Assembly: GCA_030248195.1 (NCBI GenBank)
Contig: JASAND010028258.1
Location: 1 to 64,000, forward strand
Direction: 5' to 3'
Source: Trissonchulus latispiculum
Lineage: Eukaryota; Nematoda; Enoplea; Enoplida; Ironidae
DNA: 64,000 nt
This document shows, piece by piece, positions 1 through 64,000 of the stretch. The number at the start of each line of letters is the position of its first letter. Within the stretch, counting starts at the first letter, position 1. Position numbers and translations under genes: made by a program. The notes under the pieces were generated by a model. The model was not told where the DNA came from. It saw only the letters and a program-made list of their open reading frames with translations, and searched no databases.

Positions 1-1
1 T

Positions 2-613
2 CAAAGGCAAGTAGTGAAGACAGAAATCGATAAGATGCTGGATAAAGGAATCATCAGACCTAGCCGTAGCCCTTGGGCTTCTCCTGTGGTATTGGTGACC
101 AAAAAGGATGGCACTCTACGATTTTGCGTCGACTACCGCAAATTGAATGCTCTCACTAGAAAAGATGTCTTTCCTCTTAAGAGAATCGATGAAATTCTGG
201 ATGCTCTTGGCGGAGCGCGGTACTTCACCACACTAGACATGGCTAGTGGCTACTGGCAGATACAGATGGCAGACCAGGATGCTGACAAAACAGCTTTTTC
301 TACTCTCTATGGGCTCTACGAGTTCACCGTGATGCCCTTTGGTCTGTGCAATGCTCCGGCTACTTTCCAGCGTTTGGTTGATGTGGTTCTTTCAGGACTA
401 CAGTGGCAAATCTGCCTTGCATATATCGACGACATCGTCGTGTTCTCTTCTGACTTTGACAAACACCTGGAAGATCTGGAATCAGTATTCACTAGACTGC
501 AAGAAGCAAACTTGGTTCTAAAGTTAAGCAAGTGTACATTTTGTCAAAAAAAGTGGTATACCTTGGCCATCAAGTGTCAAACCAAGGTCTTGAACCTAAT
601 CCGGAAACAGTAG
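2..613 (+). pseudogene. pol: Reverse transcriptase domain of gypsy pol (partial, frame-broken)
   Basis: This frame is open from the first bases of the window, so the N-terminus is off-window and the GTG at 14 is not a real start. Visible RT motifs: FCVDYRKLNALT, TLDMASGYWQIQM (first catalytic Asp), MPFGLCNAPATFQRLVD and YIDDIVVF (the catalytic YxDD box, about residues 137-140 counted from 14). The domain copies element RNA into cDNA in virus-like particles. The frame leaves the protein at an A7 run (546-552): after Cys-Gln-Lys-Lys the true RT continuation moves to the next frame, and the last residues before the stop at 611-613 are out of frame. A one-base deletion, or a homopolymer sequencing error, is the simplest cause. 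Confidence 0.9.
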
Positions 614-1443
614 AAAAGGTGAAGAACTTTCCCCGTCCTACATCAGTAGCTGAAGTACGATCTTTTATTGGGCTTAGTTCTTACTACCGCCGCTTCATTG
701 CGGGTTTTGCCTCGATATCACATCCTTTGAACCAGCTTCTGAAAAAGAATACCCCTTTCCAATGGTCAGATGAATGTGAAATTGCCTTCACCACCCTGAG
801 GGAAAAACTAATATCGAATCCAGTTTTGATTTTTCCTGACTTCACTAAACCATTCATAGTCACAGTGGATGCCAGCGGCGTAGGTCTTGGTGCCGTGCTG
901 GCGCAAGAGAAAGAAGGCTTGGAACACCCTGTGGCTTATGCTTCACGAACGTTGAATGAAGCTGAACATAACTACACCATCACTGAACAAGAATGTCTGG
1001 CCGTAGTCTTTGCTGTCAAAGCATTTCGCCACTACTTGTATGGCCATAAGTTCACGCTGGTGACCGATCATCAGGCCTTGAGATGGCTGCTGACCACCAA
1101 AACTTCTTCAGGACGAATTGCTCGCTGGGCACTCGCTCTGCAGGAATACGATTTTGATGTGAAACATAAACCTGGACGTAGCAACAAGGTAGCTGATGCC
1201 TTATCTCGTATGCCTGCCAACACCTGTAGGCCAGACAAACAAGGAATGAGAGAAAATGAAATGATGGTGAATGCTAGTGTGGCAGCTTGCCAACTGAACC
1301 GCTCTTGCGGCATCTCTACCATTATCTGTGAAGAATCAGACGCCGAACTGCAGCAGATAAAGAAAGACCAACAGAATGATCCTGATTTTTCGGACATGAT
1401 TCAGTATCTCCGCGACGGCAGGCACAATTCCAGAGGATGCTAA
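532..1443 (+). pseudogene. pol: RT thumb/connection and RNase H domain of gypsy pol
   Basis: This continues the polyprotein in a second frame. It begins with the RT tail (VVYLGHQVSNQGLEPNP, then FIGLSSYYRRFI) followed by a Ty3-type RNase H. Catalytic acidic positions are visible in VTVDASGVGLGAVLAQ, TEQECLAVVFAVKAFRHYL, VTDHQALRWLL and the terminal VADALSRM. RNase H removes template RNA during cDNA synthesis. The start at 532 (GTG) is only where the frame opens; no initiation is implied. The frame is lost near 1420-1424 by a net one-base gain, and translation then hits TAA at 1441-1443, while the expected continuation (TIPEDAKKA-like) is in the integrase frame. Confidence 0.88.
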
Positions 1444-2812
1444 GAAGGCAGCCAATGTTATCCTTGCATCTCCTCGGTATACCCTCAAATCTGATGTGCT
1501 GGTCCATATCTATCCAAAATTTCATCCAAGAGGAGTCATCTGTGAACAAATTGCCGTCCCCCGTAATCACCGATTGCGGCTGATGGAAAGTTACCATGAT
1601 GAGCCTATGGGCGCTCATCAAGGATTCAATAAAACCTATTCGCGAGTCCTGGAAAAATATTTCTGGCCTTCCATGTATGCTGACATCAAGAAGTACTGCG
1701 AGTCTTGTCATGGTTGTCAAGCCAGAAAAGATCCAGCCCGACCGTCAAGGGCGCCTCTTGTGTCTATTCCAGTTGGAGGTCCCTTTGACTGTGTCGGAGT
1801 GGACATCCTTGGACCTTTTCCTATGTCACAATCTGGAATGAAATATATCATTGTCTTCATGGATTACTTCACCAAATATCCAGAATGTGCCGCTATCCCG
1901 GACCAGACAGCAGAAACAGTGGCTAAAATATTTGTGGCGGATATCCTTTGCCGCCATGGTGCTCCCCGGCGTCTGCTGTCAGACAGAGGAACCAATTTCA
2001 TGTCGGATTTGCTGAACGATGTTCTGGTTTTATCCGGTACCAAGAAAGTTTCCACTACACCATACCATCCACAAACCGATGGCATGGTTGAACGATTCAA
2101 CCGCACTCTACTGAGCATGTTGACTACCTATGTCAACACCAGCAACACAGACTGGGATGTGTATCTACCGCTTGTGTTGTTTGCCTATCGTAGCGCGAAA
2201 CACGACAGTACTGGCGTATCGCCATTTCAAATGGTGTATGGTCGTACACCACTCTATCCTGTTGATGTCAGCTTGGTATTGCCAGACATCTCGTACTCTG
2301 ACGAACCCTCCTACGCTCGGCAGTTGGCATCCCAGTTGCAAGCAGTTTGGAGTATTGCCTCTGATCAAATCTTGTTGGCACAAGATCGCCAGCGCCATTA
2401 TTATGACCGCTCAGTGCGGACCTTGGACTATAAAATTGGCGACAAGGTTCTGATACATTACCCAAAAAGGAAGAAGTTAGCCCTCAAATGGCAAGGTCCT
2501 TTTGAAATTATTGATATACGGTTTCCTGATGTTTCTGTTATACCCTGCCATGGCCGACGGAATCAGTCTCAAATTGTGCATACTAACCGGATAAAACCTT
2601 ACAAATCTACTTTTGTGCCGCCTATTGCGGAAGAGCAAGATGTCCCAGATTTTTCATTGGAACCGCGCCAGCTAGATATTTCACAGACACCGGAAAACGA
2701 AAACTTTTCGAACTATGCAATTTCGAAAACTCAGCCCAAATTGAATCAGCCCTACGAACGACGGTATCCTGCCCGAGACCGCCGTGCACCTAACCGATAT
2801 TCTCCTCATTAG
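1424..2812 (+). pseudogene. pol: Integrase domain of gypsy pol
   Basis: The integrase frame is open upstream of the first GTG/ATG codons, from about 1424. In order: an HHCC zinc-binding domain (H and H in SYHDEPMGAHQGF, then CESCHGCQARK), a catalytic core with D in VGVDILGPFP, D in LLSDRGTNFMS and E in HPQTDGMVERFNRTL, and a C-terminal segment containing KWQGPFEIIDI that resembles the GPY/F module. There is no chromodomain. The reading ends with a basic tail and TAG at 2810-2812. Integrase inserts element cDNA into host DNA. The domain itself is intact; only its junction with RNase H is broken. Confidence 0.9.
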
Positions 2813-3312
2813 CCTGCTTTATCCCTAAACTCATAACTTATCCAAATTCACTAACATTATATATATAGCTACTATTTGGAAATTTGTACATTCTCCATAT
2901 AGATATATATATAGGCCCATATCTATTTCTACTTGCATTCTTCTTCTCTCTGTAACAGTATTTCTAACAAATTTCGCCGCTGGCACTGTTTTGTTTTCAA
3001 TTCCAATCCTGCAACATCAAGAATGAGCGATTTTAATCGGTAGAATTATGAACCGAAAGTCTCCATTACAAATCACAAACGTATATTCCTTTTCCACTGC
3101 AACATCAATCAAACAGTCTCTTTGATCTGCCGCATTAAATTACGTTGACTACTTACTGGACACTATATACTTACAGACATTGGAAAATTCCACATAGTTT
3201 CTTATTACGAAGTTTTTCTTAGAAAGTTCAACCATCCAACTCAGCAGTGTTGTTTTCTGGTCCAGTTTATCCCTAATTCACTACCCCAAGTTTTCTGAAT
3301 TCTCTTAATATT
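2813..3312 (+). other. Non-coding gap between pol and the downstream ORF
   Basis: About 500 bp of AT-rich sequence with TATA-like runs (for example around 2860-2915). I see no ORF, LTR boundary or convincing splice acceptor. In elements with a third ORF this position often holds signals for a spliced subgenomic RNA, but none is evident. Confidence 0.5.
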
Positions 3313-5232
3313 ATGCGCCTGACAGTACAATGTAACAATCCTGCTTGCCGGGCTAGATATGATATGGCAATTTCCGGCATATCCGGTCTTTCCGGTGACG
3401 CTTCTGACATTTGTGACTATTGCGGCTACCGGCTGGAATTTGCTTATGGGCGAGCTATTCAGCCGTTTCAACCCTCCATGGGCTATGCGCCAGGTGCCCT
3501 ACCCTCCGTTCAGGGAGACTCATTTCCGTTTTCATACGGTCATCCCGCGTCTACACCAGTGCAGGTCATTCCTGGTTATCCGGGGCCTTACCTAAGCCAT
3601 CCTCCGGGGTTGGTACACCCCGCTGCCTACCAGGCGGGGTCATTGGTGGGTTATCGGCCTCCGGTCCCGAGGTCGCCCCTACAAATCTCTGAAGTGGGGC
3701 CCAGTCTGCAGGGGGACTTTCGCCCTACTCCCCGGGCACCCTCGGTGCCCCCGGTGCGCCTAACGGTGGGGAGGCCGTCCCAGCCTCCTTCCGTCAGTTC
3801 CACTCCCAGCCAGAACCCGGCCAGGTCTGTCACTGCCACCCCTGTCCAGGACGAGGGTTTTTCTCAGGTTTCCATAACCCTCCAAGACACCCCTGAGCCG
3901 GCCCGGGTTTCCATCAAAAAGGCATTCCCCGTGGCTCCTCCTAGTGGACCGCCCCCGCAACCTAAGGTTCCTGACCAAGGTGCCCCGGACGTGGGAGGTG
4001 GTAATACCGCGGTTCCTCAACCGGTTAAAGCGGGTGCGAACAGTGGGTCCCGTGTGGCTCCTGAACCGTCTCAGGTTTGCATCTACATGGGCCTACCGGA
4101 CTCCAACCCTCCTACTCCCTCCGGGTTAAGTGGGGAGGACGCGGAATTGGAATTTGAGACAGGGCCTGATTTATGGGCGGCTGCTCTGGAGAGTCGCGAT
4201 CTCCAGATGGGGGAATCCGCCAATCCTTCTCCCCCTCCGTCCAAACAACCTCGCCGTGGCCCCTGCCCTGACTGTGGAGTTCGTTCGGACACCTGTCTCT
4301 GTCTCAGGTGTAACCGCTGCGGAAAGAGCCTTTTGGACCATGAACTTTGCCCCGCTCCTTTCTGCGGTTCCTTCGTGAGACGGGGTCCTAAGGCCGATTG
4401 CGACGACTGTTACGAGGATCGGTCGTCGGCCACACTCTGCCTGTGCATCACAGTATGCCTGGCGTGCTTCCGCGGCAATTGCACCTGCAATTCTCCCCGC
4501 CGGGAAATGACTACCGTAGACTGGCAGCAAGAATTGGGCCACTCTGACCGTAGAACGATCCAGTTCTACTTCACCACCTCAACGCCCGTTCCCAACAACC
4601 TTCGTATCCGGTGCCCTATGGACTCCGAGGACCTTCAGGAGTACCTTTACATCCGCACCGTGGAGTTGGATGCCCGACTCAAATCTCTCGGGTATGCCTC
4701 CCCGGTGACCTCTGACCACATCCCCATCTCCAAATGGCCTAACCGGGCCCGCTTCTCCAATGCGGTCCAGATTTTCCATTCGGCCGTGACCTCTGGGGAT
4801 CAGGGTGCCTTTCTGGTGGAAGTATTGGGGGCTTGGTTGGCGTATCAGGTGGATGCCGACACTACTGGACGGTTGCAGACCTTGTCCGAGGTCGCCTTCC
4901 TCCTGGTGGGTCAGTCCTACGGCTCTGACGGCGCGGGACCAAGTCGTCGACAACTTTCCGCGGCGGCCCAGAGAGCTATGACTATCTGCAACATGAACCA
5001 GTTCAACATCCGGGCTGTGTTTGATCTGGTTCACGGCCTATTGGTGGACAATTGCTACAGCCGGGTGGAGGATGCCGTGAAGCGCGTCCTTCGCAGGGGC
5101 ATGGTCAATCTCCTCCGGACCCGGACCTTTCGACTGGTTGGTCGGGCGTCCCCAGCTGACAATTATTACGTCTACTACATGGTAGACACTAATGGACATG
5201 TGGCGGTGGTCCATGCCCGCCGGCCTACCTAG
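3313..5232 (+). CDS. Cysteine-rich, proline-rich 639-residue protein encoded after gypsy pol; function unknown
   Basis: One uninterrupted ORF between integrase and the 3' LTR, starting at the first ATG (3313). Four parts: (1) residues 1-40, a CX4C-X21-CX2C zinc-ribbon-like pattern (C7, C12, C34, C37); (2) about 45-315, a long Pro/Gly/Ser-rich low-complexity stretch; (3) about 318-391, a dense cysteine cluster starting PCPDCG with many CxC and CxxC pairs, likely binding several zinc ions; (4) about 395-639, a globular-looking region with helical stretches, not recognised. I see no signal peptide or convincing membrane segment, which argues against an envelope protein. It has no RT, protease or gag major-homology motif. 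It stays intact while pol is broken, so it may be younger, conserved, or less hit by homopolymer errors. It could be an accessory nucleic-acid-binding protein, a captured host gene or a divergent Gag-like protein. Confidence 0.6.
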   Translation: MRLTVQCNNPACRARYDMAISGISGLSGDASDICDYCGYRLEFAYGRAIQPFQPSMGYAPGALPSVQGDSFPFSYGHPASTPVQVIPGYPGPYLSHPPGLVHPAAYQAGSLVGYRPPVPRSPLQISEVGPSLQGDFRPTPRAPSVPPVRLTVGRPSQPPSVSSTPSQNPARSVTATPVQDEGFSQVSITLQDTPEPARVSIKKAFPVAPPSGPPPQPKVPDQGAPDVGGGNTAVPQPVKAGANSGSRVAPEPSQVCIYMGLPDSNPPTPSGLSGEDAELEFETGPDLWAAALESRDLQMGESANPSPPPSKQPRRGPCPDCGVRSDTCLCLRCNRCGKSLLDHELCPAPFCGSFVRRGPKADCDDCYEDRSSATLCLCITVCLACFRGNCTCNSPRREMTTVDWQQELGHSDRRTIQFYFTTSTPVPNNLRIRCPMDSEDLQEYLYIRTVELDARLKSLGYASPVTSDHIPISKWPNRARFSNAVQIFHSAVTSGDQGAFLVEVLGAWLAYQVDADTTGRLQTLSEVAFLLVGQSYGSDGAGPSRRQLSAAAQRAMTICNMNQFNIRAVFDLVHGLLVDNCYSRVEDAVKRVLRRGMVNLLRTRTFRLVGRASPADNYYVYYMVDTNGHVAVVHARRPT

Positions 5233-5398
5233 CCTAAGACTCACTAGACTGGACCAGTCTGACTGGTTTTCTTCCAGCCATTTGTTTTGTATATATATCG
5301 TCTGTACTGCTGACACGTGACAACATTAACAGTAATTCCAATTTCCAGTTTTTTTATGGTATTTTACGCGGGGACCGCTTTTTGTCCGCCGAGGCGAA
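5233..5398 (+). other. Spacer before the 3' LTR with weak polypurine tract
   Basis: Short non-coding spacer. The bases just before the proposed LTR start (GAGGCGAA ending at 5398) are purine-biased and sit where a plus-strand primer would lie, but the tract is short. Confidence 0.4.
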
Positions 5399-5639
5399 TG
5401 TAGCATTCCAAAAGTAACTTCTAAACAAAATTTTAAACTTGTTTCACTGTAGTTTAAACATCCTTTTAAAGTGTAATTTCAAATAGTTATTTTCCATCTA
5501 AACTGTCAACTTTAGTTTCATAAACTATTCTTTTAATTTCACCCCACACCCTACATTTCTTATACTTTTGTTATGCCCCAGTTCACATTAACATCCGTTT
5601 TGTCTTTTCGCAACCTACTTTTCACCCCAAAATTTGTCC

Positions 5640-5646
5640 TATAAAA
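5640..5646 (+). promoter_or_regulatory. TATA box in the LTR
   Basis: TATAAAA, with the AATAAA signal about 255 bp downstream, fits the LTR promoter. Confidence 0.5.
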
Positions 5647-5772
5647 ACCCTAAATTTCTTTCATCGGGGCTTCTTTTTGTTCTTGCAATCACTGAACTTA
5701 CGTCTAATCTCAATATATACACATTGCTCTTCTAGCAACTTAACTATGCTACAATCATCTCTTCTGTCCCTC

Positions 5773-5883
5773 CCTCTTAAGTGAGGATGCCTGTACCGAT
5801 TTGCATTACTCCTCTTAAGTGAGGTTACTATTATATAGTTATAACTGCTTATACTCCTGTGCATTTCTCCCTCTTAAGTGAGG
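5773..5883 (+). repeat. Three copies of CCTCTTAAGTGAGG in the LTR
   Basis: Identical 14-mers at 5773-5786, 5811-5824 and 5870-5883. Each can form a 4-bp CCTC/GAGG stem around TTAAGT. They lie between the TATA box and the polyadenylation signal, so they would be in the transcribed leader. Confidence 0.75.
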
Positions 5884-8595
5884 TACCTTGCCGTATTAAT
5901 AAACTCTGTCTAACTCCACGCTACCTCAGACGCCACTTAGCCACGTTACAGGCAGTTGGGATAAGTGACTTTCCCATTACACTTTGTTAACACTACTTCA
6001 TACAAATGGTTGCCCTTAAAAAGCCAGATGGGATAAGTGATATTTTCTGCGTTCTCGGGTTATCCTAGAAACAACTTTTCAACCAAATCGGAGACAAAAA
6101 GTTTTTGATCATTTTTGACACCTTCGCCTGAAAATGGTTGCCCATAAAAGGGCAGTTGGGATAAGCAGTTTTCGACTAAATATCGTTGAAAAATAATTGT
6201 CACGGCTTACTAAAGGGTGTCCTAACAAATATACCGGCTCATCTTGACTAACGAGTTCAAAAAACACGGATATTAGGTGTTTCTGGCCAGTTTGCTCACT
6301 TTTGTCGTCTCCAACAGTGTAACTATTGGCCATATCTAGAGATTCTCAAAAGGTAGAAAAATTTCGATTGCAGATTTGGAATCTGCGTCCCCGAATTACC
6401 CTATGACCGTCATTTCAACAAAATTGGAAGCAAAAGTTTTTTGACCATTTTTGAGAATCGCCTTCTCAGAGAACCAGAACCCCCGTTACGATTTTTAAAA
6501 ATTTAAATTTTAAATTCCCTGCCCTGGTCGACTGGGTGGGGGTTCTCAAAAGGTAGAAAAATCTCGATTGCAGATTTGGAATCTGCGTCCCCGAATTACC
6601 CTATCACCGTCATTTCAACAAAATTCGAAGCAGTTTTTTGACCATTTTTGAGAATCGCCTTCCCAGAGAACATAAATTCATTTGATCAGGCACTGATTTT
6701 TGATTTTTTGACCACTTTTGACACCTTCGTCTGAACAAGAGCTTTTGAGAATCGCCTTGACAGAGAACCAGAACCACCACCTTCGATTTTTAAAAATTTA
6801 AATTTTAAATTCCCTGCCCTGGTCGACTGGGCGGAGATAGAGTGATGAAATTCACGGATGCACACCTTCTTTTCACGCTCTTCAAAATGAGGTATTAACC
6901 AACCCTGTACCCCTTCCCAATCTCGAGATCTAGGGGGCGGACACCCACCTGCTTTTGAGAATCGCCTTGACAGAGAACCAGAACCACCACCTTCGATTTT
7001 TAAAAATTTTAATTTTAAATTCCCTGCCCTGGTCGACTGGGTGGAGATAGAGTGATGAAATTCACAGATGCACACCTTCTTTTCAAGCTCTTCAAAATGA
7101 GGTATTAACCAACCCTGTACCCCTTCCCAATCTCGAGTTCTAGGGGGGGGACACCCACCTGCTAATAATAATAATAATAACTAGCGACTGCGAGAGTGTG
7201 TTGCCCACCTGCACATTCCATTTAGGTCAGAGCTTTATTTCCTAAGACTTTGATAGCCTCTCGTTCAAGAAATGCGTGCTTCTGCAATATGCTTGGTTTT
7301 ATTCGAATACAATAATGACGACACCTTCATCCTAAAATGGTTGCCCTTAAAAGGGCAGTTGGGATAAGTGATTTTTATATTACACTTTGTTAACACTACT
7401 TCATACAAATGGTTGCCCTTAAAAAGGCAGTTGGAATAATTACGAATTACCTTATAACCGACTTTTCAACCAAATTGGAGACAAAAAGTTTTTGACCATT
7501 TTTGACACCTTTACCTGAACATGGTTGCCCATAAAAGGGCAGTTGGGATAAGCAATTTTCAACTACATATCGCTAAAAGTTACTTGATATACCATTCTAA
7601 GCGTGTCCTAGCAAATACACCGGCTCATCTTGATTAACTAGTTCAAAAAAGCACAGATATTAGGTGTATCTGCGCAGTTTGCTCACTTTTGCGGTCTCCA
7701 ACAGTGTAACTTTTGGCCATATCTCGAGATTCTCAAAAGGTAGAATAATTTCGATTGCAGATTTGGCATCTGCGTCCCCGAATTACCTTATAACCGACTT
7801 TTCAACCAAATCGGAGACAAAAAGTTTTTGACCATTTTTGACACCTTTGCCTGAACATGGTCGCCCATAAAAGGGCAGTTGGGATAAGCAATTCTCAACT
7901 ACATATCGCTAAAAGTTACTTGATATACCATTCTAAGCGTGGCCTAGCAAATACACCGGCTCATCATGACTAACTAGTTCAAAAAACACGGATATTAGGT
8001 GTTTCTGGGCAGTTTGCTCAATTTTGCGGTCTCCAACAGTGTAACTTTTGGCCATATCTCGAGATTCTCAAAAGGTAGAAAAATTTCGATTGCAGATTTG
8101 GAATCTGCGTCCCCGAATTACCTTATAACCGCCTTTTCAACCAAATCAGAGACAAAAAGTTTAGACCGTCTGGCACTGTGGCGACAGTCTGCTCACTTTT
8201 GCGGTCTCCAACATCAATTTTTTAAAAAATTAAATTCCCTGCCCTGGTCGACTGGGTGGAGATAGAGCGATGAAATTGACGGATGCACACCTTCTTTTCA
8301 CGCTCTTCAAAATGAGGTATGAACCAACCCTGTACCCCTTCCCAATCTCGAGATCTAGGGGCGAAAAACAACTGATAATAGGCGTTTCCAGAGAACCAGA
8401 ACCACCACCTTCGATTTTTAAAAATTTAAATTTTAAATTCCCTGCCCTGGTCGACTGGGTGGAGATAGAGTGATGAAATTCACGGATGCACACCTTCTTT
8501 TCACGCTCTTCAAAATGAGGTATTAACCAACCCTGTACCCCTTCCCAATCTCGAGATCTAGGGGGGGGACACCCACCTGCTAATAATAAGAATAA

Positions 8596-9497
8596 CTAGC
8601 GAAGTTGCGAGAATGGGTTGCCGCGGCATTTTCCCTTTGGGGGGATGGATTTTCAGAAGAATGCAACAGTATTTTGGTCGTAATTTTCGCTACACGCATT
8701 TCCCAAAAATGCCGCAAGCAGAAACGTTGTTCAGCTCGACGAGCTCTTTCATTTGAGTACCATATTGACCACATTTGAAGAAATTTTTTAAAATCCGGGT
8801 TTTCGTGAATTCCCGGATTTTCAGTTTTTCGGCTGTAACTTTCGCTAGACGCATTTCCGGAAAATGCCGCAAGCAGAAAAGTTGTTCAGCTCGACGAGCT
8901 CTTTCATTTGAGTACCATATTGACCACTTTTGAAGAACTTTTTTAAAATCCGGGTTTTCGTGAATTCCCGGATTTTCAGTTTTTCGGCTGTAACTTTCGG
9001 TAGGCGCATTTCCGGAAAATGTTGCAAGAAGGAAAGTTGCTCAGCTCGACGAGCTCTTTCATTTAAGTACCATATCGACCACTTTCGGAAAAATTTTTCA
9101 AAATCCGGAATTTTCCGGGTCCAATATCTCGAAATCCGTAAATTTTCCGGAAATTTCGATTTCAGTTTCGAAATCAGCGCTATCGAATTACCCTATGCCC
9201 AACTTTTAAGCGAAATCGGGGACAAAAAATTTTTACGTTTCCCTTGGTCCCCCCTTACCATTATAAAAAATTCCGGGAGCCGCCATTCCCGGAATCCGGG
9301 AAATACCGGACTGTCCGCGCTTCAGTCAACACTTCACCCCACCCCAAACCTCCACTGAAAATTTCAGCCCAATCGGGCCACCCTAGCAAAAGTTAGAGGG
9401 GGGGGACAGGGGGTGGTAACGAGAATAAATAATAATAATAATAAACGGACATACCCAGATGAAAGGGTTGCCTTTTTTGTGTAAAAAGCGGCAACCC
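8596..9497 (+). mobile_element. Nested element E3 (class b), uninterrupted
   Basis: An intact example of the architecture. Lead CTAGCGAAGTTGCGAGAA, key GGGTTGCCGC (8615-8624), body with three to four diverged modules centred on CAGCTCGACGAGCTCTTTCA, G-tract and ACA at about 9401, AAT block about 9424-9445. Then comes a rear hairpin starting CGGACATACCCAGATG and closing with GCGGCAACCC (9488-9497). Length about 900 bp. No coding capacity. Confidence 0.82.
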
Positions 9498-9502
9498 AAT
9501 AA

Positions 9503-10421
9503 CTAGCGCTACTGCAAGAATGTGTTGCCCACAAATGGTTTTTCTGTTTATTTTTCTGCCATAACTTTCACCAGAAGCATTTCCGGAAAATACGGTAATG
9601 ATGAAAATTACTCAGCACGACGAGCGCTTTCATTTGAGTACCATATCGACCACTTTCGGAAAAATTTTTCAAAATCCGGAATTTTCCGGATCGAATATCT
9701 CGAAATCCGGAAATTTTCCGGAAATTTCGATTTCAGTTTCGAAATCAGCGCGGTCGAGTTACCCTATGACCAACTTTTGAGCGAAATCGGAGACAAAAAA
9801 TTTTTTGGTCCAAAATCCGGGTTTCCGTGAATTCCCGGATTTTCAGTTTTTCGGCCATAACTTTCGCTAGACGCATTTCCGGAAAATGTCGCAAGAAGGA
9901 AAGTTGCTCAGCTCGACGAGCTCTTTCATTTAAGTACCATATCGACCACTTTCGGAAAAATTTTTCAAAATCCGGAATTTTCCGGGTCCAATTTCTCGAA
10001 ATCCGTAAATTTTCCGGAAATTTCGATTTCAGTTTCGAAATCAGCGCTATCGAATTACCCTATGCCCAACTTTTAAGCGAAATCGGGGACAAAAAATTTT
10101 TACGTTTCCCTTGGTCCCCCCTTACCATTTTAAAAAATTCCGGAAGCCGCCATTCCCGGAATCCGGGAAATACCGGACTGTCCGCGCTTCAGTCAACACT
10201 TCACCCCACCCCAAACCTCCACTGAAAATTTCAGCCCAATCGGTCCACCCAATCAAAAGTTAGAGGGGGGGGACAGGGGTGGTCACGAGATGAATAATAA
10301 ATAATAATAAACGGACATACCCAGATGAAAGGGTTGCCTTTTTTGTGTAAAAAGCGGCAACCCAATAAGCACAGACCAATAACAAAGTGTTGCCCATTCC
10401 TTTAGGAAAAGTGGGCAACAC
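9503..10421 (+). mobile_element. Nested element E4 (class a1) fused to a headless class b element
   Basis: Opening key TGTGTTGCCCAC at 9521-9532 and closing arm GTGGGCAACAC at 10411-10421. Between them is a class-b closing arm (10354-10363) without its opening key. The sequence from about 9800 onward matches the rear half of class-b elements E3 and E12, while the start is class a1. A deletion by recombination between the similar body modules of an a1 element and a b element nested in it gives exactly this layout. Confidence 0.75.
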
Positions 10422-13400
10422 AATAATAATAACTAGCGCTACTGCAAGAATGTGTTGCCCACTACAACGTTTTTCTGTTTATTTTTCTGCCGTAACTTTC
10501 GCTAGACGCAGTTTCAGAAAATGTTGCAAGAAGGAAAGTTGCTCAGCTCGACGAGCTCTTTCGTTTGAGTACCATATCGACCACGTTTGCAGAAATTTTT
10601 CAAAATCCGGAATTTTCCAGAGCGAATATCTCCAAATCCGTAAATTTCCCGGAAATTTCGATTTCAGCTTCGAAATCAGCGTGGTCGAATTACCTAATGA
10701 CCAACGTTTGAGGGAAATCGGAGGCAAAAAATTTTTTGGTCCAAAATCCGGATTTTCGTGAATTCCCGGATTTTCAGTTTTTCGGACATAACTTTCGCTA
10801 GACGCATTTTCGGAAAATGTCGCAAGAAGGAAAGTTGTTCAGCTCGACGAGCTCTTTCATTTGAGTACCATATCGACCACTTTTTGAGAATTTTTTCAAA
10901 ATCCGGAATTTTCCGGGTCGAATATGTCGAAATCCGGAAATTTTCCGGAAATTTCGATTTCAGTTTCGAAATCAGCGTGGTCGAGTTACCCTATGACCAA
11001 CTTTTGAGCGAAATCGGAGACAAAAATTTTTGACCAAATTTTGGATTTTGAAATTTCGCCTTGGTCCCCCCTTACCAACCGAAAAATTCCGGGATCCGTC
11101 ATTCCCGGAATCCGGAAGGTATCGGAGCCATCTTGCTTCCCGGAGATGTCCCAGTCAAGGGCTTCAAAATGAGGTATCAACCACCCCTGTACCCCTTCCC
11201 AATCTCGAGATCTAGGGGGGGGACAGACGGATAATAATAATAATAATAATAAGTCAAAAGGCATCAAGTGGTTCCCGCCCGACATTTTCCCCGAGCACTT
11301 GGGCTTTTCTGTGATTAGACTTGTTTTCAGGCTTTGCCACTATTACAACTTTTTATCTGCGCAACGAGAGCTTTCGATTGATACCAGAGATCAACATTAA
11401 CCGACAACTTTTTATTTTGACCGATTCTGACAGTTTTTGGCCATTTTTGACCCCTTTGAGGCCTCGTAACTCATTTGCCCTACATTTTGGTGCGTTGGCC
11501 CTATTACAACTTTTTATCCACGCAACGAGAGCTTTCGAATGACACCGGTATCAGCCGTATCTGACAATTTTCAATTTTGGCCCATTTTGACCGTTTCTGG
11601 CTATTTTTGATCCCTTTGGAGCCCCGTAACTCATTTTTCCTACATTTTGACGCTTTATCCCTATTACAACTTTTTACCTACGCAACGAGAGCTTTCGAAT
11701 GATACCCATATTGGGGGGGGGTTTCCGGCACTTTCAATTTTGGCCCATTTTGACCGTTTCTGGCCATTTTTGACCCCTTTGGAGCCCCGTAACTCAATTT
11801 TCCTACATTTTGACGTTTATCCCTATTACAACTTTTTACCTACGCAACGAGAGCTTTCGAATGATACCCATATTGGGGGGTTTTCGTCACTTTCAATTTT
11901 GACCATTTGCAGCATCACCGTGTCGAGTACTTGCGAATTGTGTGACACTATGGTACCCAGGTGCCCGGAGGGTCTTCCCGCATCGGGTGCCACCCTACAT
12001 GCCAAATTTCAGGCCAACTAGGTGACTCTAGCTCGAGATAAAAGCGGAAAACCCCTTCAAACGGCCGTTTTGGCCGTTTTTGGCCATTTTTGACCCTTTT
12101 TCGCCTTATAACTAAAAATGGGTACATTTTCAGGCCTTGACCCAATTACAACTTTTTCATGGCTCGACGAGAGCTTTCGAATGATACCAAAATTAGCTCA
12201 TTTGGACAACTTTTTTATTTTACTCATTTTTACTCACGGGGGTGCTCCGGGAGCACCTCTGCACCCCCGGGGCTCCCCGCGCTTCCGGGAGTAGTTCAAG
12301 TCAAGACCTTCAAAATGAGGTATCAGCCACCTCTCCATCCCTTTCCAATCTCGAGATAGAGGGGGGGTACACGAAAATGTGAACAATAATAAGAATAAGA
12401 ATAAGTCAAAAGGCATCAAGTGGTTCCCGCCCGTCATTTTTCCGTTTATATACAAAATGGTTTCATTTATAGGAAAAGTATTGCGATTGAGCCTTTTGCG
12501 TCTATAACAACTTTTTATCAGCGAGACCTTTCGAATGACACCGGTATCAACCGGATCCGACAATTTTCTATTTTGACCCATTTTGACCGATTTTGGCCAT
12601 TTTTGGCCCATTTATGGCTCTGTAACTCATTTTTCCGACATTTTTAAGCTTTGGCCCTATTACAACTTTTTATCTACGCAACGAGAGCTTTCGAATGATA
12701 CCCATATCGACCCAATTGGACAACTTTCAATTTTGACCCATTTTGACCGGTTCTGGTCATTTTTTGACCCCTTTGAGGCCCCGTAACTCATTTTTCCTAC
12801 ATTTTGGCGCTTTACGCCTATTACAACTTTTTACCTACGCAACGAGAGCTTTCGAATGATACCCATATTGGGAGGTTTTCGACAACTTTTATTTTTGACC
12901 CATTTTGACCGGTTTTGACCATTTTTGACCCCTTTGAGGCTCCGTAACTCATTTTTCCTACATTTTGACGCCTTGGCCCTATTACAACTTTTTATCCACG
13001 CAACGAGAGCTTTCGAATGACACCCATATTGGGGGGTTTCCGTCACTTTCAATTTTCACGATTTGCAGCATCACCGTATCGAGTAATTGCTAATTGCGTG
13101 ACACTATGGAACCCAGGTGCCTGGAGGGTCTTCCCGCTTCGGGTGCCACCCTACATGCCAAATTTCAGGCCAACTAGTTGACTCTAGCTCGAGATAAAGG
13201 CGGAAAACCCCTTCAAACGGCCGTTTTGGCCGTTTTTGGTCATTTTTGACCCTTTTTCGCCTCATAACTAAACATGAGTACATTTTCAGGCCTTGACCCA
13301 ATTACAACTTTTTCATGGCTCGATGAGAGCTTTCAAATGATACCAAAATTAGCTCATTTGGACAACTTTTTTATTTTACTCATTTTTACTCACGGGGGTG

Positions 13401-14521
13401 CCCCGGGAGCACCTCTGCTCCCCCGGGGCTCCCCACGCTTCCGGGAGCAGTTCAAGTCAAGACCTTCAAAATGAGGTATCAACCACCTCTCTACCCCCTC
13501 CCAATCTCGAGATAGAGGGGGGGTACACGAAATTGTGGACAATAATAAGAATAAATCCTACCGGCATCAACGGGTTGTCGCGCATTTTCCTCTTATTCCT
13601 CTGTGCTTATATTGGCTCGGGCTAAAACTCAGTTTTGGAACATTTTCAGACTTTGACCCTATCACAACTTTTTCCCTACTCGCTGAGAGCTTTCGAATAA
13701 GTACTATATTGACAACTTTTAGGACAATTTTTAAAATTCCGGTTTTTCCGGGAATTCCCGGATTTTCAGTTTTTCGGCCGTAATTTTCGCTGGACGCATT
13801 TCCGGAAAATGTCGCAAGAAGGAAAGTTGCTCAGCTCGACGAGTTCTTTCATTTGAGTACCATATCGACCACTTTCGGAAAAATTTTTCAAAATCCGGAA
13901 TTTTCCGGGCCAAATATCTCGAAATCCGGAAATTTTCCGGAAATTTCGATTTCAGTTTCGAAATCAGCGTGGTCGACTTACCCTATGACCAACTTTTAAG
14001 CAAAATCCGAGATAAAAAATTTTTAAGTCCAAAATCCGGGTTTTCGTGAATTCCCGGATTTTCAGTATTTCGGTTATAACTTTCGCTAGACGCATTTCCG
14101 GAAAATGTCGCAAGAAGGAAAGTTGCTCAGCTCGACGAGCTCTTTCATTTGAGTACCATATCGACTACTTTTGAAGAAATTTTTCAAAATCCGAAATTTT
14201 CCGGTGCGAATATCTCGAAATCCGGAAATTTTCCGGAAATTTCGATTTCAGTTTCGAAATCAGCGTGGTCGACTTACCCTATGACCAACTTTTAAGCGAA
14301 ATCGGAGACAAAAAATTTTTAAGTTTCCCTTGGTCCCCCCTTACCATTTTTAAAAATTCCGGGAGCCGCCATTCCCGGAATCCGGGAGATATCGGGCTAC
14401 CCCCACTTCCGGTACCACTTCAGGTCACCCTACAACTATGGTGAAAATTTCAGCCCGATCGGTCCAGCCAATCTCGAGAAAAAGGGGGGGGACAAGATTG
14501 TTTACCGATATAATAAATAAA

Positions 14522-15423
14522 CTAGCGAAGTAGCGAGAATGGGTTGCCGCTGCATTTTCCGTTTATAGATGGCTATATCTCCCCAAAGAGGCACCTTTGT
14601 GACCCAGTATAGTCTGATTCGTGTAGTGCGTATCGAGAGCTCTCAATAGAGTACCATATTGACCATATTTAGAGTTGTTTAGATTTTTGGTCATTTTGGT
14701 AGATTTTGCCCATTTTTGACCCCTTTGAAGCTCCGTAACTCAATTTTCGTACATTTTGACGACTCGGCCCTATTACAACTTTTAATCCACTCACCTAGAG
14801 CTTTCGAATGAGCCCCATATTGGGCGGTTTCCGATACTTTTAATTTTGAGCCATTTTGTCCGATTTTGCCCATTTTTGACCTTTTTGAAGCTCCGTAACT
14901 CAATTTTCGTACATTTTGACGACTCGGCCCTATTACAACTTTTAATCCACTCACCTAGAGCTTTCGAATGAGCCCCATATTGGGCGGTTTCCGATACTTT
15001 CAATTTTGAGCCATTTTGTCCGATTTTGCCCATTTTTGACCTCTTTGAAGCTCCGTAACTCAATTTTCGTACATTTTGACGACTCGGCCCTATTACAACT
15101 TTTAATCCACTCACCTAGACCTTTCGAATGAGCCCCATATTGGGCGGTTTCCGATGCTTTCAATTTTGAGCCATTTGCAGCATCACCGTATCGAGTACTT
15201 TCGCATACCGCAACGGGGGGAGCCCCCCGTGCTTCAGTCAACACTTCACCCCACCCCCAACCCCCACCTCAAATTTCAGCCCAATCGGTCAACCCTAGCA
15301 AAAGTTAGAGGGGGGGGACAGGTGTGGGCACGAGATGAATAATAAATAATAATAATAATAATAATAATAAACGGACATACCCAGATGAAAGGGTTGCCTT
15401 TTTTGTGTAAAAAGCGGCAACCC
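14522..15423 (+). mobile_element. Nested element E9 (class b) with a class-d-like body
   Basis: Lead and key are class b (GGGTTGCCGC at 14541-14550), as are the last 200 bp and the rear (GCGGCAACCC at 15414-15423). The middle is instead three tandem modules of about 162 bp of the GAGCTTTCGAATGAGCCCCATATTGGGCGG type, like the class-d body. Ends are conserved while the interior is swapped. Confidence 0.8.
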
Positions 15424-15429
15424 AATAAA

Positions 15430-16445
15430 TCCTACCGGCATCAACGGGTTGTCGCAGCCATTTTCCTCTTATCTAAAGGGTCAAAACTCAGTTTTGGTAC
15501 ATTTTCAAAACTTGGTTCTATTACAAATTTTTTTCCTACTCGTTGAGGGCTTTCAGATGAGTACCATATCGACTACTTTTGAGACAATTTTTGAAAATTC
15601 GGGTTTTCCGGGAGTTACCGGATTTTTAGTTTTTCGGTTATAACTTTCGCTAGGCGGATTTCCGGAAGATCCCGCAAGCAGGAAACTTGTTCAGCTCGAC
15701 GAGCTCTTTCATCTGAGCCCCATATCGACCACTTTCGGAGAAATTTTTCAAAATCCGGAATTTTCCGGATCGAATATCTCGAAATCCGTAAATTTTCCGG
15801 AAATTTCTATTTCAGTTTCGAAATCAGCGTGGTCGACTTACCCTATGACAACCTTTTAAGCAAAATCGGAGACAAAAAATTTTTAAGTCCAAAATCCGGG
15901 TTTTCGTGAATTCCTGGATTTTCAGTTTTTCGGCTATAACTTTCGCTAGACACATTTCCGGAAAATGTCGCAAGAAGGAAAGTTGTTCAGCTCGGCGAGC
16001 TCTTTCATTTGAGTACCATATCGACCACTTTTGGAGAAATTTTTCAAAATCCGGAATTTTCCGGGTCGAATATCTCGAAATCCGGAAATTTTCCGGAAAT
16101 TTCGATTTGAGTTTCGAAATCAGCGTGGTCGACTTACCCTATGACCAACTTTCAAGCAAAATCGGAGACAAAAAATTTTTACGTTTCCCTTGGTCCCCCC
16201 TTACGATTTTTAAAATTCCGGGATTCGCCATTCCCGGAATCCGGGAGATATCGGGATGCCCTTACAAACGGGAGCACTTCAGGTCACCCTACAACTATGG
16301 TGAGAATTTCAGCCCGATCGGTCCAGCCAATCTCGAGAAAAAGGGGGGGGACACAAATGTTGACCGGAATAATAAATAAATAAATAAATAAAGAAACTTA
16401 GCCATAACAAAGGGTTGTCTTTTTTTTAAAAAAATGCGACAACCC
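15430..16445 (+). mobile_element. Nested element E10 (class c), uninterrupted
   Basis: Lead TCCTACCGGCATCAAC, key GGGTTGTCGCA (15446-15456), G-tract and ACA near 16345, (AATAA)n at about 16369-16392, rear GAAACTTAGCCATAAC closing with TGCGACAACCC (16435-16445). About 1.02 kb. Confidence 0.82.
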
Positions 16446-16585
16446 AATAAATAAATAAAGAAACTTTCCCATAACAAAGGGTTGTCTTTTTTTAAAAAAA
16501 ATGCGACAACCCAATAATAAGAATAAGAATAATAAACATGTCCAGAACATAGGGTTCCAAACCCTTTGGAAAAGGGCGGGAACCC

Positions 16586-16633
<48 letters not shown>

Positions 16634-17658
16634 CATGTCCAAAACATAGGGTTCCAAACCCTTTGGAAAAGGGCGGGAACCCAATAATAATAATAAGCAC
16701 AGACCAATAACAAAGTGTTGCCCATTCCTTTGGAAAAGTGGGCAACACAATAAGAATAAACAGACAGTAGAAAGGGTTGCCCTCTTCCTTTGGAAAGGTG
16801 GGCAACACAATAAATCCTACCGGCATCAACGGGTTGTCGCAGCCATTTTCCTCTTATCTACCGGGCCAAAACTCAATTTTGGCACATTTGCAAGCTTTGG
16901 TGTTATTGCAACTTTTTTCCAACTCGCTTAGAGCTTTCGAATGACGTCAATATGAATGCAATTAGTCAACTTTAAATTTTGACCATTTTTGCAGCATCAG
17001 TGTATCGAGGATCAAAACGCAATTTTGGTACATTTTCAAGATTTGTCCCTATTACAACTTTTTCTCAGCTCAATGAGAGCATTCGAATGATACCAATATT
17101 GCCCCGATCCGACAACTCCCAATTTTGACCATATTTGGAAAATGGTTGCCCATAAAAGGGCAGTTGGGATAAGAGATCTTCGATGATTATTGCTAAACGT
17201 TATTTAATACAGCCTCTTAAAAGGTATTCTAGCAAATCCAGCAGCTAAACTTGACTAACAAGGTCAAAATCTCTTATATTAGGCGTTTCTGGGCAGTTTG
17301 CTCACTTTTGCGGTCTCCAACAGTGTAACTTTTGGCCATATCTCGAGATCCGTAAGGGTTGGGAAAATTTCGATTGCAGATTTGGAATCCACGTCCCCGG
17401 GTTACCCTATGACCAACTTTTGAGCCAAATCGGAGACAAAAAATTTTTGACCATTTTTTAGAATCGCCTTGGTCCACCCTTACGATTTTAAAAATTCCGG
17501 GAGCCGCCATTCCCGGAATCCGGGACATATCGGGCTGCCCCCACTTCCGGTACCACTTCACCCCACCCCCAAGTGAAACTGATAATTTCAGCCCGATCGG
17601 TCCAGCCAATCTCGAGAAAAAGGGGGGGGACAAAGTGTTGACCGGAATAATAAATAAA

Positions 17659-18556
17659 CTAGCGAAGTTGCGAGAATGGGTTGCCGCGGCATTTTCCCTT
17701 TGGGACGGATTTTCAGAAGAATGCAACAGTATTTTGGTCGTAATTTTCGCTACACGCATTTCCCGAAAATGCCGCAAGCAGAAAAGTTGTTCAGCTCGAC
17801 GAGCTCTTTCATTTGAGTACCATATTGACCACATTTGAAGAAATTTTTTAAAATCCGGGTTTTCGTGAATTCCCGGATTTTCAGTTTTTCGGCTGTAACT
17901 TTCGCTAGACGCATTTCCGGAAAATGCTGCAAGCAGAAAAGTTGTTTAGCTCGACGAGCTCTTTCATTTGAGTACCATATTGACCACTTTTGAAGAACTT
18001 TTTGAAAATCCGGGTTTTCGTGAATTCCCGGTTTTTCAGTTTTTCGGCTGTAACTTTCGGTAGGCGCATTTCCGGAAAATGTCGCAATAAGGAAAGTTGC
18101 TCAGCTCGACGAGCTCTTTCATTTAAGTACCATATCGACCACTTTCGGAAAAATTTTTCAAAATCCGGAATTTTCCGGGTCCAATATCTCGAAATCCGTA
18201 AATTTTCCGGAAATTTCGATTTCAGTTTCGAAATCAGCGCTATCGAATTACCCTATGCCCAACTTTTAAGCGAAATCGGGGACAAAAAATTTTTACGTTT
18301 CCCTTGGTCCCCCCTTACCATTTTAAAAAATTCCGGGAGTCGCCATTCCCGGAATCCGGGAAATACCGGACTGTCCGCGCTTCAGTCAACACTTCACCCC
18401 ACCCCAAACCTCCACTGAAAATTTCAGCCCAATCGGTCCACCCAATCAAAAGTTAGAGGGGGGGGACAGGGGGTGGTAACGAGATGAATAATAAATAATA
18501 ATAAACGGACATACCCAGATGAAAGGGTTGCCTTTTTGTGTAAAAAGCGGCAACCC
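17659..18556 (+). mobile_element. Nested element E12 (class b)
   Basis: Key GGGTTGCCGC at 17678-17687, closing arm GCGGCAACCC at 18547-18556, length 898 bp. By eye essentially identical to E14, exactly 1859 bp downstream. Confidence 0.82.
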
Positions 18557-18562
18557 AATAAA

Positions 18563-20482
18563 TCCTACCGGCATCAACGGGTTGTCGCAGCCATTTTCCC
18601 CTTATCTAAAGGGTCAAAACTCAGTTTTGGTGCATTTTCAAAACTTGGTTCTATTACAAATTCTTTCCTACTCGTTGAGGGCTTTCAGATGAATACCATA
18701 TCGACTACTTTTGAGATAATTTTTTAAAATTCGGGTTTTCCGGGAATTACCGGATTTTTAGTTTTTCGGTTATAACTTTCGCTAGGCGGATTTCCGGAAG
18801 ATCCCGCAAGCAGGAGACTTGTTCAGCTCGACGAGCTCTTTCATTTGAGCCCCATATCGACCACTTTCGGAGAAATTTTTCAAAATCCGGAATTTTCCGG
18901 ATCGAATATATATCTCGAAATCCGTAAATTTTCCGGAAATTTCGATTTCAGTTTCGAAATCAGCGTGGTCGACTTACCCTATGACAACCTTTTAAGCAAA
19001 ATCGGAGACAAAAACATTTTTTAGTCCAAAATCCGGGTTTTCGTGAATTCGCGGATTTTCAGTTTTTCGGCTATAACTTTCGCTAGACACATTTCCGGAA
19101 AATGTCGCAAGAAGAAAAGTTGTTCAGCTCGGCGAGCTCTTTCATTTGAGTACCATATCGACCACTTTTGGAGAAATTTTTCAAAATCCGGAATTTTCCG
19201 GGTCGAATATCTCGAAATCCGGAAATTTTCCGGAAATTTCGATTTCAGTTTCGAAATCAGCGTGGTCGACTTACCCTATGACCAACTTTTAAGCAAAATC
19301 GGAGACAAAAAATTTTTACGTTTCCCTTGGTCCCCCCTTACGATTTTTAAAATTCCGGGATTCGCCATTCCCGGAATCCGGGAGATATCGGGATGCCCTT
19401 GCAAACGGGAGCACTTCAGGTCACCCTACAACTATGGTGAGAATTTCAGCCCGATCGGTCCAGCCAATCTCGAGAAAAAGGGGGGGGACACAAATGTTGA
19501 CCGGAATAATAAATAAACTAGCGAAGTTGCGAGAATGGGTTGCCGCGGCATTTTCCCTTTGGGACGGATTTTCAGAAGAATGCAACAGTATTTTGGTCGT
19601 AATTTTCGCTACACGCATTTCCCGAAAATGCCGCAAGCAGAAAAGTTGTTCAGCTCGACGAGCTCTTTCATTTGAGTACCATATTGACCACATTTGAAGA
19701 AATTTTTTAAAATCCGGGTTTTCGTGAATTCCCGGATTTTCAGTTTTTCGGCTGTAACTTTCGCTAGACGCATTTCCGGAAAATGCTGCAAGCAGAAAAG
19801 TTGTTTAGCTCGACGAGCTCTTTCATTTGAGTACCATATTGACCACTTTTGAAGAACTTTTTGAAAATCCGGGTTTTCGTGAATTCCCGGTTTTTCAGTT
19901 TTTCGGCTGTAACTTTCGGTAGGCGCATTTCCGGAAAATGTCGCAATAAGGAAAGTTGCTCAGCTCGACGAGCTCTTTCATTTAAGTACCATATCGACCA
20001 CTTTCGGAAAAATTTTTCAAAATCCGGAATTTTCCGGGTCCAATATCTCGAAATCCGTAAATTTTCCGGAAATTTCGATTTCAGTTTCGAAATCAGCGCT
20101 ATCGAATTACCCTATGCCCAACTTTTAAGCGAAATCGGGGACAAAAAATTTTTACGTTTCCCTTGGTCCCCCCTTACCATTTTAAAAAATTCCGGGAGTC
20201 GCCATTCCCGGAATCCGGGAAATACCGGACTGTCCGCGCTTCAGTCAACACTTCACCCCACCCCAAACCTCCACTGAAAATTTCAGCCCAATCGGTCCAC
20301 CCAATCAAAAGTTAGAGGGGGGGGACAGGGGGTGGTAACGAGATGAATAATAAATAATAATAAACGGACATACCCAGATGAAAGGGTTGCCTTTTTGTGT
20401 AAAAAGCGGCAACCCAATAAATAAATAAAGAAACTTAGCCATATCAAAGGGTTGTCTTTTTTTTAAAAAAATGCGACAACCC
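18563..20482 (+). mobile_element. Nested element E13 (class c)
   Basis: Front 18563-19517 with key GGGTTGTCGCA at 18579-18589. The rear (GAAACTTAGCCATATC) closes at 20472-20482. E14 is inside its (AATAA)n. The front closely resembles E10's. Confidence 0.8.
19518..20415 (+). mobile_element. Nested element E14 (class b), near-twin of E12
   Basis: Key GGGTTGCCGC at 19537-19546, closing arm GCGGCAACCC at 20406-20415, length 898 bp, the same as E12. Little or no divergence means recent movement, duplication or gene conversion. Confidence 0.82.
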
Positions 20483-20641
20483 AATAAATAAATAAAGAAA
20501 CTTAGCCATATCAAAGGGTTGTCTTTTTTTAAAAAAAATGCGACAACCCAATAAGAATAATAATAATAATAATAATAATAATAAACAGACAGTAGAAAGG
20601 GTTGCCCTCTTCCTTTGGAAAGGTGGGCAACACAATAATAA

Positions 20642-22120
20642 CAAGCTAAATTGGCATGAATGGTTTGCCGCCGCTTCCTTCATTAGGCAGGTCATTTTCT
20701 AGGGTCGATTTTCGGTCAAATGGGGGATAAAGAGTATTTTCTGTGTTGTTTTCTGAAATTGTTGCCCTTAAAGGGGTAGTTGGGATAAGGTATATATATA
20801 TATATTCCCTGGAAATGGTTGCCCTTGGAAGGGCAGTTGGGATAAGGAACTTTCCTGGAAATGGTTGCCCTTAATGGGGCAGTTGGGATAAGGAATGTTT
20901 CTGGAAATGGTTGCCCTTAAAGGGGCAGTTGGGATAAGGAATGTTTCTGGAATTCGGTTGCCCTTAAAGGGGCAGTTGGGATAAGCAGTTCTTAGCTTAA
21001 AGACACTTTACAGTTTAACAAACGTTCTTCTTGCTAACGTAATCAAATTGCAAAGCAAGTCGGAGAATATGCACAAATCCTTTTTTAGAGTACCTGCTGC
21101 AAATTAAGCATGACTGCCTTTGGTCATATCTCCAAAGCCACAACTTCTTTAAAACGTTTGATTGTGCGTATAAAATCTACGTTCTCGACCTCCCCTTGGG
21201 CCAACGTTTCGTCCAAATTTTAGACAAAAGGCTTTTAACCCGTACATCTGAAAATGGTTGCCCTTAAAAGGGCATTTGGGATAAGGAATTTTCGATTACT
21301 ACAAGTTGCTTGATACACCCTCTTAAAGGGTGTCCTAGCATATCCACCAGCTCAAATTGACTAACAAGTTAAAAACACAGATATTAGGCGTTTCTGGGCG
21401 GTTTGCTCACTTTTGCGGACTCCAACAGCGTAGCATTTGGCCATATCTCGAGATCCACGGGAACTAGAAACATTTCGATTGCAGATTTGGAATCTGCGTC
21501 CCCGAATTACCCTATGACCGACTTTTCAACCAAATCGGACATTAAACGTTTTTATCCATTTTTGACACCTTCACCTGAAAATGGTTGCCCATAAAAGGGC
21601 AGTTGGGATAAGAAATTTTCTACTAAATATTGCTGAAAGTTACTTTACACTTCTTTTTAAAGGGTGCCCTAGCAAATCCACCGGGCTAAACTTGACTAAT
21701 CAGTTCAAAAAAACACAGATATTAGGCGTTTCTGGGCAGTTTGCTCACTTTTGCGGTCTCCAACAGTGTAACTTTTGGCCATATCTCGAGATTCACAAAC
21801 GCTAGAAAAATTTCGATTGCAGATTTGGAATCTGCGTCCCCGAATTACCCTAGGACTGACTTTTCAACCAAATCGGAGACAAAAAGTTTTCGACCATTTT
21901 TGAGAATCGCCTTGCCAGAGAACCAGAACCCCCCTCTAAACAAGAACCATTTTAAAAAATTAAATTCCCTGCCCTGGTCGACTGGGTGGGTCTAGAGCGA
22001 TGAAATTAAAATGGGCCAGGTTTGGGACCAACCCCCACATACCCACAAAATTTCAGCTCCGGGCGTTGAGCCTAGCTTGAGTTAATAGGGGGGGACAAGA
22101 AGAAGAAGAAGAAGAAGAAG

Positions 22121-22151
<31 letters not shown>

Positions 22152-22199
22152 CGACGAGAATAAGGGTTTGCCCTTTTCCTTCGGAAGTAGCGGCAAACC
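20642..22199 (+). mobile_element. Nested element E15 (class e), uninterrupted
   Basis: The only class-e element. Lead CAAGCTAAATTGGCATGAAT, key GGTTTGCCGC (20662-20671). The front includes about five tandem 47-bp GGTTGCCC...GGGATAAGG units (20758-20985), then two copies of the long class-a2-type module. It ends in a G-tract, (GAA)n and (AAT)n near 22090-22149. The rear (lead CACGACGAGAATAAGG) closes with GCGGCAAACC at 22190-22199. The rear arm differs from class b's by one extra A, matched by an extra T in the opening key. Confidence 0.8.
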
Positions 22200-22213
22200 A
22201 ATAATAATAATAA

Positions 22214-23376
22214 GTCAAAAGGCATCAAGTGGTTCCCGCCCGACATTTTTCTGCTTATAGAATGAGTTTATAATATTCGGGGCCCCATAACTCATTTGTC
22301 CTATATTTTGACGCTTTACCCCTATTACAACTTTTTACCTACGCAACGAGAGCTTTCGAATGATACCCATATTGGGGGGTTTCCGTCACTTTCAATTTTG
22401 GCCCATTTTGATCGTTTCTGGCCATTTTTGACCCTTTTGGAACCACGTAACTCTTTTTTCCTACATTTTGACGCTTTGGCCCTATTACAACTTTTTATCC
22501 ACGCAACGAGAGCTTTCGAATGACACCGGTATCAGCCGTATCTGACAATTTTCAATTTTGGCCCATTTTGACCGTCTCTGGCCATTTTTGACCCCTTTGG
22601 AGCCCCGTAACTCATTTTTCCTACATTTTGACGCATTACCCCTATTACAACTTTTTACCTACGCAACGAGAGCTTTCGAATGACACCGGTATCAGCCGTA
22701 TCCGACAATTTTCAATTTTGGCCCATTTTGACCGTCTCTGGCCATTTTTGAGCCCTTTGGAGCCCCGTAACTCATTTTTCCTACATTTTGACGCTTTACC
22801 CCTATTACAACTTTTTACCTACGCAACGAGAGCTTTCGAATGATACCCATATTGGGGGGTTTCCGTAACTTTCAATTTTGACCTTTTGCAGCATCACCGT
22901 ATCGAGTAATTGCGAATTATGTGACACTATGGTACCCAGGTGCCCGGAGGGGCTTCCCGCATCGGGTGCCATCCTACATGCAAAATTTCAGGCCAACTAG
23001 TTGACTCTAGCTCGAGATAAAGGCGGAAAACCCCTTCAAGCGGCCGTTTTGGCCGTTTTTGGCCATTTTTGACCCTTTTTCGCCTCATAACTCAAAATAG
23101 GTACATTTTCAGGCCTTGACCCAATTACAACTTTTTCATTACTCGCCGAGAGCTTTCGAATGATACCAAAATTAGCTCATTTGGACAACTTTTTTATTTT
23201 ACTCATTTTTACTCACGGGGCTGCTCTGGGAGCAACTTTGCACCCCCGGGGCTCCCCGCGCTTCCGGGAGCAGTTCAGGTCCATGCGCAACTCCACTGAA
23301 GATTTCAGCCCGATCGGTCCATCCAAACTCGAGCTAGACTTGGGGGACACGAAATTGTGGACAATAATAAGAATAA
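22214..23376 (+). mobile_element. Front of nested element E16 (class d), closing arm missing
   Basis: Lead GTCAAAAGGCATCAAGT and key GGTTCCCGCCC at 22231-22241, with 161-bp GAGAGCTTTCGAATGA modules. No partner rear is left: both class-d rears at 32761-32772 and 32822-32833 pair with E18 and E17. Its rear should lie beyond 35037, where the array stops abruptly. Confidence 0.75.
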
Positions 23377-26300
23377 GTCAAAAGGCATCAAGTGGTTCCC
23401 GCCCGTCATTTTTCCGTTTATACAAAGAGCTTAGTACTTTTTGTAAATGTATGCAGTTACTAGTTTTACGTCTACGATAACTGGTTCCCACCCCCAGCTC
23501 ATCAAGAGCTTTCGATTTATACCACTATCAGACCAATCCGACAAAGTTCGATTTTGACCGATTTTGACCGGTTTTGGCCATTTTTGACCCTTTTGTGGCT
23601 CCGTAACTCATTTTTCCTACATTTTGGCGCTTTACCCCTATTACAACTTCTTACCTACGCAACGAGAGCTTTCGAATGATACCCATATTGGGGGGTTTCC
23701 GACAACTTTTAATTTTGACCCATTTTCACCGTTTTTGGTCATTTTTGACCCCTTTGAGGCCCCGTAACTCATTTCTCCTACATTTTGGCGCTTTACCCCT
23801 ATTACAACTTCTTACCTACGCAACGAGAGCTTTCGAATGATACCCATATTGGGGGGTTTCCGACAACTTTTAATTTTGACCCATTTTGACCGTTTTTGGT
23901 CATTTTTGACCCCTTTTGAGGCCCCGTAACTCATTTCTCCTACATTTTGGCGCTTTACACCTATTACAACTTCTTACCTACGCAACGAGAGCTTTCGAAT
24001 GATACCCATAGTGGGGGGTTTCCGACAACTTTTAATTTTGACCCATTTTGACCGTTTTTGGTCATTTTTGACCCCTTTGAGGCCCCGTAACTCATTTCTC
24101 CTACATTTTGGCGCTTTACCCCTATTACAACTTTTTACCTACGCAACGAGAGCTTTCAAATGATACCCATATTGGGGGGTTTCCGTCACTTTCAATTTTG
24201 ACCATTTGCAGCATCACCGTATCGAGTAATTGCGAATTGTGTGACACTATGGTGCCCAGGTGCCCGGAGTGTCTTCCCGCATCGGGTGCCACCCTACATG
24301 CAAAATTTCAGGCCAACTAGTTGACTCTAGCTCGAGATAAAGACGGAAAACCCCTTCAAACGGCCGTTTTGGCCGTTTTTGGCCATTTTTGCCCCTTTTT
24401 TGCCTCATAACTCAAACTAGGTACATTTTCAGGCCTTGACCCAATTACAACTTTTTCATTACTCGCCGAGAGCTTTCGAATGATACCAAAATTAGCTCAT
24501 TTGGACAACTTTTTTATTTTACTCATTTTTACTCACGGGGCTGCTCCGGGAGCACCTCTGCTCCCCCGGGGCTCCCCGCGCTTCCGGGAGCAGTTCAAGT
24601 CAAGACCTTCAAAATGAGGTATCAACCACCTCTCTACCCCTTTCCAATCTCGAGATAGACAGGGGGTACACGAAATTGTGGACAATAATAAGAATAAGAA
24701 TAAGTCAAAAGGCATCAAGTGGTTCCCGCCCGACATTTTTTCGTTTATGGACTGAGTTTATAATATTCAGGGCCCCATAACTCATTTGTCCTATATTTTG
24801 ACGCATTAGCCCTATTGCAACTTTTTATCTACGTAACGAGAGCTTTCGAATGATACCAATCTTGTTGGGTTTCGGTTACCTTCAATTTTGAACCATTTTG
24901 TCCGGTTTTGGCCTTTTTTGACCCTTTTGGGGCTCGGTAACTCATTTTTCCGACATTCTGCCGCTTTGGCCCTATTAAAATTTTTTATCTACGCAACGAG
25001 AGCTTTCGAATGACACCGGTATTAACCGGATCCGACAATTTTCAATTTTGACCCATTTTGACCGGTTTTTACCATTTTGACCCTTTTGGGGCCCCGTTAC
25101 TCACTTGTCCTACATTTTGGCGCTTCGGCCCTATTACAACTTTTTATCTACTCAACGAGAGCTTTCGAATGACGTCGGTATCGACCGGATCCGACAATTT
25201 TCAGTTTTGACCCATTTTGACCTGTTTTTGGCCATTTTTGACCCCTTTGAGGCCCCGTAACTAATTTTTCCTGCATTTTGACGCCTTGGCCCTATTACAA
25301 GTTTTTATCCACGCAACGAGAGCTGTCGAATGGTATCCATATTGGGGGGTTTCCGACAAACCTTCAATTTTGGCCCATTTTGACCGTTTCTGGCCATTTT
25401 TGACCCCTTTGGAGCCCCGTAACTCATTTTTCCTACATTTTGACGCTTTACCCCTATTACAACTTTTTATCCATGCAACGAGAGCTTTCGAATGACACCG
25501 GTATCAGCCGTATCCGACAATTTTCAATTTCGGCAAATTTTGACCGTTTCTGGCCATTTTTGACCCCTTTGGAGCCCCGTAACTCATTTTTCCTACATTT
25601 TGACGCTTTACCCCTATTACAACTTTTTACCTACGCAACTAGAGCTTTCGAATGATACCCATATTGGGGGATTTCCGTCACTTTCAATTTTGACCATTTG
25701 CAGCATCACCGTATCGAGTAATTGCGAATTGCCTGACACTATGGAACCCAGGTGCCTGAAGGGCCTTCCCCCATCGGGTGCCACCCTACATACCAAATTT
25801 CAGGCCAACTAGTTGACTCTAGCTCGAGATAAATGCGGAAAATCCCTTCAAACGGCCGTTTTGGCCGTTTTTGGCCATTTTTGATCCCTTTTTGCCTCAT
25901 AACTCAAAATAGGTACATTTTCAGGCCTTGACCCTATTACAACTTTTTCATAGCTCAACGAGAGCTTTCGAATGATACCAAAATTAGCTCATTTGGACAA
26001 CTTTTTTATTTTACTCATTTTTACTCACGGGGGTGCTCCGGGAGCACCTCTGCTCCCCCGGGGCTCCCCGCGCTTCCGGGAGCACTTCAAGTCAAGACCT
26101 TCAAAATGAGGTATCAACCACCTCTCTGCTCCTTTCCAATCTCGAGATAGAGGGGGGGTACACGAAAATGTGAACAATAATAAGAATAACTAGCGCTACT
26201 GCAAGAATGTGTTGCCCACAACTGGTTTTTCTGTTTATTTTTCTGCCATAACTTTCACCAGAAGCATTTCCGGAAAATACGGTAATGATGAAAATTACTC

Positions 26301-27006
26301 AGCACGACGAGCTCTTTCATTTGAGTACCTTATCGACCACTTTCGGAAAAATTTTTCAAAATCCGGAATATTCCGGATCGAATATCTCGAAATCCGTAAA
26401 GTTTCCGGAAATTTCGATTTCCGTTTCGATATCAGCGTGGTCGAATTACCCTATGACCAGCTTTTAAGCAAAATCGGAGACAAATAATTTTTTGGTCCAA
26501 AATCCGGATTTCCGTGAATTCCCGGATTTTCCGTTTTTTGGCCATAACTTTCGCTACACCCATTTCCGGAAAATGTCGCAAGAAGGAAAGTTGTTCAGCT
26601 CGACGAGCTCTTTCGTTTGAGTACCATATCGACCACTTTTAGAAAAATTTTTAAAAATCCGGAATTTTCCGGGTCGAATATCTCGAAATCCGGAAATTTT
26701 CCGGAAATTTCGATTTCAGTTTCGAAATCAGCGTGGTCGAGTAACCCTATGACCAACTTTTGAGCGAAATCGGAGACAAAAAATTTTTGACCAAATTTTG
26801 GATTTTGAAATTTCGCCTTGGTCCCCCCTTACCAACCGAAAAATTCCGGGATTCGCCATTCCCGGAATTCGAAAGGTATCGGACTGCCCAACTGAGGATC
26901 CAATGTCCTAGTCAAGGGCTTCAAAATGAGGTATCAACCACCCCTGTACCCCTTCCCAATCTCGAGATCTAGGGGGGGGACAGACGGATAATAATAATAA
27001 TAATAA

Positions 27007-27711
27007 CTAGCGCTACTGCAAGAATGTGTTGCCCACAACACGTTCCTTTGTGGTATAGATTTTGCTAGATACCTGTTAAACTGTTTCTGTTCAGGAAATC
27101 TGTCCCCGGACTCAAAGAGCTTTCAATTAAGTACCATATTGCCCATGTTTCGACGAATTTTTGAAAATCCGGTATTTTCCGGAAATTCCGGATTTTCCGA
27201 TCTGCGGCCATAACTTTCGCCAGAAACATTTCCGGAAAGTATGGTAATGATAAAAATTACCCAGCTCGACGAGCACTTTCATTTAAGTACCATATCGACC
27301 ACTTTTGGAGAAATTTTTCAAAATCTGGAATTTTCCGGATCGAATATCTCGAAATCCGTAAATTTTCCGGAAATTGCGATTTCAGTTTCGAAATCAGCGT
27401 GGTCGAGTTACCCTATGACCGACTTTTGAGCCAAATTGGAGACAAAAAATTTTTGACCAAATTTTGGATTTTTGAAATTTCGCCTTGGTCCCCCCTTACC
27501 ATCCGGAAAAATCCGAATTTTCAAAACCCGGAATTTCGGAACCATCTTACTTCCGGGAGATGTCCTAGTCAAGGGCTTCAAAATAAGGTATCAACCACCC
27601 CTGTACCCCTTCCCAATCTCGAGATCTAGGGGGGGACAGACGGATAATAATAATAATAAGCACAGACCAATAACAAGGTGTTGCCCATTCCTTTGGAAAA
27701 GTGGGCAACAC
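27007..27711 (+). mobile_element. Nested element E20 (class a1), shortest uninterrupted copy
   Basis: Key TGTGTTGCCCAC at 27025-27036, one full body module, GGGGGGGACAGACGG then (AAT)n at about 27643-27658, rear GCACAGACCAATAACAAGG closing with GTGGGCAACAC at 27701-27711. About 705 bp: probably the minimal architecture. Confidence 0.82.
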
Positions 27712-27720
27712 AATAATAAA

Positions 27721-29370
27721 TCCTACCGGCATCAACGGGTTGTCGCAGCCATTTTCCTTTTATCAAAGGGCGCAATTCAGAATTCATTTATTCCTCTTAT
27801 ATACGGCCAAAATTCAGTTTGGTACATTTTCACTTTTTGTTTATATTGCAGTTTTTTCTACTCGTTTAGGGCTTTCAAATGAGTACCATATTGACTACTT
27901 TTGAGACAATTTTTAAAAATTCGGATTTTCCGGGAATTACCGGATTTTCAGTTTTTCGGCAATAACTTTCGCTAGACGCATTTCCGGAAAATTTCGCAAG
28001 AAGGAAAGTTGTTCAGCTCGACGAGCTCCTTCATTTGAGTACCATATCGACTACTTTTGAGACAATTTTTAAAAATTCGGATTTTCCGGGAATTACCGGA
28101 TTTTCAGTTTTTCGGCAATAACTTTCGCTAGACGCATTTCCGGAAAATTTCGCAAGAAGGAAAGTTGTTCAGCTCGACGAGCTCTTTCATTTGAGTACCA
28201 TATCGACTACTTTTGGAGACATTTTTCAAAATTCGGAAATTTCCGGGGCGAATATCTCGAAATCCACAAATTTTCCGGAAATTTCGATTTCAGTTTCGAA
28301 ATCAGCGTGGTCGACTTACCCTATGACCAACTTTTAAGCAAAATCGGAGACAAAAAATTTTTAAGTCCAAAATCCGGTTTTCGTGAATTCCCGGATTTTC
28401 AGTTTTTCGGCTATAACTTTCGCTAGACGCATTTTCGGAAAATTTCGCAAGAAGGAAAGTTGTTCAGCTCGACGAGCTCTTTCATTTGAGTACCATATTG
28501 ACTACTTTTGAGACAATTTTTAAAAATTCGGATTTTCCGGGAATTACCGGATTTTCAGTTTTTCGGCAATAACTTTCGCTAGACGCATTTCCGGAAACTT
28601 TCGCAAGAAGGAAAGTTGTTCAGCTCGACGAGCTCTTTCATTTGAGTACCATATCGACTACTTTTGGAGAAATTTTTCAAAATTCGGAAATTTCCGGGGC
28701 GAATATCTCGAAATCCACAAATTTTCCGGAAATTTCGATTTCAGTTTCGAAATCAGCGTAGTTAAATTACCCTATAACCAACTTTTGAGCAAAATCGGAG
28801 ACAAAAAATTTTTAAGTCCAAAATCCGGTTTTCGTGAATTCCCGGATTTTCAGTTTTTCGGCTATAACTTTCGCTAGACGCATTTTCGGAAAATTTCGCA
28901 AGAAGGAAAGTTGTTCAGCTCGACGAGCTCTTTCATTTGAGTACCATATCGACTACTTTTGGAGAAAGTTTTCAAAATTCGGAAATTTCCGGGGCGAATA
29001 TCTCGAAATCCGCAAATTTTCCGGAAATTTCGATTTCAGTTTCGAAATCAGCGTGGTCGACTTACCCTATGACCAACTTTTAAGCAAAATCGAAGACAAA
29101 AAATTTTTACGTTTCCCTTGGTCCCCCCTTACGATTTTTTAAATTTCCGGGAGCCGCTATTTCCGGAATCAGGGAGATATCGGGATGCCCTTACAAACGG
29201 GAGCACTTCAGGTCACCCTACAACTGTGCTGTGAATTTCAGCCCGATCGGTCCAGCCAATCTCGAGAAAAAGGGGGGGGACACAAATGTTGACCGGAATA
29301 ATAAATAAATAAATAAAGAAACTTAGCCATATCAAAGGGTTGTCTTTTTTTTAAAAAAATGCGACAACCC
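27721..29370 (+). mobile_element. Nested element E21 (class c) with amplified body modules
   Basis: Key GGGTTGTCGCA at 27737-27747 and closing arm TGCGACAACCC at 29360-29370. The body carries a tandem expansion of the CAGCTCGACGAGCTCTTTCA module (about five copies between 28000 and 29000), including near-identical larger blocks, so modules amplify within an element. Confidence 0.8.
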
Positions 29371-29440
29371 AATAATAATAAGCACAGACCAATAACAAAG
29401 TGTTGCCCAAATCCTTTGGAAAAGTGGGCAACACAATAAA

Positions 29441-30468
29441 TCCTACCGGCATCAACGGGTTGTCGCGCATTTTCCTCTTATTCCTCTGTGCTTATATTGG
29501 CTCGGGCAAAAACTCAGTTTTGGAACATTTTCAGACTTTGGCCCTATCACAATTTTTTCCCTACTCGCTGAGAGCTTTCGAATAAGTACCATATTGACAA
29601 CTTTTAGGACAATTTTTAAAATTCCGGTTTTTCCGGGAATTCCCGGATTTTCAGTTTTTCGGCCGTAATTTTCGCTGGACGCATTTCCGGAAAATGTCGC
29701 AAGAAGGAAAGTTGCTCAGCTCGACGAGTTCTTTCATTTGAGTACCATATCGACCACTTTCGGAAACATTTGTCAAAATCGGGAATTTTCCGGGCCGAAT
29801 ATCTCGAAATCCGTAAATTTTCCTGAAATTTCGATTCCAGTTTCGAAATCAGCGTGGTCGAATTACCCTATAGCCAACTTTTGAGTGAAATCGAAGACAA
29901 AAAATTTTGAAGACCAAAATCTGGGTTTTCGTGAATTCCCGGATTTTCAGTTTTTCGGGCATAACTTTCGCTAGACACATTTCCGGAAAATGGCGCAAGA
30001 AGCAAAGTTGCTCAGCTCGACGAGCTCTTTCATTTGAGCCCCATATTGACCACTTTTGGGGAAATTTTTCAAAATCCGGAATTTTCCGGGCCGAATATCT
30101 TGAAATCCGTAAATTTTCCGGAAATTTCGATTTCAGTTTCGAAATCAGCATGGTCGAATTACCCTATGACCAACTTTTGAGCGAAATCGGAGACAAAAAA
30201 TTTTTGACCATTTTTTAGAATCGCCTTGGACCCCCCTTACGATTTTCAAAATTCCGGGAGCCGCCATTCCCGGAATCCGGGAGATATCGGGCTGCCCCCA
30301 CTTCCGGTACCACTTCATGCCACCCTACTACTATGGTGAGAATTTCAGCCCGATCGGTCCAGCCAATCTCGAGAAAAAGGGGGGGGACAAAGTGTTGACC
30401 GGAATAATAAATAAAGAAACTTAGCCATATCAAAGGGTTGTCTTTTTTTTAAAAAAATGCGACAACCC
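29441..30468 (+). mobile_element. Nested element E22 (class c), uninterrupted
   Basis: Key GGGTTGTCGC at 29457-29466, closing arm TGCGACAACCC at 30458-30468, about 1.03 kb. Sits after E19 within E18. Confidence 0.82.
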
Positions 30469-30482
30469 AATAATAATAAGAA

Positions 30483-32687
30483 CTAGCGCTACAGCAAGAA
30501 TGTGTTGCCCACAACTGGTTTTTCTGTTTATTTTTCTGCCATAACTTTCGCTAGAGGCATTTTCAGAAAATGTCGCAAGAAGGAAAGTTGCTCAGCTCGA
30601 CGAACTCTTTCGTTTGAGCACGATATCGACCACTTTCAGAGAAATTTTTCAAAATCCGGAATTTTCCGGAACGAATATATCGAAATCCGTAAATTTTCGG
30701 GAAATTTCGATTTTAGTTTCGAAATCAGCGTGGTCGAATTACCCTATGACCAGCTTTTAAGCAAAATCGGAGACAAAAAATTTTTCAACCCAAAATCCGG
30801 ATTTTCGTGAATTCCCGGATTTTCACTTTTTCGGACATAACTTTCGCTAGACGCATTTTTGGAAAATGTCGCAAGAAGGAAAGTTGCTCAGCTCGAGGAG
30901 ATCTTTCATTTGAGTACCATATCGATCACTTTTGGAGAAATTTTTCAAAATCCGGAATTTTCCGGGTCGATTATCTCGAAATCCGGAAATTTTCCGGAAA
31001 TTTCGATTTCAGTTTCGAAATCAGCGTGGTCGAGGTACCCTATGACCAACTTTTGAGCGAAATCGGAGACAAAAAATTTTTGACCAAATTTAGGATTTTG
31101 AAATTTCGCCTTGGTCCCCCCTTACCAACCGAAAAATTCCGGGATTCGCCATTCCCGAAATCCGGAAGGTATCGGAGCCATCTTGCTTCCCGGAGATGTC
31201 CTAGTCAAGGGCTTCAAAATAAGGTATCAACCACCCCTGTACGCCTTCCCAATCTCGAGATCTAGGGGGGGGACAGACGGATAATAATAATAATAATAAT
31301 AAATCCTACCGGCATCAACGGGTTGTCGCGCATTTTCCTCTTATCCTTCCTCTGTGCTTATATTGGCTCGGGCTAAAACTCAGTTTTGGAAGATTTTCAG
31401 ACTTTGGCCCTATCACAACTTTTTCCCTACTCGCTGAGAGCTTTCGAATAAGTACCATATTGACAACTTTTAGGACACTTTTTAAAATTCCGGTTTTTCC
31501 GGGAACTCCCGGATTTTCAGTTTTTTGGCCGTAATTTTTGCTGGACCCATTTCCGGAAAATGTCGCAGGAAGGAAAGTTGCTCAGCTCGACGAGTTCTTT
31601 CATTTGAGTACCATATCGACCACTTTCGGAAAAATTTTTCAAAATCCGGAATTTTCCGGGCCGAATATGTCGAAATCCGTAAATTTTCCGGGAATTTCAA
31701 TTTCAGATTCGAAATCAGCGCTACCGACTTACCCTATGACCAACTTTTAAGCAAAATCCGAGACAAAAAATTTTTAAGTCAAAATCCGGGTTTTCGTGAA
31801 TTCCCGGATTTTCAGTTTTCCGGCTATAACTTTCGCTAGACGCATTTTCGGAAAATACCGCAAGAAGGAAAGTTGCTCAGCTCGACGAGTTCTTTCATTT
31901 GAGTACCATATCGACCACTTTCCGAAAAATTTTTCAAAATCCGGAATTTCCGGACATAATATCTCGAAATCCGTGAATTTTCCGGGAATTTCAATTTCAG
32001 ATTCGAAATCAGCACCACCGACTTACCCTATGACCAACTTTTAAGCAAAATCCGAGACAAAAAATTTTTAAGTCCAAAATCCGGGTTTTCGTGAATTCCC
32101 GGATTTTCAGTTTTTCGGCTATAACTTTCGCTAGACGCATTTCCGGAAAATGTCGCAAGAAGGAAAGTTGTTCAGCTCGGCGAGCTCTTTCATTTGAGTA
32201 CCATATCGACCACTTTTGGAGAAATTTTTCAAAATCCGGAATTTTCCGGGTCGAATATCTCGAAATCCGGAAATTTTCCGGAAATTTCGATTTCAGTTTC
32301 GAAATCAGCGTGGTCGACTTACCCTATGACCAACTTTTAAGCAAAATCGGAGACAAAAAATTTTTACGTTTCCCTTGGTCCCCCCTTACGATTTTTAAAA
32401 TTCCGGGATTCGCCATTCCCGGAATCCGGGAGATATCGGGATGCCCTTACAAACGGGAGCACTTCAGGTCACCCTACAACTATGGTGAGAATTTCAGCCC
32501 GATCGGTCCAGCCAATCTCGAGAAAAAGGGGGGGGACACAAATGTTGACCGGAATAATAAATAAATAAATAAATAAAGAAACTTAGCCATAACAAAGGGT
32601 TGTCTTTTTTTTAAAAAAATGCGACAACCCAATAAGCACAGAACGATAACAAGGTGTTGCCATTTCCTTTGGAAAAGTGGGCAACAC
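30483..32687 (+). mobile_element. Nested element E23 (class a1)
   Basis: Key TGTGTTGCCCAC at 30501-30512. The rear GCACAGAACGATAAC closes with GTGGGCAACAC at 32677-32687. E24 is inside. Confidence 0.8.
31304..32630 (+). mobile_element. Nested element E24 (class c), uninterrupted
   Basis: Key GGGTTGTCGC at 31320-31329; closing arm TGCGACAACCC at 32620-32630. Three to four body modules. Confidence 0.82.
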
Positions 32688-32844
32688 AATAAGAATAATA
32701 ATAATAATAATAATAATAATAAACATGTCCAGAACATAGGGTTCCAAACCCTTTGGAAAAGGGCGGGAACCCAATAATAATAAACATGTCCAGAACATAG
32801 GGTTCCAAACCCTTTGGAAAAGGGCGGGAACCCAATAAGAATAA

Positions 32845-34488
32845 GTCAAAAGGCATCAAGTGGTTCCCGCCCGACATTTTTCCGTTTATAGAATGAGTTT
32901 ATAATATTCGGGGTCCCATAACTCATTTGTCCTATATTTTGACGCGTTAACCCTATTACGACTATTTATCTACGTAACGAGAGCTTTCGAATGATACCCA
33001 TATTGTTGGGTTTCCGTTACTTTCAATTTTGACCCATTTTGACCGGTTTTGGCCATTTTTGATCTCCTTGAGGCTCCGTATCTCATTTTCCCCACATTTT
33101 GGTGCGTTGGCTCTATTACAACTTTTTATCTACGTAATGAGAGCTTTCGAATGATACCAATATTAGGCAGTTTCCGTTACTTTCAATTTTTACCCATTTT
33201 GACCGTTTTTGGTCATTTTTGACCATTTTGCGGCCTCGTATCTCATTTTTCCCACATTTTGGTGCGTGGGCACTATTGCAACTTTTTATCTACGTAATGA
33301 GAGCTTTCGAATGATACCAATATTAGGCAGTTTCCGTTACTTTCAATTTTGACCCATTTTGACCGATTTTGGCCATTTTTGATCTCCTTGAGGCTCCGTA
33401 TCTCATTTTCCCCACATTTTGGTGCGTTGGCTCTATTACAACTTTTTATCTACGTAATGAGAGCTTTCGAATGATACCAATATTAGGCAGTTTCCGTTAC
33501 TTTCAATTTTTACCCATTTTGACCGTTTTTGGTCATTTTTGACCATTTTGCGGCCTCGTATCTCATTTTTCCCACATTTTGGTGCGTGGGCACTATTGCA
33601 ACTTTTTATCCACAAATCGATAGCTTTCGAATGGTATCCATATTGGGGGGTTTCCGACAACTTTTAATTTTGGCCATTTTGACCGTTTCTGGCCATTTTT
33701 GACCCCTTTGGAACCACGTAACTCATTTTTCCTACATTTTGACGCTTTGGCCCTATTACAACTTTTTATCCACGCAACGAGAGCGTTCGAATGACACCGG
33801 TATCAGCCGTATCCGACAATTTTCAATTTTGACCCATTTTGACCGTTTCTGGCCATTTTTGACCCCTTTGGAGCCCCGTAACTCATTTTTCCTACATTTT
33901 GACGCTTTACCCCTATTACAACTTTTTACCTACGCAACGAGAGCTTTCGAATGATACCCATATTGGGGGGTTTCCGTCACTTTCAATTTTGACCATTTGC
34001 AGCATCACCGTATCGAGTAATTGCTAATTGCCTGACACTATGGAACCCAGGTGCCCGGAGGGTCTTATCGCATCGGGTGCCACCCTACATGCCAAATTTC
34101 AGGCCAACTAGTTGACTCTAGCTCGAGATAAAGGCGGAAAACCCCTTCAAACGGCCGTTTTGGCCGTTTTTGGCCATTTTTGAAACTTTTTCGCCTCATA
34201 ACTAAAAATGGGTGCATTTTCAGGCCTTGACCTAATTACAACTTTTTCATTACTCGCCGAGAGCTTTCGAATGATACCAAAATTAGCTCATTTGGACAAC
34301 TTTTTTATTTTACTCATTTTTACTCACGGGGCTGCTCCGGGAGCACCTCTGCTCCCCCGGGGCTCCCCGCGCTTCCGGGAGCAGTTCAAGTCAAGACCTT
34401 CAAAATGAGGTATCAACCACCTCTCTACCCCTTCCCAATCTCGAGATAGACATGGGGGACACGAAATTGTGGACAATAATAATAAGAA
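32845..34488 (+). mobile_element. Front of nested element E25 (class d), closing arm missing
   Basis: Key GGTTCCCGCCC at 32862-32872. The body contains a duplicated pair of modules (about 33040-33600) and the usual class-d 3' module, ending in an AAT block at about 34474. As with E16, the rear is not found before the array stops. Confidence 0.75.
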
Positions 34489-35037
34489 TTTTGAAAATCC
34501 GGTTTTTTCCGGAAATTCCGGATTTTCCAATCTGCGGCCATAACTTTCGCTAGAAACATATCGGGAAAATATGGTAATGATAAAAATTACCCAGCTCGCC
34601 GAGCTCTTTCATTTGAGTATCATATCGACCACTTTTGGAGAAATTTTTCAAAATCCGGAATTTTCCGGATCAAATATCTCGAAATCCGTAAATTTTCCGG
34701 GAATTTCGATTTCAGTTTCGAAATCAGCATGGTCGAATTACCCTATGACCGACTTTTGAGCCAAATCGGAGACAAAAAATTTTTGACCAAATTTTGGATT
34801 TTTGAAATTTCGCCTTGGTCCCCCCTTACCATCCGAAAAAATCCGAATTTTCAAAACCCGGAATTTCGGAACCATCTTGCTTCCGGGAGATGTCCTAGTC
34901 AAGGGCTTCAAAATAAGGTATCAACCACTCCTGTACCCCTTTCCAATCTCGAGATCTAGGGGGGGGGACAGACGGATAATAATAAGCACAGAACGATAAC
35001 AAAGTGTTGCCCATTCCTTTGGAAAAGTGGGCAACAC
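34489..35037 (+). mobile_element. Headless nested element E26 (class a1)
   Basis: Starts abruptly in the middle of an a1-type body (no CTAGCG lead, no key), then continues normally through the G-tract, AAT block and rear GCACAGAACGATAAC to the closing arm GTGGGCAACAC at 35027-35037. The missing front and the missing rears of E16 and E25 suggest deletions at this edge of the array. Confidence 0.7.
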
Positions 35038-35042
35038 AATAA

Positions 35043-35195
35043 AATTCCTATTTGTGCATATAAACCAATCATCACTCAGACCAAAGCAAGAGACAAATAA
35101 CCTGAAGCCATAGGCGAGTTTAAAAACTCTTACTGCGCGCTTATAAACCATAGTCTACATGAGATGGTATATATGTAATAAAACTGAAAACTTAC
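35043..35195 (-). other. Kinase intron start and array boundary
   Basis: Unique-looking sequence between the last kinase donor site (GTAAGT, just below 35196) and the final rear hairpin of the array. It starts with AATAAAATTCC. No exon seen. Confidence 0.5.
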
Positions 35196-36524
35196 AGCAG
35201 ATTATACTCGCTAAGATCTGCATGAACCAGCTTACAATCCCGAAACATCCGACGCATATAATCTGTAACTTCTTTATACAATCTTTCAGCATCCGCTTCA
35301 GATATCACCGCATCTTTCATCAAAGGAGCTGGCCTGTCAAAAAATAACAAAATAAACCAAAGGATAAAAATCACAACAAAGTACGTATGTCAATATGACA
35401 GCGCTGACGTAAATTTACAGACTGAAACAACACATTACAGGCAAATCAATGGAAAGCCTTTTACAGGTTGGTAGCCAATTTTACAACGAATTGTATGTAC
35501 AGTCTCTAGCAGTCCCACTTCTCAGTTGAATCAAAACAATAAAACATGATTACTACTAAGAGTATATACATAATAACTAAGAGCGTGACGCTTGTCACAC
35601 TTTTAGTTATTATGTACTCTTGTTATTACCAATCATTGGCGCCAATAAAATCCATAACTAAGACGTGGCCTTTCAAAACATGAGGCTGAGGACACGGAAG
35701 ACCAGCTTGATAAATCCTACATACAAAAAAGAAGATAGTAACTTATGCAACTCTTCATAAAAAGGCAGAGTAAAACTGCATTGAGCAAATATCATTTTCA
35801 ATACAATAAACTAAGTACAAAATCCCACATAACTTTAATTTAAATTAAATTAAAGTTCGTCTACTGAATTAATATAGCATGAATATATTTTATTTATTGT
35901 CACTTATATTTTCGCACACCGATTTTGATTTTGTTATTTTGTTTATAAATTATTAAAATTTGGGTAATCTAACCTGGATAAGTTTCTCATTTCTTTTTCA
36001 GCCCATAGCTGGACCATCTTCCGAGGGTTCCGTTTGCAATAGCCGTGACGAAACCTACAAAGTAATGCTAATTGAGATTCAAGATCACCTTCAACTATGT
36101 TCTTTAGAATTTCCAGCTTAGACTTGTCCATGGCAATTTACAGCAAACGTTGACTTAACGTTACCAAAACTACAATCAATCATGTACAAAACAATGTGCT
36201 GTAGAAGAGCACAAACAAAACAGCCTAATAAATGATACCAGGAAGAACTTGTAACGACAGTAAACAGTTAGTACTTACCGAAATTCACCGGATACATATC
36301 TATCCCTATCCTTAAAGGTCAGGATACTGGTCTTGTAAATTTTGACAGCACGAGAGCCATGCTGCGATGAGGCATGATATACGTTGGCTTCTTTTCCAGT
36401 GGAAATGCACCCGTTCACCTCAGAAATCACACCAGTGGACAATAGCTTAAACAGGATCATCCGCGTTCTCGGATCCAAGACCTGCTCAACGGTAGCACGA
36501 TCTCCCTTATCCTTAATCCGTCGT
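35196..36524 (-). CDS. RIOK1: RIO1-type atypical protein kinase gene, four internal exons; 3' end missing
   Basis: RIO1 is an atypical kinase/ATPase needed for late 18S rRNA maturation of cytoplasmic pre-40S ribosomes. Exons in coding order: 36279-36524 ([11 protein letters not shown], nucleotide loop [29 protein letters not shown]), 35974-36054 ([18 protein letters not shown]), 35630-35716 (QAGLPCPQP, hinge VLVMDFIG) and 35196-35333 (catalytic loop HADLSEYN). Each junction has GT/AG sites (for example donors GTAAGT after 36279 and after 35196) and codon phase is kept across all three introns (224, 257 and 296 bp). The exon after [10 protein letters not shown], which should carry the metal-binding IDVSQ segment, is not found before the repeat array begins 150 bp away. 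N-terminal exons are also not visible upstream. Either the intron holds the 29 kb array and the gypsy element, or the gene is truncated. Confidence 0.88.
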
Positions 36525-37179
36525 CTAAACCAACAAAACACTGACAGTAACTAACAACGGCAAGTATAGAGAAAGTTAGTCAAAACAGCTGCCAGTCCAC
36601 GAATCCAAGAATACTGGCTTACTTCTACTGGGGGGGGGGTGGGGGTGGGGCACCCCCGTTCCGGCGACCTCCCCCCCCCCCCCCCCCCCCCATTCGAGGG
36701 CCCCCATGAAAAGCCCCCTCCATAAATTCCGACCTCCCCCCCCATAACCCCAAAAATTGCCATTTTTTGCCATTTTTAGCCAAAATTTTCAAAAATTTTT
36801 CCGGCTTCGCCGGATTTTTACCTAAATTTCCACTATTTTAGCTTAAAAACATCCAAAATTAGCTATTTTTTAGCGATTTTTAGCATTTTTACGCAAAAAA
36901 AACCTAAAAATTTGTCAAAAAATATGCCCCCCCACTTTCGGTGACCTTCCCCCCATCGATGGCTTCGTCGAGCCCCCCCCCCATATCGCCCCCCCCATAA
37001 ATTTTGGCCTAGAAGTAAGCCAGGAATATATGCTAAGAAACTTAAAGTCAAACCAAAGTAGCTAAAAAATGGGCGTTCTGGCGCAGGAGCCAAAGTCTAG
37101 GGGATTGTTATTGATTGCGATGAATAACCGTTTCGGCCCCCGCCACAGGGCCTCGTCAGACGGCTAGGCAACCGTTACG
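36525..37179. other. Upstream kinase intron/flank with long C and G tracts
   Basis: Contains a G10 tract followed by a run of about 22 C (about 36631-36692) and other C7-C9 runs, with the motif CCGGCTTCGCCGG near 36801. Same family as the C/G-tract repeats at 54.5-59.5 kb. No exon recognised. Confidence 0.55.
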
Positions 37180-37370
37180 GTTTTTTCTCTTTTCTTTATT
37201 TTTTCAACACATGACACATATTACAAACATCAGATATATTACTAAAAGCATCACATTTATTAGGTAACCCCGCAATAAAAAGATTCATATTATGAAATAG
37301 CCTAATGTACCACAATAAGCCTAATATGACTAATCATTCCACTATAAGTTTCAAACTCAACTGAGAATCG

Positions 37371-37432
37371 AACAACCACTTGGTTTAATCTAGTTTAAAA
37401 AGCAGCGCCTTAGCCCACTCGGCCATCGCCCC
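37371..37432 (-). other. tRNA-Leu/Ser-like segment (left arm)
   Basis: Reads GGGGCGATGGCCGAGTGGGC on the minus strand, with a good RNA polymerase III A box (TGGCCGAGTGG) and a B-box-like TGTTCGATTCT. The 3' acceptor strand does not pair with the 5' end, so this is a tRNA-derived relic and not a working tRNA. Confidence 0.5.
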
Positions 37433-37636
37433 TTAGTTATAATATAGCCAAAGCAGCTATATATAAGCTTCCAGCTTAGCCTAACGCATAACTCTAGCTG
37501 TCACTTTATGTCAGTATGTGCTTCTCTTTAGCTGACGCTCGGATAACTGGTTTTCACTGTATTAGTCACAGCTTGAATAGTGCAACTTCAAGTCAAATGT
37601 TTACACAATGTAAGCACATAAATTCCACCTACGTAA

Positions 37637-37705
37637 GGCTTACATAGTGCTTACTTTAATGCTTACACAGTGCTTACATTTAGGCTTACATAATGCTTAC
37701 ACACA
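37637..37705. repeat. Short GCTTACA tandem repeats
   Basis: Six GCTTAC-containing units with irregular 11-18 bp spacing. The right arm has a shorter inverted counterpart near 39450-39520. Confidence 0.6.
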
Positions 37706-37756
37706 AGTACACTTATAACAATGGAGCTGATAGTGTTATTGTTATTTAGCATATCT

Positions 37757-38335
37757 TCACTCTGCTTCTTCTTCGTCGTCTTTAATGTCGCTGAGATTGT
37801 CAAGTATATAAATGTCGATAGCTTTATTCTTTTGAATAGCGAGTTTGTAAGCATCCGTGGTGTCAATACCTTTGTCTTCCTGAATTAAATCCTTCTTATC
37901 ACGTATCTCCTTTATAATTGGGTCCTTTCCAAAGGAAATGAGCTGTGAAAATTTGTTTAATAACAGTTCATTAAGTGTTTGCCTAATGCGAGGTCTCAAA
38001 TCTGCGAAAGCTTCCTGACTAGCACCTCTAGAATCATAGCCATCTTCTTTGTATTCTCTTTGAAGCCTTCGGAATTTGGAACTATGTTTAGTCAGGGCTT
38101 CTTCTCTTAAATCATCCCAAAATGACCCTAACGCTTCAGTTTCCACTTCCATTTCACTTGACCCATCAGACCCTTGATCAGATATATTATCACTGCTCTC
38201 GCTATCTGTAGTATAATCTTCATTGTCTTCACGATTTAGTTTATGAGCCTCAAGCCTATGACGATGCAGGCTTTGGCGATGAGAATAGGTCTTCATACAA
38301 ACTGTACACTGATACATTATGATACTATGGAGCAT
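37757..38335 (-). CDS. C2H2 zinc-finger protein of the inverted-repeat element, 192 residues
   Basis: Open reading frame in the left arm. Residues about 8-31 form one classical C2H2 finger (CTVC, then HRHRLEAH). An acidic Ser/Asp/Glu stretch follows (about 38-70), then a charged helical region (EEALTKHSSKFRRLQREY and beyond) ending in DDEEEAE. There is no transposase catalytic motif. The ATG at 38335 follows the CTTTCCAGTTGG repeats; a second ATG seven codons later also precedes the finger. The right arm holds a decayed copy (about 38855-39370, plus strand) aligned from the same finger, so the ORF belongs to the repeat. It could be a DNA-binding accessory protein of a mobile element. Function unknown. 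Confidence 0.5.
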   Translation of the reverse strand: MLHSIIMYQCTVCMKTYSHRQSLHRHRLEAHKLNREDNEDYTTDSESSDNISDQGSDGSSEMEVETEALGSFWDDLREEALTKHSSKFRRLQREYKEDGYDSRGASQEAFADLRPRIRQTLNELLLNKFSQLISFGKDPIIKEIRDKKDLIQEDKGIDTTDAYKLAIQKNKAIDIYILDNLSDIKDDEEEAE

Positions 38336-38408
38336 GAATCTGCAGCCTTTTTATTAATTCTTTGACTTACGTCAGCACACACAAAATGCTTTCATTCTAC
38401 TATGCGAT

Positions 38409-38492
38409 GCTTGCTTTCCAGTTGACCAGCGCTTACTTTCCAGTTGGTCAGCGCTTACTTTCCAGTTGGTCAGCGCTTACTTTCAATTGGTA
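38409..38492. repeat. 22-bp tandem repeat, about 3.8 copies
   Basis: Unit GCGCTTACTTTCCAGTTGGT plus CA, next to the zinc-finger ORF start. The opposite arm has only degenerate copies. Confidence 0.8.
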
Positions 38493-38854
38493 AGTATTTA
38501 ATGAAATATTTGCTTCCTGCTGATGTAATCAATATAGATATATAGTAAGGATACACAGACAGAAAACGTACACACATGTATGTGTGTAAGTTTAGTGTTT
38601 TCTGAAAAAACGTTTTCTGTCTGTGTATCCTTACTATATATCTATATTGATTACATTAGCAGGAAGCAAATATTTCATTAAATACCTACCAATTGAAAAT
38701 GAGCGCTATCAACTGGAAAGCTTGACAAGCTGTGACCAACTTCGAAATGTAGTCAACTGGAAAAGCATCGCATAGTAGAATGAAGCATTTTGTGTGTGCT
38801 GACGCCAAGTCAAAGAATAATAAAAGGCTGCAGACTCATGCTCCATAGTATCAT

Positions 38855-39370
38855 AATGTATCAGTGTGCAGTATGTAGACCTATTCTCATCGTCAAAGCC
38901 TCGTAAACTTGGCAACCATAAACTAGATTGTGATGAATTGGCCGTGGTGCGGAGAGCGATAATGTATCTGGTCAGGGGTCTGATGGGTCAAAGTGAAAAT
39001 GGAAGTGGGAAACTGAAGCGTTAGGGTTTTGGGATGATTTAAGAGAAGCCTGACTAAACATAGTTCCAAATTCCGAAAACTTCAAAGAGAATACAAAGAT
39101 AACGTAATTGCCCGTCAGAGGTCAGTCGGAAAACTTTTCACCCCTCCTCGATTGGCACCAAGGCACTTTAATGAACTTATTTATTAAACTGATTCCTTTC
39201 ACCGCTCGACAATTGAATAAAGTTGAGAACACGTGATAAGAAGGATTTGAGATTCCAGGAAGACAAAACGTACCACGAGATTCTTGCAAACTCAAATATT
39301 CAAAGCTATAGACATTTTAACTGACATATCTCAGCATTGACCAAGACGATGGTGAAGATGTAGCTAAATG
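38855..39370 (+). pseudogene. Decayed copy of the zinc-finger ORF in the right arm
   Basis: Aligns in inverted orientation with 37757-38335 (starts TATCAGTGTGCAGTATGTAG, the finger's YQC-VC region; later GATGATTTAAGAGAAGCCT), with stops and indels. Confidence 0.6.
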
Positions 39371-39672
39371 TATACTAAACACTACATCACAATAGCCAAG
39401 CTCCATTGTTACCAGTCCTTGTCAGTAATAAGCATTATGTCGAAGCCTGATATATGTAAGCACTGTGTAAGCCATTAAAAGTATGCACTATGTAAAGCCT
39501 TACATGTAGGTGGAATTTATGTGCCCCTTTGTGATAAACGATTTGACTTGAAGTTGCACTATTCAAGCTTGTGATTATGCAGTGAGTATCCCAGCGTCCC
39601 ATGCGCTAGAGTTGCATGCGTTAGGCATTGAGCTGCAAACTTGCCGTATAATAGCAGCTATATATGCAACTA

Positions 39673-39747
39673 GAGGGCGATATGGCCGAGTGAGCAAGAC
39701 GCCTTTTTTAAGCTTTAGATTAAACCAAGTGGTTGTTCGACTCCCAG
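39673..39747 (+). other. tRNA-Leu/Ser-like segment (right arm)
   Basis: Inverted counterpart of 37371-37432: A box TGGCCGAGTG and B-box-like TGTTCGACTCC. Also relic-like. Confidence 0.45.
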
Positions 39748-39905
39748 TTGAGTTTTGAGCACCTTTAGTGGAGATGATTAGTCATGTAGGCTTATTGTGG
39801 TATCGTCAAGACCCCACTTCCTAATATGAATCTTTTTGCGGGAACTTAATAAATGTGACTTTTAGTAGTATATCTGTTGTTTGTTGTGTCCGTTGAAAAA
39901 TAGAA

Positions 39906-40205
39906 AATGAAAAACCACTTGCCGGTATGCTGATGCTGGTTGGTGATTCACCACAATCAATGAGTAGCCTCCAAATTTCGCTCTGACGCATTTTAGCTAC
40001 TAACCAATCTTATTCAGCAACTAGTTCCACGATAGCTCCAGAAGCAGAATAAAGACGGTTTGACTTTGAGTGTCCATATTTTGATTGTCATGGCATTATC
40101 ATTATCACCTGTTATAACAGCACTTAACTTGAAATTAAAAAAAAGATCAGCATCATAAGATCTGATCCATCGCATACTATACTGCGAGCAGGTACTGCAG
40201 AAAAC
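39906..40205. other. Unassigned flank
   Basis: Nothing recognised apart from possible upstream sequence of the small ORF at 40206. Confidence 0.3.
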
Positions 40206-40583
40206 ATGGAAGTAGTCGTTTCCATTTCGATCGGTTTCGCCCTGTTAATTTTAGGACTCTGTTGCATTTGCTGTATTCTGACAAGATGCTGTTTTTGCTG
40301 CTGCAGGGATCGACAACGACCAACTGCAAAAATTACCGGAAAGAAAACGGTCTTATCCAGTAAGCCGGATCAAATAGGATTCGCTAGCGAGAGCAACAAG
40401 ATGACAACAACAAAAACGGTTTCCCAGCAAGAGCAAAGGATAAAAAGCGACACAATTTCAGCAGGAACCGGAAAAGAAGTGGAATCAGAAGGACTTCCTG
40501 GCAGTACTGAGAAACAACCTACATCACCAACGGTGGTGCAAGCAAATCAAGATAAAAGAAGAGAAGAAGATCGGAGCAAATAA
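40206..40583 (+). CDS. Possible small single-pass membrane protein, 125 residues
   Basis: Residues 4-26 form a strong hydrophobic segment (VVSISIGFALLILGLCCICC), followed by a cysteine-rich juxtamembrane stretch (CCFCCC) that could be palmitoylated. A basic patch and a hydrophilic Ser/Thr/Glu-rich tail of about 90 residues follow. The composition is protein-like, with an N-out/C-in single-pass topology likely. No known domain recognised. It is one intact exon followed by purine-rich, A-rich sequence, so it may be a real small gene, a last exon or a retrocopy. It does not belong to the LINE, which is on the other strand. Confidence 0.35.
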   Translation: MEVVVSISIGFALLILGLCCICCILTRCCFCCCRDRQRPTAKITGKKTVLSSKPDQIGFASESNKMTTTKTVSQQEQRIKSDTISAGTGKEVESEGLPGSTEKQPTSPTVVQANQDKRREEDRSK

Positions 40584-40866
40584 AGGAAGAGGAGAATTAT
40601 AATCGATGATAAGGAGGGAATGAAGAAAATAAAATGAATCGAGAGGGGAGAGATCAGGAAGTTCGATAGGAGTATAATTCCACAGGGAGGAATCAGAGAA
40701 GAGGGAAGAAAGAAAGGAAAAATAGAAAATACCGAGTTAAATTTAAGATAGAAAAAGGAAAGAAAAGAGATAAAAAGGAAAAGAAAAAAAAGAAAAAAAA
40801 AAGAAAAAAAAAAAAAAAAAAATAAAAAAAAAAAAAAAAACCAAATAAGAAGAAAATGCTTCTTCT
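40584..40866 (+). repeat. Purine-rich to poly-A low-complexity tract
   Basis: GA-rich sequence grading into long A runs (about 40770-40840). It abuts the 3' side of the LINE but is T-rich in LINE orientation, so it is not the LINE's poly-A tail. Confidence 0.7.
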
Positions 40867-41775
40867 TCATCTTCCCGGACCGTCGTGAGCAGGCTCAATG
40901 CGGTTGGACCAAGTAGAGTCGGCCCACATCCCGGAGACAGGCAAGGTCCTTGGAGGAACCGAGGATGTCAAGCCTGGGCCGGGACCCGAAGTGCAGTTGT
41001 CTGGCGCCCCTGTAAGCAGGGCAGTGGAGTAATAGGGAGGCAGGTCGTCTTCCGGAGCTGAGCAGTCAGAGCAGGCGGGGGACGGAGAGATGCCCATCCT
41101 GTACCTCTGCTTGGCCAGCAGGAGGGAGTGACCATTATATATATATCTCAATTGTGAAAGAGTCACCCGCTCCTTCCTGCTGAGGCATTGCTCCAGTTCC
41201 AGCGAAACAGGTTTATTCCCGTCGAATGTTCCATTTGTATCGTCGGCCTTATAAAACCGCATGCATTCTTCACGGGTATATCTTTTAACGGCGGCTTTGG
41301 CGGTGGTATAGTCCAACTCCACGTTTTCCTGCTCCATTTGAGTTCCCAATTTAGCAGCAGTGTCAGCTGCTTCGTTGCCAGCAACATCGATGTGACTGGG
41401 AGTCCACTGAACCGTGACATGGACCCCAATCTTCTCCAAGTCTGCTAGTAGCTTCCATATACGGATGGCCGTTGGTGTACTCGCGGATTGGCAGCCAGCT
41501 TTGAGATTACCGGCAAGGGACAACGAGTCAGTACATACCCTGGCCTCTCTGAAGAGGCCTCCGTTCTCGGTTGCTGCTGCGGCAGCAGCAGCACCAGCCA
41601 CATCAGCAGCAAAGTGAGCTTGCGCCCAGCTGAGAGCCTCCCGGAAAGCAATTTGCTCCGCTCTGAAGCTGGAGTGCAGGGGACTAGCGGGGACAGTAAT
41701 TTGGTGCATTAGCGTACCTCGACTCCCGTCATACACTACTGCACCGAAACCTCCGGCCTGATTGGCATCTTTCAT
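40867..41775 (-). pseudogene. LINE RNase H domain and C-terminal tail
   Basis: RNase H motifs in order: GGFGAVVYDG (the first Asp, in IWTD, is in a neighbouring frame just upstream), Glu in FRAEQIAFREAL, Asp in VCTDSLSL, and AGNEAADTAAK with WTPSHIDV before it. The tail CSDCSAPEDD resembles the zinc-knuckle-like end of such elements, but the expected final His/Cys are degenerate (DDLPPYY). Confidence 0.85.
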
Positions 41776-41885
41776 CTGTCCAAATCAGCAGATCGGCAGA
41801 TGGAAGCTTCGCCAAGGCGGCAAGGGTGAGTTGCATTAGCTGATGCGGCAGTAGATCTTTCTTTCTTGAGCTGTTGAGACCAATG

Positions 41886-43815
41886 TCAGTATGTACTGTG
41901 ACATTGCCAGACAAGTTCCATGGTGGGATAGACAGAAGACAGAGCGGCTCTCTTTGATGCCTGGAAAGACCAGCTGCTAGAGACTTGCCGACCCATAACT
42001 CTCCAGGAGTTCTGACTTGGGAGACGTTGATTGACCGACCGCAGGCACGCCTCAGATCTGGGATTATCTGCCGGCAGTCTGATTGATTTTTCATATCCAA
42101 TTCCAACCAGTTCCTTGGCTCGCAGGTGTAGAGGAATTAGATTGGCCTCCAGTCTAACGTATCCGGCAGGAGTCCCCGGAAGGCATCCAGTGATTCGCCG
42201 GGCTGCCTGGTTTTGTATAGTTTCCAGCTTCTCAGCGCTGGTCTTGGAGACTGAGGGATACCACGCAGACATAGCATATTCCATTAGGGACCTTATGTAG
42301 GAGATGAACAGAATCCTTAGATCTTCTTTTCCAGGTCCCCATTTGCGGCCAGCCAAGGCACTAAGAATGGCAAGCCTCGGTCGAGTCCTGTGCTTCAGTT
42401 TCAGGCAGTTAGGAGCGAAACAGAGCTTCCAGTCGAAGGTGACTCCCAAGAAAGATGGATTTGGATCATAGGGTATGGGCCTGCCAAAGAGCAGCAGCGT
42501 CGGTCGATAGCTGGACTGTTTATTGTGTGTGGTGAAGATACAGGCTTGGCACTTTTCCACGTTGATTTCTAGGCCCCATTTCGTTGACCAGTCAGCAATC
42601 TGATTGAGTGCAAGCTTGTAGCTTCTCTTCTGCTTCCTGGATGTTGGAGTCCAGGAGGACCAGATGGCGAGATCATCTGCATAGATGCTTCCTTCAACAC
42701 CATCCGGTAGGCCCTCCAATATATCGTTTATGAAGACAATGAAGAGGAGAGGCGCAAGCACTGATCCTTGTGGGACGCCTTGATGGATTATTTTCCACCT
42801 GCTGAATCTTCCACCCAGTTTGACCCGGGCCTTTCGGTCCGAGAGGAAAGCCTTGATCCAACGAATACAGCAGTTAGGGACATTTAGCTCCAGCAATTTC
42901 TGATAGAGGCCGTCTTGAGATATGGTGTCAAAGGCTTTAGAGAAATCGATCAGGGCCATAGCTGTCCGCTTGGCCGGAGGCTTCTGCCGAAAGCCATCCG
43001 CTACTGACTGAATTATCCTGGCTACCTGATCTTCGGTTCCACGGAGTTGACGGTAGCCGGCCTGCAGCGGTGACAGTCGTCCTTCTGATTCGAGCACATA
43101 CTGTAGTCGGGCCTTGATTACAGATTCCACCAGTTTAGCCATGCAGCTGGTGAGACTAACCGGTCTGTAGGATGCCAGTTGATGCGCTGGTTTTCCCTTC
43201 TTCAGGATTGGAACAATGTTTGCCCTTCTCCAGCTGGTCGGTACTTCGCCGGAGATCCAAGAGATATTGATAATTTTCAGAAGGTACTGTTTGCCCGCTG
43301 CTGGTAGTTGCTGGAGTAATTCGTTGCTGATATCGTCTGGTCCAATTCCTTTCCCCTTTTTCAGCTTCCGCAAGGCCAGATCCAGCTCCGTTTCTGTGAA
43401 GCGTTGGCATAGCAGAGAGGACTGATCTTGGCATTGGCAGTTCCTTCTTAGCTGATTCCGGATTCGGTTTCTGTTCTTTATTTGCTGAGAGGACAGCCTC
43501 CTGTAGCTGACCCGGGCGTAGTGCCTCATGAAGGCTTCTGCTTTTTGGCCAGTACAGCTGATGACTCTTCCATTCTCTTCAATAGCAGCACTGGATTGAG
43601 TTCCTTTCTTGCCATCGATAGAATGAATTACAGACCAAACCTGTTTAGGATCTGTTCTGACACTGAGTTTGTCTGCAAATCTTTGCCAAGATTCCTGCTT
43701 CAGCCTGTTTATCAGATCCAGAGCGTCTCTTCTTGCCGCCAGGAGCTTCTCTTTGCATGTTCGGATTGCCTGTTCTGCCTCCGGGCACCACCAGGGTACC
43801 GGCTGATTAACTTTT
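41886..43815 (-). pseudogene. LINE reverse transcriptase domain
   Basis: Open frame extending upstream of the ATG at 43529 to about 43815, through WWCPEAEQAIRTCKEKLL and KQVWSVIHSIDGKKG. RT motifs: SYRPVSLTSCMAKLVE, ALIDFSKAFDTIS (catalytic Asp), GVPQGSVLAPLLFIVFINDI and YADDLAIWSS (YADD catalytic box), then thumb with FLGVTFDWKL. It primes cDNA synthesis at nicked target DNA. The frame is lost before RNase H. Confidence 0.9.
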
Positions 43816-44193
43816 CCTTTCGGGACTGAGCGTTTGGCTGCAGAGATGATGCATCTGTTGAACCATTTTACTGATTTGTGGACTCCGACTGTGGCAGGGC
43901 AGGGAGCGTTCTGAAGGCATCTGTTTATTTTCGCCTGATAGGCACTCCAGTCCCGCTTTTCTGTAGCAGGGCTCCGGAGCGCGGCTTAGCGGAGCATCAT
44001 CCACTCGTTTGGGTAGGTTCTTCAGCTGGATTAGTAGTGGCAGATGATCTGACAGCGTATTCTGCAGCGGCCTCCAGGAGAGGCAATTCACCTTGGAGCT
44101 GTGGCAGATGGTCAAATCCGGAGATGTGCCACGCTCCGCTGCAGTTACTGGTGGTCTGGTGACTTCCCCGCTGTTCAGTGTGTCAATTGTCAA
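43807..44193 (-). pseudogene. C-terminal fragment of LINE endonuclease
   Basis: TSPDLTICHSS followed by TLSDHLPLLIQL, the SDH motif at the end of the exonuclease-endonuclease-phosphatase fold. The N-terminal catalytic residues are absent, marking the 5' truncation at about 44193. Confidence 0.75.
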
Positions 44194-44452
44194 GTGTCAA
44201 TTCAATAGCCCCATCTCGACATTTTTCGCATTGTCTGAATAAACCTGGCCTAGGATGTGAAATTCGCTAAATAATATGTATATATACCTGTTGTTGTCCA
44301 CGCTGCGATCATGCTCAATAAGAGTGTTTATGACTGAATGTGAAACAGCAGGTCCTTCATACTTATCTGGAACCAATAATGTCCAGTACAGTCAAGCTGA
44401 AAATTTTTGATTTGATTTGGATTTGAAAAATTGTGATTCTAATGCGAACTAC
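44194..44452. other. Unassigned AT-rich spacer
   Basis: Nothing recognised. Confidence 0.3.
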
Positions 44453-45293
44453 ACAAGAAATAAAAATGCTCCTCTGGAGCATGAAAAAAGTAATATGGGT
44501 GATGGTGAGGTTGTAAAATCAAAAGAGGACTAGTCTTTAAAATGCTTAATATGGGGGCTAGGTTCAAAAATAGAAGAGGACTAGGTTGTGAGCGAATTAA
44601 TATGGGCACAGCTTCGCCGAACAACCCATATTCGCGGTTTGTAAATGTAAATTATTATGCATATCCACGATACATTTGGTTTATAGTTCATAAATAACCT
44701 ACAGCTACGGTATGTGCTCGAGCTTTATTCGAACTTTTATTTTAGCAAACGTTTTCTTCGATACGTGCTTCATACTTGCTTCATACTTGCTTCATACTTC
44801 ATACTAACCAGCGCATTTTACGTATCCATTTATACGGAAAATTTATATTCAAGAATAATTTAGGACTCCCCCACGATCTTCTATTTCCTCCTGACTTGGA
44901 CCAATAGCTTTAGCATCATATCCTTAGACCTCTCCTAGTAGTAGAGCCTGCGGTAGTTCAACACAACAAAATGATGATAATTTACGTATATATTCCTAGC
45001 AGCTAGTCTAACAGTACATGCAAACAGCTATATTCGATGAGTATTCAACTGCTTAAATTTTTTATTGACTGACATTGATAGCTCTAAGCTAAGACGAAGC
45101 GTGAAATCCCGCGAATATGGGTTGTTCGGCGAAGCTGTGCCCATATTAATTCGCTCACAACCTAGTCCTCTTCTATTTTTGAACCTAGCCCCCATATTAA
45201 GCATTTTAAAGACTAGTCCTCTTTTGATTTTACAACCTCACCATCACCCATATTACTTTTTTCATGCTCCAGAGGAGCATTTTTATTTCTTGT
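44453..45293. mobile_element. MITE-like element with 185-bp perfect terminal inverted repeats
   Basis: Left arm 44453-44637 and right arm 45109-45293 are exact reverse complements in my reading. Each tip starts ACAAGAAATAAAAATGCTCC and contains the small palindrome ATGCTCC-TCT-GGAGCAT. The AT-rich middle (about 470 bp) has no ORF. No target duplication is evident at these boundaries. Confidence 0.85.
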
Positions 45294-45393
45294 CCTTCTG
45301 TCATTTTAAAGGATCCCTTTCCAGCAATGCGGTAATGGGTACAAGGAGCTTGAACAGTGCCGTAGGTAGAGCAGAAAACTGATTATATCAACT

Positions 45394-46149
45394 AGAACAA
45401 AAAGTGCTCCTTCGTCGCATGTAAAATACATATGAGTCTTCGTAGGCAGGTTGTACATAATCAAAAACTAGCCTGTAAAATACATATGAGTTCCGTAGGG
45501 AGGTTGTAAATTAAGGAAAACAAGTTGCAACCGCTTAACATATGAGCCTGTCCTACAACGAGGCTCATATTGGCGTATGTCATAATACGAATAATTTGCA
45601 GATATATATTTTACTTTTATATAAATACATACTGCATAAAGCTTTTCATTACAAATTATCCTTCATATATATAATGTTGATCAGTCATTATAGTGTGCAT
45701 ATGCTCAATACGGTACGCCATGAGGCGCTCTGACTCACAGCCAAGTGGGAACGCATTCTGCGAGTGTATAATGTGAAAGTGTTTCGAGAATGCATTAGAG
45801 GTGTGCCATAGTGTTTCAGGAAACATCAGGTTGCATGTACAGTTCAGCTTGAGCAGTCGTAGTTCACTTCAGTCCATTTCTTCTGGGCCATGACGTCTAT
45901 TCATTTTCCCGTAATGTGGATGAAGCTGAGGTTCTTTAATGAGGCTTTAATGTGGAATGCACTGTGACGCCAATATGAGCCTCGTTGTAGGACAGGCTCA
46001 TATGTTAAGCGGTTGCAACTTGTTTTCCTTAATTTACAACCTCCCTACGGAACTCATATGTATTTTACAGGCTAGTTTTTGATTATGTACAACCTGCCTA
46101 CGAAGACTCATATGTATTTTACATGTGACGAAGGAGCACTTTTTGTTCT
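45394..46149. mobile_element. Second MITE-like element, related family, 183-bp terminal inverted repeats
   Basis: Left arm 45394-45576 and right arm 45967-46149 are inverted copies with about one mismatch. Tips read AGAACAAAAAGTGCTCCTTC, similar in layout to the neighbouring element (GTGCTCC followed by an imperfect mini-palindrome and CATGTAAAATACATATGAG). Only 100 bp separates the two. No ORF inside. Confidence 0.83.
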
Positions 46150-46235
46150 TGTTTTCTATTATTTTATATATATATGTATGCTCATGAAGGTATGTACGTA
46201 TAGATATCTTTCAACAGTAGCAAGCAAGCCAACCA

Positions 46236-47060
46236 CAGCACTCCACAACCACTTTGAGCATGCAGTTCTATGACAAATGTTGCTCAGCTCGCTCAGGGCT
46301 TTCATTTGGTACCAAATTTGACCACTTTTGAAAAATTTCATTTTTGACCGAAAATCGCCTAAGTCCCCACCCCACCACAGCACTCTACAGCCACTTTGAG
46401 CATGCAGTTCTATGACAAATGTTGCTCAGCTCGCTCAGGGCTTTCATTTGGTACCAAATTTGACCACTTTTGAAAAATTTCATTTGTGACCGAAAATCGC
46501 CTGTCCCCACCCCACCCCACCACAGCACTCTACAGCCACTTTGAGCATGCAGTTCTATGACAAAAGTTGCTCAGCTCGCTCAGGGCTTTCATTTGGTACC
46601 AAATTTGACCACTTTTGAAAAATTTCATTTGTGACCGAAAATCGCCTGTCCCCACCCCACCCCACCACAGCACTCTACAGCCACTTTGAGCATGCAGTTC
46701 TATGACAAAAGTTGCTCAGCTCGCTCAGGGCTTTCATTTGGTACAAAATTTGACCACTTTTGAAAAATTTCATTTGTGACCGAAAATCGCCTGTCCCCAC
46801 CCCACCCCACCACAGCACTCTACAGCCACTTTGAGCATGCAGTTCTATGACAAAAGTTGCTCAGCTCGCTCAGGGCTTTCATTTGGTACCAAATTTGACC
46901 ACTTTTGAAAAATTTCATTTTTGACCGAAAATCGCCTAAGTCCCCACCCCACCCCACCACAGCACTCTACAGCCACTTTGAGCATGCAGTTCTATGACAA
47001 AAGTTGCTCAGCTCGCTCAGGGCTTTCATTTGGTACCAAATTTGACCACTTTTGACCCCA
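46236..47060 (+). repeat. Tandem satellite, about 6 copies of a 142-147 bp unit
   Basis: Copies begin CAGCACTCYACARCCACTTT at about 46236, 46378, 46523, 46668, 46813 and 46960; the last is cut short at about 47057. Each holds GTTGCTCAGCTCGCTCAGGG, then CTTTCATTTGGTACCAAATT and GACCACTTTTGA, clearly related to the core module of the 6-35 kb array. Confidence 0.9.
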
Positions 47061-47072
47061 TGACCTCCCACC

Positions 47073-47560
47073 GACCTGACCCTCCAGATGGCAAAGTGGA
47101 ACCAGCACAGCAAGATGGGTGGGGCAGACGGCAAAACGGATGCCAGGAATGACCTGGGCGCACCAGAAAACCCCTATAGACAATGTTTTGTCAGGCAAGG
47201 TACAGTCCTATATGGTGTTCCCGGAAGTCGGTACCGACCGGACTCTCCAGACGGCAAAGTGGAACCAGCACAGCAAGATGGGTGGGTCAGACGGCAAAAC
47301 GGACACCGGGAATGAGCTGGGCGCACCAGAAAACCCCTATAGACAAAGTTTGGAGAGGCAAAGTAAAGCCTACTATGGACCTCCGGGAAGCGGTTACCGG
47401 CATGACCCCTCAGACGGTCAAGTGGAACCAGCCCAGCAACTTGGGTTACTCGGGCAGCAAAACTGATAGCGGGAATCGATTCTCCGTCCCAAAAAACCTT
47501 TGTATGCAAAATTTGAGCCACCCATGTAGCAAAATAAGCGAAAAAATTAAGTTCAAAGTT
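47073..47560 (+). repeat. Tandem repeat, about 3 copies of a 163-bp unit
   Basis: Units start at about 47073, 47236 and 47399 and share GGCAAAGTGGAACCAGCACA and GCGCACCAGAAAACCCCTAT. Divergence rises toward the third copy. Long open frames here are a by-product of the repeat. Confidence 0.8.
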
Positions 47561-48120
47561 CGACCCAAAATTCACCAACTTTGGCCGGCCAGTACCGAAA
47601 AATTACGCACGAAGACGGAAAATCATATAGCATTTGAACGACCCCGATATGTGTACTGTTTAACCATATAGTCAGTATTGCCCCATATATAGCCCAATCT
47701 GACTTATTAAGGCGCCTTTGAAGCATACTTTTTGGCCATTTTAGCGTTTTGGCCGACTTTGGCCCCCAGCCAAAAATTTTTTCCGGCCCTGGGAGGCATA
47801 AAAACTAGCTTATTTTCTTATTTTTGATTTGTACTACAAGAATATGTATGGGTTTCATAGGCAAAAATTTTTCTATCTGTAGTTATTCAAGCTACAAAAC
47901 CCCCTTATGAGACATCAAAAGCGAGAAACCGGAAAAAAACATCACTCTCGTAAGCGATTTTTGGCATAACTTTTTAACGGAAAGTGGTACGGGGATGAAA
48001 CTTCAGGAACATACTAAACTCGACACGTACAATTTATTGCGCACATAATCTGCGCAGGATCTGCGCAGCTTCTGCGCAGCCTTGTTTTACACAGTCATTC
48101 GACCATTTTCACTCATATTA
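47561..48120. other. Unassigned sequence
   Basis: AT-rich, with three TGCGCA palindromes in 48050-48080 just before the hairpin at 48121. No gene seen. Confidence 0.35.
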
Positions 48121-48144
48121 TAGGGGTCGCTACCGCGACCCCTA
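48121..48144. repeat. Perfect hairpin TAGGGGTCGC-TACC-GCGACCCCTA
   Basis: 10-bp stem, 4-nt loop, preceded by CATATTA. Related in sequence and flank to the hairpin at 50127-50164. Confidence 0.85.
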
Positions 48145-48235
48145 TGATATATAGTACCACTGAATTCTCACCTCCGCCCCAAGCTTCGGCCGCTGCAACC
48201 TCTGTGGGTGGTATAAGGATAAAACTTTTTCGCCT

Positions 48236-49500
48236 CTCCAAACACCACTGGTCTATAGGCCCCATAGACCGTACTGACCACTGGTCACTTCCCTCCATTT
48301 CGGCAATATGCCCATTGAAACGAGCGCAGTCGATTTACTATTTGTGCCCCCGACCAAAACGCCGAAAAACGCTGTTTTAAGGGGTTTGACCACTGGTCAA
48401 GCAAGACCACTGGTAACTTCCTTCGGTTTCGGCAATATGCTCATTGGAACGAGCGTAGTCAAATGTCCCAACCAAAACGCCGAAAAACGCTGTTTTAGGA
48501 CATTTGACCAGTGGTCAATAGGGCCCCGACGCCATAGTGACCACTGGTCACTTCCATCGGTTTCGGCAATATGCTCATTGGAACGAGCGTAGTCAAATGT
48601 CCCCAACCAAAACGCCGCAAAACGCTGTGTTAGGCCATTTGATCAGTGGGCAATAGGGCCCCGAGGCCATAGTGACCACTACCACTGGTCACTTCCGTCG
48701 GTTTCGGCGATATGCCCATTGAAACGAGCGTAGTCGATTTACTATATATGCCCCCTACCAAAACGCCGAAAAACGCAGTTTTAGGCCGTTTGACCAGTGG
48801 TCAATAGGCCCCATGGGCTGTAGTGACCAGTGGTCACTTCCGTCGGTTTCGGCCATATGCCCATTGAAACGAGCGTAGTCGATTTACTATAAATGCCCCC
48901 TACCAAAACGCCGAAAAACGCAGCTTTAGGCCTTTTGACCAGTGGTCAATAGGCACCATAGGCTGTAGTGACCAGTGGTCACTTCCGTCGGTTTCGGCGA
49001 TATACCCATTGAAACGAGCGTAGTCGATTTACTATATATGCCACCGACCAAAAATGCCGAAAAACTTAGTTTTAGGCCGTTTGACCAGTGGTCAATAGAC
49101 CCCATAGGCTGTAGTGACCAGTGGTCACTTCTGTCGGTTTCGGCGATATGCCCATTGAAACGAGCGTAGTCGATTTACTATATATGCCCCCCTACCAAAA
49201 CGCCGAAAAACGCAGTTTTAGGCCGTTTGACCAGTGGTCAATAGGCCCCATAGGCTGTAGTGACCAGTGGTCACTTCCGTCGGTTTCGGCGATATGCCCA
49301 TTGAAACGAGCGTAGTCGATTTACTATATATGCCCCCGACCAAAACCCCGAAAAACGCTGTTTAGAGTGAGTTTTCCCAACTTTGACCCTGGGCGAGGAA
49401 CCACAGGAGCCATGCTGACCAGTGGTCACTTCGGCCGGTATCGGCAGTATGCTCATCGTTTTCAGCGACCCCGATTTACTATATATGGGCACCACCCCAA
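48236..49500 (+). repeat. Tandem satellite, about 8 copies of a 124-147 bp unit with repeated GACCAGTGGTC palindromes
   Basis: Anchor ATTGAAACGAGCGTAGTCGA (with variants) recurs at about 48314, 48452, 48576, 48718, 48862, 49009, 49154 and 49301. Each unit has two copies of the 11-bp palindrome GACCAGTGGTC or GACCACTGGTC, about 13 intact in all, plus TTTCGGCGATATGCCCATTG and CCGAAAAACGC. Confidence 0.88.
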
Positions 49501-50126
49501 GACCGAAAAACGCCATTTTTAGTGACTTTTAGGCCATTTCTAGTAAAAGTGGGACTTAGAAACTTTTCGCCGAAACAGGCCAAAAAAATGCAAAGTTTGG
49601 GCCCATCTCCTGAAAGCTAGGGAGCAAAATTAAAAAATCCCCCTCGTTACTTTATGCACCCCTACTGGTAGTTTTCAACAAAAGATACTAGACCTCTCCA
49701 GCTTCTACCCAGTTCTAGAAAAGTGTGACCAAAATTTGCGAAAAATAGCGAAAGTCCGACTTTGGGACCTTGGCACAGAGCCAAAATTGGCCAGGTGCCA
49801 AAATGACCAAAAAAGGTAGCATGGGGGATCCTGTCTACCAACATATATATAATAGTAGTATGGTGCCAAAATGCCCACATCGTTCCAACACTTAGCCGTA
49901 AAATGCATTTCCAATAAGCGTTATTCACCGAGAAAAAAACAAACGCACGGTAACTATCGCCTAGTGCAAAAATTCGAAGTTTCGAATTCGAACCAAAAGT
50001 ATGGTGGTACTTGTAGTACTACTCGAGTTGTTTACGATGGTAACCTTTTTACCACTCCCGGACCTCTAATTAGCTGGCACCAGGCCAACACGGTCTCCAG
50101 GGGGCCGCGCAGACGCCTTTATACCC
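49501..50126. other. Unassigned sequence between satellite and hairpin
   Basis: No gene or repeat recognised. Confidence 0.35.
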
Positions 50127-50164
50127 ATATTATGTAGGGGCGCTATCGCGCCCCTACATAATAT
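50127..50164. repeat. Perfect 17-bp-stem hairpin with TATC loop
   Basis: Arms 50127-50143 and 50148-50164 around ATTATGTAGGGGCGC. A TAATATTAC nonamer overlaps the right arm (50159-50167). Homologous to the hairpin at 48121. Confidence 0.88.
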
Positions 50165-50167
50165 TAC

Positions 50168-53100
50168 ACGGTCGCTTTGTAAATTACTTCAGTGTGAAGT
50201 CGGTCAGTGGATAAAGTACTTCGTCGTCTGCGTGTAATTTGAGTTTAGTTAGTTAACAACACAGGTGACCTAAGCTGACAATAAATAACAGGAAGAACTT
50301 TTTGTTATTAACTACTACACATTAAATAATTAAATTAATACTTCATTTCAAATGAAAATGTTATGACAGGTTTTTGACTCCGTCGGTCGCTATCCCAATT
50401 ATGGATATTGAGTGAACATCTGTCTGCCTTCTAATTCGAACGTAAAACCTTCAAACCCACAAAACAAAGATACAAAGACGGAAGACGTACCAACATGTAA
50501 TCGGTTCAGGAATTTGGACCTCAAGTTAGCCTACAAAGGTAACACACAGGGGTTAAGGACAATACAACCCGGTCGATAAACTAAAAATCCCTAGCCAATA
50601 GTTATTTAAAGCACTGAAGGAAAAAGAAGTGCGACACGAGTCAGTTAGATATTCGATGAAAAAATACAGTAAATGTTGTGAAGCTTGCATTGGAGCCGCC
50701 AGGAACACTCTCGCTCCCAGAATTTTTTAAGAGGGCTTAAGGTGGTCATACGCAAAATTAAGGTCTTGAAAGCGGTTTCCAAGAAACCGTGGAAAAATTA
50801 TAAAAACATTCAATTCTTTCAAAATTAAGGTATATGACAAGAAATACAAACTCAGTACAATGAATATATTTGCATTCTAGAAACCGTTACCATGCTACGT
50901 ATCAGTATGAATGCAAATGAATGAAATGAACAACCGCCCAACAGTACGCAAACATTATCTACATTTTGTAGATATATCCTAGTTTGTACCAGTACGTACA
51001 GATGATCCTTCTCATTGACTGCAACTCTTAGCCCCAATATCCCTACCACTCAGAAAAATGAAATGAGATACAAGGAACACATATAGCGCGGAGGGAAATA
51101 AAAACCAAATCTAACGATACCTATATATACGTATACCAAGAGGCAGATTCCAAAGAGCTTCAAAAGCCATAAAACACCTCTGTCCGCCGTTGGTGAGAAA
51201 TTTTCAACCAAACACACATGGGAAAACCCAACGCGGGAAAAACCAAGCCGAACTTAATTTGCTGGAAGCATGCCAGAAGAATTTTTACTATACCATATAC
51301 CATTCGAAAGAGTGGATCATTTTTAGTAATCTACATCGAAAAATATCAATATTTTTACAAAAATTCGTGTCAAATTGACTTTTTTGAAAATTTTGTAAGT
51401 TTAACATGTAAACATAGGCAAATTTTGGAAATTTACAAAATTTGCATAATTTCTGCAGAAAACGTTTTCATTGACGGCACCATGCTCAGAGTTCGGCCAC
51501 ATAAGATGAACCTAGGTCAAATTTATACCAAATTGATCAGGCACTATATATTGAGCTAAGAAATGCATAAATTTTTTGCAGCTAACGATTAAAAAATCAT
51601 TTTGAAATTTGGGTTTTCCCCGCACATGGCTTTTTCCGCGGAGTCTAGGTCACCCCTTGGTCGCACCACAGGCACTAGACCCCAATAGAATATACCATCG
51701 TGAAGTTCGAAACATATCCTCTGTGGAACTGTAATCCCTTTTGAGCAAGACATTTCCAGTAGTCCAGGGTGACACACCAAAGTTAATCGTGTCTGACCCC
51801 TATGTGGGGACCAAAAATTTAAAAATTTTCAATGTCCCAAAAAATTTGCTGATAAGCAGCGGAAGCCACAATAATACACCCCCTAGGGTAGTTTTGGACG
51901 CTCCTTAAGATAGGCTATTAAAATCCGATATAACTCAAATGGGTAACTCACACTGGCGATGGGTTTTCCCGCATCTCGGATTGGGTTTTTACCCGCCGGG
52001 CTATAGACCACATCGTTATGTATGTATAAGAACTTATAAATATTGTAGACTAAATTCAAACTGCTCAGTTCCCCATCGAAAAGGTGCAGTCCACTGCTTC
52101 TGTCTGATAATTATAGTCTAACTAGTGTACGACGAATAAGAAACATAAAATAAAATTAATGAGTACGCAAATTTATACCCTACCAATTTTCTAAATTGAT
52201 TTACTCTGAAGTGAAGAATAACTGTATTATGCTGTATTTCACGCGGGAATGTATATATTACGATAGACCAACTTTAAATATATCGTACGTACTCACCGTA
52301 TCTCTCTGGTTACTATAAACCAATGCAATAGACGTTATAGCGCCTAAAGTTATTAACAGTTGGTACCAACCTTGGTATCTGCAATTTCGTTGCTGCTGTG
52401 GCAGTTCTTATTTGGCTGAAATAAAATGAAATAATTATAAAGAGCAACACACTTGATTTGGGGTTGGACTTGACCAAATTTTTTGTTGCCACGAAAAGAA
52501 CTTAGCTTGGAAACGAAAAGGGGTACCCGCAGGGTTTTTAGTTTCACGATTTGCACCAGGGAACAGTTTATTTGTACTTGGAAATTGCTACTCAACAAGA
52601 TTAACATATGGACCTCAGTTAAAACCAAGTCGGGAGTGTGGGGACGGAGTCCTCCGGAAGTTGAAGAACTTTTTCAAATTTAGACTCCCCCAGGAATTAA
52701 TCTAGACTACATTTGCTATTAATTTATTTAATAATTAATATAGAATCCGAAGAGGTAACTGAGGGTCTGGGGGCGTCAGCCCCCCAGAAGAAGCCAAACC
52801 CCAAACTACGGCAAATTGTCTCAGGAAATTAATTTAGAGCACTCTTGAAATTCCAACTACCAAATTTTCGAGCTGCGTGTTTTGGTGCATATTTTTGTTT
52901 TTGACTGCGTATTTTTAAGCTCGACGGAGTATATAAATACGCAGTATATACTATATATATTTACGAAAAAATCCGAAAAGATCAGATTTGGTAGACAGTT
53001 TTTCACCTCGTTAAAGAACCTTCCTAAACATAAAGCTAGCCTGACATTTAGTAAGAATGTGGAATCAAAAACACATGTAGAATCGAAAACAATATATCTG

Positions 53101-54480
53101 GCTTAAAATGTGGGCAGCGGCATGGAGAATCAATTGAGCGTGGTGTCTTGCCTATACAGGGCATTGCTAGTACACAACAGCGAAAATGTTTGAAAAAGTG
53201 TATATATCTGAGAATGCGCCAAAGGCGCAAAATTTTTGAAAAAGGTATATAATGAAGAACGCGCCGAAGGTAAATTTAAAAATTGTGCTAATTTTGCGCT
53301 ATTCAACCCCAAAAATCCGCCCCCTTAAATACGCGCCACGTAGCAGATCAACGAGATCTTACGGAATACATCATCATAACTAAGCAGAGGTCACCCAGCT
53401 GTAAGAAATAGGCCAACTTTGTCCATAACAGCAGAAATGTCTATTTTTTTGAAGCGGGAGAGTGTTTGGAAACTGACAAAATTTATTTATAACAGTTTTG
53501 CCAGATTCCAAAGCCAAAATACTCTACTCAAGAGGCCATTGCAGAAGCCAGAAACCGCCCTATGACTGGGACAGGGAGGAGGGTGCCAAAACCTTCGCCT
53601 TCGATAACACCTACCCCCTCCGAAATCGCTACTCTCAGAATTTTTGGACTATTCATCCCTTCCCTGGGATTTTTGGGGTGATCAAAATAGGCATCATAGA
53701 ATTTGCCCAAGAAAGTCTATTTTTAGCCGAAGCCCAGGCTATTGCGCTTCTCCAAGCTAATGTAAGTCAAAAATGCCACTTTTTGGCTATTTTTACCAAT
53801 TCCTTCCCCACAATTTTCTGTATCCCCTTGGTCCCACGATTTCTACGCTCCCCTAAAAATCCCTTAAAATACGTATTTGCGATGACACCTTTCTTCGCAG
53901 ATTTCCGAAGTTATAATAGTAAGGCTCGTATTTACTTACGTTAATTTGGCCAAGACGACAAGCCCGAAGCTTTTTAGTAAAATCTGAAATATAAACAAAC
54001 AAACAAATTCATTTCTGAAAACAAGCAACAAACACAATTTATAAACAAAAATAGTTGGGTCTGCTGATCAGCAATCAATCACAATGACCATCGTAAGATC
54101 GAATCCGTGAGCCTGCAATGAGTTCTAGCGCATTGATTCATGATCGTGCAGAATCGCAAGAACCGGAAGGGTATAAGCGTTGCTTGGCATTATTCCATTT
54201 TGTGCCAAAAATCTAATCTGTTTAACTTTTCAGAGCATTCCATTGTTTAACGTACATATAAAAAGCCTTCCATCCCAAATTTAAGATTTAAAAAACTACG
54301 TAATTGTTATAGAACAGTTATAATATAGTGCGATCCGCGCAAAACATTACAATTTATATACAGCAGCGTAAAAACAATGCCCAGAATCGCCCCCTCCAAA
54401 AGAATTAGGGCCTGCCGGCCCCCAAGACTTTAGAAGTCGAAAAAGAAGAGAAACAGGGTTTTGAGGGCAAATTTTTTAAA
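50168..54480. other. Long stretch without a recognisable gene
   Basis: AT-rich sequence with scattered TA repeats. The 148-codon open frame at 53498-53944 has no recognisable domain and is not called. Stretches such as 51190-51560 and 52350-52680 contain short frames only. Confidence 0.4.
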
Positions 54481-57400
54481 ATAGCTCCGGCTTCGCCGAG
54501 TTTTTTGTCCTTTTTTGCTATTTTAAGCTTAAATTTAAGCTAAAAATAGGTAAATTTACAACTCAGCAGTAAAAATAGCTATATTTTATCATTTTTCGAA
54601 AAAATTTCTCCCCCACCGAGAAATCCGTCCCACTCCCAGACCTGGGGGCAACGCCCCCAGAAATTTTTTCATAGGAAAAAGGGGGACGGGACACACTTAT
54701 GTGGAAATAAAGAAAATAGGGGAGGGTCAATTTTTTAAAACCAATCGCGCCACTTCGACTCCTAAGGTATAGTAAAATTACATACCTTTAGTTTCAAGAG
54801 CCCAATCGTGTGAATAGTCGGCATCATTACTGCAGCTAAAGCTAATTGGCTGATCAACGAATTCGTCCATGTTCAACCACGGCCTAATTATTCGTATTAT
54901 AATATACACACATATGTATATAGCCATGGCAGAGTATTTTTCAGGGATTTGGGGGGGGGCTTCTCGGGACCCCCCCGGCCCAGGGGGGGGGGAAGATTTT
55001 TTGCATAAATGAGCCAAAAAATGGTAGTTTTTGGCGTAATTTGTATGGTGAAACGCTAAAAGTTCTCAAAAATGCCAGGATATATATAAGCTAAAAATAG
55101 CTATTTTTTTACGAAAAAATGTTCGGCGAAGCCGAAAATTTTTTGAAAATTTGCCTATTTTTGGCAAAAAATTGGGCACCCAAAAAATCCCTGGAGGGGG
55201 CGATTTCGGGGCGGGGATGGCATTTTCGGAGGGAGGAAGGTCAATTCGGAGGGGCCCGCCCCCCCTGTAAAAATACCCTGGAAATGGTGAAACCCACATT
55301 TTCGGATTTTGGCTGGAACTTTTTTATTATAAGGTCTAGATGAGAACTTTATATACCATCGTACTTGACGTACTTAGATTTTTTAAGCCCATTTGCACTT
55401 CTCTAGGCTGTATATACCGTTAGGCCGGTGTAATGCAAAAAGTAGCGGGGGAAAATCCAAATGGAGGGAAAATCCCTCCCCTCACTTGGGCTTATTCTAG
55501 TGAGGGCCCCCCATAAACGATGATCCCCAGAAATTCGTGGCCCCCCAAAATCGCCCCCCCAAAACCAAAGGATACACTTTTGCTACCAAATTTTGCCCTG
55601 AAAAATTCGCTGAAAAGTCCAAATTTTCAAAACTTTTCCGGCTTCGCCGGAGATTTTTACTCAATTTTTGCCCTTTTCAACACTAAATCTGCTACTTTTT
55701 GCGATAAAAATCAACTTCTACGGTGCATGCCAGAAAAGTATAGCGGAATTTTTAGCATATTTTTCGAAAAATTTTCGCCCCCCCCAAGGAACCCCCCCAA
55801 GAAAAAATCCCTAGAATAAGCCCAGCTCACAGGTCTCAAAAATTGTCGTAGCGCTATTCTGACACTTTCGGTGGAAAATTCAACACTTTTTAGCTAGTAT
55901 AGTCAGAGGGGGAAAACATGACGGAAAAGAAGGGGGGAAAACATGGTCGCCTACTCCCCAACCATAGCAGCTGCCTAGTATAGCCCATTAGAAAGAGCAA
56001 GTCTAGAAGTATATATACCCTACAGTACCAGATTGGTTTCTAAGCTTGATTCTGTAAGTACAGTACTGGACCAAAGTTGACCTCCCAAAATTGGCCAAAA
56101 TGCTAAGGATTTTCGAAAGTTTGCAAGTCTATATCTAATTAACTATCAAACTACTATAAATTGGCATGCGGGCATAATTTGATTTGCTCTATCACACGGC
56201 AATAGTGGTTTTCCCCTGCGTACACCCAGTAAAAAAATTTGACCATGTTTTTCCTCGACATTGGGTCCACTAGAGCGGGGGGAAAACATGGTGACCAAAT
56301 TTTAAAATTTTTGCGTATGCTTCAGGAAGGCGTAACTAATGCTTCTATAGGAAAGGGAATGCTTTAAAAACACAATTTTTAACACAACACAACTTGTTTC
56401 TAGTGATATTCTGCATATTATGGCCAGTTCCCAGCAGGTTTCATGCCCAAACAGGTTAGGTACGGCGGATTTGGCATTTTGACAAAAAATAGGGTTTTAA
56501 GCTTGCTGTGAGGTTGGAAGGGTGCCTAGGTAGCTTTGCACGCTAAAAATAGCTGAAACAATGCGCTTAAACCATTCTAAATGGCTGGTTGGTAGAAATC
56601 CGTGCCATGTCGTTTCCCCGCACCATGTTTTCCCCCGATTTGCGGGTAAAAAACAAATCCTGTTACTGCCAAAGCTGAGCATAGGTGTAACGGGGATTTG
56701 GGTTGGGGGGCCCCTCCCCCGGAATTTTGGGGGGCCCCTTTTTAGACCCCCCCAAACCTCCCCCCAAAAATTTTTCTATTTTTATGCCAAAAATCGCATT
56801 TTCAGCCATTGCTAATACCGAAAAACAGGAAATCATTAAGTAATTTTAACATTAGACAGTGTTTTTAAACTCGAAAACTTGATAGCCAACATGTTTCTGA
56901 GTCCACAATAAGGTCAATATTGAGTCTAGAAGTCCATAAAACCGCTATAAACGTGTATTTCTCGCGATAATAAACACGTTAAGCCAAGAAATTGGACTTT
57001 TTTAAAACATTTTGCCAAATTCACCCTAAAAATGCCCCATTTTCGGCCCAATTTTCGCCACCCCCCCCCCCCCAGTTGGGGGAGGGGGCCGGGGGCCCCC
57101 AAAAATTTCTGGGGGGGGTTGAAAAAATGGCTGGGGGTGGTTACCCCCCCCCAATTACACCTACGAAGCTGAGTGAGGTATAAGAGAAGTGTGAATATAC
57201 GATTGGATAGGTATTTGCCCACAGTACATAATGGTATACTCAAACCGATCCAAATCCAAGCGAAGAAAAAGTTGGAGGCTTGCTTCCCTATTCATGTTTT
57301 CTCCCCCCCCCTTACTATATAAATCAAAAAACCCGATCTAGGTACCTTTTTTGAGATCTCATGTGCCATTGAAAATGCAGCATCAAACGGACAGGTTTCA

Positions 57401-58396
57401 TAAGGTTTAACACATAAACATAGGGCAATTTTTGAAAAAATGCTAAAAACGATGTAATTTGATAAAACTTGTTAGGCTATCGTGTAGAGAATGGTTTTTT
57501 ACGTTAAATTTGCTGTTAAAATCCACAATTGGACCTGTCCTGGGTCCTCCAATACCGAAATGGCACGTTCAGGATTTTTGGCCCCTAGCTAGCCAGGGAA
57601 GCAAAATTATCCAAATCTGACACTATAGGATGATGCGGAGTCCTCGATAGTACCGTGCTATAGTGTTGAATTGTTTCCTGTTTGGTTGTTAAAAAAATTT
57701 TCAAAAAAATGGGTGGGTTCCCCCATAGTTTCCTTTGGGGGGGGGGGTATCCCCCCAAAATTTTTGACCAAATTTACCCCCCCCAGATTTTTTGACTTAC
57801 CCTCCCCCAACTTTTGGCTACCCCCACCCTAACACCCCCCCCCCACGATTTTTGGACCCAAAAAGTTAGCTAAATTTGGTCGAAAACTGGTCATTTTTCG
57901 AAAAATTCTTCTAAAATTTTGACCTAAAATCGCTTTAAAACGGTGCAAAAACACCTAAAACGTTAAGAACAAGCCTTATTTTGATGAAAAAAGGGCTAAA
58001 TTACAGAAAATTTTACATTTTTTGGACATTTTTCGAAATTTCTGAGGTCCGAATTCTGGGGGGGGGGGTTGGGGGGGGGAACCCCCCATCACATTTCGGA
58101 GGTCGGCCAAGATTTACCCCCCCCCCAGACCCAAAGTTCCAGGGAAACTTCCCCCCCAAAGTGGGGTTTTTTCCCCGCCACACTTGGCAATGTGCCAGAC
58201 CAACGGTGCATCGGATCGATCTAATTTTGGCTGTTTGCAAAGAGGAAGACTTGCCATCATTGCAGATGTTTGCAAAACTTTTCTAGCCCAACCCAATCAA
58301 AAGTTACATCGGTCCAAACTTTTGTCAAATTTTCGGATAGTTGGACCAAAAAGTAGGTGTCATAAATGCCATAAAATGAGCAGGAGTGAGCCAAAC
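54481..58396. repeat. Cluster of C/G-homopolymer repeats with CGGCTTCGCCG motif
   Basis: Recurrent blocks with runs of 7-14 C or G joined to AAAATTTTT-like sequence, at about 54480-54690, 54940-55290, 55500-55820, 56690-56790, 57040-57160, 57710-57870 and 58060-58180. Several contain CGGCTTCGCCG or its complement (54487, 55125, 55638), as does 36801. They occur in both orientations. No coding sequence seen. Confidence 0.6.
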
Positions 58397-58898
58397 TAGT
58401 GTTTGAGGCCGGCCGGGGTTTCACCGGCCGGCTGCCGGCCGGCCGATCGCCGGCCGGCCCGGCCCAGCCCATAGGCCGGCCGGCGGGCGGGGGGCGGGTG
58501 CACCGGTCGGCCGGCCGGTCGCCGGCCGGCCGGCCGGCTACCGGCCTAAAGCAATTTGCAGTGCAGTTTTATAACTTGTAAGATATTTATTTTCGAATGT
58601 TATCTTAGAAAAATAGCACAGCATAGCATAGAAAATTAGCTAGATAACTAGATAACTAGATTTGGAGTTCATTTTACGGTTAGTTTCTCTATTTTGTAAA
58701 TTTCTGATTGGAGATTTGTATCCCAGCCGGCGGCCGGCCGGCCGGCCGGTCGGCCGTTAGCCGGCCGGCCTAGGCCGGCCGGCCGGTCGGCCGTTAGCCG
58801 GCCGGCCTCACGGGCCGCCGGCCGGCGAGCAAAAGTCGTCGGCCGGCGGCCGGCCGCCGGCCGGCTTAGACCGGCCGGCCTCAAACACTAAGCCAAAC
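58389..58898. mobile_element. hAT-type MITE with 8-bp target duplication
   Basis: Element 58397-58890 (494 bp) has terminal inverted repeats TAGTGTTTGAGGCCGGCCGG / CCGGCCGGCCTCAAACACTA and is flanked by the direct repeat AGCCAAAC at 58389-58396 and 58891-58898. The 8-bp duplication and TAGTG tip fit the hAT superfamily. Subterminal regions are packed with GGCCGGCC (58407-58547 and 58725-58882) around an AT-rich core; no transposase. Confidence 0.88.
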
Positions 58899-60351
58899 CA
58901 CTTGATCTTTGCACACATATATAGGTAAGAAAGAGTCGCGTTTTCTGCTGCTATGTTTTGAAGCTCATAGCTTCAACCCTTGGTCCAGGAGGCGGGTGGG
59001 TTTCTTCCCCAAAAAAGGGGGTGGGTGGGTTTTCCCCCCATGGCTTATAGCTTTTTCGGATTTTGGCTGGAACTTTTCTGTTATAAGGGCTAGCTAGCTG
59101 ACCATCGTACTTGGCGTACTTAGAACTTTTTTTAAGCCCATTTGCACTTTTCTAGATTGTACCGTTAGTCCGATATAATGCAAAAAGTAGCGGGGGAAAA
59201 ACCCAATGGGGGGGAAACTCAAATTCATTTGGGGAGAGGGGTCCTCCGTCCCCTAACACACATATACTTGCGGGCATAGGTGTTTTGGGAGGGTGGGGGG
59301 GACCCCCCCAAAATGACAAATTCTCGCGACCCCCCAAGATTTTCAGATTTTTGCTACCCCCCCCAGATTTTTGGCCAAAAATGGCAAATAATCGAAAATT
59401 TAGGGGGGTCCACCTCCCCCACCCTCCGTCGGAACCGCCCCCTCCCCCCCCCAGATTTTTTGCCCAGCCACACCTATGCTTGCGGGCTTGTTTTTCCCCG
59501 ACCTCTTTAAAAATTTAGTGCAGTAATTTAAAATAACATCTTGCCATCGTTGCTCTCAGCCAAGATGGGACGGACATTAGGTGAGAGTCATTTATGTGCA
59601 ATTTTCCCAATATATACCATTTATATTGCAATTTTGGGTCCTGGCCATTTTCCTAGAAATCAACTTGAACATTTTTGAAAAACAACTTAGCTAATACCTA
59701 AGCTGTTCCGAAGATGAAAACGAAAAATTTTTCTATCAAGCACAGGGAGCAGTCGCTTGTCAAAGTTGAAAAAAAGGCAAATATCGAAGGTTTTGGGAAA
59801 AGAATAAAAATTCAAATCTTGACCAGTTTTCTGCGTTATTGTGCATCGATTTTGAACCATTATTGCTCATTCACGACTTGGGGCTAAGAAGTCATCTTTA
59901 TTTTAAAATGAAGCTTAACATTTTCTCTTTTTAGTGAATACAAGGGAAACCAAATTTGGATTTCGAAATCTTTTTTAGCGAATTTTTGAGAAAGCGCATT
60001 CTTTCAAATTTTTTGCGGACTGAAGTAAACTTTTGCGTGAAACACCAGTAATATCATTAGATACTTCTATCTAATAGCTGGGGACCTTTTTTAATTATTA
60101 TGCAATCGCTCTTCGTATTGTACAAATTAACTAAAATGAAGACGCAACCTGGCTTGACCTACTTTTCCCAACTTTGCCAAGCGACCAACTTTAGCAGCAA
60201 TCGGGGCAACTAAAAAACGGACCCGGAATATTTCTGATTAAAATACATCAGTAGTATAGGGCGGGCTTTTCGACCAGCGCTCCCGGGAGTCAATGACCTT
60301 TTGACCTTTCCTACTGCCTGTTCTATGGTGTCTTCCTTACTAGCGATACAT
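58899..60351. other. Non-coding, with another C/G-tract repeat
   Basis: 59010-59040 and 59270-59470 repeat the C/G-tract family. The rest shows no gene. Confidence 0.4.
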
Positions 60352-60690
60352 ACTCCCAGTTCCCCCATTACCCCCTGTACCCCCAGTACCTCCTGTACCC
60401 CTGTACCCCCAGTACCCCCTGTACCCCCAGTACCCCATGTACCCCTAGTACCCCCTGTACCCCCTGTACCCCCAGTACCCCATGTACCCCCAGTACCCCC
60501 AGTACCCCTGGTACCCCCAGTACTCCCTGTACCCCCAGTACCTCCTGTACCCCCTGTACCCCCAGTACATCCTGTACCCCCGGTACCCCCAGTACCCCCT
60601 GTACCCCCTGTACCCCCAGTACCCCCTGTACCCCCAGTACCCCCAGTACCCCCAGTACCCCCTGTACCCCAAGTATTCCCTGTCCCCCAG
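60352..60690 (+). repeat. Minisatellite of 9-bp units GTACCCCCA/T
   Basis: About 36 units, alternating GTACCCCCA and GTACCCCCT, with a few 8-bp or changed units. The long Pro-Val reading frame over it is a product of the repeat. Confidence 0.9.
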
Positions 60691-60926
60691 TCTTAAAAGC
60701 AATACTTCTTCTTCTCCGTCCCTCTGCGTTCTTCCCCCGGGGCTACCGGACTCCTACCTACGTACCTACATATCTAACCTACATATCCTAACCTAGTCCG
60801 GCGCATGCAATATTTTTGTATTTTTGCATTTTAATTATTCTTTTTTTATTTTCTAAGTACAATATACAACATATCCATATACAATCTATACAGTTAGCCC
60901 TGAAGAGGACTGTTGGGATAAAACAA
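60691..60926. other. Non-coding 3' flank of the polymerase gene
   Basis: Contains short TACATA/CCTA-rich repeats. No gene seen. Confidence 0.35.
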
Positions 60927-63900
60927 TCATATATCCAAAGGAGCCGTACTTACCCCGTCTGCTAGCACTTTCCTTTTTGGGTAGAGATAGCCTAGGGCGT
61001 CCTTTGTTTGATGGTACTGAACTGTTTTATTTTCTGGATGTAGGAACCCTCGATTTTCCCCAGACTTTGTGTTGCCCGTTTCTAAAACATTTTTAAAATC
61101 TTCGGGGTCATATTTGTTTAATGCCTTGCTCACTCCTTTATGGGAGACTTTATTGGTCTTTCCCCAAGCTAGGTAAGTTTTACTACAAAGGGCTATTATA
61201 CCGTCCCCAGTCCATTCCTCTTTGAACAAACCGGGTATTCTTTTCTGACTAGGGTCTAGGACAAAGAAATCTTTAAGGGCCTTATCCCATTGTTTTTCAT
61301 TTCTAATAGGGACACAATCACTTAGATTTTTGGAGGAGCAGGCGAAGTAGAGGGAGTCGGTGTCCATTTGACACAATTGGAAAGTTTCGGGCCACAAATT
61401 TGGTTTAAGGCAATCGTAGTAGAATTGAAGCATCCTTAATTTTGCGTATTGGTAAACGAAGAATCCCACTAATTCTGGAAGCCTATAAACAATTTTGGAC
61501 TTGGCTGATTGAACCTCATATATCCCATTCCCCAAATCATCTAATCTCCGAAATCTCCACCCATTCACTTCCCTACTAGCCCCTGACCTTTGACAATATC
61601 TTACATCCTGGTGTTTTTCTAAGTTTGTGATGGTTCGGCCATAATAAGAATTGCCCAAAAGTTTAAACATTTCCCCTTAAGTGCTAAGTCTGGATCGGAA
61701 TCAGCAGCAGATCGATGGAAAGTTACCTCATCTCCCAACTCTTTGAAACAAGCCTTAGGTTTGAATTCTATTCCCTGGTAAATCTTAGTAATTTTAGCCC
61801 GTGTTTTAGATACCACTTAATAAAAGAGGAGTAGCTAGGAGAATTTTCTTTCCAAAGTAGCTACCATTAGACTCCTCTAGGCTGTTCCATTAACTCATTC
61901 AAATCGCAAAAAGTTTTCATGTGGTCTCCAATATCTTCCTTTGAAATTTCTACATTTTTGAAAATAGGGGTCATCTCCGCAAAATGTTCTTTCTTTTCCT
62001 CAGGTACCTCAATGTCCACCTCAACTAATCCGAAAAACCTATTAGCTTGAATTTGGGTGACTAGTTGTGCGAAAGTAAGGACCGATCGTTTCTTAGGGAG
62101 ATTGAAGTGTTCTTCCATAAACTCTTGCATGTCCGGGGAGTCTTTTAGGTCTTTGTCGAACTCACATTCCCACTTTTCAAGAAGATCGAAACCCCCATCT
62201 TTAATTGCCTGGGACACCCGCTCAGTTCTTTCCCTTCTCTTAGTGCGATCCTCAGGGTCCTGGTTCCTATCCAACTCGCAGCCATGTCCGTGGAAATAGC
62301 ACCCATGGAATTGTAGGACGAGATTCTTTTCCTGAACCAACCCATCAACTTTGGACTTTCCTATTCTCTTTTGTCCCCCGTTGTAAGCGTGTTCAACCCT
62401 AACTCCCATTTCCTATGCCATATACTCCAGCCACATAGCATCCTTGCGCCCTTTTTGTAGCCATCTTTTGAATTTCCCATCTTCTGTAGGTTTCCATTCT
62501 GCATACAAACCCGTTGGCATTTCCTGCATTGTGCACCAGAGGTATAAGGCGTTGGCGTCGAACCCGAAAATTTGAGCAACTTTAAACCCATTTGTAATTT
62601 CGGTTACCCCGGCTTCATGATATCTATGGAATACCAAGCTAGGCCCTCCAACTATATTGTCTTTAATTAATTTATGCCAATGTTTAGTAAATCTGTTGAA
62701 AAGGGGAAGGATCGTATGTTTTGGAATTTTGTTCATCATGTGTTTGTAGGCTAAGCCAGGTAGAGAGATAGCCCCACTTTTAAACATGTCAATCCCCATA
62801 GTTTTCCAGAATTCTACCATTTTTTCGGTTGCTTGAAGGAAGGGGCCTACATCCAAATTATTGTACCAAATTAGGAGATCCCTTACAGTTTTAAATTTAT
62901 TTTTCCTCCATGCAGCGACAACGGCAGTGAAGTCCTCGTCAGAAATTTCTTGTTGTTTAAGGGTTGAGTAGTACAAGTCACGGTGGGGGAATCCTTGGTC
63001 TAAAAACTCGAGGGAAGTGAAGGCTTCATAAGGGAAGGCACCCTTTTGATCCTCAATTTTAAAACCTTTTAGCCACTTTTTGTAGGAGGTCCCAGCGGCA
63101 AGGTAGTTTGTAATGTCTAGAAAGTACAATTTGGGAGTAGAGAGGGCCATGTAGTTGTTGTTCTTTTTCACAACATACTTGGTTTCCTGGCCATTTAGGA
63201 GTAAGTTGGTAATTAAACAAGACTTTATAAGGTTCATATCAAATTTTCCTGAGTTGAATCCTAGAGTTGGAACTTCCTTTAACCATTCCTCGAATTCTGC
63301 CAGAAGTTTCTCGTGCTCGGCTAGTCCAGATAAGGTGGGCTCATAGATTTCCCTAAGAACTTCATATGCTTTGTCGGCAATTTCTTCCATGTAGTCCTTC
63401 ATTCGGACCACTAGATCATAAGGATCCCCGGTAGTTATTAAGCAATTTGGATTCTCGTACCCAGGGACATTGGATGCAATGGAGACCGATGCGGGGATTA
63501 GTTCCTTTTCGTAGATCAATTTGGGCCCACTTTTCATATCAGTTGGTTTGAACATACACTCGAAATCGTAAGCAATTCTAAAAGGGTAATACCATTCAGG
63601 TACAGGGATTCCTAAGTCACTAATTTTATCCAGGATAGTTTTAGTAGGCCCAACTCCTCCCCCAGGAAAGATATGCTTGATACCAACTTCACAACTTTTA
63701 GTATGGCGGATGAAATTGGAGTGTTTATGAAATAGTTTCTCACAATTGGAGCACTTATAGGTAAGGGTGAATTTATTTAAATTTTTGATAAAGGAGAAAT
63801 GGTTTTCGTAAATGTTAATGGCCATTTTCCTGGATCTCTTTCCTAGAGGTCGTCGAATAAGTTTGGCTGCTACATCGGTAATTTCTTGATCCCGTTCGTG

Positions 63901-64000
63901 ATTTTGAATTACAAGTTCATTGAGATCTTCAGGCTCCTCATCGGCTTCCTCAACTGTAGGTCCGAGTTCGTAAACTGTAATAGCAATATCAAACTTTTCC
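60927..64000 (-). pseudogene. polB: Protein-primed family-B DNA polymerase (Maverick/adintovirus type), decayed, 5' end off-window
   Basis: Replicative polymerase of a large self-synthesising DNA element. The frame is open through the right window edge, so ATG at 63823-63825 is internal and not the start. In order: a C2H2-like finger (CSNCEKLFHKHSNFIRH); 3'-5' exonuclease motifs AYDFECMF, FNSGKFDMNL and YNNLDV; palm motif A in FGFDANALYLW; a HGCYFHGHGC segment of uncertain role; then, after breaks, motif B KLLGNSYYGR and motif C QMDTDSLYF. Breaks: an in-frame TAG at 62413-62415; frame losses with stops between 61867 and 61816; and a one-base loss at a G4 run (61673-61676, minus strand) just before motif B. 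No integrase, protease or capsid gene is visible nearby. An endogenous, inactive viral-like element is likely. Confidence 0.87.

Follow-up and report, generated by a model that had tools for sequence, protein, structure and literature searches.

The window, the whole stretch of 64,000 nucleotides analysed here (contig JASAND010028258.1 of Trissonchulus latispiculum), contains a 28-kb satellite-looking array, in which a script listed the front and rear terminal keys in order from 7197 to 35037. All units lie on the minus strand. On this strand, each unit opens with a 5' hairpin in which a subterminal repeat pairs with its complement. An (ATT)n tract comes next, followed by central tandem repeats of about 155-161 bp, and a matching copy of the subterminal repeat lies at the 3' end. 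The initial annotation had read the front keys as opening brackets. This polarity is reversed: the Rep and helicase genes found beside the same hairpin code on the minus strand, and the rear hairpins are therefore 5' ends. The three 5' hairpins that were folded are 4.1-4.6 standard deviations better than shuffles (z -4.1 to -4.6). Among the five 3' (front) ends typed, no fold was clearly better than shuffles, and none showed the palindrome that HINEs typically have there; the 3' subterminal repeat is present, only about 20 nt from the end. The array has 11 stop-to-stop frames of at least 150 aa, and the ten scanned against Pfam gave nothing above the cut-off and one chance-like match below it. 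Like HINEs, the units have no coding capacity.

The map comprises 24 fronts (five a1, one a2, four b, seven c, six d and one e) and 25 rears, which form 22 same-class pairs with no crossing. Read as brackets, it reproduces token by token the word written in the initial annotation, and the Dyck-word check agrees with the 22 non-crossing pairs claimed there. The exceptions are also as described: an orphan b rear at 10363, the outer a2 rear at 20633, unclosed d fronts at 22229 and 32860, and a headless a1 ending at 35037. The depth had been put at about seven; a strict parse gives six, and seven is reached once the outer a2 is counted. In 24/24 fronts, 10-13 nt of the key are complementary to the arm of the assigned rear, with a tie between a1 and a2 for four of the five a1 fronts. 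The keys of these two classes partly overlap, those four fronts matching an a2 rear over the same length as an a1 rear (11 nt), and a1 and a2 were told apart by terminal words and tails. A 25th front called by the scanner at 52520, outside the array, was judged spurious. Shuffling the labels gave on average 12.6 pairs and at most 17, and 22 pairs were reached in 0/1000 shuffles, as in 0/400 for each of three shuffle types in a further check. When the ten uninterrupted units are taken out, 12 nested pairs remain, for a null mean of 7.5 and a maximum of 11 (0/1000).

The outermost unit is an a2 whose body (5951-7179) is 85-99% similar to that of the a2 at 7180, with the same body end, and whose 5' hairpin ends at 20633. 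Its front had been thought to be cut by a gypsy element. The a2-type body indeed begins abruptly at about 5950, adjoining that element; the other end of the gypsy lies beyond the contig. The a2 at 7180-16808 (1488 bp of its own) has a b and two a1 as guests. The b (8594-9497) is uninterrupted and lies at depth 3 counting the outer a2. According to its identity profile, the first a1 (9502-10421) has a chimeric body, with a b hairpin ending at 10363 followed by an a1 hairpin. The switch from a1-like to b-like sequence occurs somewhere between about 9800 and 9950, and the orphan b rear is thus likely explained by an a1/b chimera spanning 9502-10363. The second a1 (10432-16748, 886 bp of its own) hosts a stack made of a d (11252-16682, own sequence 1250 bp), a further d (12405-16585, 1222 bp) and a c (13554-16512, 1037 bp). 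This c contains a b with d-type body repeats (14520-15423), at depth 7 counting the outer a2, and an uninterrupted c (15428-16445). A c at 16813-20549 follows, with a b (17657-18556) and a c (18561-20482) as guests; the latter c itself contains a b (19516-20415), which is 100% identical to b 17657 over 900 bp.

To the right of the outer a2 hairpin lie an uninterrupted e (20640-22199) and a d in which no 5' hairpin was found (22211-23377). Then, a d at 23378-32833 (1388 bp of its own) encloses another d (24705-32772, 1585 bp) having three guests: an a1 (26188-29434) containing an uninterrupted a1 (27006-27711) and an uninterrupted c (27719-29370), an uninterrupted c (29439-30468), and an a1 (30482-32687) hosting an uninterrupted c (31302-32630). 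At the right edge, a d in which no 5' hairpin was found (32846-34486) is followed by an a1 that has lost its 3' part and kept its hairpin (34487-35037; 95.4% identical to a1 27006 over 497 bp). The initial annotation had called for a genome search for solo, uninterrupted copies of each class; uninterrupted copies were seen for a1, b, c, d and e, and none was seen for a2.

Guests sit in the AAT tract carried by the host just inside its 5' hairpin. In the window and the other contigs, 56 of 58 guests directly follow the host's own body end, as judged from a body-end signature of the same class as the host front. The two misses are at 1339 on contig C13056 and at 7729 on C20349, and this refined rule omits a guest at 3447 on C13650, whose distance to the preceding front exceeds 3 kb; a looser first rule, which mistook d signatures for e, gave 51/59. 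Gaps shorter than 110 nt between the rear of one sibling and the front of the next contain only A and T in 44/44 cases, a count omitting four longer gaps, two of which end at fronts judged spurious. Called rears lie on a single strand per contig (116/116, window included, two of them judged spurious), and two called fronts lie on the opposite strand. Contigs with at least two d fronts are single-stranded in 23/23 cases among the matches listed (100 of 657). Among the d joints listed, one of the 17 contigs with at least two joints (C14432) has both strands. A d with non-repeat flanks was also seen (L031; about 380 bp on the left and 90 bp on the right).

Empty sites, which the initial annotation had called for, were found. 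The segment 45384-45825 of the plus strand is a paralogous empty site of a 12.35-kb array on contig C2056: 425 of 442 columns are identical, the junction has neither gap nor mismatch, and the insertion point is flanked by an A on each side (by T on the minus strand). The motif AACAAG occurs on both C2056 flanks, and a 6-bp target duplication was considered. This reading was rejected: on C8857 and C10917, ACAAGC opens the e and b fronts but is missing from their right flanks. With the ends fixed by this comparison, the C2056 site reads as a T-T insertion without target duplication. Within the array, once its b guest is removed, c 18561 has an AAT tract that matches the one in c 15428 letter for letter. 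This comparison agrees with T-T insertion without duplication, at a site in a microsatellite, where length can vary. Moreover, b 17657 and b 19516 cease to be identical 21 nt past the predicted end on the left and 7 nt past it on the right. Nesting above chance, uninterrupted copies, this limit of identity and the empty sites strongly support the earlier proposal that the array was built by small mobile elements inserting into one another.

Similar arrays are present on ten other contigs of this 734-Mb genome, and several of them nest beyond chance. Nesting is no better than chance on C12136 (one rear), at chance level on C20349 (253/300 shuffles equal or better) and hardly above it on C13650 (41/300). 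Ten arrays, counting that of the window, were tested again after removal of uninterrupted units; six of them fall short of significance when taken singly, and the C2056 array is a borderline case (50/1000). Where a rear directly follows a front, the two are of one class in 46/50 cases (chance 0.22), and the genome contains 117 exact uninterrupted d body-to-hairpin joints, at least one of them beside a Rep gene (backward control, 0). Some calls were judged spurious: two rears on C5535 (28715, 28638), which overlap or adjoin a coding frame, and fronts on C3196 (9709) and C13650 (252). Searches with exact end patterns, for the a1 and d fronts in viral contigs and for the d front in prokaryote genomes, gave no match. 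A LINE used as a query matched a few animals, among many other sources.

The Rep domain is found at 147 places in the genome. On C5535, a b-type hairpin, (ATT)n and d-like repeats precede open reading frames with Helitron_like_N and PIF1. On C1634, a 2589-aa open reading frame with Helitron_like_N, PIF1, a weak endonuclease match and UCH lies downstream of d-type repeats and d hairpins. On both contigs the 5' module, Rep and PIF1 follow in order on one strand, which suggests that hairpin, repeats and Rep genes may form one element; the parts of C5535 and C1634 that were read did not show its 3' end. Exo_endo_phos profiles match after PIF1 on both contigs, below the Pfam cut-offs. In the 48%-identical pair, GDFN and SDH are invariant, motifs that may bear on AP-type endonuclease identity. 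A protein search with the endonuclease region gave nothing at E <= 0.001, and a PDB search was also empty.

From these features, the units are very probably HINEs (non-autonomous Helentrons) of six end-classes, inserted one inside another. A canonical Helitron1 (5'-TC and 3'-CTRR ends, A-T insertion) was rejected, since the unit ends and the empty site differ. Like HINE/DINE-1 as described in PMC4067079, the units have a 5' subterminal inverted repeat with a nearby complement, a microsatellite, central tandem repeats and a 3' subterminal repeat, with T-rich insertion without target duplication and a Rep/helicase/endonuclease partner (here a candidate partner, with endonuclease matches below the cut-offs). 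Unlike in that description, only some 20 nt separate the 3' repeat from the end, the 3' side gave no stable hairpin, and the internal microsatellite itself takes further insertions. The inverted ends and hairpins, together with the failure to find a HINE-type 3' palindrome, could also evoke fold-back elements or MITEs moved by a DDE transposase. Such an origin is very unlikely in view of the T-rich insertion, with no target duplication as the ends were read, and of the Rep/helicase genes adjoining the same 5' module.

Other processes could produce repetitive DNA of this appearance. An ordinary satellite, whose composite unit spreads by unequal crossing-over with no transposition into itself, would account for the tandem central repeats, for three d units on C7663 that are 99.5-99.8% identical head to tail, and for the identity of b 17657 and b 19516. 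However, tandem duplication does not give a rear order that is the reverse of the front order, 12 nested pairs survive the removal of units, and empty sites exist. Unequal crossing-over is thus contradicted for the array as a whole, where a satellite origin is highly improbable, and possible for single sibling copies. Rolling-circle read-through, in which a single transposition continues beyond the terminator and deposits multimers head to tail, some with lost ends, has been reported as a route to tandem Helitron arrays (PMC4067079; PMC12628747), and tandem d units are seen here. Yet repeated 5' ends and a scarcity of 3' ends would then be expected, whereas the array has 24 fronts for 25 rears and neighbouring units differ in class, many siblings being of different classes or ages; this route appears extremely improbable. 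Finally, nesting could be real with many levels arriving as ready-made composites, host and guest being copied together or guests moving by gene conversion. In three cases a c host does carry a b unit at one and the same position, two of these b copies being identical. However, similarity between the hosts of the identical copies is 81% over 321 bp, and identity is lost shortly after the b ends; this explanation is unlikely. Chimeras and tandem amplification nonetheless occur alongside nesting.

With HINE nesting as the preferred reading, the position of guests in the AAT tract of the host means that a further landing pad can come with every insertion, in a fixed orientation. A Helentron protein would move the units in trans and, by preferentially nicking the T-rich strand of (AAT)n, would select the tract and fix the orientation. 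Each arrival carrying a new tract, nests would grow recursively, and later recombination between central repeats would yield chimeras and local tandem copies. Tentatively, and with somewhat less than even confidence, it can be proposed that the microsatellite near the 5' module of HINE/DINE elements is a self-renewing landing pad, a tract-preferring Helentron endonuclease making each copy the next target in a fixed orientation. If so, nests would obey a bracket grammar, satellite-like DNA would grow by recursive insertion, and the landing-pad role would explain why these elements keep a microsatellite.

Insects, molluscs and sea urchin have HINE-type elements that carry microsatellites and satellite-like repeats (PMC4067079). 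Cg_HINE of the Pacific oyster has the same order of subTIR, complementary inverted repeat, microsatellite, tandem repeats and right module with subTIR, and some of its insertions hit other repeats; in contrast to the present units, the oyster elements are described as dispersed, and the word "nested" is absent from the main text (PMC7492417). For Helitron2-like elements of Fusarium oxysporum, self-insertion was proposed to give several 5' ends (PMC5148889); that account has a single nested case, its other examples being several elements in which 5' ends are repeated, whereas nests are here up to seven deep in an internal microsatellite. Oyster loci with elements within elements also have a satellite-like outcome, but are described as shuffled, with arrays in differing directions (PMC12628747), unlike the single orientation and bracket order seen here. 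The literature covered, which included few subscription papers, yielded no account of HINE nests that are deep, of one orientation and sited in the microsatellite of the elements themselves. Nested transposons, HINEs and self-insertion are already known, and the orientation-locked, seven-deep, self-targeted nest looks like a novel variation on them.

The initial annotation also read a complete insertion chronology from the nesting. This claim is too strong: host before guest stands, but siblings are left unordered, and chimeras and tandem copies occur. Ages were compared by nearest-neighbour divergence over the last 400 bp of each body. The expectation that outer elements are older was not borne out: hosts were older than guests in 30/59 comparisons, with one tie (p=0.22), in a test that is weak because copies came from only 11 contigs, and in 9/17 same-class comparisons, with one tie. 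The array keeps a partly readable order of events. In TinT (transposition-in-transposition) analyses of Alu, nesting is reportedly read as relative time; unlike there, a deep stack is found here at one site. With the host-before-guest order in the DNA, an empty site and candidate partner genes, target choice, orientation and satellite birth become directly testable. One mobile family can build satellite-like DNA, and repeat annotation could mislabel such arrays as satellite.

Front keys (opening brackets) and rear hairpins carrying their complements (closing brackets) of the array at 7181..35037 were located by script; the window contig, C19154, comes from a 734 Mb assembly. The bracket word of the initial annotation was reproduced unchanged (24 fronts, 25 rears, 22 pairs), and computational mapping of all keys gave no crossing pair: all 22 pairs nest. 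When the rear labels of the window were shuffled, the mean was 12.6 and the maximum 17 pairs in 1000 trials, compared with the 22 observed. In a stricter control, the 10 units whose front directly precedes their own rear were taken out, because such uninterrupted units are predicted by every intact-unit model. From the 14 fronts and 15 rears left, 12 nested pairs can still be built, whereas the null gives 7.5 on average and 11 at most. Classes a1 and a2 were distinguished by terminal words and tails, since 4 of the 5 a1 front keys match the a2 rear as well as the a1 rear.

The joints between guests and hosts can be read directly. Upon excision of the guests, the host body continues via an AAT tract, a microsatellite on the inner side of the 5' hairpin, into its own hairpin, as in uninterrupted copies. 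The c unit at 15428 is uninterrupted and that at 18561, 97.6% alike, contains a b guest. With b removed, the two agree letter for letter from the end of the body to the end of the AAT tract, and first differ by a substitution in the tail past it. Moreover, two b copies share 900 bp without a single difference, in c hosts that are 81% alike over 321 bp, and this identity extends just 21 and 7 nt past the predicted ends. The body-end signature of the host stands directly before the guest in 56 of 58 cases (51 of 59 under a looser first rule), and gaps shorter than 110 nt between the rear of one guest and the front of its sibling consist solely of A and T (44/44).

The exceptions to the bracket order can be understood from nesting. 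The orphan b closing bracket noted earlier is the hairpin at 10363, in a unit whose body switches from a1-like to b-like between ~9800 and 9950; such a residue is expected of a deletion that joins two homologous central repeats, one in an a1 host and the other in a b guest. The outer a2 unit is indeed cut at the gypsy element, beside which its body starts abruptly at ~5950, to end at 7163. Two d units lack hairpins and a headless a1 is the last unit at the right edge, as had been claimed; the array gives way to other sequence after 35037. The unit at 14520-15423 has b ends but a body of d type, which is 80-82% alike to d along ~500 bp, and aligns with other b units over its last ~197 bp only; therefore, ends and central repeats were exchanged between classes. 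Further likely chimeras occur on C13056 (L014), where an a1 front is combined with the body end and rear of class c, and on C5535 (L017), where a front called as c goes with the body end and rear of class b.

Stretches of ten other contigs were chosen by match to the window and are thus a non-random sample. Together with the window, 114 fronts and 116 rears were called, at least 5 of these tokens being judged spurious; they make 91 non-crossing pairs, against a summed null mean of 58.6. With uninterrupted units removed, ten arrays pooled, the window among them, retain 45 pairs (null mean 31.7, maximum 38), 6 of the 10 being individually not significant. In label shuffles, nesting was no better than chance in C20349 and C12136, and hardly better in C13650. 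The continuous front and rear copies expected elsewhere were found, 46 of the 50 fronts directly before a rear meeting their own class (chance 0.22). No uninterrupted a2 unit was seen in the window and these contigs. Genome-wide, the d front has 657 exact matches and the d hairpin end 556, and uninterrupted d body-to-hairpin joints number 117 exact matches, with 0 in the backward control. Orientation is highly uniform: all 116 called rears lie on a single strand per contig, with two called fronts on the other strand. Among 100 listed d-front places, all 23 contigs with at least two d fronts are single-stranded; so are 16 of the 17 contigs with at least two joints among the listed d joints, C14432 carrying both strands as judged by reading.

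An empty site, also anticipated by the initial annotation, was found for the 12.35 kb array of C2056, which has e-class ends at both start and finish. Its joined flanks correspond to window 45384-45825 (425 of 442 columns identical), the junction showing neither mismatch nor gap. Therefore, a single insertion opened the site and the remainder arrived inside that insertion. One surplus e hairpin without partner stands at the right end of this array. AACAAG is present in both flanks and was considered as a 6-bp target duplication. This was rejected: the outermost units of C8857 and C10917 begin with ACAAGC, which their right flanks lack, and the motif is therefore assigned to the element. From these alignments, the C2056 insertion is read as lying between A and A, with no target duplication. 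The credible outermost fronts with non-AAT flanks, 6 in number, all belong to class e or b, three fronts judged spurious and two with AAT flanks having been left out. This may point to a division between classes that open new sites and classes that occupy tracts; a d unit with non-repeat flanks (L031) is a counter-case. The empty site itself lies in an inverted-repeat element of the window (45384-46153) with arms at 45390-45576 and 45967-46153, 98.9% alike.

For HINEs (non-autonomous Helentrons, rolling-circle elements) and DINE-1, the published order is subterminal repeat, close complement, microsatellite, central tandem repeats and right module (PMC4067079; PMC7492417). Read on the minus strand, the window units are alike, with a subterminal repeat, a nearby complement, a microsatellite, central tandem repeats and a right module with a matching repeat. 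The Rep/helicase coding strand makes the 'rear' the 5' end; no clear 3' hairpin was found at the 3' (front) ends of the units. Ten of the 11 frames of at least 150 aa inside the array were scanned, and none contains a coding domain above the Pfam cut-off. A Helitron Rep domain occurs at 147 places in the genome. On the plus strand of C5535, a b-type hairpin, (ATT)n and repeats ~77-81% like the window d repeats precede two ORFs, one encoding Helitron_like_N and the other PIF1 together with a weak endonuclease match. At C1634:7465-15231 (L039, L040), a single ORF of 2589 aa combines Helitron_like_N and PIF1 with a weak endonuclease match and UCH; on its 5' side lie d hairpins and d-type repeats, the latter resembling three d units of the window at 85-88% along 1157-1286 bp. 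The two endonuclease regions score under the Pfam cut-offs; they share 48% identity, and GDFN and SDH are unchanged between them. Judged by sequence, these candidate genes have Helentron traits, in copies none of which was read with both ends. The UCH (ubiquitin carboxyl-terminal hydrolase) domain (1.7e-18) terminates the C1634 ORF.

Ends, nesting, target tract, orientation, empty site and the position of Rep/helicase genes next to the same 5' module are all observed. The most likely mechanism is that the Rep/helicase proteins mobilise the units in trans. The same proteins would nick the tract on its T-rich strand, and such nicking would fix orientation. Because every unit carries a tract of its own, each arrival would add to the targets available. 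The expectation that hosts be older than guests was not visibly borne out (30/59, one tie, p=0.22). At C7663:1001-4950 (L034), three d units 99.5-99.8% identical stand in tandem before another d hairpin; thus, part of the copies stem from amplification. Nested transposons, HINEs, Helitron self-insertion and Helitron-born satellites are already known; a literature search of incomplete coverage found no report of deep, single-orientation HINE nests in their own microsatellite.

Elsewhere in the window, a 145-bp tandem array (46232-47055) has a 65-66-bp core 78-83% identical to the central repeats of the stacked units. Three long minus-strand frames (60927-63999) have no Pfam match and look, on reading, like a putative DNA polymerase of the B family, belonging to a large mobile element. 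Gypsy and LINE genes mark the source as eukaryotic. A 651-aa open frame without Pfam match (3277-5232) adjoins the gypsy pol, and the LINE (40867-43985, minus strand) encodes a reverse transcriptase and gives a weak RNase H match.
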